37,068 nucleotides of DNA. Source: a virus. A model generated the notes under the pieces. That model was not told the DNA's origin, ran no database searches, and worked only from the letters and a program-made list of their open reading frames with translations. Shown in pieces: positions 1 through 37,068 of the stretch (positions are counted from its first letter, which is position 1; each line of letters opens with the position of its first letter). The DNA is taken from the IMG/VR virus record IMGVR_UViG_3300026094_001113, positions 1 through 37,068 of that record. One strand, 5' to 3'. The translations under genes were made by a program, and so were the position numbers.

Positions 1-30
1 TCACTTTGGGTTGCCCTTATCTAAAGTATT

Positions 31-38
31 AGTAAATA
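31..38 (+). promoter_or_regulatory. Possible late-promoter -10 box (AGTAAATA)
   Basis: AGTAAATA matches the T4 late -10 consensus TATAAATA at six of eight positions and lies 26 bases before the first start codon, leaving room for a short leader with the AGGAGG ribosome site at 54-60. Bases 1-64 otherwise hold no complete gene. One frame closes with TAA at 22-24 and may be the end of an upstream gene I cannot identify. A two-mismatch box in AT-rich DNA is weak evidence. Confidence 0.3.
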
Positions 39-64
39 AAACACGCACATTATAGGAGGAAACG

Positions 65-301
65 ATGGCGAAAGAAGAAACCAATCAGGTTGAAGAAACT
101 GCTGCTTCAGAAGCACCACAGGAGTCCGGCGCTGAACTTACAGTACAGGATCTTAGCGCTATTAAGCAGATTATTGATGTCGCAAGTCAGCGAGGCGCGT
201 TTAAGCCTAACGAAATGATGACTGTGGGGCAAACATACACAAAACTAGAAACATTCCTCGCCGCTGTATCACAGCAGCAGGAGGCACAAGGAGAATCCTA
301 A
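65..301 (+). CDS. Small conserved phage protein, unknown function
   Basis: This encodes a 78-residue acidic protein. The start is well supported by a strong Shine-Dalgarno (AGGAGG, 54-60) before ATG 65. The first 25 residues are rich in Glu, Gln, Ala and Ser and probably disordered. Residues 26-70 look like a small helical domain (LTVQDLSAIKQIIDVASQRG). I recall similar short proteins beside the same neighbours in marine T4-like phages, but know no function for them. Its stop codon shares one base with the next start (TAATG), so the two genes are translationally coupled. Late expression with the fibre gene downstream is likely. Confidence 0.85.
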   Translation: MAKEETNQVEETAASEAPQESGAELTVQDLSAIKQIIDVASQRGAFKPNEMMTVGQTYTKLETFLAAVSQQQEAQGES

Positions 302-912
302 TGGCTCTTAAGCACGTAGGTAGAATCAAGAACAATCAGAGAAAGGTCGTAATTGCTTATCGCACAGTACCTGGTGATGCCGAAAGCTGTATCGTAGTTA
401 CTACTGAAAATCTAATGGCGGACGAGCACGATGCTCTTATGAAGTGTGTAGAAAGCCACACAGGACAGAACGCTACAGAATTTGCAGAAGCAATGGCTCG
501 CACACAGTTGCCCGATGGTAGAAACATGCTCGCAGGTTTTCATACCACTGGTAGAATGATGAAGGTTGCTACTAACGAAGTTGAAATGGTGCCTGATCGC
601 AACACTGCTATTCCGCTTAACGAACTTAATCAACAGATTGCGGAGCAGAAAGGTGTGTCTGTAGAGGATCTTGCTATCAGTGGCGGTGATCAGCCTGTTG
701 ACAATCAGAGAGAAACTAGACTAGACACTGTGGATTACGATGCACCACAAGCCGAGTCTGTAAGCACACAAGGTGCCTTATCAGACGAAGAGATTGCAGC
801 AAAGTATCGCAGTGACGCAGATCGCCTTTACAAAGAAGCAAAAGCTCTTAGAGAGCAAGCAGAAGAACTTTCTCCTACAAAGAAAAAGACCAAAACAGCA
901 AGTGGCCAGTAA
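301..912 (+). CDS. Conserved phage protein, unknown function (203 aa)
   Basis: This starts at ATG 301, overlapping the previous stop by one base. Residues 1-125 look like a compact domain (opening MALKHVGRIKNNQRKVV) containing a stretch on marking, killing time or length control that I cannot assign: no catalytic motif is visible. Residues 125-165 are low-complexity and acidic. The last 40 residues form a charged helix ending in a Lys-rich tail (SPTKKKTKTASGQ), which could bind nucleic acid or a partner. From memory, proteins of this form are common in marine T4-like myoviruses at the same place, next to the neighbours found here. No function is claimed. The 3' end overlaps the next gene by 11 bases. 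Confidence 0.85.
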   Translation: MALKHVGRIKNNQRKVVIAYRTVPGDAESCIVVTTENLMADEHDALMKCVESHTGQNATEFAEAMARTQLPDGRNMLAGFHTTGRMMKVATNEVEMVPDRNTAIPLNELNQQIAEQKGVSVEDLAISGGDQPVDNQRETRLDTVDYDAPQAESVSTQGALSDEEIAAKYRSDADRLYKEAKALREQAEELSPTKKKTKTASGQ

Positions 913-1204
913 AAAACTTCCGCCCGAAGTCATCGAATACTGGCCAGAGGTTTTTGAAGATGTAGAAGTAGAAGTAGTCCCAGTAGATTATCTTCATTCT
1001 GTGCGAATATCTTTCGAAGATGGCATAACCTGGGACATAGACCTTACCAAAGAAGAAGGTCTATACGATCTTGAGGCTTCAATTGCAGACCTCTTTGAAA
1101 CCTATGAGGATTCGATAGTACATATTGACTTCCGTCTCAATACAGAAAAGGTCAAAGAAGACATCTCTAAGCGTACTCATCTGTTTATGAAAAAGCGACG
1201 ATAG
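902..1204 (+). CDS. Conserved phage protein, unknown function (100 aa, GTG start)
   Basis: I place the start at GTG 902, giving a 100-residue protein that opens (M)ASKKLPPEVIEYWPEVF. This resembles the N-terminus I recall for homologues in marine T4-like phages. An in-frame ATG at 773 would add 43 residues entirely inside the upstream gene, with no ribosome site, so I reject it. The protein is acidic in the middle (a run of alternating Glu/Val near residue 20, then EDGITWDIDL) and ends in a basic tail (MKKRR). No motif points to an activity. It overlaps the upstream stop by 11 bases, consistent with coupling. Confidence 0.75.
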   Translation: MASKKLPPEVIEYWPEVFEDVEVEVVPVDYLHSVRISFEDGITWDIDLTKEEGLYDLEASIADLFETYEDSIVHIDFRLNTEKVKEDISKRTHLFMKKRR

Positions 1205-1207
1205 TTG

Positions 1208-1215
1208 GATAAATA
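1208..1215 (+). promoter_or_regulatory. Late-promoter -10 box (GATAAATA) of the fibre gene
   Basis: GATAAATA has seven of eight matches to TATAAATA. It lies 28 bases before ATG 1244, so the predicted transcript has a normal leader containing the TAGGAG ribosome site at 1231-1236. This is the conventional arrangement, in contrast to the boxes inside the island. Confidence 0.55.
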
Positions 1216-1243
1216 CTTTAACACGGAATTTAGGAGTATTTGA

Positions 1244-2500
1244 ATGTCGCTCAGAATCAGAAGAGGATTAAGCACTGATCTTCCAACGCCTGTCGAAGGT
1301 GAACTGTTATATACAACAGATAATGGTAACCTGTATGTAGGATTCTTAGACCCGTCTACTAACACAGTTGTACCAAGACTTACTAGCGGACAATTAATTG
1401 ACGATGATAATCCTACCCTTTCTTCAGACCTTGATCTAGCAGGTAATAATATTACAGGCGTAGGTAATATAACTATAGACGGAACTGTAATTGCTACTGG
1501 TAATATTAATTTAGGCGATCAAGACAGCGACACTATTAGTATAAATGGTCAAATTAACACATCTCTTATTCCGACACTAGACGGAAAATATGATCTAGGT
1601 AATATTGGCGCATCATGGCGGCAAGGATTCTTTGAAGGAGTGGTCGTTAACGGAGAAATTCAAACTAATACTTTAACTACAGAAAAATTACTTGCCCAAG
1701 ATAGCACTGTAGTTTATGATGCATCGCTAGATTTATTAACAGTGCAAAATATCGAAGCAGCAACCATACAAGCAGATCTTATTGGTTCGGTCTTTTCTAA
1801 CGATTCGACTACCATCATTGATGGTATTACAAACACAATTTCTACAGGTAGTATAACACTAGAAAATAATGTTATAAGCACACCTAACCAAGGTTTAACA
1901 TTCGATTCCGACAGTAATTTATATACATTTTTTACCACAGGGGCTTCTCCTGACCCCGAATTTGGCCTAGGAGATGCAATAGTTGCTCAAGCCGATACAT
2001 TTACTGGTTTTGAGATTAGGTCGAGGCCGGTTTCAGATGATTTTAATGGCGGAGAGGTTCTATCTTCTTTATTTTTTACCGGCGAAGATTCTGAAAGAAG
2101 ATACGGAGCAACTGCTATCGGTTCTCAAATAGACAATAATAGCTTTATAAAAAATACAGATTATTCGGCAACTAAATTCTTTGTAATTGTGTATCCAGAC
2201 GAAGCTATACCAGAAGACTTTATAGCAGAAACATCTAATGATGTAGCTAGACATCTTACTTTTGATAGTTTTGGTAGGTTAGGAGTTAATACCGAAGATG
2301 CGCAAGCTACACTACATGTCAACGGATTTGCTCTCTTAGAGCCCCAACAAGAAGAACCTTATAATGCTGATGATTCAACTATACCCGACGGTATTGTTTC
2401 TTTGGCAGACGGTATAAATTGGGATCCTTTAGCTAATGGCAAACAATCTATGGTTGTGAGATTAGACGGATCTTGGGTAGAGTTAGCCTCTGCACCCTAA
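1244..2500 (+). CDS. Tail fibre / adhesin-type virion structural protein
   Basis: This is a 418-residue structural protein, probably a fibre or receptor-binding component. Residues 1-35 (SLRIRRGL, then GELLYTTDNGNLYVG) match the small N-terminal domain seen in many phage fibres and in tropism-determinant proteins. The middle is rich in Asn, Thr, Ile and Gly with short beta-repeats. LDGKYDLGNIGASWRQGFF near residue 115 is a typical fibre repeat. The C-terminus carries FGRLGVNTEDAQATLHVNGF and a domain with DGIVSLADGINWDP and LDGSWVEL, as in cyanophage structural proteins. The ribosome site TAGGAG (1231-1236) and a late box set the start. It overlaps the convergent gene by 4 bases. Its place beside a large modification island may matter. 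Confidence 0.8.
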   Translation: MSLRIRRGLSTDLPTPVEGELLYTTDNGNLYVGFLDPSTNTVVPRLTSGQLIDDDNPTLSSDLDLAGNNITGVGNITIDGTVIATGNINLGDQDSDTISINGQINTSLIPTLDGKYDLGNIGASWRQGFFEGVVVNGEIQTNTLTTEKLLAQDSTVVYDASLDLLTVQNIEAATIQADLIGSVFSNDSTTIIDGITNTISTGSITLENNVISTPNQGLTFDSDSNLYTFFTTGASPDPEFGLGDAIVAQADTFTGFEIRSRPVSDDFNGGEVLSSLFFTGEDSERRYGATAIGSQIDNNSFIKNTDYSATKFFVIVYPDEAIPEDFIAETSNDVARHLTFDSFGRLGVNTEDAQATLHVNGFALLEPQQEEPYNADDSTIPDGIVSLADGINWDPLANGKQSMVVRLDGSWVELASAP

Positions 2501-3315
2501 TAGTAAGATAAAGAGTCTATTCCAAGATCTTTTCTTAATTTGTCAGTGAATTCTCCACAAATTTTAATAGTTACTGTAGAATTACTATATGAAGATATAT
2601 TTCCGTGCCAGTTTACATCATTAAAAAAGGCGCTATGACCTAAAATTTTGACAGAGTCTGTTACTTCTCCGCTATATTCATCTATATCATAGAGATAAAA
2701 TTCTCTATTAAGGTCAAATCTTAACCAAATAAATTCATTTCTATGAGGTTGCGGTTGAGGAATATCGCCCTCTTCAAATGGCCAGTAATTATAGTCTCTA
2801 TGATGCCCTAAAGGAACATAATGTTCGTTATAGAAAACTGTTATTCTACCTAAGGTTTGAAACGGTAACGATAGAATAAATTCTTGTATCTTAGTATGTT
2901 CTTTTACAATATTATCAAAAAGTTTATATTTTTTAAGTTCCTCGTCGAACTCTGATAAATTTAATATGTAATATGGATCAAATGCATTATACGAAAGTTT
3001 TAAAAATTTACTTAGACCTTCTTTGTCTTGATGTTTTTCAAAAAAATCTAGTTGACAATCTAATTCTTTATTATGTTTTCTATCTTTGTTTGCACGGTGA
3101 TAGCAAAAATATAAAAAGTCCTTTTCTCTAAATATATTAGGACAATTATCAATTATAGTAGGTGAATGGCCAGCAGCATTCCATATTCCTGATCTAAAAT
3201 TTTTCCATTCCTTAGATACTAAAAAGTTCAAATCATTTCTTAAAGACAAAAAATGTGATAGATCTAAATACTTGTCAAGAGAATAATAATGTTCATTACC
3301 GATTTTACTAATCAT
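2497..3315 (-). CDS. Putative Fe(II)/2OG oxygenase (paralogue of the 3997-4788 gene)
   Basis: This 272-residue protein shows the metal-binding set of 2OG oxygenases: H172-x-D174 (GHHRDYNY) and distal H237 in FFNDVNWHG. The gene at 3997-4788 has the same layout, including the end (GEFTDKLRKDLGIDSLSYY here). At the position where that paralogue has the 2OG-binding Arg (SLRIDG), this one has Lys251 (TIKICG). The first 150 residues are a family-specific helical region. Substrate is unknown. ATG 3315 lies 5 bases after a perfect TATAAATA box, so the mRNA may be leaderless. Confidence 0.7.
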   Translation of the reverse strand: MISKIGNEHYYSLDKYLDLSHFLSLRNDLNFLVSKEWKNFRSGIWNAAGHSPTIIDNCPNIFREKDFLYFCYHRANKDRKHNKELDCQLDFFEKHQDKEGLSKFLKLSYNAFDPYYILNLSEFDEELKKYKLFDNIVKEHTKIQEFILSLPFQTLGRITVFYNEHYVPLGHHRDYNYWPFEEGDIPQPQPHRNEFIWLRFDLNREFYLYDIDEYSGEVTDSVKILGHSAFFNDVNWHGNISSYSNSTVTIKICGEFTDKLRKDLGIDSLSYY

Positions 3316-3320
3316 AAAAA

Positions 3321-3328
3321 TATTTATA
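3321..3328 (-). promoter_or_regulatory. Perfect T4 late -10 box (TATAAATA), minus strand
   Basis: The box reads TATAAATA on the minus strand and is followed by five T residues and then ATG 3315. T4 late transcription starts about 6 bases after this box, so initiation would fall on the start codon itself. Confidence 0.75.
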
Positions 3329-3376
3329 CTGCAATTTACGATGAAAATTAGTTTTGACTAAAGTAAGGAAGAAAAA

Positions 3377-4000
3377 ATGCACATTGATAGTATCATAGAA
3401 GACATTGTATTTAAATATTATAATCAATGTGGAATAGGAAATATAAAAAAAATAGGGAATTGGAATTTCGCATTGCCAAAAGATCTTCAGGATAAATTAG
3501 TCGAGTTTGATTGGAGTCAAACTACTGCACGAACATATCAAGAAATTTCACAACTTTTAAACGAAGACGATAACGAAGTTCTATCTTCAATAGGGTATTT
3601 TAATAAATTTGAAACAAAAGAAAATATAAAATGGAGAATCATAGAAGAAAAAGATATTAATACAGATTGGAGTCTTTTTTACAAAGAACTAGATGAAATC
3701 TTTAATACTTACAAAATTTGGATATCACAAATCCCTTCAGGATGCTGCATACCGCAACATTTAGACACCATAGAATCATTCCTAACACAATTTAATATAG
3801 ATAAAAAAGATATTCCTAATATCAAAAGATTAGCTGTGCTCTCAGAAGACATACAACCGTGGCATCATTTATGGTATGGCAAAGACATTATATCATCGGG
3901 TATCAAAGGAGATGTATTCTCTTTTAATTTTTGGGAGCCACATGGAGGAGGAAATCTAGGTCCTAATCCAAAATATACTATTCAGGTAATAGGAATTTAA
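3377..4000 (+). CDS. Putative small Fe(II)/2OG oxygenase
   Basis: This encodes a 207-residue protein. H128-x-D130 (IPQHLDTIESF) and H189 (EPHGGGNLGP) form the iron triad. The end, NPKYTIQVIGI, matches the family's usual NxRYxLQVxG strand except that Lys199 replaces the 2OG-binding Arg. The same C-terminal pattern occurs in the genes at 26258-26689, 26686-27180 and 31516-32025, so these are one family. The start ATG 3377 has a ribosome site (AAGGAAG, 3364-3370), unlike most first genes of blocks in this island. It stands alone on the plus strand between two minus-strand genes, overlapping the convergent one by 4 bases. Substrate is unknown. Confidence 0.7.
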   Translation: MHIDSIIEDIVFKYYNQCGIGNIKKIGNWNFALPKDLQDKLVEFDWSQTTARTYQEISQLLNEDDNEVLSSIGYFNKFETKENIKWRIIEEKDINTDWSLFYKELDEIFNTYKIWISQIPSGCCIPQHLDTIESFLTQFNIDKKDIPNIKRLAVLSEDIQPWHHLWYGKDIISSGIKGDVFSFNFWEPHGGGNLGPNPKYTIQVIGI

Positions 4001-4788
4001 TAGTACTCTAAGTGGTCTATTCCTATCCTTTTTCGAAAATCTTCTGTAAATTTTCCATCAATTCTTAAAGAAAATCCTTGCTTTTCTGAATGATACCCGC
4101 CATGCCAATCTTGATCATTAAAGAAACATGCATGAGATTCTACAAAATAAAAGTTTTCTTTTTTATCGTCAGGGCCATTACAAATATAAAAACCTTTAGT
4201 TTTGTTAGGTCTTATATGAATGTACTCGTGCCTATGATCGGTATAATCTGTCTCCGGAGGAATGATATCTCTGTGTAGAGGATGTTTTACGTCATGTTCT
4301 GACATCATAAAAATTATTCTTCCTAGATACTCGAATACATTAGAACCATCAGGGTCTGCAAGATTTTTCAACCACTTTACAAGCCCAGGAAAATATTCTG
4401 CATCTTGTGTCCAAGGCTTTTCGTCAAATCTACTTTCCCATCCTCCGGCTTCAGATTTTATAAAAACAAATTTATAAGGATCATATGCTCCAAATGCTAA
4501 TTTTAAGTATCTAACAAATTCATCTCTATTAGACAATTCGCCTATTTCTTTTCCGTATTTTTTCGCAGGATGACTGTCATCTAACGCATCGTATTCTTCT
4601 ATTGCCATATAAAGAGGTTTAGGTAGAGGTTTATAATTGTTTATTCCTCCGGGCTTTACAATGTTGCCTTCTTTTTTGTGAGATTTAGTGATTCCATAAC
4701 ACATCTCATAATAGAGAGATTTGAATCTCTCTATGTCTAGATAGGGATCGAGATCGATATACGGTTTTCCTCCTATTCCTCTAATCAT
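3997..4788 (-). CDS. Putative Fe(II)/2OG oxygenase
   Basis: This 263-residue paralogue of the 2497-3315 gene carries H172-x-D174 (PLHRDIIPPE), distal H229 (FFNDQDWHGG) and R242 (SLRIDGKF) for 2OG, a complete active-site set. The C-terminus ends RKRIGIDHLEYY, close to its paralogue. Its N-terminal half differs except for a shared YLKLAFGAYDPY-like stretch. It is the last gene of a three-gene operon (kinase-like, AspH-like, this one), starts at ATG 4788 inside the upstream gene (8-base overlap) and has a fair ribosome site (AAAGGA). The substrate could be a sugar, peptide or small molecule; the sequence does not say. Confidence 0.72.
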   Translation of the reverse strand: MIRGIGGKPYIDLDPYLDIERFKSLYYEMCYGITKSHKKEGNIVKPGGINNYKPLPKPLYMAIEEYDALDDSHPAKKYGKEIGELSNRDEFVRYLKLAFGAYDPYKFVFIKSEAGGWESRFDEKPWTQDAEYFPGLVKWLKNLADPDGSNVFEYLGRIIFMMSEHDVKHPLHRDIIPPETDYTDHRHEYIHIRPNKTKGFYICNGPDDKKENFYFVESHACFFNDQDWHGGYHSEKQGFSLRIDGKFTEDFRKRIGIDHLEYY

Positions 4789-5476
4789 ATTTTTTCCTTT
4801 CTATTTTTACTTTTAAATTTAATAATTCAGCCATTTTTTTTATTCTTTCGATGGCATCTGCACTTATCTCAAAATATAATGTATCGCTATCTACTAAATC
4901 AAAAAAACCAATCTCTCCCGATTTGCAATACTGATTTATTAACGGTGATATTTTCCTATCTATAAGATATCTTAAATTGTAGGGAGGATCGATAAATTTT
5001 AAGTCAACTTTATCATAATTCTTGTTTTCATTTCTATCTAGTCTTAGCCTTATTACTAGCTGTATTCTAGGTGTAGGACCAAAATTTACAGCAGTATGCA
5101 TTTTTGATCCGTCCATGTAGTATAAAAAACCGTCATCATATAAATTATGCATTATATTTTCTTCAAGGTTGATAAGGTAAGAGTACTCATTAGTCGTAAT
5201 ATTAATGTGTAATCTATCATCAGCGTCACTGTGCGCCCTATAACATTTTTGTGAATCCAGTTTCATCAGTCTGGCTTCGCCTATAGGATAAGGAATACTG
5301 TGTAACAGACTATCAAAAGCAGTATCTTTCCATTCCTCACAGATTACATAAGGATCATAAAGCCAGTGGCCTGTTGCCTGATTTAGATTACATCTATTTC
5401 TATCGTCCCATTTAACACTTTCTAAAAGTTTTTTAAGAGGTTCGAGATCAAACTTATATTCTGTTTTTTTAAGCAT
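4781..5476 (-). CDS. Putative aspartyl/asparaginyl beta-hydroxylase-like 2OG oxygenase
   Basis: This 231-residue protein fits the Asp/Asn hydroxylase pattern: H82-x-D84 followed by RLH (AHSDADDRLHINI), then H127 (SKMHTAVNFGP) and R137 (PRIQLVIRL). The last 90 residues are an extra domain of unknown role with no cysteine or metal motif. AspH relatives hydroxylate protein Asp/Asn or, in bacteria, small molecules, so the true substrate is open. It sits between the kinase-like gene (8-base overlap) and another 2OG oxygenase (8-base overlap), so the three are co-translated. I recall this gene and the kinase-like one together in other marine T4-like phages. Confidence 0.72.
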   Translation of the reverse strand: MLKKTEYKFDLEPLKKLLESVKWDDRNRCNLNQATGHWLYDPYVICEEWKDTAFDSLLHSIPYPIGEARLMKLDSQKCYRAHSDADDRLHINITTNEYSYLINLEENIMHNLYDDGFLYYMDGSKMHTAVNFGPTPRIQLVIRLRLDRNENKNYDKVDLKFIDPPYNLRYLIDRKISPLINQYCKSGEIGFFDLVDSDTLYFEISADAIERIKKMAELLNLKVKIERKKYD

Positions 5477-6158
5477 AAATCTTTTTCGCTTCTTCTATGA
5501 AATCATCGGGATAATTTGACTTAAAACTATCTAGAGCCATTATCTGTAATTTATTTAAAGAAATTTCTGTATCCCACCAAATTTTCTCATTTATAAATTG
5601 TTTTTCTAACTTTTCCTGTCTATTCTTACTGATATGCGTCCTAAAGTCTTCAAACTTTACTTTCGATTCGTCAACATCATAACAAAAAAAATAATTGATA
5701 CTTTTTAAACATCCGTCGACTAAAAAATAACTGCTAGGATGAAGACTTATTTTATAAAATCCTAAATTTTTATGGGCTTCTAGTATGCGTAGTGTTTGTT
5801 CGCGCCAATCGCTAATTACTTTGTCATAATTTACATTGAGATCGTAATGTTTTTGCCAAAAATCTACTCCGTCAATACGAAGATATATTTTTTTATTCTT
5901 GTCGTCTATATCTAAAACTTCAGGAACTAGATTAGGAAAACGATTTGTCATTTTTGTCAAAAACTTTACTTCGCGATTCCATTTGTCGTTCATTAAAGAT
6001 ATGTCAACAACCTCGTTTTTTCCTTGATGATATTCTGTATCATTATGAAACCATTTCACAAAGGTTTTTTGGTCTTGAGATATTAAACTAGTATAGACTA
6101 GATTATTCCTAACTTTGCCGTGCTCCGGAGTGAAGTTATAGTAATATTTAAAGCGCAT
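5469..6158 (-). CDS. Kinase-like fold protein, unknown substrate
   Basis: I place the start at ATG 6158, giving 229 residues, because it lies 6 bases after a perfect late box. A TTG at 6164 would add only two residues. The layout recalls small phosphotransferases of the protein/aminoglycoside-kinase fold: an N-lobe with a Lys in KTFVKWFHND, a helix NREVKFLTKM, a hinge-like IYLRIDGVDFW, then SLHPSSYFLVDG in place of the catalytic loop and INYFFCYD where the metal-binding motif would be. Several canonical residues are not obvious, so it may be a degenerate kinase or a binding protein. From memory, close relatives occur in marine T4-like phages. Confidence 0.5.
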   Translation of the reverse strand: MRFKYYYNFTPEHGKVRNNLVYTSLISQDQKTFVKWFHNDTEYHQGKNEVVDISLMNDKWNREVKFLTKMTNRFPNLVPEVLDIDDKNKKIYLRIDGVDFWQKHYDLNVNYDKVISDWREQTLRILEAHKNLGFYKISLHPSSYFLVDGCLKSINYFFCYDVDESKVKFEDFRTHISKNRQEKLEKQFINEKIWWDTEISLNKLQIMALDSFKSNYPDDFIEEAKKIYA

Positions 6159-6164
6159 ATTCAA

Positions 6165-6172
6165 TATTTATA
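6165..6172 (-). promoter_or_regulatory. Perfect T4 late -10 box (TATAAATA), minus strand
   Basis: TATAAATA is followed by TTGAAT and ATG 6158. The 6-base spacing puts the predicted transcription start at the codon, leaving no room for a ribosome site. It is half of a divergent promoter pair. Confidence 0.75.
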
Positions 6173-6190
6173 GCACTCGCTGTGCAGAGG

Positions 6191-6198
6191 TGTAAATA
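6191..6198 (+). promoter_or_regulatory. Late -10 box (TGTAAATA), plus strand
   Basis: One mismatch to TATAAATA; followed by TCTGAC and ATG 6205 with no Shine-Dalgarno. It is the other half of the divergent pair with 6165-6172. Confidence 0.55.
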
Positions 6199-6204
6199 TC
6201 TGAC

Positions 6205-7473
6205 ATGAAAAATAATTCCTGCACCTTCTGTGTGCATCCATTTACTGGCTTGGCTACTAGAGAAGACGGTGCTATTAAAATCTGCTGTAGAAGCCAGCCT
6301 GTGGGGTGGATACAGCAACAAAGTCTCGAAGAAGTTTGGAACTCTGACAAAATGAAAGAAGTTCGTAGACAGGTTCTAAGCGGTGAGAGACCTGATGTCT
6401 GTATCCCGTGTTTCGACCTAGAAGATCAAGGCGTAGAGAGCTTAAGACAGCGTCACATACGCGGAATTATACCCGAGGCTAGAGTTAACCTTTACCCTGA
6501 TGCTTTAGACAAGCTAGAAGACGATTATTCAATGCCATTTGAATTTCCTACTATGGAGATCAAGATCAACAATCTCTGTAACCTAAAATGTCGCATGTGT
6601 AATCCTCTTGATTCTACTTCGTGGACTGACTGGAAAGAAGTTGAACCGTTTTACGAGAAGGAAAACAACTATCTTGTGCCAACAGTTAAAAAACTTACAT
6701 CAAGACCTGGTCAATATATCGGACCATTTGACGATACTGCTCATTGGTGGAGTGATTTTGAAAAATTGCTGCCGCATTTTAGAAGAGTAGAGTTTGCAGG
6801 AGGCGAGCCTTTAATGGATCCTAACCATTACAAAATTCTAGACATGCTCAAACCCTACGCTGACAACATTGAAATTAAATATGCTACAAACGGTACTAAA
6901 CTAGGCATATCGAAAGGCAAGACTATATTTGACTATTGGCCGCATTTCAAGTCTGTCGCTGTTAATGTAAGTATCGACGGCATACATGATGTATATGAAT
7001 ATATAAGGGGCAACGGAGAGTTCGCGCTTGTAGAAGAAAATATTAGAAAAATGAAGGCAATTCCTAATATATCTAGAATAGTAGGTGCATTTACAGTTCA
7101 ATCTAACAACATAATGCAGATAGACAAAGTAATTGAATATTTTCTTAAAGAGATGGGTATTATTTTCTACAGTCATAGAGTAAACTATCCTAGAGCATTG
7201 TCAGCACAGGTTTTACCTAGGAAATTAAAACTCAAGGTTATAGAAAAACTTGAATTAATGAAGCATATAGTAGAAGACTACGAAATTGTTAAGAATAGTT
7301 CCGTTATTCGAGAGGTAACTCTACAACAAATTCAAGACAATATTAACTTTTTACAAGCCGAAGACTTAAGCGAACATTGGCAAGATTGCGTAGAGTTTAA
7401 CCGCAAACTGGACGTAACTAGAAGTCAAGGACCTTTAGAAAAAGTAATACCAGATTTCAAAGATTTTTTGTAA
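6205..7473 (+). CDS. Twitch-type radical SAM enzyme (R1)
   Basis: This 422-residue enzyme has the SAM-cleaving cluster motif C125-x3-C129-x2-C132 (NLCNLKCRMCNP) and GGEP at 199-202. The N-terminal 75 residues form an auxiliary cysteine module: C6, C9, the pair C27-C28 and C66-x2-C69, with VWNSDKMKEVRRQVLSGE between them. This reads like half of a SPASM domain placed before the core instead of after it. Relatives are usually named 'twitch domain-containing radical SAM protein'. The founding twitch enzyme, BtrN, dehydrogenates an aminocyclitol; the substrate here is unknown. It heads an operon with a PP-loop ATPase and a second rSAM. ATG 6205 appears leaderless. Confidence 0.85.
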   Translation: MKNNSCTFCVHPFTGLATREDGAIKICCRSQPVGWIQQQSLEEVWNSDKMKEVRRQVLSGERPDVCIPCFDLEDQGVESLRQRHIRGIIPEARVNLYPDALDKLEDDYSMPFEFPTMEIKINNLCNLKCRMCNPLDSTSWTDWKEVEPFYEKENNYLVPTVKKLTSRPGQYIGPFDDTAHWWSDFEKLLPHFRRVEFAGGEPLMDPNHYKILDMLKPYADNIEIKYATNGTKLGISKGKTIFDYWPHFKSVAVNVSIDGIHDVYEYIRGNGEFALVEENIRKMKAIPNISRIVGAFTVQSNNIMQIDKVIEYFLKEMGIIFYSHRVNYPRALSAQVLPRKLKLKVIEKLELMKHIVEDYEIVKNSSVIREVTLQQIQDNINFLQAEDLSEHWQDCVEFNRKLDVTRSQGPLEKVIPDFKDFL

Positions 7474-7475
7474 TT

Positions 7476-8273
7476 ATGAATTATAAAAGCAAAATACAAC
7501 CAGAGTACGCCTACACAAATTTAGTAGAACACGATACAATTTTTTTCCCTTTAGATAATAAATGGAAACGTGTTGCCATTAGTGTTAGTGGTGGTGCTGA
7601 TAGCGCTCTTCTTGCCTATTTGTTAAGTTATTATATTTGGAAAAATAATTTAGATATCGAAATACATTTTATATCTAATATACGTATGTGGGAAACACGA
7701 CCGTGGCAAAGATATGATAGTATAAACGTATATAATTACATTAAAACACTTTTTCCTTCGTTGACATATCATAGACATGAAAATTTTATACCGCCAGAGC
7801 TAGAAACAGCTAACATCGGAAAAATAATACCTCATTTTACTGGGGAGCAAAAAGGCGGGGATTCGATCTGTACTTTTTCTTATGCTACTTATATCTGTAA
7901 AAGAGAAAATATAAGTGCTTGGTTCGCAGCACTAACAAAAAATCCTGATCAAGATTTTTCCGGAACCCCAGACGATAGAAACAGCAAAGACTTAGATAAT
8001 GTAAAAAATCCTATAGAAATTTTCAATGGTATAATTCTAGCTCATCCTTTTTGTAACACAAGCAAGGATTGGGTTATAAAACAATATAAGGATCTAGATA
8101 TATTAGACTTATTAAATGCCACTAGAAGTTGTGAAGGAGATAAAAATTCTGCTCCAGAAATATTTGGTGAATTAAATTTTTATACATACAATCAGTTCGA
8201 CTATGTACCAACTTGTGGCAAATGTTTCTGGTGTCAAGAAAGAAAATGGGCATTAAGCCAAAATAACTTATGA
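7476..8273 (+). CDS. PP-loop ATPase, QueC/ExsB-like
   Basis: This 265-residue ATP pyrophosphatase carries the PP-loop SGGADS at 38-43, which binds ATP to adenylate a carboxylate or amide, and a C-terminal zinc-type set C219, C247, C250, C253 (CGKCFWCQERKWAL). The last part is very close to QueC, which makes 7-cyano-7-deazaguanine. In QueC, however, the first cysteine lies about ten residues before the CxxC; here the gap is 28. No other queuosine genes are present (FolE, QueD and a QueE-like rSAM are missing). It therefore probably performs ATP-driven nitrogen or sulphur insertion on another substrate, in step with the rSAM enzymes that flank it. It is 2 bases from the upstream stop and overlaps the downstream start by 4. 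Confidence 0.8.
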   Translation: MNYKSKIQPEYAYTNLVEHDTIFFPLDNKWKRVAISVSGGADSALLAYLLSYYIWKNNLDIEIHFISNIRMWETRPWQRYDSINVYNYIKTLFPSLTYHRHENFIPPELETANIGKIIPHFTGEQKGGDSICTFSYATYICKRENISAWFAALTKNPDQDFSGTPDDRNSKDLDNVKNPIEIFNGIILAHPFCNTSKDWVIKQYKDLDILDLLNATRSCEGDKNSAPEIFGELNFYTYNQFDYVPTCGKCFWCQERKWALSQNNL

Positions 8274-9157
8274 AAAAAATTACAAGTAGGTGGCCCCATC
8301 AAGATTCTTTAAAAATAGAATGGAACCTGGGCAAGAGGTGTAATCTCGATTGTGCCTATTGTCCTGCGGAAATACATGATAACCATTCTCCTCATACTGC
8401 TATAGATATTCTGAAATCCACAGTAGATAAACTTTCTCAGATTGACAAGCCTTTGAGAATAAGTTTTACTGGGGGCGAGCCCTGTGTGCATCCAAAAATA
8501 TCAGACCTGTTTGATTACACAAGACAGCATGCTTCGTGGATTAATGTAACCACAAATGGAACACGTAAAGCGGAATGGTATGCCAGCCAACCTCTAGATC
8601 ATATTGTGTTTTCTCTACACTTTGAAACTGCCGACTGGGAACGACATTTGATAAACATCGTAGAAACACATGAATTAGTAGATATTCCAATACAGGTAAA
8701 TGTCATGGCACATCACGAGCATATGGAAAATGTTAGGTTTGCCGCTATGCATCTACAAAATCACAAAATAAAGCATGTTATACGCCGCATTCGTTGGACA
8801 GAATCGCATGATTGGTTTGATGATATGCGCTACGACCAAAGAGATCTAGACTGGATCTTAGAAAACGAAGCAACTGCTTTACCTAATTGCGAAGTAGATG
8901 GAGAATATTCCATACATGCTAACGACATAATAAAGAAACACGATAATCAATTTCAAGGTTGGAAATGTAATATTGGGTTAGAAAGTCTGATGATTAATTG
9001 GGACGGTGAGGTTTATAGAGCAACCTGTAGAGTAGGAGGCAGTTTAGGGAATATATACGAAGGCAATTTTGAGAATCCCAGTGATTCGATCACTTGTACT
9101 CGTAATTGGTGTACATGTGCAGCTGATATTCCTATCACTAAAATAAAACTAATCTAA
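8270..9157 (+). CDS. Radical SAM enzyme with C-terminal Cx4CxC cluster (R2)
   Basis: This 295-residue enzyme has its cluster at C24-x3-C28-x2-C31 (KRCNLDCAYCPAE) and GGEP at 68-71. The C-terminal third holds C233 (GWKCNIGLE), C253 (RATCRVGG) and the ending C276-x4-C281-x-C283, apparently a SPASM-like auxiliary site. The same Cys layout recurs in the genes at 10232, 11298, 12259 and 33497. The phrase FSLHFETAD in the barrel is also shared in form with them. It is coupled to the PP-loop gene by an ATGA overlap and meets a convergent rSAM gene tail to tail with a 9-base overlap. Its GC content is higher than in the middle of the island. Substrate is unknown. Confidence 0.85.
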   Translation: MKKITSRWPHQDSLKIEWNLGKRCNLDCAYCPAEIHDNHSPHTAIDILKSTVDKLSQIDKPLRISFTGGEPCVHPKISDLFDYTRQHASWINVTTNGTRKAEWYASQPLDHIVFSLHFETADWERHLINIVETHELVDIPIQVNVMAHHEHMENVRFAAMHLQNHKIKHVIRRIRWTESHDWFDDMRYDQRDLDWILENEATALPNCEVDGEYSIHANDIIKKHDNQFQGWKCNIGLESLMINWDGEVYRATCRVGGSLGNIYEGNFENPSDSITCTRNWCTCAADIPITKIKLI

Positions 9158-10192
9158 TCCACAAAGTAAATTACATAATAAAAGTTTTTGTTTGATCCAA
9201 TAACGATGCCATATTTTTAAATATTCTGGGTTGTTTAATATACTTTTTATAGATACAATATCTAAACTAAAAAGATTTTCTTTTTCTAAGTCCTTTATTA
9301 CAGCGGCAATCTCCTTTTTAATTCTAGGCAACCTTTTGTTAAGCGCATGCTCACCTATTATAGGCATTTGATATCTGTTGGTGGCAATGTAGCAACAAGG
9401 AAATATACACTTGTAAGCATCTATATAAATGCTGTTGTTTGTTAATGATTCGCAACAATTTGTCATATTTTTTTCTAAAGTTTCGACGTCTTGTAAAAGG
9501 TTTTCGAATTCTGCTTCGGATCCAATATCTACATTTTCAATACAGGATTCAAGATTATATAATGTTGAGCCGTCTTTACCTAATACTGAAAACTGACTCG
9601 ATGTTTTAAATCTTTCTGTAACTATTTTATCAACAGAATTAAACCCTATGTCTAGTAGAAATTTTTCTAGGTCTTTGTATTGATGTTGATTATGTTTAAA
9701 TTGAATAAAATGAGCCTCTGCATTTCCGCCTGCTTTTATAAATGTCTTTGCATTATCGATTATTTTATTCCAATTTGTACCTATTCGGTATAGACTATGG
9801 GTATCTGAGAAACCGTCAATTCCAAAATATACAGTGTGATTTTTTGGCAAGCGTTTGGGTAAATTTTTCCAAAACGTGGTTGTTCGTAGACTTGCATTAG
9901 TATGGATATCTACTTTTATCATAGGATTAATTTTTTTGACATAGGATATTATATCTAAAAAATCTTTTACCATTAACGGATCGCCTAGACCGCCACAAAA
10001 ATTAAGATGTTTAATCTGCATCAATACTTCTTCAGATAGAATCTTTTTGAAATCATCTAGATTCCATTCTACGTTTTTGAAAAGATTGTTAGGAATACCG
10101 CTATGATAATTTCTGCTACACATAGGACATTTCGCCTGGCATCGATTTGTTATTTCTACTTCTATACTTTTTAAGTTATTGAAACCAAACAT
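9149..10192 (-). CDS. Radical SAM/SPASM-like enzyme with altered GGEP motif (R3)
   Basis: This 347-residue enzyme has C18-x3-C22-x2-C25 (NRCQAKCPMCSRNYH). Where most rSAM enzymes have GGEP (contacting the SAM amino group), this one has CGGLGDP at 66-72. The C-terminal part has NCCESL, then IYIDAYKCIFPCCYIA, and ends with C340-x3-C344 (LLLCNLLCGLD), a SPASM-like set. It is a clear paralogue of the gene at 14740-15819: both contain DTHSLYRIGT and an AGG-containing helix at the same place. Monocistronic on the minus strand, it has a TTAAATA box 6 bases before ATG 10192 and probably a leaderless mRNA. Confidence 0.85.
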   Translation of the reverse strand: MFGFNNLKSIEVEITNRCQAKCPMCSRNYHSGIPNNLFKNVEWNLDDFKKILSEEVLMQIKHLNFCGGLGDPLMVKDFLDIISYVKKINPMIKVDIHTNASLRTTTFWKNLPKRLPKNHTVYFGIDGFSDTHSLYRIGTNWNKIIDNAKTFIKAGGNAEAHFIQFKHNQHQYKDLEKFLLDIGFNSVDKIVTERFKTSSQFSVLGKDGSTLYNLESCIENVDIGSEAEFENLLQDVETLEKNMTNCCESLTNNSIYIDAYKCIFPCCYIATNRYQMPIIGEHALNKRLPRIKKEIAAVIKDLEKENLFSLDIVSIKSILNNPEYLKIWHRYWIKQKLLLCNLLCGLD

Positions 10193-10198
10193 TAATAC

Positions 10199-10206
10199 TA
10201 TTTAAC
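10199..10206 (-). promoter_or_regulatory. Late-type -10 box (GTTAAATA), minus strand
   Basis: Six of eight matches to TATAAATA, followed by GTATTA and ATG 10192. The 6-base spacing is the same as at 6165-6172. Confidence 0.45.
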
Positions 10207-10214
10207 TTTGATTA

Positions 10215-10222
10215 TTTAAATA
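10215..10222 (+). promoter_or_regulatory. Late-type -10 box (TTTAAATA), plus strand
   Basis: Seven of eight matches to TATAAATA, with 9 bases to ATG 10232 and no ribosome site between. It forms a divergent pair with 10199-10206 in a 39-base spacer. Confidence 0.5.
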
Positions 10223-10231
10223 CTTCTATAT

Positions 10232-11314
10232 ATGATTAATCCTGTTGCTATAAATTCTAAAAACATAGAGCCTATGATGATTACATGGGACACAGGTAAA
10301 AAATGTAACTATGATTGTACATATTGCGAGGCATCACGTCATGATAATCATAGTTCTTTCCATTCTCTAGAAGAATATCTCGATACTTTTAATTTTATAC
10401 GAGAATATGTCAACATATATGATAGATACAAAATCAATCCTGCTGATCATACCAATATTAATTTTACCGGTGGCGAGCCTACATTAAATCCTCATTTCTG
10501 GGAACTGGCAGACAAAATAAAACAAGACCATAATAATTTTAGATTAAGCCTTACAACGAACGGTGCTTGGAATAAAAAATACACTGAAAAAATTAAAGAA
10601 CACTTTTCTGGCGTTACAGTAAGTTATCATGCTGAATCAAACAATAAATTAAAAGAATTAGTTATCGACAATATTTTAGCATTGAAAGATACTGATATAT
10701 GGTTACAGGTCAATGTCATGCTTCATGCTGATTATTTTAACGAATGTGTCGAAGTATATGAACACTTAAAAAAGAATGGTATTAAGGTCAATCCTCGTCC
10801 GATCGGCGACGGTAATGAGAGTAGGAAAGGGTGGTTTGTTGACGAAGATGGCGTGTTTAGGAAAACTGCCCATGACTATACCGAAGAACAAACGGATTGG
10901 TTTTTTCGAGAAACAGGGTTAGAAAAAAATATCGAATGTTCGTCAGGAGACGAATTTGGAAGAGGTTGCTGCGGCGGAAGGTGTATTGAAGGGTTAGTGG
11001 ACGATGTATGGCAGCCTGTATCTATTGTTGATACACATTTTAAAGATTGGTATTGCTCGGTTAATTGGTATTTTTTACACATTGAACAACACACTGGTTC
11101 AGTATATCATCATCAGACCTGTCAAGCAAAGTTTGACGGTGAAAGAGGTTCTATAGGATCTCTATCAAAGACACAAAAAATGTTAAATGATGTAAAAGAA
11201 AATATAAAAAAAGATAAAATTATATCTTGTCCTAATATTAGATGCGGTTGCGGAATGTGTGTTCCAAAAGCCGAAGATAAAAATATTTTTCATAAACTTA
11301 AATCTTCCATTTAG
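10232..11314 (+). CDS. Radical SAM enzyme with C-terminal Cx4CxCx2C cluster (R4)
   Basis: This 360-residue enzyme has C25-x3-C29-x2-C32 (KKCNYDCTYCEAS) and GGEP at 80-83. The barrel contains VSYHAESNNK, shared with the gene at 12259 (VSYHAESTPK). A middle insert near residues 230-250 is Cys-rich (GRGCCGGRC). The C-terminus carries WYCSVNWYFLHI, HHQTCQ and the ending C333-x4-C338-x-C340-x2-C343 (RCGCGMCVPK). This is the same plan as R2 with an added final Cys, so extra iron-sulphur clusters are likely. Substrate is unknown. It is a single-gene plus-strand block that overlaps the convergent rSAM gene by 17 bases. Confidence 0.85.
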   Translation: MINPVAINSKNIEPMMITWDTGKKCNYDCTYCEASRHDNHSSFHSLEEYLDTFNFIREYVNIYDRYKINPADHTNINFTGGEPTLNPHFWELADKIKQDHNNFRLSLTTNGAWNKKYTEKIKEHFSGVTVSYHAESNNKLKELVIDNILALKDTDIWLQVNVMLHADYFNECVEVYEHLKKNGIKVNPRPIGDGNESRKGWFVDEDGVFRKTAHDYTEEQTDWFFRETGLEKNIECSSGDEFGRGCCGGRCIEGLVDDVWQPVSIVDTHFKDWYCSVNWYFLHIEQHTGSVYHHQTCQAKFDGERGSIGSLSKTQKMLNDVKENIKKDKIISCPNIRCGCGMCVPKAEDKNIFHKLKSSI

Positions 11315-12266
11315 TGACAGCAATTTCTGACTTACAGCTACAAATATCTTTTGTACAAGTTATAGGCTTAAATTTTGGATTAAAATTATCTTTAAAATTT
11401 TCATCGTAAAGATTAAATGGTGCAGGATATCCAAAAATTTTATCTCTACAATTTGCTGTAATTTCGCCGTTTTGGAAAATTTTAACTTGCTCTAACCCTA
11501 TATTACATTTAAATCCTTTAAAATAATTTAGATTATTAATAGAAATCCACTGATCTCCTTCAGATTCTTTTACTGTGTCGTCCTCTAAAGTTATAAAGAG
11601 CTTAGTAATCTCAACTGGGCCTACTTTATTATACCATTCTTCGTTAGGATATCTTCTTATTCTTTCCTCTAGGTAGACCTTTTGATCATCGTTATAAAAA
11701 GTTTTTCCGTTAAAATGGACTACTTTTGCTAAAATAGGCCAATCGTACTTAGAAGTTTTTAAATCTTCAATTATTTGTTTACATTTGTCAAAACTTCTAT
11801 GATCCATTAACACATTCGTAACAAAAAATACATCATGTTCATATAGAATATCACCTACTTTTTTTAAATGTTCAATGTTAGCAAATTCATGATGTATACT
11901 AATTTCAATTTGATCAAAATATCTACAATATTCTTTCCACCATCTACGACTTTTTGATCCATTTGTTGATATGCGTATTTCACAATTAAATTTTTTTCTA
12001 AAAAAGTCGCAAACTTCAGGAAGATCTCTCCATAAAGTAGGCTCACCTCCTATAAGGTAAAGTATAGGCCGTGTTCTTCCATTTTCTCGATACTTAGACA
12101 AAAGATGTCCTAAATTCCGTTTAACTATTTCTTTGTCGGGCCAAGGATAATCCCCTTCATTGCTGCCTGGGAAACAATACGAACATTTATGATTGCATAG
12201 ATTTCCTAACATGTATTCTATTCTTATGCGTTTGTCTGAAAAATTATTTTTTATAGATTTAATCAT
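11298..12266 (-). CDS. Radical SAM enzyme with C-terminal Cx4CxC cluster (R5)
   Basis: This 322-residue enzyme has C24-x3-C28-x2-C31 (NLCNHKCSYCFPG), GGEP at 73-76 (LIGGEPTLW) and ISIHHEFAN in the barrel. The tail has GFKCNIGLE, TANCRDK and C304-x4-C309-x-C311, which groups it with R2 and R13. The last words (AVTKWKI) also resemble the end of R2 (PITKIKLI). It is the final gene of a four-rSAM operon in which all genes overlap, and starts at ATG 12266, 8 bases inside the upstream gene. Its 3' end overlaps R4 by 17 bases. Substrate is unknown. Confidence 0.85.
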   Translation of the reverse strand: MIKSIKNNFSDKRIRIEYMLGNLCNHKCSYCFPGSNEGDYPWPDKEIVKRNLGHLLSKYRENGRTRPILYLIGGEPTLWRDLPEVCDFFRKKFNCEIRISTNGSKSRRWWKEYCRYFDQIEISIHHEFANIEHLKKVGDILYEHDVFFVTNVLMDHRSFDKCKQIIEDLKTSKYDWPILAKVVHFNGKTFYNDDQKVYLEERIRRYPNEEWYNKVGPVEITKLFITLEDDTVKESEGDQWISINNLNYFKGFKCNIGLEQVKIFQNGEITANCRDKIFGYPAPFNLYDENFKDNFNPKFKPITCTKDICSCKSEIAVTKWKI

Positions 12267-13353
12267 TTCTATATTTTTCCATTATTTTTTTGAAAACATC
12301 CTCATCTTTTGACTTAGGAGTACACATTCCACACCAGCAACTGTTTTTTTGGCATACGATAAAATCTTGTTTATTTTTTATTGCGTGTCTTGCCTTTTTA
12401 AGTATTTCTTCTGTATCTGTTAAAAAACCTAATGGTGCTACTTTGCTGCGTAAATTTTGTCTGCAATCTTTATTTGTAAAAACCTGTCCAGTGTTCTGCC
12501 TAATGTATAAGAAAAATCTGTTAACGCTGCAATTCCATCCTTTAAATTTATTTTCGACTAAAGTTTTAGTAGAATCATAATTTTCATCTATGTAAAAGGG
12601 AACACGTCCACAACATTCTCTAACTTTACTACTGAGATCTATTCCGTTTTTCACAAAATAAGAAAACTTATCTAGAATTTTTGTTTTTGGACAGTTATCG
12701 CATGTTCCATATAACCAATTTTTTTGTTCTTCTGTGTAATTAAATCTAAAATCACTCCATTTAGAATCAATTTGTCTAGGAATTACTTTTATTTTACGCT
12801 CCCTGCACCATTTGACCATACTTACGCAATCTTCCCAGTAATGAGGGTGCATCATACAGCTCACTTGGAAATTTTTATTACGTTTTTTAAGGAACAAGAT
12901 ATTGTTTTTAACTAATGTTTTTTGTTTAGGCGTAGATTCGGCGTGATAACTTACTGTTATATGATCTAGATTAGATATAATTTTTTTCCAATGGTTTTTT
13001 CCTACTACTGCATTGGTTATTGTGCTTATTGCTACTGAAAAATCATATTTTTTTCTTTTATCCTTAATATAACCTAGGATATCTACTATATCTGGATGAA
13101 ATAGGCTCTCTCCGCCGTAAACATTAAGATTGACGTGTTTCATTACTTGGTTACTATTATCAGGGTAAGTATACAAGTACAGGCTTACGTATTGAAAAAT
13201 AAAATCAACGGTTTGAAGACACTCATGTAAAGAAGGATGCGGTTGGGTGTTATCATGGCCATCACCGCAATATGAACAATCTAAATTGCATTTCAAAGTG
13301 CTTTCCCATTCTACATGAAAAAACTGTTTTTCAGCTGGTTCGAGTGTTTTCAT
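12259..13353 (-). CDS. Radical SAM enzyme with C-terminal Cx4CxCx2C cluster (R6)
   Basis: This 364-residue paralogue of R4 has C22-x3-C26-x2-C29 (LKCNLDCSYCGDG). The SAM-binding motif is GGES (80-83) instead of GGEP. The insert near residues 210-255 has CDNCPKTK and ECCGRV, and the tail has GWNCSVNRFFLYI, NKDCRQN and C334-x4-C339-x-C341-x2-C344 (CWCGMCTPKS). The Cys set, the barrel phrase and the final PKxxDxxxF(H/K)K are shared with R4, so both probably act on related substrates. It starts at ATG 13353 in an ATGA overlap with the twitch-type gene upstream and overlaps the next gene by 8 bases. Confidence 0.85.
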   Translation of the reverse strand: MKTLEPAEKQFFHVEWESTLKCNLDCSYCGDGHDNTQPHPSLHECLQTVDFIFQYVSLYLYTYPDNSNQVMKHVNLNVYGGESLFHPDIVDILGYIKDKRKKYDFSVAISTITNAVVGKNHWKKIISNLDHITVSYHAESTPKQKTLVKNNILFLKKRNKNFQVSCMMHPHYWEDCVSMVKWCRERKIKVIPRQIDSKWSDFRFNYTEEQKNWLYGTCDNCPKTKILDKFSYFVKNGIDLSSKVRECCGRVPFYIDENYDSTKTLVENKFKGWNCSVNRFFLYIRQNTGQVFTNKDCRQNLRSKVAPLGFLTDTEEILKKARHAIKNKQDFIVCQKNSCWCGMCTPKSKDEDVFKKIMEKYRND

Positions 13354-14747
13354 AACAAATGTGCTAGTTCAGGAAATATCTCTTTTGCCGAAACGCCTCT
13401 AATTAAATCTAACTCGGTGATGTATTCTTTAAAGCCCGGTAATTCGTTTGATTTGTCTTCAGCATCCATGTGATTCATTACGGCTTCCCAGCGTCTCCAT
13501 CCATAGGGATTGTGTTTCCAAAAATCATCATCCTGTCTGTAATTATGGCAAAGCCAGTCTTTAAATTCTCTGTATCTTTCTCTTACTTCTTGCTTGTCTT
13601 CTTTAGGAAGACACTGAATACTTAAAAATGTAGGTATGTATAATAGATGCATGTTAACTAAACCGCCCCCCATTTGCACGCCGCCGGGTACTTGTGCGAC
13701 ATTTAGTTTTTTAAACCCAGATTCTACCTTCCACTTCATAAAATCTGGCAGGTGCTTTACGTTTAAAATTTGTATAGCAGTAGCAAGGCTGGTTGTAATA
13801 TTATCCGGAGTATTATCTAACATATGCAAATTCTTTTCTACCGTTTTCCAATCTGTAGGATAACGGATATACTCATCTCTCTCATAGCAAGCATCCATGG
13901 ATATAGCAAATTTTACTTTCTTAAAACGCGACCACATGTCGATTAAATCTTCGTCTACTAATAAGCCATTAGAATTATATCTTAAGAGAATTTGATCTTG
14001 ATAGCCTTGTCGAAGAATTTCTTCAATAAACTGCTTATGTTCCTTTATCATTAAGGGCTCGCCGCCAGCAAAATATACTTGTTTCAAATTAGGAATTTGT
14101 GCGTTCATTTCTTCCCAAAAAGAAGATTTTTCGTGCCATTTATTATCAAAGGAGGCAGCGTCAAACTGCATTTGACTTTTTACATTTGAATCTTTTAGTT
14201 TGTTTATTAATTTTGAATAATCTTGTAGCCACCTAGACGAGTCGTGAGGGGAACACATTACACATTTTATGTTGCAGGTGTGACCTAATCTTAAATCGAG
14301 ATATTTTAATTTTTCAGGAACTGTACCATCTTCTTCTGTTTGCCTAATTAGCTCAGGAATATCAACATCATCGTAATGCCAAGTTATTGTTTCCCAAACT
14401 CTTTTTGATACTACTCCTTTGGATTCTTCTTGAAAACATTTTGTGCAACTTGCTGGCTTTTCTCCTTTTAACATGGTTTTTCTGACGTTTTTCATATAAT
14501 TGTTATTCCATGCATGCATAGGAGTTGTTTTTCCAAAATTTGCAGAACTTCCGTCTCCGTTTTTTACTAATCCAACTTCGTGGTCTTTTCCTGCTCCACT
14601 GGCATTTGCCGAGCAACAAAGTCGCATATCTCCATTAGGTCTTGTAGCAAAATGTATCCATGGCAAAACACAAAATGTTGGAGAATTAGATGCTTGTTCA
14701 ATTTTTTGTTGCAAAGCTAATAAGCTAGTATTTTTTAAATCATTCAT
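13350..14747 (-). CDS. Twitch-type radical SAM enzyme (R7)
   Basis: I choose ATG 14747 (465 residues), which overlaps the upstream stop by 8 bases. A longer frame back to 14822 would run 83 bases into the upstream gene and add a Leu/Ile-rich, unrelated leader. The N-terminal module has C26, C44-C45 (MRLCCSANAS), HAWNNNYMKNVRKTMLKGE and C101-x2-C104 (SCTKCFQEE). The core has C158-x3-C162-x2-C165 (HTCNIKCVMCSPH) and GGEP at 228-231 (YFAGGEPLM). It is the same architecture as R1 and R9, with a longer loop between the cysteine pairs. Third-from-last gene of the four-rSAM operon. Substrate is unknown. Confidence 0.85.
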   Translation of the reverse strand: MNDLKNTSLLALQQKIEQASNSPTFCVLPWIHFATRPNGDMRLCCSANASGAGKDHEVGLVKNGDGSSANFGKTTPMHAWNNNYMKNVRKTMLKGEKPASCTKCFQEESKGVVSKRVWETITWHYDDVDIPELIRQTEEDGTVPEKLKYLDLRLGHTCNIKCVMCSPHDSSRWLQDYSKLINKLKDSNVKSQMQFDAASFDNKWHEKSSFWEEMNAQIPNLKQVYFAGGEPLMIKEHKQFIEEILRQGYQDQILLRYNSNGLLVDEDLIDMWSRFKKVKFAISMDACYERDEYIRYPTDWKTVEKNLHMLDNTPDNITTSLATAIQILNVKHLPDFMKWKVESGFKKLNVAQVPGGVQMGGGLVNMHLLYIPTFLSIQCLPKEDKQEVRERYREFKDWLCHNYRQDDDFWKHNPYGWRRWEAVMNHMDAEDKSNELPGFKEYITELDLIRGVSAKEIFPELAHLL

Positions 14748-15819
14748 TCGAAAATCCAATAGTTTGAGCAAATTGATCTTTAGGTTTAGATAAATTATTA
14801 TTTTTTCCGCAAGTTCGAGCACATGTGAGTAGTTTTTTTTCTCCCCAGTAACTTTCCCAAGCTGTTTGCCACTCGTTAGAATTTATTATTGATTTTAACG
14901 TTCTTTGTACAGCGTTTGTATTTCCTAGAGTTTTTCTTAAATCCTTATATTGTCTTAAAACATCTTTCCTATATTCTCTAACAATATCGTCTTTAGGTGA
15001 ATAGACATATGGAGCACTTGCTAAGAAACAACAAGGAAAAACATTCTTTTGTGCATCTATATATATTTCCCTAGTTTTCTTTACATAGCAATCTATTTCG
15101 GCATTTTGAAAATAACTTTTATAATTATCTACTACCTCTTTCGGAATAAAATCTGTGTTTGAGTTAGAAGGTTGTTGTAAACTATACAATGTGTTACCGT
15201 TTTTATCGTAGACATCAAATTCAGGTTCGCCAATAAATCTTGAAGAGTTTTTTTCTGTGAATAAATTAAATCCTAGTTTGCTTGCTCTAGTTTTGGCTTC
15301 ATCAACTTGATGCTCGTTATATTTAAATTTTATAAAGCACCATTCGGCAATTCCCCCTGCTTCTATAAATGCTTTTGCGTTTTCTATGATCTTTTCAAAA
15401 GAAGTTCCTATTCTATATAAACTATGAGTATCTTCTAGACCATCTATAGCAAATATAACTTTATGTGTTTGCGGTAATGCAAGAGCTAGTTCTCCCCACC
15501 ATTTTTTTGTTCTTGCTGATCCGTTAGTGTGAATTCTTATGTTCAATTTAGAATTAACATCTACAGAATATTTTATCATTTCTATTAGATTATCATTGAT
15601 AATAGGATCACCAAAATTACCACAAAAATAAAAACCATTTATTTGTTTAAGTGTTTCGTTATCCATTATTTTTTTAAAATCATTAAGAGTCCAGTCTGTT
15701 AGTTTCAGTAAAGGATTCTTAACTCCGCCATGATAATTCCTAATACACATAGGGCAAGAAGCCTGGCACTTACTTGTTATTTCTAAATGAATATCTTGCA
15801 AGTCTTTAAATTCAAACAT
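14740..15819 (-). CDS. Radical SAM/SPASM-like enzyme with altered GGEP motif (R8)
   Basis: This 359-residue paralogue of R3 has C18-x3-C22-x2-C25 (SKCQASCPMCIRNYH) and CGNFGDP (66-72) where GGEP is expected. It shares DTHSLYRIGT and the phrase EIYIDAQKNVFPCCFLA, and near the end has TCARTCGKNNN, the likely last ligands of a SPASM-type site. It is the first gene of the four-rSAM minus-strand operon (R8, R7, R6, R5). Upstream of ATG 15819 I see neither a clear late box at leaderless distance nor a good ribosome site. The 101-base spacer to R9 is the longest in the island. Confidence 0.85.
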   Translation of the reverse strand: MFEFKDLQDIHLEITSKCQASCPMCIRNYHGGVKNPLLKLTDWTLNDFKKIMDNETLKQINGFYFCGNFGDPIINDNLIEMIKYSVDVNSKLNIRIHTNGSARTKKWWGELALALPQTHKVIFAIDGLEDTHSLYRIGTSFEKIIENAKAFIEAGGIAEWCFIKFKYNEHQVDEAKTRASKLGFNLFTEKNSSRFIGEPEFDVYDKNGNTLYSLQQPSNSNTDFIPKEVVDNYKSYFQNAEIDCYVKKTREIYIDAQKNVFPCCFLASAPYVYSPKDDIVREYRKDVLRQYKDLRKTLGNTNAVQRTLKSIINSNEWQTAWESYWGEKKLLTCARTCGKNNNLSKPKDQFAQTIGFSNE

Positions 15820-15879
15820 AAAAAGAAGTCTTTTTAAAAAATAGATTAAGTCAGTATATAATCTTATGTAATTAGAACC

Positions 15880-15887
15880 TATAAATA
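15880..15887 (+). promoter_or_regulatory. Perfect T4 late -10 box (TATAAATA), plus strand
   Basis: CCTATAAATA lies 33 bases before ATG 15921, leaving an AT-rich leader of about 27 bases without a recognisable ribosome site. Bases 15885-15897 (ATATATGTATCTA) recur exactly at 29369-29381 in another divergent spacer. Confidence 0.6.
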
Positions 15888-15920
15888 TATGTATCTAAAA
15901 TAAATTATTTTTTTATTATT

Positions 15921-17087
15921 ATGAAAAACTTATGGTGTCCTTTAGCATTTAATGGTATAATGTGCAAAACTACAGGAGAGTATAAAACCTGTTGTGCTGC
16001 GTCTAATATAGCCAAGGTGGATGGAAAAAATTTACATAGAAATAATTCTACTTTAGAAGAAGCTTTTAACAGTGATTTTTTTCAAAAGATAAGACATAAT
16101 CTCAATAACGGAATAAAAGATGATAATTGTTCTAGATGTTGGAAAGAAGAATCGCTCGGACTAGAAAGTTATAGACAAAAACAGATAAAAAAATTTACAA
16201 ATCAAGCATATTCAAAAGAATTAAAATATGTAGATATTGGATTAGGTAATCAGTGCAATCTTAAATGTAGAATTTGTAGAGTAGATGATAGTTCTACATG
16301 GATTAAAGAGTCATTCGACCTAGATAATTCTACCGAAATAAATCTACGCGAATTTATTAAACAAAACACACACAGAACAAATAAAAGTTTTATAGAAAAT
16401 ATCCGAAACAAGTTAATTAATGAAATTAACTTTTTTTCTTTTTTCGGAGGAGAGCCTTTTTTAATAAAGGATACCTGGAATATTATTGATAGTGCCTTAG
16501 AAAAAAATGTTTCGCAAAATATCGATTTGATGTTTAATAGTAACGGAACTATCTGGAATGAAAAAATAAAACACAAATTGTCTCGTTTTAAGTCAGTTGA
16601 TTTACATTTAAGCATAGACGGCATAAAAAATAAATTTAACTATACCAGGCATCCGGCAAAATGGGACGTATTTTATAAAAACCTGTTAGACGTTTTAGAT
16701 TGGCAATCTAAAAGTGATAATGTAATAGTAACCCTTGATTATTCTGTTTCTAACTATAATGTGTATTACATTCCTGAATTTATAGAATTTTGTAAAAGTA
16801 ATAGAGTCAAATATTACTTTAATTTGGTTACAGATCCGGAATATTTAAGTATATCTAATATTCCAAACAATATAAAACAAAAAATAGAAAAGCATCTAAA
16901 AGACAATGTTAATAAAAAGGATTTAAATAATAACGAATTTAAAAAAATTTATGGTTATTTAGCTATGAATAGTGACTTAGAACAATGGTATAATTTTATT
17001 AAGGATTATCAAAAAAGAGATTTATACAGGAATGAGTCTTTTGAAGGAACCTTTAATGAATATTTTAAAATAATTAGCACCATCTAG
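15921..17087 (+). CDS. Twitch-type radical SAM enzyme (R9)
   Basis: This 388-residue enzyme has the same plan as R1. The N-terminal module has C6 (LWCPLAF), C24-C25 (KTCCAAS), EAFNSDFFQKIRHNLNNG and C70-x2-C73; the core has C112-x3-C116-x2-C119 (NQCNLKCRICRVD), FGGEPF (GGEP 176-179) and LHLSIDGI in the barrel. The coding sequence is very AT-rich and Lys/Asn-rich, unlike R1, so the two probably diverged in different genomes or long ago. It is a single-gene block on the plus strand whose last 14 bases overlap the convergent GNAT-like gene. Substrate is unknown. Confidence 0.85.
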   Translation: MKNLWCPLAFNGIMCKTTGEYKTCCAASNIAKVDGKNLHRNNSTLEEAFNSDFFQKIRHNLNNGIKDDNCSRCWKEESLGLESYRQKQIKKFTNQAYSKELKYVDIGLGNQCNLKCRICRVDDSSTWIKESFDLDNSTEINLREFIKQNTHRTNKSFIENIRNKLINEINFFSFFGGEPFLIKDTWNIIDSALEKNVSQNIDLMFNSNGTIWNEKIKHKLSRFKSVDLHLSIDGIKNKFNYTRHPAKWDVFYKNLLDVLDWQSKSDNVIVTLDYSVSNYNVYYIPEFIEFCKSNRVKYYFNLVTDPEYLSISNIPNNIKQKIEKHLKDNVNKKDLNNNEFKKIYGYLAMNSDLEQWYNFIKDYQKRDLYRNESFEGTFNEYFKIISTI

Positions 17088-17631
17088 AATGTTGATTAAG
17101 ACTCTTTAAGAATTTATCAGGATCTATTTGCCAAACTGTTTGATGTGTGTATCTATAATATAGCATTTTTATTTTTTTTACTATCCCCATATTTTCTAAG
17201 GTAGGAAAATAGATTTTGTGAACTAGTCTTTGACTTGCATCTTTACTTTCATTCGAAGTAGCATAAATCTTATCTGAATTTGCCCACTCTATACATTTAG
17301 GTAAAAAAAATTGATCGCTAAAATGTTGATGTTCTCTTATCATTCTATTTACAGTAAGCAATCCTTTCATAGGCGATTTATCTTTAAATGCACACACTCT
17401 TGTTAGTAATCTGTACGAGCCCTCTCCCATTATATCATCAAAACTATGAGCGCCTACTGATCCGATTGCTTCGCTATCTTTATATAAAACCCAAAACTTT
17501 TTTTCTCTTTCGTTATTAAAACAGTCTATCATTATTTTTTGGTTAGAATTATTTACAAAGCCTCTTGATTCAGCTTCTTTGTAAAAATTACTAAGATCTA
17601 GTTTAGAAGACCATTCGCATAGTTTATACAT
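17074..17631 (-). CDS. GNAT-like acyltransferase (putative)
   Basis: This 185-residue protein has a fold pattern suggesting a GNAT N-acetyltransferase: KFWVLYKDSEAIGSVGAH (strand, turn, strand) in the first half, followed by YRLLTRVCAF and a helix containing GLLTVNRMIREH, then ATSNESKDASQRL. The canonical acetyl-CoA loop (QxxGxG/A) is not clear, so activity is uncertain. In sugar clusters such proteins acetylate amino-sugars; here it is directly downstream of a cupin gene (1-base overlap) whose relatives occur in surface-sugar clusters. It is the last gene of the minus-strand block and overlaps R9 by 14 bases. Confidence 0.55.
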   Translation of the reverse strand: MYKLCEWSSKLDLSNFYKEAESRGFVNNSNQKIMIDCFNNEREKKFWVLYKDSEAIGSVGAHSFDDIMGEGSYRLLTRVCAFKDKSPMKGLLTVNRMIREHQHFSDQFFLPKCIEWANSDKIYATSNESKDASQRLVHKIYFPTLENMGIVKKIKMLYYRYTHQTVWQIDPDKFLKSLNQHSRWC

Positions 17632-18044
17632 TAGAAATATACTTTGTCTTTTGTTTGGCCTTCGTAAGGACCTGTTTTAAATTCGTAAACTAGTGTATCA
17701 TCTTCTATAATTTCATAGGCATGACCGCCTTCAAGAGTAATTGTAATATCGCCTGTTTCTAATATTTCATCTTGAAGAAAAGTTTCATCTTCATCAAAAT
17801 ATGATACCTTTATTTTTCCTTTTATTACTACCCATGATTCTTGAGCAATTGATTTATCTATATTATTTTCTTTCCAAAGATGTCTGTGAGCTTCAAATTT
17901 TTTCCCCTTATCAAATTTTAAAGCAGCAGACTGTAAAAAATTATTGGGAGATATAAGATCTAATCTACTATCCTTTATATCTTTCGATTTAAGAACTATA
18001 TGTAGAATTTTATTTGCGTTTATTTTGGATTTTAATTCTTTCAT
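17631..18044 (-). CDS. Cupin-fold protein of surface-sugar cluster type
   Basis: This 137-residue single-domain cupin has metal-type residues at H53 and H55 (FEAHRHLW), E69 (AQESWVVIKGKIKV) and H108 (LEGGHAYEI), the usual two cupin boxes. The ending YEFKTGPYEGQTKDKVYF resembles small cupins I recall from bacterial LPS and capsule loci, where some act as sugar isomerases or epimerases and others are uncharacterised. ATG 18044 lies inside the end of the upstream rSAM gene (35-base overlap) with GAGAG as a possible ribosome site. The GNAT-like gene follows with a one-base overlap, so the pair is likely to act together. Confidence 0.7.
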   Translation of the reverse strand: MKELKSKINANKILHIVLKSKDIKDSRLDLISPNNFLQSAALKFDKGKKFEAHRHLWKENNIDKSIAQESWVVIKGKIKVSYFDEDETFLQDEILETGDITITLEGGHAYEIIEDDTLVYEFKTGPYEGQTKDKVYF

Positions 18045-18882
18045 TTATTTCTCTCTTAAATATTTTTTGATTTTTAATAGGATCAGGTTTGTTAAATTTT
18101 TGCTGTTCCGTAGCAGGACACATTCCGCAACAGGTTTCTGCTTTTCTTTCAAAAAAATTAATTATTTCGTCGTCGGACGCTGTAGGGGTTAGAGGATGAT
18201 ATTCTTCTAAATACCTATCCCAAGCTTCGTGTAGCCCAAATTTTTCTTTATGTTCTGGGAGGTAAGCAACTAAAGGACATTTATAGATGTTACCTCTCCA
18301 TAATTGCCAACATTTTTGACCTGTTATACAATTTTTCCAGCTAGATTCTATATCATTGTCATTAAAGGGTCTTATATCTAAACCTTTTCCTATATATGTC
18401 TTTTTCCAAAGAGTTTCTTTTCGTTCGTTGTCATCATAATATCTAATTTTTATTTTATATTTCTCTGCCCATTCGTTTACTAGATCTTTAATTTCTCTCA
18501 CTTTTTTATTATATTCTTCACTATCATCATGAATAGAAATTGCTAAAACACAATCTGTATCTGCTAAAACTTTAGGCAAATCGGGGAATCTATGTAGCAA
18601 AAATCCATTAGTAACAAGTTCAAAATATTCATTATTTTGTTTGTCCCACATGTCTCTAGTCATGCTTACTATATCCAAAACTTGCTTGTTAAGTAACGGC
18701 TCGCCTCCTAAAACAGCAAGACTCTTAGGAGAAATTCTATGACACCAATTGCTATACCAGTCACGTAAAGTTTCTATATCTATTATTTCGGTATAAGGAA
18801 AATCAGAAAAAGTTAAGCAACCTTCACAACTAAGGTTGCAACCTCTAGCAATATTCCATTCTAATGCAGGGACTGATATCAT
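18010..18882 (-). CDS. Radical SAM enzyme of the CLTFS type (R10)
   Basis: This 290-residue enzyme has C15-x3-C19-x2-C22 in RGCNLSCEGCLTFSDF, GGEP at 59-62 (VLGGEPLLN) and a C-terminal set: CITGQKCWQLWRGNIYKCPL and ETCCGMCPA. It is most like the gene at 25385-26272, which shares CLTFSN and YKCPLVA. The Lys-rich tail overlaps the cupin gene by 35 bases. An ATTAAATA box 8 bases before ATG 18882 suggests that it begins its own transcript, although it follows the glycosyltransferase genes on the same strand after a 23-base gap. Substrate is unknown; the cupin and GNAT neighbours suggest sugar chemistry. Confidence 0.82.
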   Translation of the reverse strand: MISVPALEWNIARGCNLSCEGCLTFSDFPYTEIIDIETLRDWYSNWCHRISPKSLAVLGGEPLLNKQVLDIVSMTRDMWDKQNNEYFELVTNGFLLHRFPDLPKVLADTDCVLAISIHDDSEEYNKKVREIKDLVNEWAEKYKIKIRYYDDNERKETLWKKTYIGKGLDIRPFNDNDIESSWKNCITGQKCWQLWRGNIYKCPLVAYLPEHKEKFGLHEAWDRYLEEYHPLTPTASDDEIINFFERKAETCCGMCPATEQQKFNKPDPIKNQKIFKREINERIKIQNKRK

Positions 18883-18890
18883 AGATAAGG

Positions 18891-18898
18891 TATTTAAT
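18891..18898 (-). promoter_or_regulatory. Late-type -10 box (ATTAAATA), minus strand
   Basis: Six of eight matches to TATAAATA; 8 bases (CCTTATCT) then ATG 18882. It is an internal promoter candidate within the long minus-strand block. Confidence 0.4.
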
Positions 18899-18905
18899 TT
18901 AAGGT

Positions 18906-20201
18906 CTAATTAGATAATTCTTTTTTGAAAGTATCTATACTGTGTAAGACAGCAAGATTATGATCTAGCACATCAGACATTTCGCTATAAATTTTTTCTT
19001 TTTCTGTCATTGTTAAACTATCTATATAATCTATCAATTCTAAAATTTTGATTAATCTTTTTTCATGATCTTGTTCTTGATCATATGATTCGTCCCACCA
19101 TTGATCAAAGGTTTTAAATCCTAGTTTTTTTAAATGCAATAAACTAAAAGGTGCTCCTACTAGAACAAACGGATTTCTACATTTAATTGCTATTAATATT
19201 TTTTCGCTAAAGGTACCGAAAGGTTGGGCAAATGTGCTTTCACCGACTAATACACAAAAACTTTTTTTATACAGATCTTTTAGAGAATTTTCAATTACAT
19301 AACCGTCATACCCTTTAGGAAATTTCCATTTATCGTTTTTTCCGGTTAACTTGGTTTTAGCCTGAGGTTTTATATCTAAGGTATAATAATTTTCATTTAG
19401 TAATTCAGACCCATATTTTATTTTATGTTGTAATTTTTTTTGTTTTTTTTTAATAGAAAACCATAAATTATCTTGTAAAATATCTAAAGGACTATCGTAA
19501 TGCCACGACATCTTGACATTATTTTTTGTTGCCAAATAACAAGCAAAAAAGTGTCGGTAAGGCTCGTATCTCCAAAACGGTGCAAGAATATTAAATTCTA
19601 GAGAATTATTATTATTTTCTATCTTATAAAATTTTTCAATAAGATTATATTGTGCTAGTAGACAAATATTATAATAAACTATTTCAAATGAATATTTCTG
19701 CTTTAAAACTTGCGGTGCATTATAATATAAGTATTTTACAGATACATTTTTAATATTATTTTTTCTTACAAAATTTTCGATGGAATCAAGTGAAGCCGAA
19801 TATACTGTATTTTCATCATTAAAGCTATCTAAATATTCTGCATATACTTCGCTTATGAAAGAATTATTGGTATCATTAGGCAAAGGTTCTCGGTTTAAAT
19901 GTGTAGTTTTATTATAAGAAAAGAAATCTATTTCATATAAAAATATATCTAGGCCTTGATTATCTATATATTCTGCATTGTTTAATATGAAATTGTCTAG
20001 CTGTACCACATAACCATAAGACCTACAAAAAATAAAAGGCTTTTTTTGATTATGCAAGTCTAATTGATATAAGTGCCATTTTACAAATTCGTTTACATAG
20101 GAATTGTCAATATCAAAATTATGATTCCCGTTAATATCAGTTATACATAATTTTCCAAAAACATTGTGGAATAAAACAAAAGTATCTATTAAACTAGGCA
20201 T
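18906..20201 (-). CDS. Putative glycosyltransferase, paralogue 1 of 3
   Basis: This 431-residue protein has no firm family name. The C-terminal half has the pattern LAPFWRYEPYRHFFA, then FAQPFGTFSEKILIAIK, PFVLVGAP, and GFKTFDQWWDESYD. A basic RxxPxRH-like motif followed by F(S/T)EK and PFILV is typical of phage GT-B-type sugar transferases (fucosyltransferase/exostosin-like), so I infer transfer of a sugar, with low certainty on donor. The genes at 20202 and 22186 share the order of these motifs. A 104-base stretch (19015-19118) is identical to the next paralogue although the proteins otherwise differ strongly. ATG 20201 directly follows the upstream TAG. The coding sequence is extremely AT-rich. 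Confidence 0.55.
   Translation of the reverse strand: MPSLIDTFVLFHNVFGKLCITDINGNHNFDIDNSYVNEFVKWHLYQLDLHNQKKPFIFCRSYGYVVQLDNFILNNAEYIDNQGLDIFLYEIDFFSYNKTTHLNREPLPNDTNNSFISEVYAEYLDSFNDENTVYSASLDSIENFVRKNNIKNVSVKYLYYNAPQVLKQKYSFEIVYYNICLLAQYNLIEKFYKIENNNNSLEFNILAPFWRYEPYRHFFACYLATKNNVKMSWHYDSPLDILQDNLWFSIKKKQKKLQHKIKYGSELLNENYYTLDIKPQAKTKLTGKNDKWKFPKGYDGYVIENSLKDLYKKSFCVLVGESTFAQPFGTFSEKILIAIKCRNPFVLVGAPFSLLHLKKLGFKTFDQWWDESYDQEQDHEKRLIKILELIDYIDSLTMTEKEKIYSEMSDVLDHNLAVLHSIDTFKKELSN
19015..19118. repeat. 104-bp perfect direct repeat, copy 1
   Basis: This stretch is identical base for base to 20308-20411 by eye. Both lie in the same frame near the 3' end of paralogous genes and encode the segment from TFDQWWDESYD through to YIDS. 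Sequence on both sides diverges at once. Confidence 0.95.
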
Positions 20202-21527
20202 CTATATAAATCTTAAATTTTTCTTTTTAACATCTTTAAGTTGATTAAAATTATGCTGTAATACGTTATTCATCTCTTTATATATCATTTGTAAATCATT
20301 AACAGAAAAACTATCTATATAATCTATCAATTCTAAAATTTTGATTAATCTTTTTTCATGATCTTGTTCTTGATCATATGATTCGTCCCACCATTGATCA
20401 AAGGTTTTAAACCCCAATTTCTTAAGGTACTCTAAACTCTTAGGTGTTGATACCATTATAAATGGCCTAAGGCAATACATAGTGTTAACTACTTTTTCGC
20501 TGAAAGTTGCAAAAGGTTTAAAAAATGTTGTTTCGTTTATAATATGACAAAAAGTTTTACTATACTCTTCATAAGGTAAAGGATATTGGCTTCCGCATTC
20601 AATTCTACTCAAATGTTTTTCTTTTTCTAATCTTAAAGGAAAATTTTCATTAATTAAATGAGTGCCTTTGTTTACTGAGTCAAAATATTTCGGATTCTGG
20701 ACTTTCCAATAATCAAAATTTATAGGAGATGTATTATTAAGATAATTTATATCTAATTTATTACTTACAGTTTTATGCCAATCACGTTTATTATTATTCC
20801 AGGTAACAATAGAACTTTTTTGCACAGTGTGCGCCGCAATTATATGTCTATAAGGTTCGTACCTTAAATTTAAACAAAGAAATTTATTTTGTATAGATTG
20901 CGGACTAAAGCTAATTCCTACAGGCTTTTGTAAATAATTCCTATATGTAGTTATAAGAGTATTCATAGATTCTATATGAACTTCTGGATATAAATGCTGT
21001 AGATATCGAGATGTTTCATATTCACATGTAATAACTGTTACATTGTTTAATAAATTATTTTGTACAAATTTTCGTATACTTTCGAACTCATACGAATATA
21101 TTAAGTTTAAATCAGTAACCTCAGGAAAAATATAATCTAGGGGAGACAGATCTTCTAACGTAGGATCAATTTCCATTTCTCTTTTTGGTAGAGTATCTAC
21201 CAAAATAACTTCCCATAAATATATCTCAAGACCGTTTTTATTAAGAGACTCTATGATATCAGAAGTATACACAATAGATTCTAAAGGTTTTATTGTACCT
21301 AGACCAGTACATACAATATGGGATTTTTTCAATTCTACAAAATGAGAATCTAAACAAAAATCATCATAAAAATTGTAAAAGTCATAGGTTTTTGGTCTAT
21401 TTTGTCGATTTATTATAGAATCATCTTTCTGTATAACCCTAGAAGTATCATAATCTCTATTCGGATAAAGATTTTCATAAACGCTATTAAAGAACAAACT
21501 TTTAAAAGATAGCTCAACTCTATTCAT
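20202..21527 (-). CDS. Putative glycosyltransferase, paralogue 2 of 3
   Basis: I choose ATG 21527 (441 residues), two bases after the upstream TGA. A TTG at 21533 would add two residues. Motif order is as in its neighbours: FLCLNLRYEPYRHIIAA, FFKPFATFSEKVVNTM, PFIMVSTPKSLEYL and GFKTFDQWWDESYD. The N-terminal region has a paired-strand pattern (SIRKFVQNNLLNNVTVIT) found in all three paralogues, perhaps a Rossmann-like domain. It is co-translated with a 2OG oxygenase upstream and paralogue 1 downstream (TAGATG junction). The assignment as glycosyltransferase rests on motif resemblance only. Confidence 0.55.
   Translation of the reverse strand: MNRVELSFKSLFFNSVYENLYPNRDYDTSRVIQKDDSIINRQNRPKTYDFYNFYDDFCLDSHFVELKKSHIVCTGLGTIKPLESIVYTSDIIESLNKNGLEIYLWEVILVDTLPKREMEIDPTLEDLSPLDYIFPEVTDLNLIYSYEFESIRKFVQNNLLNNVTVITCEYETSRYLQHLYPEVHIESMNTLITTYRNYLQKPVGISFSPQSIQNKFLCLNLRYEPYRHIIAAHTVQKSSIVTWNNNKRDWHKTVSNKLDINYLNNTSPINFDYWKVQNPKYFDSVNKGTHLINENFPLRLEKEKHLSRIECGSQYPLPYEEYSKTFCHIINETTFFKPFATFSEKVVNTMYCLRPFIMVSTPKSLEYLKKLGFKTFDQWWDESYDQEQDHEKRLIKILELIDYIDSFSVNDLQMIYKEMNNVLQHNFNQLKDVKKKNLRFI
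20308..20411. repeat. 104-bp perfect direct repeat, copy 2
   Basis: Identical to 19015-19118. See that entry; copies are 1,293 bases apart on the same strand within paralogous genes. Confidence 0.95.
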
Positions 21528-21529
21528 TA

Positions 21530-22189
21530 TCAAATAATAGAACCATCATCTAATTTTAGTAACACAGAATTTTCGCCTTGTTCCCAAACATATTCATAAT
21601 TAAAATCTTTATAAGGTTTCAGCCCTCTATAAATTAAAAGTCTCTTCTGTGTATAACTGAGATTTGTACCGCCGTGCAACGCAGTGGGACTAGACCATTG
21701 CCATGCTTCTCCGTGCGGTTGCATATATAAACATGTGTCTTCGATCCAAAAAATTTGGCCGTATTCAGGGTCACCTAAATGTACAGTAACTCTAATTAAT
21801 TCTCCTAATTCTTGTAACTTTTCTTCTCTGCCGTCTCTATCTCTATGTGGAACGGCGTTTTGTCCTGGGTTTAAAGTGTTTATCCAACATTGTGTACAGA
21901 TTGTTCCAAGAAGTTTGTCTAAAAAATATACAATATCGGTATCAAAATGAACACCTGGTTCGAATGGGGAAGGTCCTACTATAATCGGATCAGAATAACC
22001 TGACTTTACAAGAGGTATAATCCAGTCGTAATCTGGCAAAATATCAACTTCTGGATCATTTTTTTCGATTTTATTTCTAAATTTTTCTATTTCGTGCTCT
22101 TCAATGGCCTCGTTTTCATAAGGTTTAATTTGGTCAAGTATATTATATAGATCAAAATTTTCTGCAATATTTCCTATTCTTTTTGTCAT
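21530..22189 (-). CDS. Putative Fe(II)/2OG oxygenase
   Basis: This 219-residue protein has H115-x-D117 (AVPHRDRDGREEK), distal H172 (TALHGGTNLS) and R183 (QKRLLIYRG), the full 2OG oxygenase set. An N-terminal 60-residue helical stretch precedes the barrel. The region CWINTLNPGQ just before the first His matches the 'NPG' turn seen in the smaller family members at 26686 and 31516 (LNPGDIV, MEPGMIL). It lies between two glycosyltransferase-like genes, sharing 4-base overlap with the one upstream, so it may oxidise the sugar or acceptor they handle (inference). Confidence 0.75.
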   Translation of the reverse strand: MTKRIGNIAENFDLYNILDQIKPYENEAIEEHEIEKFRNKIEKNDPEVDILPDYDWIIPLVKSGYSDPIIVGPSPFEPGVHFDTDIVYFLDKLLGTICTQCWINTLNPGQNAVPHRDRDGREEKLQELGELIRVTVHLGDPEYGQIFWIEDTCLYMQPHGEAWQWSSPTALHGGTNLSYTQKRLLIYRGLKPYKDFNYEYVWEQGENSVLLKLDDGSII

Positions 22190-23532
22190 TCGTTAATTCC
22201 TATAATTTTTCTCGCCCGACCAATATTTATTTGATTATGGGCTAATACATCTTCCATTTCATTTAATTTGGTTTCACAATCTTTTATTGACCAATTTTCT
22301 ATCTCGTCAATTATTTCAAATATTTTTAATATTCGTTTTTCATGATCTTCATTATCATCATAAGATTCATCCCACCATTTGTCAAAAGTTTTAAAACCGT
22401 ACGATTTAAGATATTCTAAGCTGCGAGGCGTGCTTACTAATATAAAAGGTCTTTTGAAATACATAGCATGTATGACTTTTTCACTAAAGTATCCAAAAGG
22501 TTGAGCAAATTTTGTTTCACATATTACATTACAGAACGATTCTGTATAACTTTTATAAGGCAATTTATGTTCTGTTCCGCACCTTATTCGATTATTTTTG
22601 TCACTAGGCAGGTTTTCGCATTCTAATAACATAGGAAAGTGATCTTTAAGGTATTTTACATTTTCTTTCAATAAATTATGCATCCGAGGATTTGTCTTTT
22701 TCCAATTTTCTATATCAAAAGGAGTTTGTGAATTCAAGTATTCAAAAGAATCGTCTACACTATGCCATTCTCTTGAATTTTCATGCCAAGATATTTCAGC
22801 ATCCTTGTCAAGTAAATATGCACTTATTAAATGTTTGTGTATTTCATATCTTAAACTTAAACTAAAAAAATGTCTTTTTAAATCATAATTTTTTTGATTT
22901 ACATCAGTTTTTTTATCTAGATGAGTGATATTGTACGAAGCTGTCCATACATTGTGAGATTTAATTTCGATTTCAGGATATAAATTTTGTAATATTTCCT
23001 TAGTTCCTGATTCGCAGGTGTACACTGTAACATTACGCAAATTGTTATTTCGTACAAATTCTACTACACTATCTAATTCAAAATTATAGATGTTGTTAGA
23101 TTTAATTTTCTCGAAAGAAAAATTAAAATCTGCATGTTCATATGTAATTTCTTTATTGTTTTTTATCCATTCTTTTTTAGGTAATAATTTTTTCTTCTCT
23201 CCGAAACCAAATAAAAGCATCTCATGAAAAAAAATAGTAAGGCCTTCTCTGTTAAGATAATCTATAGTATTTTTGTCGTATGTTAGTTTTTCTAGTTGCA
23301 CTATAGACCCGACACCTGTCCAGACCATATAAGGTTTATTATATTTTTCTAAAAAAGACCCTTTGCAGTGATCTTTAAAGAAATCCAAAAAATTATAATT
23401 TTTTGTATCTTCAGATTTGTAAATTGTTTTTCCATTATACAATATTACTGAAGAGGAGTCAGAAACTTCAGGTTGAAGATTAACAAATATACTCTCCATA
23501 AAGTCTCTAGTCGTGATGTTATAAGTTTTCAT
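22186..23532 (-). CDS. Putative glycosyltransferase, paralogue 3 of 3
   Basis: This 448-residue protein is the most distant of the three: FSLSLRYEIHKHLISA, FAQPFGYFSEKVIHAM, PFILVSTPRSLEYL, GFKTFDKWWDESYD followed by DHEKR. It lacks the identical 104-base DNA shared by the other two; the same protein region is encoded by different codons and has changes. The start ATG 23532 overlaps the B12-type rSAM gene by 14 bases, so they are coupled. This order (B12-rSAM, GT, 2OG oxygenase, GT, GT) reads as one transcript from 25339. Sugar transfer is inferred from motifs, not proven. Confidence 0.55.
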   Translation of the reverse strand: MKTYNITTRDFMESIFVNLQPEVSDSSSVILYNGKTIYKSEDTKNYNFLDFFKDHCKGSFLEKYNKPYMVWTGVGSIVQLEKLTYDKNTIDYLNREGLTIFFHEMLLFGFGEKKKLLPKKEWIKNNKEITYEHADFNFSFEKIKSNNIYNFELDSVVEFVRNNNLRNVTVYTCESGTKEILQNLYPEIEIKSHNVWTASYNITHLDKKTDVNQKNYDLKRHFFSLSLRYEIHKHLISAYLLDKDAEISWHENSREWHSVDDSFEYLNSQTPFDIENWKKTNPRMHNLLKENVKYLKDHFPMLLECENLPSDKNNRIRCGTEHKLPYKSYTESFCNVICETKFAQPFGYFSEKVIHAMYFKRPFILVSTPRSLEYLKSYGFKTFDKWWDESYDDNEDHEKRILKIFEIIDEIENWSIKDCETKLNEMEDVLAHNQINIGRARKIIGINE

Positions 23533-25339
23533 CTAATACTTCTATTTTATTCCTTAAGAGGCTTTTCTTTCTTAATGCCCAAAAATCTATTTTTTTCATT
23601 GTTTTGAATTGCGGTATGTCGTCTTTAAGAGTATATATTTTGTATTTTGTAGGTGATTGTTTCCAATTTTTTATATCGATATTAGAATTGACTATACAAG
23701 GTAACTGTTGAGCGCCGTCGTATATAAAAAGTTTCTGTAAACGATCAATATCATCTATCTCGCTACAGAACTCTAAAAAAACTTTTTTTCCTAAGCGAAA
23801 TAAGATTTCTTTGTTTTCATAACAAAATCTATAACTCGCAAAATGAAAAGAGTCTCCTTTTTCGTTTAGATTTTCATCTTCTATAAGTTTTCCTTCGGTT
23901 AAGTAAATTCTAAGTGTTTTATATAATGCATCATAGTGAGGCTTAAATTGGGGGTCTTTTTGTACAAGATCGAACATTCTATCATAAAATTGTTTATAAT
24001 CTATTTTATGTATGTTATACAGATATCTTGCGTAAAGTTGACAGTAACCATTAACATGTAAGTGTATAATCATCCAAGAATACAAATAACCCATGACCAT
24101 TTCTTCAGTTGTCATAGTATTAGTTGCCTTAACAATTTTTGCAGTTTCAGGAAACTCTTGGTCTTTTATCATACTATGATATTGTTCGACTCTAATTTCT
24201 TCTATTCCATAAAGATCTCGAGAAATAGGTGTGTTAAGCTCGGCATTCTCTAATAATTCTGCAATAGATAAATCAATTGCTTGATGCTGCCCAAGTCTTA
24301 ATAGCTCGCACATTCCTTCTTTCCACGTTTCTAGAGTTTCTAAAGGCAATCCCAAAATTACTTCTGTATATGTATTAACATCATATTTCTCGCTTAATTC
24401 CATCATGTGTTTCATATCATTAATATCGAGATTGGTTCTTTTAATTGCCTTAAGAGTAGGTTGATTCATACTTTGAACACTTACTGTTATACCTCTATTA
24501 TACGGACCAATTACTTTTCCAATTTCAAAAACTGTGCCAGTATTGTTTTTAGCATATTGCAAGTTTACAGCATCTATAAGACTGTTGTCTGCTGTTTTTC
24601 TAATTAATTTTGCAATCTCTAAATCTCTTTCTTTAAAAATTCCAAAGTTAGCATCTCCGCCTATAAAAAAAACTATAGGATTTTTTTCTACCCATTTTAA
24701 TTCTTCTTGGATTCTTTCTAAACCAAATTTTTTAATTTTACTATACGTGGTCCCTCCCCAATCACAAAACGTGCATGCATAAGGACAGCCCCTATTAGTT
24801 TCTATAGTAATAGCCCATTTATAATCAGGATACTTTTCCATTAAATGGTCAAATACTCCTGATAGATAAGGGCTAGGAACATCTAGATCTTGTAGTCTGC
24901 TTTTGTTATAGACTTCCGGAATAGTCTCATTATTTAAAAACTTATTGAGAATGTCTACAAAAGATATTTCTCCTTCTGCCAAAACTATAGTGTTAATATA
25001 ATATTCTTCTAGATGTCTTTCACTTGTTTGAGCACCTCCGAACAAGATGTGGCAATCAGGCCACTTGTCTTTTATTAGTTTAGCCATACCCATACAATAG
25101 GCTTCGTTCCAAGTATAACAACTAAACCCTACGATAGCAGGATTATCTAAAGTTTCTAGTATACACTTGCTAGATTCTCTTTTGAAAAATAATTCTCCAA
25201 TAGAAAAATTATTTTCTACCCAATCAAACTGTTTAGCATAACTCCATAAGCAACCTATACTATAAGGTATCCAATAATTAATTTCTCCCCCTACACGGAT
25301 TTCGTGCTGAGGTTGAAAAAGATAGATATTATATGCCAT
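23519..25339 (-). CDS. Cobalamin-binding-type radical SAM enzyme (R11)
   Basis: This 606-residue protein combines an N-terminal B12-binding-like Rossmann domain (about 1-140: PAIVGFSCYTWNEAY, CHILFGGAQTS, LAEGEISF) with an rSAM core, C185-x3-C189-x2-C192 (NRGCPYACTFCDWGG), and a long C-terminal domain of about 200 residues. I see no DxHxxG, so any B12 would bind without the classic lower-ligand His. Many enzymes of this class methylate unreactive carbons or catalyse oxidative ring changes. Similar B12-type rSAM proteins occur in other marine myoviruses, from memory. It heads the glycosyltransferase operon, with AATAAATA 5 bases before ATG 25339. Confidence 0.82.
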   Translation of the reverse strand: MAYNIYLFQPQHEIRVGGEINYWIPYSIGCLWSYAKQFDWVENNFSIGELFFKRESSKCILETLDNPAIVGFSCYTWNEAYCMGMAKLIKDKWPDCHILFGGAQTSERHLEEYYINTIVLAEGEISFVDILNKFLNNETIPEVYNKSRLQDLDVPSPYLSGVFDHLMEKYPDYKWAITIETNRGCPYACTFCDWGGTTYSKIKKFGLERIQEELKWVEKNPIVFFIGGDANFGIFKERDLEIAKLIRKTADNSLIDAVNLQYAKNNTGTVFEIGKVIGPYNRGITVSVQSMNQPTLKAIKRTNLDINDMKHMMELSEKYDVNTYTEVILGLPLETLETWKEGMCELLRLGQHQAIDLSIAELLENAELNTPISRDLYGIEEIRVEQYHSMIKDQEFPETAKIVKATNTMTTEEMVMGYLYSWMIIHLHVNGYCQLYARYLYNIHKIDYKQFYDRMFDLVQKDPQFKPHYDALYKTLRIYLTEGKLIEDENLNEKGDSFHFASYRFCYENKEILFRLGKKVFLEFCSEIDDIDRLQKLFIYDGAQQLPCIVNSNIDIKNWKQSPTKYKIYTLKDDIPQFKTMKKIDFWALRKKSLLRNKIEVLDENL

Positions 25340-25344
25340 TATTC

Positions 25345-25352
25345 TATTTATT
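25345..25352 (-). promoter_or_regulatory. Late -10 box (AATAAATA), minus strand
   Basis: Seven of eight matches to TATAAATA; GAATA then ATG 25339. It mirrors the plus-strand box at 25372-25379. Confidence 0.6.
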
Positions 25353-25371
25353 GATTAGAAAACTATGTAAT

Positions 25372-25379
25372 AATAAATA
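25372..25379 (+). promoter_or_regulatory. Late -10 box (AATAAATA), plus strand
   Basis: The same octamer as 25345-25352, again with a 5-base spacer (GGATT) to ATG 25385. The two halves of this 45-base spacer are near mirror images in function. Confidence 0.6.
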
Positions 25380-25384
25380 GGATT

Positions 25385-26272
25385 ATGAAAAAGATTGTTT
25401 TCAAAAAGGACGTAGCAATCCATATTACAAATTCTTGTAATCTTACTTGTAGTAATTGTTTAACTTTTAGCAATTATAATTTCAAAGGCATAATGAAATG
25501 GAAAGACTACGAGGAATATTATTTAGAATGGGCTAAGATTATTGATTTTGAAAATATTGTTTTAATAGGCGGAGAACCTTTTTTAAATCCAGATTTAGAT
25601 AAATGGTGTAAAAACATTAAAAAATTATGGCCAAACGCAAAGAATCTTATTATAAACACAAACGGAACATTAATTAAAAAAAATAAAGATAATGCTAAAA
25701 ACAAAATCTTAAATGGCTGGAGTTTAGATATAAGTTGCCATGATCCTAATGATTACGAAAATATTAAGCAGACCGTAGAAAATATTTTATATGAAATAAA
25801 ATTCTTGTACGATATTATACTAGAAGACGATCCTACAGGACCTGTTTTAAATTTTGTTAGTAATAATAAAATAGTAGCACAACTACGTACTAATTATTTT
25901 TTCTTTCCTAATTATGTTAAAAAATTCGAAAATAAAACTTTTTACTTTCACAAAACTGATCCTGTTGAAACACATAATAATTGTAAAATTAAAGATTGTT
26001 ATTTTATGATAAACGGGTTATTTTACAAGTGTCCTTTAGTAGCCATAGGATCACAAGCAATTCAACAATTCACATTCGAAGAAAGGGCAAAAAAATTGCT
26101 ACAAAGTTATAAGGCATGTTCTCCGTTTGATTCTGAAGAAAAAATAAAAAAATTCTTTCTGCAATTAGATAATCCTATTCCGCAATGCACTTTATGTGAT
26201 TATTCTAAAGATAGATTCAAACTAAATGTCAAATTAAATCCCTTGCCTAAGAAAAAACTAAAGGCAAGATAA
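25385..26272 (+). CDS. Radical SAM enzyme of the CLTFS type (R12)
   Basis: This 295-residue relative of R10 has C18-x3-C22-x2-C25 in NSCNLTCSNCLTFSNY, GGEP at 62-65 (LIGGEPFLN), and a C-terminal set HNNCKIKDCYFMINGLFYKCPLV plus PQCTLCDYS. The CLTFS phrase and the YKCPLVA turn are shared with R10, but loops differ and this gene is more AT-rich. It ends in a Lys-rich tail (PKKKLKAR). It is a lone plus-strand gene whose predicted mRNA is leaderless, and it overlaps a convergent 2OG oxygenase gene by 15 bases. Substrate is unknown. Confidence 0.82.
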   Translation: MKKIVFKKDVAIHITNSCNLTCSNCLTFSNYNFKGIMKWKDYEEYYLEWAKIIDFENIVLIGGEPFLNPDLDKWCKNIKKLWPNAKNLIINTNGTLIKKNKDNAKNKILNGWSLDISCHDPNDYENIKQTVENILYEIKFLYDIILEDDPTGPVLNFVSNNKIVAQLRTNYFFFPNYVKKFENKTFYFHKTDPVETHNNCKIKDCYFMINGLFYKCPLVAIGSQAIQQFTFEERAKKLLQSYKACSPFDSEEKIKKFFLQLDNPIPQCTLCDYSKDRFKLNVKLNPLPKKKLKAR

Positions 26273-26689
26273 AACCTGCATCGTAATTCGAGGAGAATTA
26301 CTTATATTGCATGCGGCATGCAGACAATGAATATCAGTCATCTCATAGGTATCGCCAGCAACATAATTTTCAATTGTTTTAGTTTCGTCATATAAAAAAA
26401 TATGCCCCGGTTGCCAATCATAAAGGAACATAAAAAATCTTTTTAATTCTAAATGTTCATACTCATCATAATCATCTTTATGAAAAGGAACGCCCGATCC
26501 TGGAGGGTGTTTAGCAAACCATATACCGCATACAGTATTAAATATACTCTCGGGTAATGTAACTTCTGGAGGTGTTTGAAACTTTTCATGAAATTCTTCG
26601 TCGTCAATAGAAGACTTTACAGGATAATTTTCCATTTCATTTATAAGTTTCTGCGGGATAAGATGTATAAAATTTCCTACGTATTTCAT
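26258..26689 (-). CDS. Small Fe(II)/2OG oxygenase
   Basis: This 143-residue minimal barrel has H70-x-D72 (VPFHKDDYDEY), H124 (HCLHAACNIS) and R134 (SPRITMQVL), with the family turn DWQPGHIFLY. It is a tandem duplicate-like neighbour of the next gene upstream: both open MKY(V/I)GN and share the same motif order. With 143 residues it is close to the smallest size the fold allows. It is coupled to the upstream gene by an ATGA overlap and ends overlapping R12 by 15 bases. Substrate is unknown. Confidence 0.75.
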   Translation of the reverse strand: MKYVGNFIHLIPQKLINEMENYPVKSSIDDEEFHEKFQTPPEVTLPESIFNTVCGIWFAKHPPGSGVPFHKDDYDEYEHLELKRFFMFLYDWQPGHIFLYDETKTIENYVAGDTYEMTDIHCLHAACNISNSPRITMQVLSCL

Positions 26690-27180
26690 TTTTCTAACGC
26701 CACTTGTAGAGATAATTTAGGTATAAAACTTATATTTGCAGCACCATGACACGCTTTTGGATTATCGAATAGAAAAATATCTCCTTTCTTATAATCTACA
26801 AAAGGTTTATCCTCATACATAAAAATATGTCCTGGTATATAGTTTTGCATTGCTACCCAATATCGTTCAATATTTTCTTCGTTGTATTTAAATTTATCAG
26901 CATGCCAAGGAACTATGTCGCCCGGATTTAACTTTGAAAACCACCATTCCCTAGCATGTTTAAATATAGTAGGAAGTTCAACGGGAAAATCTAAGCTGTC
27001 ATGAAAAATAAAAGTAAAATTAATTTTGTTATAAGGAAACCCTTCATTTATCCAGTACTTGAATTGCGGATCATTTGAATGATCGTCGGAACTCGGAACT
27101 TTGTCTCCTATATCTGATTGTAATAGGAAATCTATTAACTCGCTTTCGATCCAGTCAGCACAATTACCTATGTATTTCAT
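26686..27180 (-). CDS. Small Fe(II)/2OG oxygenase with Lys in place of Arg
   Basis: This 164-residue protein has H93-x-D95 (VPWHADKFKYN), NYIPGHIFMY and H145 (KACHGAANIS). At the 2OG-binding position it has K155 (FIPKLSLQV) where its neighbour has Arg. It has the same MKYIGN opening as the downstream gene, so the pair probably arose by duplication. It overlaps the epimerase gene by 17 bases, placing it in a sugar-nucleotide operon (methyltransferase, dehydrogenase, epimerase, then these two). A role in modifying the sugar made by these enzymes is an inference. Confidence 0.72.
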   Translation of the reverse strand: MKYIGNCADWIESELIDFLLQSDIGDKVPSSDDHSNDPQFKYWINEGFPYNKINFTFIFHDSLDFPVELPTIFKHAREWWFSKLNPGDIVPWHADKFKYNEENIERYWVAMQNYIPGHIFMYEDKPFVDYKKGDIFLFDNPKACHGAANISFIPKLSLQVALEK

Positions 27181-28057
27181 GATATATTTTCCTTACTGCA
27201 TTTATAAATTTTGTTGGACAATAATTGGTATAAAATTGTTTTAATTTATTCAACGATGGACATCTTCTTTTAGTACTACCAATTTTTCCTTTTTGATACA
27301 CCCAACTTATTTTTTTATTATATATCTCTTTAGCTATAATATCTGCCGCATCTAAAACAGTTATTTCTTCGTCGTTCCCAATATTTATAAATTCATTGCT
27401 AACTGTGTTGGCTAGATAAATTAAAGCATCGATAGCATCATCAATATAACAAAACGATCTTGTTTCGTCTGCTCCTATTAGATCAAAATTTTCTTCTTTT
27501 ATTTTTTCGATAATATCATAGACAAAATGTCCGGGCCTACTGTCTTTTGAAAATACGTTAAAAAATCGAACAACAAGAAAATTTAAATTGCTGTTGGCTA
27601 GATAATTTTCTCCAACAATTTTAGAAATTCTATAACTCCATCTCGAGTTATGAATATTTTCTATATAGATATCTGTTTCCTCGGGAGTTGGTACATTTTG
27701 TGTTCCGGATATTACTTCGCTTGAACTAGAATATATAATTTTACAATTGGAGTTTTGAGAAGCAAAGTTAAAGGTAGCTAAGTCTATTTCGATATTGTTT
27801 TTTAAGACAGTATTAGGCACATCATAAAAATTATCGGTTCCGTTTATAGCTGCTAGATGAAAAATAAAATCAAAATCATTTTGGTTTTTTTTATAAAATT
27901 CAATTAAATCTTCATCAATTATTGTATCATTAACAACATTTCCTTTTCTAAAGTTGTTATCTACTGCAACTACCGTATTGTTTTTAGACAAACACTCATA
28001 CAGAGCATTTCCAATCAAACCGTTGGCACCTGTAATTAATATTTTGAGTTGTTCCAT
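27164..28057 (-). CDS. NAD-dependent sugar-nucleotide epimerase/dehydratase
   Basis: This 297-residue short-chain dehydrogenase of the extended type has the NAD-binding GANGLIG (10-16), the Ser-rich strand IIYSSSSEV, catalytic Y142-x3-K146 (SYRISK) and RFFNVF plus FCYIDDAIDAL. The family converts nucleotide sugars (UDP-glucose 4-epimerase, UDP-glucuronate decarboxylase and others). It directly follows a UDP-sugar dehydrogenase-like gene (22-base overlap), so decarboxylation or epimerisation of a uronic acid nucleotide is the natural guess. The exact reaction cannot be read from sequence alone. Confidence 0.8.
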   Translation of the reverse strand: MEQLKILITGANGLIGNALYECLSKNNTVVAVDNNFRKGNVVNDTIIDEDLIEFYKKNQNDFDFIFHLAAINGTDNFYDVPNTVLKNNIEIDLATFNFASQNSNCKIIYSSSSEVISGTQNVPTPEETDIYIENIHNSRWSYRISKIVGENYLANSNLNFLVVRFFNVFSKDSRPGHFVYDIIEKIKEENFDLIGADETRSFCYIDDAIDALIYLANTVSNEFINIGNDEEITVLDAADIIAKEIYNKKISWVYQKGKIGSTKRRCPSLNKLKQFYTNYCPTKFINAVRKIYHEIHR

Positions 28058-28779
28058 ATGGTATTGCTATCCTTTATTATCTTAAATAACGACGAATCTA
28101 AATTTAGATTATTTAAAGTTTCTATCAAAAAATCTAAATCTTTAGGTAGACATTTGCCTCCAAAACCTCTTTTGCCGTCTGGACCGGGAACTTCTAAATA
28201 TGTTTGGCTTTGCTGAACTTGTAAAAATAAGTCTTTTACTACATGGTAATCGCCGCCTATTCTTTGAGAAATATCATAAAAAATATTAGCAAAGGCTACT
28301 CTTAAAGTTGCATAATTATTGGAAAACATTTTTAAGAGTTCTGCTTCTTCTAACGAACAGGTTTTATTTTCCAGTTGTGTTAAAAGTTGGGGGATTTCTG
28401 CCGAATTATTTCCAATTATTATAGGTCTTTTCTCACAGTCTGTTTCCCAAAACCGTTCTCTTAAGAATTCTGGAATATATAATATAGAATCCTGTATTTC
28501 TCCTTCAATTAGTTTACATGTTCCGATCGGAACAGTACTCCTTATAACAACAGTGCATGTAGAATTAATATTTTTTACATCTTTAATTTCTTTTACTAAT
28601 TTTGCAATATCTTTTTGATCATCAGTAGGTATACAAAAAAATAAAATATCGCAGTTTTTTAAAATAGAAATATCGGTTGCATACTTTATATCGTGTTTAA
28701 TAACTTCTTGATATTGTAACAGCCCTTTATGTGTAGCCTTACCTACGAATCCATATCCTACGATGCCTATTTTTTTCAT
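28036..28779 (-). CDS. Minimal UDP-glucose/GDP-mannose dehydrogenase-like protein
   Basis: I place the start at ATG 28779 (247 residues), which opens MKKIGIVGYGFVG and overlaps the previous stop by 4 bases. A longer frame back to 28839 would add a basic leader inside the methyltransferase gene. NAD-binding GYGFVG is at 8-13 and the catalytic Cys C210 is in GFGGKCLPKDL. Family members normally have 390-450 residues; here the C-terminal nucleotide-binding domain is absent. It might still oxidise a sugar, perhaps with another subunit. A second, fuller homologue lies at 35926-37068. A ribosome site (CGGAAAG) precedes the start. Confidence 0.75.
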   Translation of the reverse strand: MKKIGIVGYGFVGKATHKGLLQYQEVIKHDIKYATDISILKNCDILFFCIPTDDQKDIAKLVKEIKDVKNINSTCTVVIRSTVPIGTCKLIEGEIQDSILYIPEFLRERFWETDCEKRPIIIGNNSAEIPQLLTQLENKTCSLEEAELLKMFSNNYATLRVAFANIFYDISQRIGGDYHVVKDLFLQVQQSQTYLEVPGPDGKRGFGGKCLPKDLDFLIETLNNLNLDSSLFKIIKDSNTIWNNSKY

Positions 28780-29366
28780 TTTTTCTTTCCGATTAACATG
28801 TATCTTGTGTATAACGGTAACTCTAATTCTCCTGACCAAAATATTTCAATATTCGATTGTTTCTTGAACTCTGTTAAATCATGCGCAATTCTTACATGTT
28901 CTTCGATATCGTAATTATTACTCTGTAATACTAACAGCTGGTCATTCGTATTGTCTAGCCATCGATTATAATCTTCTTGTATCATGTGTTCACAACTAGT
29001 GTTAATTATCACGTCTGATTGAGGGACATGATCACACATGTCTTTAGCAATAACATCAAATCTACCTTCCATAACTTCTAACATATTCATTTCTTTTGCG
29101 ATATTTTTACAAGTCTGATCTATATCTATGCTTAGAATCTTCGATGCAGGAATATTACTTTGAAAAATTAAACTGGATAAAACTCCTACCCATCCTCCGT
29201 GTATTTCAATCGATACAGGGTCATATATAAACTTTTCCAAAGAATTTATAAGCCATTCTTTGCTGGAGATTTGACCTTTCCAAAATGCGTCAAGAGTTCT
29301 CTGATGATTTTTGCTTTTTCGTATTGCCTGCATCCAATAATGTAGATGTTCAGTATCAATATACAT
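28776..29366 (-). CDS. SAM-dependent methyltransferase-like protein
   Basis: This 196-residue protein has a class I methyltransferase pattern: motif I EIHGGWVGVLSS (54-65), acidic end of the second strand ILSIDID (78-83), FDVIAKDMCDHV and DVIINTSCEHM as the strand-4 region. Motif I is GGWxG rather than the usual GxGxG. The target is unknown; its operon partners (dehydrogenase, epimerase) suggest a sugar nucleotide or a glycan. It heads the minus-strand operon, and a TATAGATA box lies 9 bases upstream of ATG 29366. An overlapping 14-base palindrome (29365-29378) spans the start. Confidence 0.7.
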   Translation of the reverse strand: MYIDTEHLHYWMQAIRKSKNHQRTLDAFWKGQISSKEWLINSLEKFIYDPVSIEIHGGWVGVLSSLIFQSNIPASKILSIDIDQTCKNIAKEMNMLEVMEGRFDVIAKDMCDHVPQSDVIINTSCEHMIQEDYNRWLDNTNDQLLVLQSNNYDIEEHVRIAHDLTEFKKQSNIEIFWSGELELPLYTRYMLIGKKK

Positions 29367-29378
29367 ACATATATGTAT
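29365..29378. repeat. 14-bp perfect palindrome at a divergent junction
   Basis: ATACATATATGTAT is its own reverse complement. It overlaps the first two bases of the methyltransferase start codon and lies in the shared spacer of two divergent operons; it could be an operator or a chance feature of AT-rich DNA. Confidence 0.45.
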
Positions 29379-29383
29379 CTATA
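29376..29383 (-). promoter_or_regulatory. Variant late -10 box (TATAGATA), minus strand
   Basis: One mismatch to TATAAATA, with 9 bases to ATG 29366. No equally good plus-strand box is visible for the amidinotransferase; a degenerate CATACATA at 29364-29371 aligns with the TATAAATA of 15880-15887 through the 13-base match that follows it. Confidence 0.4.
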
Positions 29384-29410
29384 ACACAAACTACATATGA
29401 AAAAATAGAG

Positions 29411-30394
29411 ATGTTAAGCACAAACGAATGGAGTCCGTTAAAATCGATAATTGTCGGGGTAGCTAACGATGCTAAAATCCCTTTACTGGATAAAAGTCTA
29501 AGGACTGTTAATTATGCTGACGAACCTGAAGAAAAAAACATACCAATTGGATTATATCCTCAACAGGTTATAGACGAAGCAAACGAAGATTTAGAGACAC
29601 TGTGCAATTTTTTAAAGAATGAAGGCATCAAAGTCCTTAGACCTGACGTTGATCCTAAACCAAAATATTATAACTACTGTCCTCGAGATTCTGTACTAGT
29701 ATACGATGATTTAATTTTAGCTACTCCGCAACCTCTTAGAGCTAGACAAAACGAATATCTACACATGGATCGACATTTTTCTCCTTATGTAGAGAAAGGT
29801 GTAAGATACATTAGTAAATCTGCCGAACGTAGGGATTCTCTATACAACGAAAATTGTATCGGCGACAAAGATACGCTAGCATTGACAGAAGAAGAACCGG
29901 CATTTGATGCTGCAAATATTTTAAGGTGTAACGACGATTTATTTTATCTTGTTAGTAACGGCGGAAACAAAGCAGGAGCACAATATCTACAAAGTCTAGT
30001 ACCAAGCAAACAGGTACATTTAATAGAAAATGTTTACACTTTTATGCATCTCGACAGTACTATATCTCTTCTTCGAGAAGGCTTGATGTTACTCAATCCT
30101 GATAGAATTAAAAGCAAGGATCAGTTACCAAAGCCCTTACAGTGCTGGGACGTTGTATGGTGTCCAAAACCAGACAAATTCCCGCACCACCCAGGGTATT
30201 GCGGGGCCAGTGTATGGTTGAATATGAATTTACTTTCTATAAATCCTAATCTAGTTGTCATAGAAGAAAATCAACACGACTTACGTAAAGAGTTAGAAAA
30301 ACATAATATCGACTGTGCTATGCTACCAGGAAGACAACAAAGAACACTAGGCGGTGGATTTCACTGCGTAACATTAGACTTAGAACGAGGATAA
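29411..30394 (+). CDS. Glycine/inosamine-type amidinotransferase
   Basis: I choose ATG 29411 (327 residues): the protein then opens MLSTNEWSPLKSIIVG, exactly where this family starts. An upstream ATG at 29285 would add 42 residues inside the divergent methyltransferase gene. The guanidino-transfer triad is complete: D166 (EPAFDAANI), H213 (TFMHLDST) and C319 (GGGFHCVTLD), with CPRDSV near 93. These enzymes move the amidino group from arginine to an amine, making guanidinoacetate or, in streptomycin synthesis (StrB1), guanidino-cyclitols. Its neighbour's StrG resemblance favours a sugar or cyclitol amine. It is the first gene of a five-gene sugar operon. Confidence 0.85.
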   Translation: MLSTNEWSPLKSIIVGVANDAKIPLLDKSLRTVNYADEPEEKNIPIGLYPQQVIDEANEDLETLCNFLKNEGIKVLRPDVDPKPKYYNYCPRDSVLVYDDLILATPQPLRARQNEYLHMDRHFSPYVEKGVRYISKSAERRDSLYNENCIGDKDTLALTEEEPAFDAANILRCNDDLFYLVSNGGNKAGAQYLQSLVPSKQVHLIENVYTFMHLDSTISLLREGLMLLNPDRIKSKDQLPKPLQCWDVVWCPKPDKFPHHPGYCGASVWLNMNLLSINPNLVVIEENQHDLRKELEKHNIDCAMLPGRQQRTLGGGFHCVTLDLERG

Positions 30395-30395
30395 A

Positions 30396-31508
30396 ATGCT
30401 AGAAGAAACACAAATTAATTGGGATAACAAAACGCTAAATTATGATCTAGAAAAATTTAATTGGCCAATGTGGGCACTAAAGGTTGTGCAAGAGATAGCT
30501 CCAGAAGTAACTGAACTAGAAACAATGCATAGGGTTCTTGAGCCCCATAAAATTGTAAAGGTGCAAAAACATGTGCAAGATGCTTGTCTAAGAAAAGAAT
30601 TTATGCAGAAGTTTGACGACTTTGTTGCAGAATATATCCCACAAAGAATTGCTCACAAAAAATATATGATACAACGGCAAGGCACTTTAAGAGTTGTTAT
30701 TCCTAATCAATCCAATGTAGGAAGACGCTTGGCATTTCATCAGGGAATATTTGTAGGAAATGGTAGAGGTTGTAGAACAATTTGGACTCCTCTTACTGAA
30801 GCAAAAAATACTAATACTATGTGGATTCTTGATTTAGAAACTAGTAGACGAATTACCAAAAGGGTTTTATCAGAAAAATGGAGGTTAGATAAATTCGAAG
30901 ACGAATGTTTAAAAAATGCTAAACCTGTAAATTTAATGCCTGGACAAAGTCATTTGTTTTTTCAAGAACATTTACACGGTAATGTTAATAACGAAGAGGG
31001 CTACACCCGGGTTAGTATAGATATGAGAATATTAGTAGAAGGAGAAGAATACGGGAGACGTCTTCCTGGCGGCTTTATGAGATTTCCCGGGGATCACGAA
31101 GTAGCACAATCATATGATTATAGCAACAAAACGTTCATAACCTATGCTGGCTGGAACAGCAATTTTTCTAAGCACATACCTCTACCTATGCAGAGATCTG
31201 TAATAGAAAAGTATTGTCAAGATAACACAATACATTATAACTCATACGAATTTGAAAATGAACACATGGACTGGCAACCTGGTTTAGAACACTACATAAA
31301 CAAAAAGCCAGACGGCATTGTTTTATGCAGTATTTACTGCATGACTGATGACATAGAACGAAGACGAGAATTATTCGAATTAGCTCTAGATAGGGGAGTC
31401 GAATTACATTTTGCTAACGAGTTATGCAGTTTAAGATCAAAAAAAGATTTAGAAAAAATAGAAAACTATTTAAATTTTGCCGTACAAAAAGAAATTTTTA
31501 GCATTTAA
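30396..31508 (+). CDS. StrG-like 2OG-type oxygenase fused to sporadic-carbohydrate-cluster domain
   Basis: This is a 370-residue two-domain protein. Residues 1-235 resemble StrG-like/phytanoyl-type oxygenases: AFHQGIFVGNGRG (H115), TIWTPLTEAKNTNTMWIL, and FFQEHLHGNVNNEEGYTRVS (H194, R205). Where a 2OG oxygenase should have His-x-Asp, this has H115-x-G117, as in iron halogenases. Residues 247-365 (YAGWNSNFSKHIPLPMQ, YCQDNTIHYNSYEFE, DGIVLCSIYCM, ELHFANELCSL) match, from memory, the 'sporadic carbohydrate cluster' (LIC12192-type) family. A good ribosome site (GAGG) precedes ATG 30396, one base after the amidinotransferase stop. Confidence 0.75.
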   Translation: MLEETQINWDNKTLNYDLEKFNWPMWALKVVQEIAPEVTELETMHRVLEPHKIVKVQKHVQDACLRKEFMQKFDDFVAEYIPQRIAHKKYMIQRQGTLRVVIPNQSNVGRRLAFHQGIFVGNGRGCRTIWTPLTEAKNTNTMWILDLETSRRITKRVLSEKWRLDKFEDECLKNAKPVNLMPGQSHLFFQEHLHGNVNNEEGYTRVSIDMRILVEGEEYGRRLPGGFMRFPGDHEVAQSYDYSNKTFITYAGWNSNFSKHIPLPMQRSVIEKYCQDNTIHYNSYEFENEHMDWQPGLEHYINKKPDGIVLCSIYCMTDDIERRRELFELALDRGVELHFANELCSLRSKKDLEKIENYLNFAVQKEIFSI

Positions 31509-31515
31509 GAAGTAA

Positions 31516-32025
31516 ATGATTGATAACGGACATATAGAGTTAAAACATTTTGGTGACTTTTTTAGTAAGCTAGATTATGAAAGGCCTTTGGATGCTACAA
31601 GAGGACTTTCGTACTGTAATCTTGCAGACGAAAATCGCTATAAAAAAGAATTTGTAAAGGCATGCATACATAAAGGAGCTGCAGAAAACGTAGAATTATA
31701 TCTGCAAGATCATTTTTCGTGGTTAAAAAAACATTCGTTTGCTATAAGTCTAATGGAGCCTGGAATGATTTTGCCTCTGCATACAGATAAGTATGGATTT
31801 TACAAGAAAACCTACAGTATATCAAATAGTGATAGTGTTTGCAGGATTATTATTTTTTTAGAAGACTGGAAGCCGGGTCACATATCACAAGTAGGCAACA
31901 AGTTAACTCCTCAATGGAAAGCAGGAGATTGGATATGCTGGACTGGAGAAACCAAACACATGGCTGCTAATTTAGGTCATGAAAATAGATATGTATTACA
32001 AATAACAGGATTACTAAAAACGTGA
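31516..32025 (+). CDS. Small Fe(II)/2OG oxygenase
   Basis: This 169-residue protein has H89-x-D91 (LPLHTDKYGFY), DWKPGHISQV, H148 (TKHMAANLG) and R158 (NRYVLQITG), a complete site. It belongs with the genes at 3377, 26258 and 26686, which share the WxPGHI turn or the final LQVxG strand. AAGAAGT may serve as a ribosome site before ATG 31516. It lies between the StrG-like protein and a sugar epimerase (GTGA overlap), so hydroxylation of a sugar intermediate is plausible, but not shown. Confidence 0.78.
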   Translation: MIDNGHIELKHFGDFFSKLDYERPLDATRGLSYCNLADENRYKKEFVKACIHKGAAENVELYLQDHFSWLKKHSFAISLMEPGMILPLHTDKYGFYKKTYSISNSDSVCRIIIFLEDWKPGHISQVGNKLTPQWKAGDWICWTGETKHMAANLGHENRYVLQITGLLKT

Positions 32026-32933
32026 AAATTTTATTGACAGGTTCTTCCGGGTTTGTAGGACAATTTATAAGTCCTAAATTACAAGAAATTGGGGAAGTGG
32101 TGCATCTTAAAAGCGATTTAACATCGCATAAAGAAGTAGAAAATGAAGTAAATTCTATAGCACCAGATGTTGTTATTCACTTAGCTGCAAAAACTGAGGT
32201 GGAAAAAAGTTTTTATGAACAAACTGTTTTTAGCAGTGTAAATTACGTAGGTACAGTTAACTTAATCGAAAGTTGCTTAAAGCTTAATACAATTCCTTTT
32301 TTCTTTTTCTCAAGCACTATGGAGGTATTTGGCTGGCAACCGATTAGCGACGAAGTAAAAAATCACGGTGTGCCAAAAACTCCTATTGCGTTTAATGAAA
32401 ATACTTTACCTAATCCTAATGCTCCGTATGCAGTAGCTAAATATGCCTGTGAAAAATATTTAGAATATGCTAAAAGATCTTTTGGTTTAGATTATGTAGC
32501 GCTTCGACAAACCAATACTTATGGTAGGCTAGACAATAATTTTTTTGTTACGGAACAAATAATAAGTCAAATGCTTAATAACAAAGTTGTACATCTCGGT
32601 TATTCTGAACCTTATAGAAATTTCCTTTTTATAGATGATTTAGTAAATGCATGGATGGCGGTAATAGAACACAAAGATAAATTATCAGGTAAATCACTAA
32701 CGTTAGGTCCAGACCTGCCGATAAAAATTAAAGACTATGCAGATATAATAGCAAAAGAATTAAGTTGGGAAGGTACAATTTATTGGGATACTAAACCAAA
32801 AAGAGCTGGAGAAATTTTTTGGTTAAACAGTGACAGCAAAGTGTTTACGGACATTACAGGATGGACTCCAAAAACTCCTCTTGATATTGGTATTAGTAAA
32901 ACTATAGAAAAAGTAAAACAAAATGTCATTTGA
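32022..32933 (+). CDS. NAD-dependent sugar-nucleotide epimerase/dehydratase
   Basis: This 303-residue extended short-chain dehydrogenase starts at GTG 32022, overlapping the previous stop by 4 bases. It has GSSGFVG (7-13), VVIHLAAKTEV, FFSSTMEVFG, Y135-x3-K139 (PYAVAKYACE), LRQTNTYG and NFLFIDDLVNAW. This fits enzymes that make 4-keto, 4,6-dehydrated or epimerised nucleotide sugars. A DegT-like aminotransferase follows directly (11-base overlap), the usual pair for building amino-sugars from a keto-sugar. Confidence 0.82.
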   Translation: MKILLTGSSGFVGQFISPKLQEIGEVVHLKSDLTSHKEVENEVNSIAPDVVIHLAAKTEVEKSFYEQTVFSSVNYVGTVNLIESCLKLNTIPFFFFSSTMEVFGWQPISDEVKNHGVPKTPIAFNENTLPNPNAPYAVAKYACEKYLEYAKRSFGLDYVALRQTNTYGRLDNNFFVTEQIISQMLNNKVVHLGYSEPYRNFLFIDDLVNAWMAVIEHKDKLSGKSLTLGPDLPIKIKDYADIIAKELSWEGTIYWDTKPKRAGEIFWLNSDSKVFTDITGWTPKTPLDIGISKTIEKVKQNVI

Positions 32934-33516
32934 TTCAGTTTCAAAATTTGAACATGAAATTTCCAATTTTTATGGTAGTAAATATGCTGTAGCTACTGAT
33001 TGCTGTACACATGCTATAGAACTTTGTTTACGTTTCACAAAAGTATCTCATGCTTATTGTCCTATCTATACCTACATTAGTATTCCGTTTACATTCGAAA
33101 AACTAAATCTACAATGGAAATTTATTGACAGCAAATGGAATGACTTTTATTATGTTACTGATAAAATTATAGATTCTGCAGTGTATTGGAAAGAAAACGG
33201 ATATATCCAAAATACTTTGATGTGTTTAAGTTTTCAATTTAGAAAGCATCTTAGTTTAGGAAGAGGCGGGGCAATCCTATTAGACAACGAACAAGATTTT
33301 ATAGAATTAAAAAAATTGTCTTATGATGGTAGATTACCTGATCAACCGTGGTCTAAACAAAAAATTTCAACACTCGGCTATCATTATTATATGACTCCTG
33401 AAACGGCTGACTTAGGATTAATTAAACTTAAAGAAGCAAAGAACAAAAAATCTAAAAAATGGAGTTATAAAGATTACCCCAATCTGTTAGAAATGCCTAT
33501 CTTTCAATCTTCTTAG
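32923..33516 (+). CDS. Mini DegT/DnrJ/EryC1/StrS-type aminotransferase
   Basis: This 197-residue protein is about half the usual 370-400. It keeps the key points of the PLP sugar aminotransferase fold: FYGSKYAVATDCCTHAIEL at the cofactor phosphate site, D84 (IIDSAVYW) for the pyridine nitrogen, and catalytic K108 (SFQFRKHLSLGRGG). HYYMTPETADLGL near the end matches the family's YNxRMxExxAAxG strand. The large C-terminal domain and several loops are absent, which seems to be a viral reduction rather than a frameshift, as the frame is clean. It likely transaminates a keto-sugar from the preceding epimerase. It overlaps the convergent rSAM gene by 20 bases. Confidence 0.78.
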   Translation: MSFDSVSKFEHEISNFYGSKYAVATDCCTHAIELCLRFTKVSHAYCPIYTYISIPFTFEKLNLQWKFIDSKWNDFYYVTDKIIDSAVYWKENGYIQNTLMCLSFQFRKHLSLGRGGAILLDNEQDFIELKKLSYDGRLPDQPWSKQKISTLGYHYYMTPETADLGLIKLKEAKNKKSKKWSYKDYPNLLEMPIFQSS

Positions 33517-34489
33517 GAATCTTAGAGTCTGCTGAACTTACGCAGGTAGGTGTAATACAAGGAATAGGCTTTTTAAACAATTCAAATCCATCATCGATAG
33601 TGCCAAGAGGTTCGTCGTGGCAAGAATAAGAACGTTTAATCTCACCGCCTGGCTCACGGATAATACAACTCTGATAACCAGCATTACAGTTCCAGCCTTT
33701 GAACTTGTTAAATCCAAACGCATTTAGTCTTTCTGCTTGATCAAGGTCATACTCTGTATCGGCATCGTCTATTAATCTCATCTGCGCAAGTTCTTCGCCA
33801 TTAGCATGCTGCGGAAAGCCTGTTTGTAAGCAGTCAATCTGTGCTTGGGTATAGCTATGTACAACAAAACTTGCTGTAGGGTCGCTTTGAGGCTTGACAG
33901 TGATGTTTATGCCTCGATCTGCAAAGCGCTGACAGCGTTCCCAGTATTCGTCAAACAGTTCTGGCACCATTACCTGATTGATTGTGACAAATACCCCAGC
34001 GTCTATCAGTTGAAGACACTTGTCGCCGAACTGTTGTTCGTCGGCAAACTCTGCGTGGAAACTTGCTGTGATAGATCTTCTACTGAGATTTTCAGTGGCA
34101 GCAATCCAACGGTTCCACCATTTCGCACCCGGTGACAGATTAGTAGTCATGTGTATGCTTTGATACTCTGGCAGGCTGTCTTCGGCATAGTGTTCAATCA
34201 GTTTGAGAAAGTGTTTATACGCGGTTGGTTCGCCTCCGGAAAAACTGAAGTGGAAACTGTCGAAACCATTGAGACGACTCTGTGCCTTGATGTCATCCAT
34301 TATGCTACAATAGGTTTCTAGGGGACGGTGATCTGAGACACTAGATCTTGCGTATGGCCAGCAATAAGAGCATGAATAATTACAATATCTAGCCAGAATC
34401 CAAGAAACTGAAAAAAGACGGTGGTCTAGGAGAGTTTTTTGGCCTAATTTAACTATTTTATCGAATGGTATTTGTTGAAAATCTTTCAT
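33497..34489 (-). CDS. Radical SAM enzyme, GC-rich outlier (R13)
   Basis: This 330-residue enzyme has C36-x3-C40-x2-C43 (RYCNYSCSYCWPYAR), GGEP at 85-88 (FSGGEPTAYK) and ITASFHAEFAD in the barrel, as in R2 and R5. The tail has GWNCNAGYQSC, RSYSCHD and C311-x4-C316, but the third Cys of the Cx4CxC ending is Ser318. Sample lines of this gene run near 47-50% GC, against about 17-30% in the island centre, so it probably has a different source. It starts at ATG 34489, 32 bases inside the upstream gene, with no clear ribosome site. Substrate is unknown. Confidence 0.83.
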   Translation of the reverse strand: MKDFQQIPFDKIVKLGQKTLLDHRLFSVSWILARYCNYSCSYCWPYARSSVSDHRPLETYCSIMDDIKAQSRLNGFDSFHFSFSGGEPTAYKHFLKLIEHYAEDSLPEYQSIHMTTNLSPGAKWWNRWIAATENLSRRSITASFHAEFADEQQFGDKCLQLIDAGVFVTINQVMVPELFDEYWERCQRFADRGINITVKPQSDPTASFVVHSYTQAQIDCLQTGFPQHANGEELAQMRLIDDADTEYDLDQAERLNAFGFNKFKGWNCNAGYQSCIIREPGGEIKRSYSCHDEPLGTIDDGFELFKKPIPCITPTCVSSADSKIPKKIER

Positions 34490-35144
34490 ATAACCAGTCG
34501 AAGTCGTTTATTTTCTGTAACTCAGCAACGTTGTCTTTGTTTTCTTCACCGAATTTTCTACCTTCTTTAGCGCCTTTTATAGCATCTATGCCAAACGGTC
34601 GATTGACACCTTGATTACACCATATTTCTAATCGTTCAAGTGTTTCTGAATTAAGTTGTCTGTCTATTGTCTGGCTAGCAAGTTTCGCACACTCTCTAAA
34701 ACCAGATCGCCAAGCCGAAAACGAATCAGTATTAAATGCTGTTATGTTTGAAATTTCATCAATTGCTGTAAAACTATCGGATATACTAGTTGTCATATCA
34801 AGTTTAGAAGTGTTCATTTTTAGAGTCTTAGTTCTCGGAAGTAATTTTACACCGCCGTAGCCGTAAACAAGATCATTTACGGGATTCTGAGAACGCCATA
34901 CATGGACAGTGTCTAAATTATATTCGTCTACTTCGTAATCAAAAGAAAAATTGTCGCGTACTTCAGCGTCCGCATCTACTACCCAAAACATTTTTGTAAA
35001 ACATTTTTTTGCGGCCTTGATATGTGCTTGGTGTATTCCTTTTACACCGTCTACTCTTTTTGCAGAAGGAAATCTAGTTTTTAACAGTTCCCAATTTTTG
35101 TCTGCGTTTGACTCATTATAGGATATAAAGACAATATCATACAT
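34458..35144 (-). CDS. Putative glycosyltransferase (DxD), marine-phage type
   Basis: This 228-residue protein opens MYDIVFISYNESNADKNW, then has VDGVKGIHQAH and FWVVDADAEV with a DxD at 57-59, the metal and nucleotide-sugar site of GT-A-type transferases. The rest (YGYGGVKLLPRTKT, WRSGFRECAKLAS) resembles proteins I recall as widespread in marine T4-like phages. The fold beyond the DxD is uncertain. It lies between an SGNH-type gene (18-base gap) and R13 (32-base overlap). A TATAAAT box at 35161-35167 may start its transcript. Confidence 0.65.
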   Translation of the reverse strand: MYDIVFISYNESNADKNWELLKTRFPSAKRVDGVKGIHQAHIKAAKKCFTKMFWVVDADAEVRDNFSFDYEVDEYNLDTVHVWRSQNPVNDLVYGYGGVKLLPRTKTLKMNTSKLDMTTSISDSFTAIDEISNITAFNTDSFSAWRSGFRECAKLASQTIDRQLNSETLERLEIWCNQGVNRPFGIDAIKGAKEGRKFGEENKDNVAELQKINDFDWLYERFSTNTIR

Positions 35145-35160
35145 TTCAATATTATATAAA

Positions 35161-35167
35161 ATTTATA
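35161..35167 (-). promoter_or_regulatory. Possible late -10 box (TATAAAT), minus strand
   Basis: TATAAAT-T is seven of eight to the late consensus and overlaps the stop codon of the SGNH gene; 16 bases separate it from ATG 35144. The position inside coding sequence makes it weaker than the spacer boxes. Confidence 0.3.
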
Positions 35168-35951
35168 GCAATTTGTCAATCAAAGGGTTTAGCTGATCGG
35201 CTACTTGTCTGTGTATATCCGGACCATCGTGCATTAAGTCTCTCGCACGCCCGGTGTCTTCTGTTTCGATCATGTGTAGGTTTTCAAAGACATTATCAAA
35301 ATCACCGGTCCAACTCCAATTTAAAACTGGAACATTTAACATATTCCAGAGAGAATTTGCACTATAATAGTGAATATAATTATTTGCTTCCATTTCTCCT
35401 GTTTCGATGCAGTACCTTGTAAGATACCACTGCGTGTCTTTTTTTTCTACTTTGTTATGCACATTATGATGTTTAAAAATTAAAGAATCATTAGATTTGT
35501 AGGCAAAACTTTTTCTAAATGTTTGGGGCCATTGGTATATTACTAGTCTTGGAAGAGGATATTTGTTTTTTAGATACTGCAGGGTATTAAGATATTGAAT
35601 ATCTGGACCTGTGCTCTGTTTTGCTAAATTTAAAAAATCAATTGACTTTTTTTGTAATAATTGAGAACACCATATGTCGTCTTCGAAATTACCTATACCT
35701 TCAGTATGCGAGCAGCCGAAAATCAGAACAAAATCTTGTTCTAGATCTTGTATATTTTTTGTTCTATAACCATGAGTATTGAACTTATATTCAATATCTC
35801 TTTCAAGATAGACAGGATTTACAAGATGTTTATTCTTTTCAAAATCTTCATACTCTGCTTCGCTAAACCCTTTAAGTGTTCTATTCTTTCTATCTTTATC
35901 GATTAATATATCATTTTCAACAAAACTAAGATACATGTCTAGTATTTCCAT
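35163..35951 (-). CDS. SGNH/GDSL-type hydrolase-like protein
   Basis: This 262-residue protein shows LIFGCSHTEGIG with nucleophile S81, the first block of SGNH esterases and acyltransferases, and MHDGPDIHR (H241, H247) near the C-terminus as the likely catalytic His block. The middle (NLAKQSTGPDIQYLNTLQYL) fits the Gly/Asn blocks. Such enzymes add or remove acetyl groups on sugars, or cleave lipids. It lies between the UDP-sugar dehydrogenase (26-base overlap) and the DxD glycosyltransferase, so glycan acylation is a fair guess. No signal peptide is visible. Confidence 0.72.
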   Translation of the reverse strand: MEILDMYLSFVENDILIDKDRKNRTLKGFSEAEYEDFEKNKHLVNPVYLERDIEYKFNTHGYRTKNIQDLEQDFVLIFGCSHTEGIGNFEDDIWCSQLLQKKSIDFLNLAKQSTGPDIQYLNTLQYLKNKYPLPRLVIYQWPQTFRKSFAYKSNDSLIFKHHNVHNKVEKKDTQWYLTRYCIETGEMEANNYIHYYSANSLWNMLNVPVLNWSWTGDFDNVFENLHMIETEDTGRARDLMHDGPDIHRQVADQLNPLIDKLL

Positions 35952-37068
35952 AATGTATTACTCGGCTAACCGAACTTGTAAATTTCCTCCATGGATCTAT
36001 TACAATGCTGAAAGGAGGTATTGCACAATAAATCTCGTCTTGTTTTTTTGTTTCTGTGTAATCGTAAGTAACTGAAGCAGAATGTGCCATAAGAAATACA
36101 CCGGGTTCTTGAGGTTGGTAGTCGTCGCCGGTGTAAGGATCTATATAAGTTGGTTTTATTCCTGCCTCTTGAACGTAGTGTCCTACTAGTAAACTGTATG
36201 ATCCGTCTGTATAAGGCACTTGAGGTTTATATGCTTTGCCGTGTATGTATATAGGCATGTTGTTTTCATTGGCGTGCTTTACTAGTTCGATAGCAAGATT
36301 TTTTGCTTGGCGTTCTCTCGTACTCATAATAGCATCAAATAAATCATAACCTAGATCAAGTTCTTGTGCCATGTATCGTAAGGCAATATTGTCTCTTGGA
36401 TGGCAGGCACCGCCGTCGCCCATGCCTGCAGTCATATACTGAGGGCTCATAATGCGTTTGGTAGAATTAGCAAGCGCATCTGTAACTACATCAACATTAA
36501 TATTTTTTTGTTTTTCAGCAATATCCTGAATCATATTCACCAGTGATATTTTTGTAGATATAAAAGTATTATAAAAAACCTTAATACATTCGCACTCGTC
36601 ATATGTTCCTACAACTGTAGTAGGATCGTTTTCCATAACAGTATCATAGAATTCTTTTAGCTTTCTAGCATCGCCTGTTTCTGTGCCATCTCCTGTTCCT
36701 ATCATAATCATCTCTGGATTAACCATGTCCCAGGCAACAGATCCCATAGCGATAAGATAAGGGTTATAAACAAACCTTGTGTTATCTATGAGAGGAGTAA
36801 ATTCTCTTCTAGTAGTGCCCGGAAGCACTGTGGAAATCAATACTAACAGCTGATTTTTGTTCATGTATGTGTCTGCTTCTTCGAGAACAGACTTTACAGT
36901 CTCATAGGAAAAGTCTTTTGGAGGTAAATGATGCGTAGGCTTACTGCCGTCATAGTCGCTATCGTGCGGTGTAGGCACTGCTACAAACACAATGTCACAG
37001 TCTTGGACACACGCTTCGATGTTAGAAGTAAATTCAACAAGATCGCTTTCTAGAGGATCGAGGTCGTA
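35926..37068 (-). CDS. UDP-glucose/GDP-mannose dehydrogenase family, 5' end cut by window
   Basis: The frame is open to the window edge: 26 codons before the first in-frame GTG (36990) continue the protein (CVQDCDIVFVAVPTPHD), so the true start lies beyond 37068. The visible 380 residues include the end of the NAD domain, STVLPGTTRRE, the NPEMIMIGTGD region, the catalytic cysteine motif GMGDGGACHPRDN and a C-terminal domain (IHGKAYKPQVPYTDGS). It therefore has the parts missing from the shorter homologue at 28036. It would make a uronic-acid nucleotide or the like. Its GC content is higher than that of the island centre. Confidence 0.85.
   Translation of the reverse strand, partial: YDLDPLESDLVEFTSNIEACVQDCDIVFVAVPTPHDSDYDGSKPTHHLPPKDFSYETVKSVLEEADTYMNKNQLLVLISTVLPGTTRREFTPLIDNTRFVYNPYLIAMGSVAWDMVNPEMIMIGTGDGTETGDARKLKEFYDTVMENDPTTVVGTYDECECIKVFYNTFISTKISLVNMIQDIAEKQKNINVDVVTDALANSTKRIMSPQYMTAGMGDGGACHPRDNIALRYMAQELDLGYDLFDAIMSTRERQAKNLAIELVKHANENNMPIYIHGKAYKPQVPYTDGSYSLLVGHYVQEAGIKPTYIDPYTGDDYQPQEPGVFLMAHSASVTYDYTETKKQDEIYCAIPPFSIVIDPWRKFTSSVSRVIHYGNTRHVS

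Follow-up and report, generated by a model that had tools for sequence, protein, structure and literature searches.

The window analysed here, a 37,068-nt stretch of viral DNA (positions 1 to 37,068 of IMG/VR record IMGVR_UViG_3300026094_001113), raises the question of what a phage does with a dense island of radical SAM (rSAM) genes beside a tail-fibre gene. An earlier note on this sequence listed 13 such genes covering about 14.6 kb of the 37 kb, and this inventory is upheld: all 13 open reading frames are present at the starts listed, all carry CxxxCxxC, their summed length is 14,643 nt, and a genome search with PF04055 marks exactly these 13 places, each above cut-off, with 12259 passing that search only together with its in-frame neighbours. 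In protein-level hmmscan, 12 of the 13 pass the PF04055 gathering score, and 14740 falls below it (28.6 vs 29.5). GGEP or a near form was also described correctly, with GGEP in nine of the 13 and the variants GGES (12259), GGLGDP (9149), GNFGDP (14740) and GGDA (23519) in the other four, and extra cysteines are found in every one. The adjoining gene does encode a fibre-like protein, as judged by its Mtd_N domain. The count of nine 2OG oxygenases is borne out in part, in that HxD followed by a later histidine can be seen in eight and 30396 is unclear; Pfam returned only sub-threshold Asp_Arg_Hydrox matches among these candidates, for 4781 and 31516.

The window represents part of the genome of an uncultured, probably jumbo, phage in the T4 superfamily, and the carriers of its cassette are a group of uncultured giant viruses infecting aquatic bacteria. 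Their major capsid protein is 65-70% identical to those of Phosso, Vibrio 2.275.O, PA5oct, CBB and GAP32, and relatives of the left-flank gene 301-912 are present in the jumbo myoviruses PBECO4, GAP32 and PA5oct. Chimeric assembly is not supported: in relatives from other metagenomes the core occurs together with the two flanks, all at 64-91% nucleotide identity. The window's right end falls inside the island, and probable virion-type open reading frames lie beyond the cassette in carrier record G008. The suggestion that the rSAM density is unusual does not survive comparison: 49 related IMG/VR records hold 0-21 rSAM genes each, most of them 5-15, and 11-12 per Campylobacter phage were published in 2010 (PMC2853527). 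Many related phages do carry similar numbers in the same place, with no function assigned to them.

The further proposal of a dedicated, co-inherited system rather than random auxiliary genes is borne out by gene order and orientation kept across many loci and by a core under purifying selection (Table 1). In carriers, the cassette comprises about ten to twenty rSAM and oxygenase-type enzymes, plus sugar-handling genes, beside tail-fibre genes. Next to the tail-fibre module the conserved order runs 2OG oxygenase, kinase-like, 2OG oxygenase, QueC-like, rSAM 6205 and rSAM 8270, and continues through variable rSAMs to rSAM 13350, a methyltransferase, rSAMs 33497 and 14740, and the GT-A-fold protein. 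Genes 6205, 8270, 13350, 4781, 5469 and 3997 form a near-constant core across loci, and the HRD...H of 3997 is invariant in 12 relatives. The core rSAMs are under strong purifying selection; dN/dS is 0.06-0.11 for 6205, 8270, 10232, 13350, 33497 and 34458. The ordered cassette was not found in 50,697 phage records, and no description of it was found in the searchable literature. Against these records 6205 and 13350 match Vibrio phages only (22-27% identity), and neither 34458 nor 7476 has a match among the phage records of the collection.

Table 1. Features of the window, with strand and conservation among related loci (GT, glycosyltransferase).
Position	Strand	Feature	Remarks
65..1204	+	Three small conserved genes, left flank	65-301, 301-912, 773-1204
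1208..1215	+	T4-type late promoter box GATAAATA	36 nt before fibre gene
1244..2500	+	Tail-fibre-like protein	Mtd_N domain; C-terminal part variable
2497-3315, 3377-4000	-, +	Two putative 2OG oxygenases	HxD and later His; in few relatives
3997..4788	-	Core putative 2OG oxygenase	28/30 loci have it close to 6205
4781..5476	-	Core putative 2OG oxygenase	Weak Asp_Arg_Hydrox; precedes 6205 in 40/41 loci
5469..6164	-	Core kinase-like protein	31/33 loci; preceded by TATAAATA at 6172
6205..7473	+	Core rSAM, N-terminal twitch	NF033640
7476..8273	+	Divergent QueC-like PP-loop protein	36/44 loci
8270..9157	+	Core rSAM	3' of 6205 in 50/50 loci
9149..10192	-	rSAM	Paralogue of 14740 (40%); rare among relatives
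10232..11314	+	rSAM, Cys-rich C-terminal region	19/49 loci
11298..12266	-	rSAM, group of 8270	33/42 loci
12259..13353	-	rSAM, group of 10232	10/42 loci
13350..14822	-	Core N-terminal-twitch rSAM	NF033640; 40/40 loci
14740..15819	-	rSAM, CQAxCPMC type	26/33 loci
15921..17087	+	N-terminal-twitch rSAM in variable insert	NF033640; TATAAATA 41 nt upstream
17074..17631	-	Core-associated, acetyltransferase-like by sequence only	18/33 loci; no Pfam match
18010..18882	-	rSAM in variable insert	PF04055
18906..23532	-	Three paralogues (18906, 20202, 22186)	Predicted GT-B fold
21530-22189	-	Putative 2OG oxygenase	Between GT-B-like paralogues
23519..25339	-	B12-binding rSAM, KedN5-like relative	AATAAATA 13 nt upstream
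25385..26272	+	rSAM in variable insert	AATAAATA 13 nt upstream
26258..27180	-	Two putative 2OG oxygenases (26258, 26686)	HxD motif
27164..28839	-	NAD-dependent epimerase (27164); UDP-glucose/GDP-mannose dehydrogenase-like (28036)	
28776..29366	-	Core methyltransferase-like protein	29/33 loci; motif only, no Pfam/PDB match
29285..30394	+	Amidinotransferase/deiminase-fold protein	Distant relative of CP220 amidinotransferase
30396..32025	+	Possible oxygenase (30396); putative 2OG oxygenase (31516)	
32022..33516	+	NAD-dependent epimerase (32022); short DegT-type aminotransferase piece (32923, 197 aa)	
33497..34489	-	Core rSAM	25/33 loci; 158 IMG/VR relatives
34458..35144	-	Core GT-A-fold protein	Invariant DXD (D57, D59)
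35149..35179	-	Sigma-70-type promoter-like site TTGACA-N-TATAAT	35 nt before 35144
35163..37068	-	SGNH-hydrolase-like by sequence only (35163); UDP-glucose/GDP-mannose dehydrogenase-like (35926)	35926 open at contig end

The rSAMs are sorted by blastp into five groups: 8270, 10232, 11298, 12259 and 33497; 6205, 13350 and 15921; 9149 and 14740; 18010 and 25385; and 23519. Members of the second group are N-terminal-twitch rSAMs of NCBIfam NF033640, a subfamily model that names no reaction, with scores of 324 (6205), 387 (13350) and 294 (15921) bits against a curated cut-off of 170, and four N-terminal and three rSAM cysteines are invariant in 16 sequences of this type. The 23519 protein scores 162 bits against NF033712, well short of the cut-off of 700 for a KedN5-type B12-rSAM C-methyltransferase, and its sequence points to a B12-binding rSAM related to the KedN5-like enzymes. 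We assign no reaction step, because none of the seven cassette rSAMs scanned reaches an NCBIfam equivalog cut-off; peptide-maturase equivalogs gave sub-threshold matches only among these seven. A viperin identity for 10232 was rejected (NF038283, 58.9 vs a cut-off of 180). Distant matches of 9149 lie in Campylobacter and Pelagibacter phages. Among the accessory proteins, 7476 retains a PP-loop SGGADS (SGGxDS type) and a C-terminal four-cysteine site in 12 of 12 relatives; as a QueC (7-cyano-7-deazaguanine synthase) it scores 18.7 bits against a PF06508 gathering score of 22, with no NCBIfam match. The profile of 5469 matches PDB protein kinases (E 5e-4).

Phage modules rich in rSAM genes are already known, and what is added here is an ordered core with exchangeable modules. 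For example, the T4-related Campylobacter group II phages CP220 and CPt10 hold 11-12 rSAM genes each, including an exchangeable five-rSAM cluster that also holds a putative glycine amidinotransferase and, in CP220, NDP-sugar-transferase genes (Timms et al. 2010, PMC2853527). The window's 29285 is distantly homologous to the CP220 amidinotransferase (26%, E 1e-21), but tblastn of the window rSAMs against a 30-kb CP220 stretch gives only 21-33% identity, mostly over partial length, and genome-wide tblastn with 6205 and 13350 matched none of the Campylobacter phages. CP220 also has canonical QueC, FolE and PTPS (QueD family) genes. A T4-like ocean genome of 183 kb, TARA_ERS488813_N000010, has 12 rSAM genes, which its authors (Nishimura et al. 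2017, PMC5332604) discuss alongside Fe-S assembly proteins, in passages that set out neither a cassette nor an order of genes; Fe-S_biosyn is present in 2 of 11 carrier records of our cassette. In the cultured Pelagibacter phage Mosig, an analogous block between the tail fibres and VrlC holds Asp/Arg hydroxylases, MoaA-like rSAMs, an ArnB-like aminotransferase and an epimerase; Mosig has 2 PF04055 matches. Phosso has 4 such matches, GAP32 1, and Vibrio 2.275.O and PA5oct 0 (CBB was not in the search). Similar in organization is the host recognition cluster of pelagimyophages and cyanomyophages, for which Mosig is an example: a variable island amid structural and tail-fibre genes that holds rSAM cassettes, sugar genes and glycosyltransferases, the last tied to surface change (Zaragoza-Solas et al. 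2020, PMC7029224). As a variable island beside the fibre-like gene with predicted GT folds the window fits that description; however, the cluster is described as non-syntenic, whereas the window's core holds its order across divergent records.

The predicted structure of 34458 (pLDDT 90) has a GT-A/NDP-sugar-transferase fold, with Z ~10-11 to several glycosyltransferases and nucleotidyltransferases, and this fold and the invariant DXD identify it as a putative GT-A glycosyltransferase. The 20202-family model, with a mean pLDDT of only 69.6, aligns with several GT-B enzymes at Z ~11 across 250-276 residues. Exact late boxes NATAAATA lie 8-42 nt before a start on the correct strand at 7 of 9 window sites (P ~2e-10), and a late-type box stands 9-13 nt upstream of 4781 in relatives. 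The sigma-70-type site occurs at the same position in 10 of 24 distinct upstream regions in relatives. By these motifs the cassette has two predicted promoter arms: the GT arm is preceded by the sigma-70 (early) type, the oxygenase/QueC-like arm by the T4-late type.

The reading that we favour, held at somewhat less than even confidence, is that the island, lying in the phage's host-recognition region, encodes a pathway by which an unusual sugar, or a unit resembling one, is tailored and then linked to either the virion fibre or the surface of the host. It draws on the ordered core, purifying selection, predicted GT folds, sugar-nucleotide genes, fibre-gene neighbourhood and promoters, and by analogy on the blocks in Mosig and CP220 and on the pelagimyophage host recognition cluster (PMC7029224). 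The earlier description of the island as oxidative chemistry fits the enzyme classes, but sugar tailoring is more specific because of the predicted GT folds and the sugar-nucleotide genes. Epimerases, a UDP-sugar dehydrogenase and an aminotransferase would provide or convert a nucleotide sugar drawn from the host or phage pool, a sugar that auxiliary-Fe-S rSAMs, a B12-type C-methyltransferase and 2OG oxygenases may epimerise, dehydrogenate, methylate or hydroxylate. Some phages might add acetyl, methyl, amide/nitrile (QueC-like) or amidino groups, and linkage of the sugar to an acceptor, either the virion's adsorption apparatus or the host envelope, would fall to the conserved GT-A protein together with accessory proteins of predicted GT-B fold. 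The virion is slightly favoured, as the same T4-type late promoter stands before both the fibre gene and the oxygenase/QueC-like arm. Several observations weigh against sugar tailoring: 34458 is within reach in only 18 of 32 loci, sugar-nucleotide genes are absent from the near-constant core, and the cassette is not purely late since an early-type promoter starts the GT arm. In addition, GT-A and GT-B folds serve nucleotidyl transfer and DNA glucosylation too. More tentatively still, and as a possibility rather than an expectation, an uncultured jumbo-phage lineage may have fixed within its conserved gene set an rSAM/oxygenase/QueC-like/GT cassette, with early-type and late-type promoter arms, that makes a chemically new decoration of the adsorption apparatus or host surface; strains would vary this decoration by exchanging accessory modules. 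If the cassette does produce a surface decoration, phages would be carrying out radical chemistry of several steps themselves to make it, and this would have consequences for adsorption, for the range of hosts and for competition among phages in the ocean.

One alternative is that the host envelope (LPS/O-antigen) is remodelled in the course of infection so as to exclude rival phages. This agrees with the published view of the host recognition cluster glycosyltransferases (PMC7029224), with the early-type promoter ahead of the conserved GT arm and with an rSAM block near a PagP lipid A acylation gene in Vibrio phage K566. We nevertheless consider it unlikely, as late-type promoters before the oxygenase/QueC-like arm and several window genes are late for exclusion and the window yielded no polymerase, flippase or membrane GT. 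Alternatively, rSAM-SPASM/twitch enzymes and Asp/Asn-type 2OG hydroxylases could directly modify virion proteins (the tail fibre or its neighbours) in a RiPP-like manner on a structural protein. Peptides are the substrates of most known SPASM/twitch rSAMs, peptide maturases are among the nearest sub-cut-off NCBIfam profiles, the core oxygenases weakly resemble aspartyl/asparaginyl hydroxylases, and the cassette adjoins the fibre gene and has the same late-type promoter. This is quite unlikely given that the relatives' cassettes, to which the search was confined, hold no conserved small open reading frame as precursor adjoining the rSAMs, no RiPP family reaches its cut-off in the seven rSAMs scanned, and the glycosyltransferase and sugar genes are left unexplained.

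It is very doubtful that the target is phage DNA, its bases hypermodified through 7-deazaguanine chemistry supplied by the QueC-like protein and then decorated by the rSAM, oxygenase and GT enzymes. FolE is in 11 of 11 carrier records searched, QueE in 6 of 6 carriers and a DpdA-like gene in 5 of 6 (blastp; absent from partial G005), carriers lack a strong canonical QueC (weak match in G007 only) while 7476 is QueC-like, and the top matches to the 20202 model include T4 beta-glucosyltransferase. However, that match ties with alpha-1,3-fucosyltransferase and exostosin (Z ~11 each), FolE is present in cassette-free relatives too, and FolE, QueE and DpdA sit outside the cassette; in G008 and G003 sigma-70-type promoters dominate around these three genes (2 late/14 early), but late boxes prevail in the cassette/fibre region (9 late/5 early; Fisher p 0.007). 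The joint occurrence of a KedN5-relative B12-rSAM, an amidinotransferase fold, oxygenases and a methyltransferase recalls a natural-product-like small-molecule pathway acting in the host cell or against competitors, which is very improbable as no PKS, NRPS, RiPP core or exporter was found and the fibre-region location and GT conservation suit surface chemistry better. Scarcely credible, and disfavoured, is the view that a recombination hot spot has simply gathered auxiliary genes that have nothing to do with one another; the island is partly variable, and its closest relative lacks the 15921-28036 block (there 14740 abuts 28776), but core order is fixed, co-occurrence near-universal and purifying selection strong.

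Scattered reports of rSAM auxiliary genes thereby gain a common shape, and 6205, 8270, 13350, 33497 and 34458 are short-listed as very conserved, uncharacterised enzymes for which the question is what they act on. Some gene starts differ from the listed frames: 13350, when compared with its orthologues, probably begins at about 14747 (ATG, residue 26), 5469 probably at an ATG 6 nt into the listed frame, and 29285 probably near 29411.

The same genes recur, with their order conserved, next to the 65-301-773-1244 module (three small left-flank genes and the Mtd_N tail-fibre-like gene) in six large IMG/VR records and many further loci. With genes named by their ORF start positions in the window, this ordered core comprises 3997, 5469, often 17074, 4781, 7476, 6205, 8270, some of 10232, 12259 and 11298, and 13350, followed by 28776, 33497, 14740 and 34458. 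The left part is rearranged in the window, where 4781 and 5469 are swapped and 17074 is relocated into an insert, and minor local rearrangements also occur in other loci. Co-occurrence was counted over 53 distinct loci with an orthologue of the radical SAM (rSAM) gene 6205, using for each gene only loci with sufficient flank.

Co-occurrence of core genes with an orthologue of 6205
Gene (start in window)	Type	Loci with gene/loci with sufficient flank
3997	putative 2OG oxygenase	28/30
4781	putative 2OG oxygenase	40/41
5469	kinase-like	31/33
7476	QueC-like	36/44
8270	rSAM	50/50
13350	rSAM	40/40
14740	rSAM	26/33
28776	methyltransferase-like	29/33
33497	rSAM	25/33

The core genes exhibit dN/dS values of 0.06-0.11 relative to near relatives, and thus the core is kept by selection. 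The view of the earlier note that the window encodes a dedicated system is borne out by this conserved ordered core. The nearest relative lacks the 15921-28036 block and has 14740 directly next to 28776. The rSAM genes 15921, 18010, 23519 and 25385 together with the GT-B paralogues therefore constitute an inserted, variable module; the inserted genes have merely distant likeness elsewhere. Among 50,697 phage records there was no match to 7476 or 34458, and 13350 matched only two Vibrio phages, at 22% identity. A single GTDB scan with 13350 returned only a 3.5-kb contig, PUNK01000001.1, encoding an 84% identical protein, and no bacterial homologues with informative context. This contig is filed under an archaeal (Thermoplasmata) MAG and is probably a misbinned phage fragment.

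The window record, classified in IMG/VR as a linear fragment of 37,068 bases, contains all 13 rSAM ORFs that had been reported from its sequence, each with the CxxxCxxC motif. A PF04055 profile search of the record identified exactly the same 13 places, all over the cut-off and one with the help of in-frame neighbours; in Pfam scans at the protein level 14740 alone falls slightly below the cut-off (28.6 vs 29.5 bits). The 13 ORFs sum to 14,643 nt and are not a single family, forming five groups by blastp within the window. Members of NCBIfam NF033640 are 6205, 13350 and 15921, with an auxiliary-cluster ("twitch") domain preceding the radical SAM domain, and 23519, a B12-binding protein, is related to KedN5-type C-methyltransferases but scores below their NCBIfam cut-off. 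As for the nine 2OG oxygenases counted previously, an HxD motif with a later His is present in eight, while Pfam hits are weak and limited to two. Viperin-like antiviral or nucleotide analogue synthesis by 10232 was rejected given a score far below the viperin cut-off, as was a RiPP cluster with a linked precursor, for which no conserved small ORF was found. A DegT-type aminotransferase at 32923-33516 is only 197 aa long, about half of the Pfam profile, with similar short forms in relatives.

Contrary to the proposal of the earlier note, the window is not exceptional in rSAM number. There are 0-21 rSAM genes per record among 49 related IMG/VR records, a query-biased sample picked by similarity to flank protein 301-912 or 6205 in which counts are not independent and same-virus or overlapping records (e.g. 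G006/G008, G032/G033 and G046/G047) leave fewer than 49 independent viruses. For example, records of 170, 186, 357 and 26 kb have 21, 16, 13 and 9, respectively, and the density of the window is shared by relatives. Flanks and core are present in other assemblies too, which argues against the chimeric contig that the earlier note had raised as a possible objection. Eleven rSAM genes in Campylobacter phage CP220, a count confirmed in our analysis, and 12 in CPt10 have been described (PMC2853527), and a further study reports a T4-like ocean genome with 12 (PMC5332604). High rSAM counts per phage are thus already published, and the new element here is the ordered core, which sets the cassette apart from the other rSAM-bearing host-recognition islands of T4-superfamily phages with which it belongs.

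Jumbo myoviruses, PA5oct and GAP32 among them, contain relatives of protein 301-912. IMG/VR records related to the window are up to 357 kb long and encode T4-type gp23 capsid proteins, which share 65-70% identity with the capsid proteins of Phosso, Vibrio phage 2.275.O, PA5oct, CBB and GAP32; because the capsid gene is absent from the window, we infer the genome size of its own phage. Among the four such isolates searched, PF04055 matches number 4 in Phosso, 1 in GAP32 and 0 in 2.275.O and PA5oct. A near-identity search of phage records with the first 25 kb of the window found no match, and Fe-S assembly partner genes, sought as a constant companion, were present in only 2 of 11 carriers of the cassette.

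The most likely role of the cassette, which we advance tentatively, is to tailor an unusual sugar-like unit and attach it at the phage-host surface, with putative steps, substrate and acceptor. A model of 34458 (pLDDT 90) has a GT-A/nucleotide-diphospho-sugar-transferase fold with structural matches at Z ~10-11, mostly over residues 1 to ~140, and the two DXD aspartates, D57 and D59, do not vary across 16 sequences. Since nucleotidyltransferases score about equally, the modeled fold alone would be no proof of glycosyl transfer. For the 18906/20202/22186 family a GT-B fold is predicted, with equally good matches (Z ~11) to T4 beta-glucosyltransferase, alpha-1,3-fucosyltransferase and exostosin; this prediction is weaker than that for 34458 because mean pLDDT is 69.6. 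Epimerases, UDP-sugar-dehydrogenase-like proteins and the short DegT piece are clear in the window by Pfam, and 5469 has a weak profile match to protein kinases. No useful result came from PDB sequence searches with profiles of 34458, the QueC-like protein, the methyltransferase-like protein and 20202. Analogous blocks of two cultured phages point in the same direction. Between its tail fibres and VrlC, Pelagibacter phage Mosig has hydroxylases and rSAMs together with an ArnB-like aminotransferase and an epimerase, and the block of CP220 combines rSAMs with an amidinotransferase and NDP-sugar transferases.

Fused forms of 34458 (644-702 aa), in which several diverged N-terminal repeats precede the GT-A domain, occur in G007 (81679-83787) and G003 (150598-152532). 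Vibrio phage K566, an isolate that is a possible tractable model, has five to six N-terminal-twitch-type rSAMs at 16.7-34.1 kb, in the vicinity of a PagP gene for lipid A acylation.

The two cassette arms converge. In four large relatives, the T4 late box NATAAATA shows 20-30x enrichment ahead of genes. Its core 7-mer occurs 9 times in the window vs ~30 expected, and 7 of the 9 lie 8-42 nt ahead of a start codon on the correct strand (P ~2e-10), upstream of 1244, 2497, 5469, 15921, 21530, 23519 and 25385. In distinct upstream regions of relatives, the box precedes 4781 in 15 of 47 (mostly by 9-13 nt), 3997 in 8 of 34 and 7476 in 4 of 36, never together with a sigma-70-type site at 4781 or 3997. 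By contrast, 34458 is preceded at 34-35 nt by a TTGACA-TATAAT site in 10 of the 24 distinct upstream regions examined in relatives, as well as in the window, and has no late box. Judged from motif matches, one arm of the cassette (34458 and the genes that follow it) appears to be of early type and the other (the oxygenase/QueC-like genes) of late type. The conserved sigma-70-type site of the former led us to reject purely late expression.

An alternative is that the cassette is involved in 7-deazaguanine DNA modification, possibly served by 7476, which scores below the QueC cut-off and keeps a PP-loop and four-Cys site in 12 of 12 relatives. FolE is present in 11 of 11 carriers, QueE in 6 of 6 carriers compared and a DpdA-like protein, labeled by sequence recognition without an NCBIfam match, in 5 of 6, while no strong canonical QueC was found in carriers, and in most of them no canonical QueC at all. 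These phages therefore probably possess a 7-deazaguanine DNA system, in which 7476 might act. However, the FolE, QueE and DpdA-like genes are outside the cassette in an early-type promoter zone, with 2 late and 14 early promoters around them in G008 and G003 vs 9 late and 5 early in the cassette/fibre zone (Fisher p 0.007), and FolE also occurs in relatives without the cassette. We retain DNA modification as an improbable rival explanation of the cassette.

At ~205-214.5 kb of G008, QueE, FolE and the DpdA-like gene are near the cassette, yet on early-type promoters. Late-type boxes just 8-13 nt ahead of starts, without a Shine-Dalgarno sequence, are present at 3315, 6164, 25339 and 25385 in the window and at 4781 in relatives; the fibre gene, by contrast, has its box 36-42 nt upstream, with a Shine-Dalgarno sequence. 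Cassette transcripts might be nearly leaderless. Additionally, cassette regions of G001, G003, G007 and G008 have lower GC than the remainder of these records, and fewer Shine-Dalgarno-like sites (23-37% vs 44-55%).

Follow-up and report, generated by a model that had tools for sequence, protein, structure and literature searches.

Radical SAM enzymes carry out difficult chemistry, and the stretch of phage DNA analyzed here (37,068 nt, referred to as the window) contains 13 genes for them, as counted by a search with PF04055. Eight of these lie between positions 6205 and 15819. The initial annotation placed the eight in four motif classes and read them as a set of four enzymes present twice, each set acting on one product of which the phage would hold two versions. 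Is this one set copied twice, or did the genes come together in another way? Comparison of sequences across related phages and bacteria indicates that the eight genes are an old core, common to phages and Bdellovibrionia-type chromosomes, plus add-on cassettes, and not one set copied twice.

The source is probably an uncultured T4-type phage. A gp23-type major capsid protein was found in three of the eight related records searched for it. There is no near DNA match to the window among 50,697 phage records, and its protein relatives in cultured phages are all distant (Vibrio, Campylobacter, and Pelagibacter phage Mosig).

Motif Classes of the Radical SAM Enzymes

All eight ORFs are present at their annotated positions. 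Each contains CxxxCxxC and matches PF04055, with a GGEP-like SAM-binding motif; seven score above the curated threshold (29.5 bits), and II2 is borderline, with 28.6 bits in one search and 29.6 bits in another. T1 (6205–7473, plus strand) and T2 (13350–14822, minus strand) each have an N-terminal SPASM/twitch-like domain. Together with T3 (15921–17087, plus strand), they pass the 170-bit cut-off of the NCBIfam model NF033640 for twitch radical SAM proteins (T1, 324 bits; T2, 387 bits; T3, 294 bits). This is a broad subfamily model without a stated function, within which T1 and T2 form separate ortholog groups, T1 in a clade of its own; T3 sits on a long branch outside the conserved set. The listed GTG start of T2 at 14822 is probably too early, and an ATG at 14747 is the likelier start because it better fits the lengths of most relatives (459–473 amino acids).

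The C-terminal Cx4CxC motif is found in III1 (8270–9157, plus strand; CTRNWCTC) and III2 (11298–12266, minus strand; CTKDICSC). An ending of Cx4CxCx2C distinguishes III′1 (10232–11314, plus strand; CPNIRCGCGMC), which has the full C-terminal SPASM cysteines, and III′2 (12259–13353, minus strand; CQKNSCWCGMC), and CGxxGDP marks II1 (9149–10192, minus strand; CGGLGDP) and II2 (14740–15819, minus strand; CGNFGDP). The III, III′, and II motifs split the families cleanly across about 100 related contigs. They are not chance occurrences, because they are kept throughout the relatives (III1, 74/74; III′1, 39/39; III′2, 21/21; II, 87/87) and are found in 0 of 893 neighboring ORFs that do not encode radical SAM proteins. 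The division of the eight enzymes into four classes is sound. The described layout was also confirmed: II2, T2, III′2, and III2 form a single overlapping run on the minus strand, and T1/III1, II1, and III′1 are spread over three blocks.

No enzyme of the set reaches an equivalog model of known chemistry. The cut-off of the viperin model NF038283 (180 bits) is not reached, the top score being 58.9 bits for III′1; a defense-system reading was rejected, as PADLOC yields only generic viperin and QueC matches. The structural neighbors of III′1 are BlsE, which acts on a nucleoside-sugar, and the peptide enzymes SkfB, CteB, and anSME, with Z scores nearly tied. III′1 has in common with all four the radical SAM and auxiliary-cluster fold, but is only 15–18% identical to them and has neither matching operon partners nor a precursor gene. 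Six of the radical SAM genes are under strong purifying selection (dN/dS 0.05–0.11; 0.065 for T1 against related contig L009).

Pairing of the Enzymes and Their Modules

BLASTP identity within the pairs is 40% for II1/II2, 33% for III′1/III′2, 26% for III1/III2, and 24% for T1/T2. In the trees, II1 and II2 fall in one phage clade. T1 has other bacterial relatives than T2, and the same is true of III′ and R33 (33497–34489, minus strand), a III-related radical SAM enzyme; these splits therefore predate the phage lineage. Approximately unbiased (AU) tests did not reject sister pairs for III1 and III2 (p = 0.195) or for the phage III′1 and III′2 (p = 0.315), so we do not claim that these are non-sister. 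T1, III1, T2, and R33 each form an old ortholog group of their own. The quartets as first drawn leave out both T3 and R33, and it is R33, displaced by some 18 kb in the window, that is the conserved, bacterial-type partner of T2 and II in phages and bacteria alike.

Among the contigs beyond the window, none has a pair of whole quartets that stay together as a unit. What recurs on other contigs, where the same four families had been expected together, is a series of smaller modules: {T1, III1}, {T2, R33, II}, {III′1, II2}, and {III2, III′2}. All 71 contigs that carry T1 and T2 also have III1, and III′2 without III′1 was never seen among related contigs. III′1 and the II2 clade switch jointly in six of seven independent comparisons, with none in the opposite direction (p = 0.03). 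Families that travel together in this way, T2 with R33 included, agree with the proposal that the enzymes cooperate; the repeated quartet as the cooperating unit is not supported.

Against a relative of 82–89% identity, III2 and III′2 constitute an exact two-gene cassette with junctions falling precisely at gene ends. Against the same relative, II1 is a one-gene insertion between III1 and III′1; it is rare, the orthologous site in relatives lacks it, and window positions 9149–10266 are missing in L009. Neighboring core pairs overlap or lie ≤20 bp apart in 96% of cases. The radical SAM genes T3, 18010, 23519, and 25385 have no fixed partners.

Bacterial Counterparts of the Core

R33, T2, and II adjoin on Bdellovibrionia-type chromosomes, often with two further families of the phage, F3 (28776–29366, minus strand) and F4 (34458–35144, minus strand). 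F3 is a neighbor of the core at 89 of 94 loci and also in bacteria, and F4 is one in phages and bacteria. By sequence motif, F3 is a candidate SAM-methyltransferase-like protein and F4, with a DxD-like motif, a putative glycosyltransferase-like one. Profile searches of both against solved structures matched nothing, and F4 has no Pfam or PDB match. Among 143 Bdellovibrionia-class genomes, R33 occurs in 15 and T2 (46–49% identity) in 13. T2 is restricted to R33 carriers (13/15 versus 0/128 others), with a Fisher p value of ∼1e-16 that ignores the relatedness of the genomes. F3 is present in 13 of the 15 carriers versus 16 of the 128 others, and F4 in 11 of 16 R33 genomes searched.

No phage structural genes accompany the core at the bacterial loci. 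Glycosyltransferase 2 adjoins two bacterial clusters; several R33-T2-II loci are surrounded by housekeeping genes, not glycan genes. Phage copies also have the T1–III1 arm, usually with a QueC-family ATPase. Contigs L108–L111 may be viral or plasmid contigs within MAGs, and the bacterial argument is built on long contigs and the class-wide search. An apparently archaeal match (L102, Thermoplasmata; 84% identity on a 3.5-kb contig) is very likely a misbinned phage contig and was left out.

A QueC-like ATPase near the Core

The PP-loop ATPase (7476–8273, plus strand) lies between T1 and III1. A QueC-like ATPase is upstream of T1 in L009 and forms one fusion ORF with II2 in L036; in bacteria it is inside or ≤3 kb from four clusters, and the genomes concerned have no copy in any other place. 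QueC is among its best folds (QueC family Z 12.5–14.5). The fold, the SGGxDS PP-loop (57 of 57 sequences), and a four-cysteine, zinc-type site are shared with QueC, QatC, and Cap9. The phage ATPase differs in its longer cysteine spacing, C(x)27CxxCxxC, and in its partners, which are radical SAM enzymes and not QueDE, QatABD, or a CD-NTase. The canonical QueC motifs (PMC13329287) YxQxHxxE, VPxRN, YPDC, and C(x)8CxxCxxC each occur in 0 of the 57 sequences. A profile search against solved structures gave weak TtuA matches only.

A Proposed Pathway and Its Rivals

We give about an even chance to the island being one modular biosynthetic pathway, in which several radical SAM steps are complemented by ligation with a QueC-like enzyme, methylation, and group transfer, all acting on a common product. 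We favor this reading because the genes are present and switch jointly, cassette junctions fall at gene ends, genes overlap, and selection is purifying; the II2 fusion in L036, the QueC fold, and the adjoining of the same families in bacteria point the same way. Each radical SAM enzyme would convert SAM to a 5′-deoxyadenosyl radical and carry out one step on a substrate common to all (an oxidation, an epimerization, or the formation of a bond), the SPASM/twitch clusters taking up or relaying electrons. The QueC-like enzyme might adenylate a carboxylate and then join an amine, F3 would methylate, and F4 would transfer the finished group. Optional cassettes would alter the final structure, so that related phages would make variants. 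The product would most likely be a sugar or small-molecule decoration on the surface glycan of the host; made during infection, it could hide or alter a receptor. Hints of a glycan come from the sugar genes in the window (nucleotide-sugar epimerases, DegT aminotransferase, and UDP-sugar dehydrogenase), the glycosyltransferase 2 at two bacterial clusters, and the radical SAM cassettes that PMC7029224 places in an LPS-gene-rich hypervariable region of pelagimyophages. Against the pathway proposal as a whole we count the absence of any equivalog match of known chemistry, the divided fold neighbors of III′1, the several bacterial loci amid housekeeping genes, and the roles of F3 and F4, which are read from motifs.

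Most known SPASM/twitch enzymes modify protein or peptide. The enzymes here could likewise act on structural proteins of the phage, those of the tail for instance, on host proteins, or on a RiPP whose gene lies elsewhere, a reading that we consider unlikely but deserving of weight: III′1 is almost as near to the SkfB, CteB, and anSME folds as to BlsE, SPASM domains are present, 2OG hydroxylase-like genes are nearby (F8, 4781–5476, minus strand, a 2OG/Asp-Asn hydroxylase-like accessory in 56 loci), a tail-fiber-like ORF with Mtd_N stands at the window edge, and some members of the QueC family are conjugating enzymes that target protein termini (PMC11996544, PMC13279940). However, the operon has no RiPP precursor peptide gene and no room for one (of the 539 gaps between neighboring core genes, 8 are 75 bp or longer), and the bacterial core lacks phage structural genes. 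Radical SAM genes of unrelated roles might instead have gathered as independent cassettes. The island is clearly cassette-like, four of its radical SAM genes have no fixed partners, and such cassettes are added to the hypervariable region in PMC7029224; yet the universal T1/T2/III1 association, the dependence of III′2 on III′1, the co-switching of II2 and III′1, and the adjoining of the same core on bacterial chromosomes make this quite improbable.

A modified-nucleobase pathway, for example to a base of DNA or RNA resembling a 7-deazapurine, in which the QueC-like enzyme would serve as ligase, would suit the QueC fold, the zinc-type cysteines, and the QueE-like PHROG among the III1 matches. 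We regard it as very unlikely given the missing canonical motifs and the finding of TGT in none and PTPS in only two of nine phage records, which may be incomplete. To a single block duplication we assign almost no probability. It would explain two members of each family within 9.6 kb and fits the shared clade of II1 and II2 and the unrejected sister pairs, but the bacterial relatives of T1 are distinct from those of T2, the two sets differ in gene order and composition, close relatives do not have the II1 insertion, and whole members are lacking in related phages that carry fewer cassettes.

Returning to the single modular pathway, we propose tentatively, and with more doubt than confidence, that it is new: four or more obligatory steps of radical SAM chemistry (T1, III1, T2, and R33) with swappable extras, a core common to marine T4-like phages and Bdellovibrionia-type bacteria, and a new class of molecule remodeling infected cells. 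Should the core prove to be a single pathway, that pathway would be unusually elaborate for a phage-borne one, with a cellular counterpart open to study in bacteria. The comparison offers a defined minimal set of T2, R33, and II, with F3 and F4, in place of auxiliary genes listed without explanation. With the T4-like marine phages of PMC7029224 and PMC5332604 the window shares T4-like relatives (by gp23), a large number of radical SAM genes, and gains of cassettes in a region rich in surface-sugar genes. In their available portions, those reports tally or mention radical SAM genes and do not describe the T2-R33-II core, the co-varying cassettes, or the bacterial orthologs. The T4-like genome in PMC5332604 has 12 radical SAM genes; one phage record in the present comparison has 25 within 77 kb.

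Radical SAM Genes and Their Co-occurrence

The initial annotation described a four-family radical SAM set present twice. Each of its eight genes is real: twitch-type T1 (6205–7473) and T2 (13350–14822), III1 (8270–9157) and III2 (11298–12266) with a Cx4CxC ending, III′1 (10232–11314) and III′2 (12259–13353) with a Cx4CxCx2C ending, and II1 (9149–10192) and II2 (14740–15819) of CGxxGDP type. All eight contain the radical SAM core motif, and T1 and T2 pass the cut-off for the twitch subfamily NF033640. The four classes were borne out in about 100 related contigs: CGxxGDP was present in 87/87 II proteins, C-terminal Cx4CxC in 74/74 III1 and 60/69 III2 proteins, and Cx4CxCx2C in 39/39 III′1 and 21/21 III′2 proteins; either motif was found in 0/893 adjacent ORFs outside the radical SAM families. 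The list was nevertheless incomplete, since 13 radical SAM genes lie in the window, including a third T-type gene (15921–17087) and the III-related R33 (33497–34489). A protein combining B12-binding and radical SAM domains (23519–25339) stands apart from these families.

The proposal that the enzymes cooperate is supported by their distribution. III1 occurs in all 71 contigs carrying T1 and T2; among these, 37 have neither III′ gene, 17 have III′1 alone and 17 have both, with no case of III′2 without III′1. The presence of III′1 and of a II2-clade enzyme is concordant in 65/71. Seven independent comparisons, drawn from a tree built on the joined T1, T2 and III1 sequences, vary in III′1; the II2 clade switches in the same direction in six and in the opposite direction in none (sign test p 0.031). 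Because III′1 was the bait for the first 13 loci, its frequency is inflated, but its link to II2 is not.

Locus Architecture

The commonest layout in relatives is R33–II–T2–(III2)–(III′2) facing (III′1)–III1–T1, two operons converging tail to tail. About 18 kb of other genes divide R33 from II2 in the window, which is why its membership was missed. Neighbors include the SAM-methyltransferase-like F3 (28776–29366; 89/94 loci), the glycosyltransferase-like F4 (34458–35144), which often adjoins the island, and a QueC-like ATPase (7476–8273) common among the loci and fused to II2 as a single 624-residue ORF in locus L036. In L055 (4221–7394), F4 is fused with a long series of degenerate F4-like repeats (1057 aa), and other loci have forms as long as 848 aa. 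The kinase-like F15 (5469–6164), without a Pfam match, lies near the island in 23 loci.

Cassettes Rather Than a Duplicated Quartet

In the family trees, II1 and II2 fall in a single phage clade, and the II adjoining R33 in other phages groups with bacterial II. T1, T2, III1, III2, III′1, III′2 and R33 each form one ortholog group across phages; bacterial relatives group with T2, R33 and III′, so these classes were distinct before phage acquisition. AU tests on sisterhood gave 0.195 for III1/III2 and 0.315 for phage III′1/III′2, rejecting neither pairing. The trees therefore do not support duplication of a single block, although individual pairs may be sisters. A relative at 82–89% identity across most of the core (L009) lacks III2 plus III′2 (window 11361–13343; junction L009 11124/11129) and II1 (window 9149–10266; junction L009 9991/10033). 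Since these stretches are absent, II1 is a single-gene insertion and III2–III′2 a two-gene unit. L009 also has no ATPase gene between T1 and III1, carrying it instead upstream of T1. We replace the duplicated quartet with a core of T2, R33 and II, a T1–III1 arm universal in the phages, and the linked cassettes {II2, III′1} and {III2, III′2}, II1 being a lone insertion. dN/dS values of 0.05–0.11 indicate that all six radical SAM genes common to the window and L009 are maintained.

A 3.5 kb record filed as a Thermoplasmata archaeon (L102), whose II2, T2, III′1 and III1 are as much as 84% identical to the window, is very likely a misbinned phage fragment.

A Bacterial Counterpart

When the T alignment was run against 84,980 species genomes, Bdellovibrionota and other MAGs yielded T2-like genes (41–46% identity) adjoining R33, II, F3 and F4. 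Among 143 genomes of one class holding such a find (Bdellovibrionia-type), R33 occurs in 15 and T2 in 13, all of which carry R33; F3 is present in 13/15 R33 carriers versus 16/128 remaining genomes. Raw Fisher values (1e-16 for T2 and 6e-9 for F3, each with R33) ignore relatedness. Several clusters lie on 200–940 kb contigs, surrounded by ordinary chromosomal genes. In 4/8 bacterial genomes, the ATPase occurs only inside or beside the cluster.

Clues to the Product

The predicted ATPase structure (pLDDT 88.5) matches QueC best, and Cap9 and QatC are not far behind. Like QueC, the ATPase retains SGGxDS and four cysteines, but no canonical preQ0-synthase motifs (as defined in PMC13329287) were found in its family; it is thus probably a QueC-family ligase with different specificity. 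The III′1 model (pLDDT 87.8) resembles BlsE, SkfB, CteB and anSME about equally, so this predicted fold alone cannot decide between sugar and peptide. The operons offer no space fitting a precursor peptide gene: 96% of 539 adjacent core gene pairs overlap or nearly overlap, and only eight have gaps of at least 75 bp. A glycan or small-molecule decoration is favored, given the sugar genes in the window, the glycosyltransferases adjoining bacterial clusters and the published link of the hypervariable region to LPS (PMC7029224); this, we stress, is the weakest step.

Three window paralogs (18906–20201, 20202–21533 and 22186–23532) share the segment GFKTFD(Q/K)WWDESYD, match no Pfam family and are probably transferases. 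The ORF at 29285–30394 weakly matches the arginine deiminase/amidinotransferase family and has relatives at other island loci.

Phage Setting

The window derives from an uncultivated virus, of which it is a 37-kb fragment. Its relatives in a viral collection reach 170 kb, and a gp23-type capsid gene in 3/8 related records suggests a T4-like group. Radical SAM genes number up to 25 in a 77-kb record and 21 in a 170-kb record; in the literature, one marine T4-like genome is noted to carry 12 (PMC5332604), and pelagimyophages to have radical SAM cassettes in their hypervariable region (PMC7029224). In the cultured Vibrio phage K566 (255 kb), three annotated radical SAM genes cluster near a gene for the lipid A acyltransferase PagP; the phage is a possible distant analogue amenable to laboratory work.
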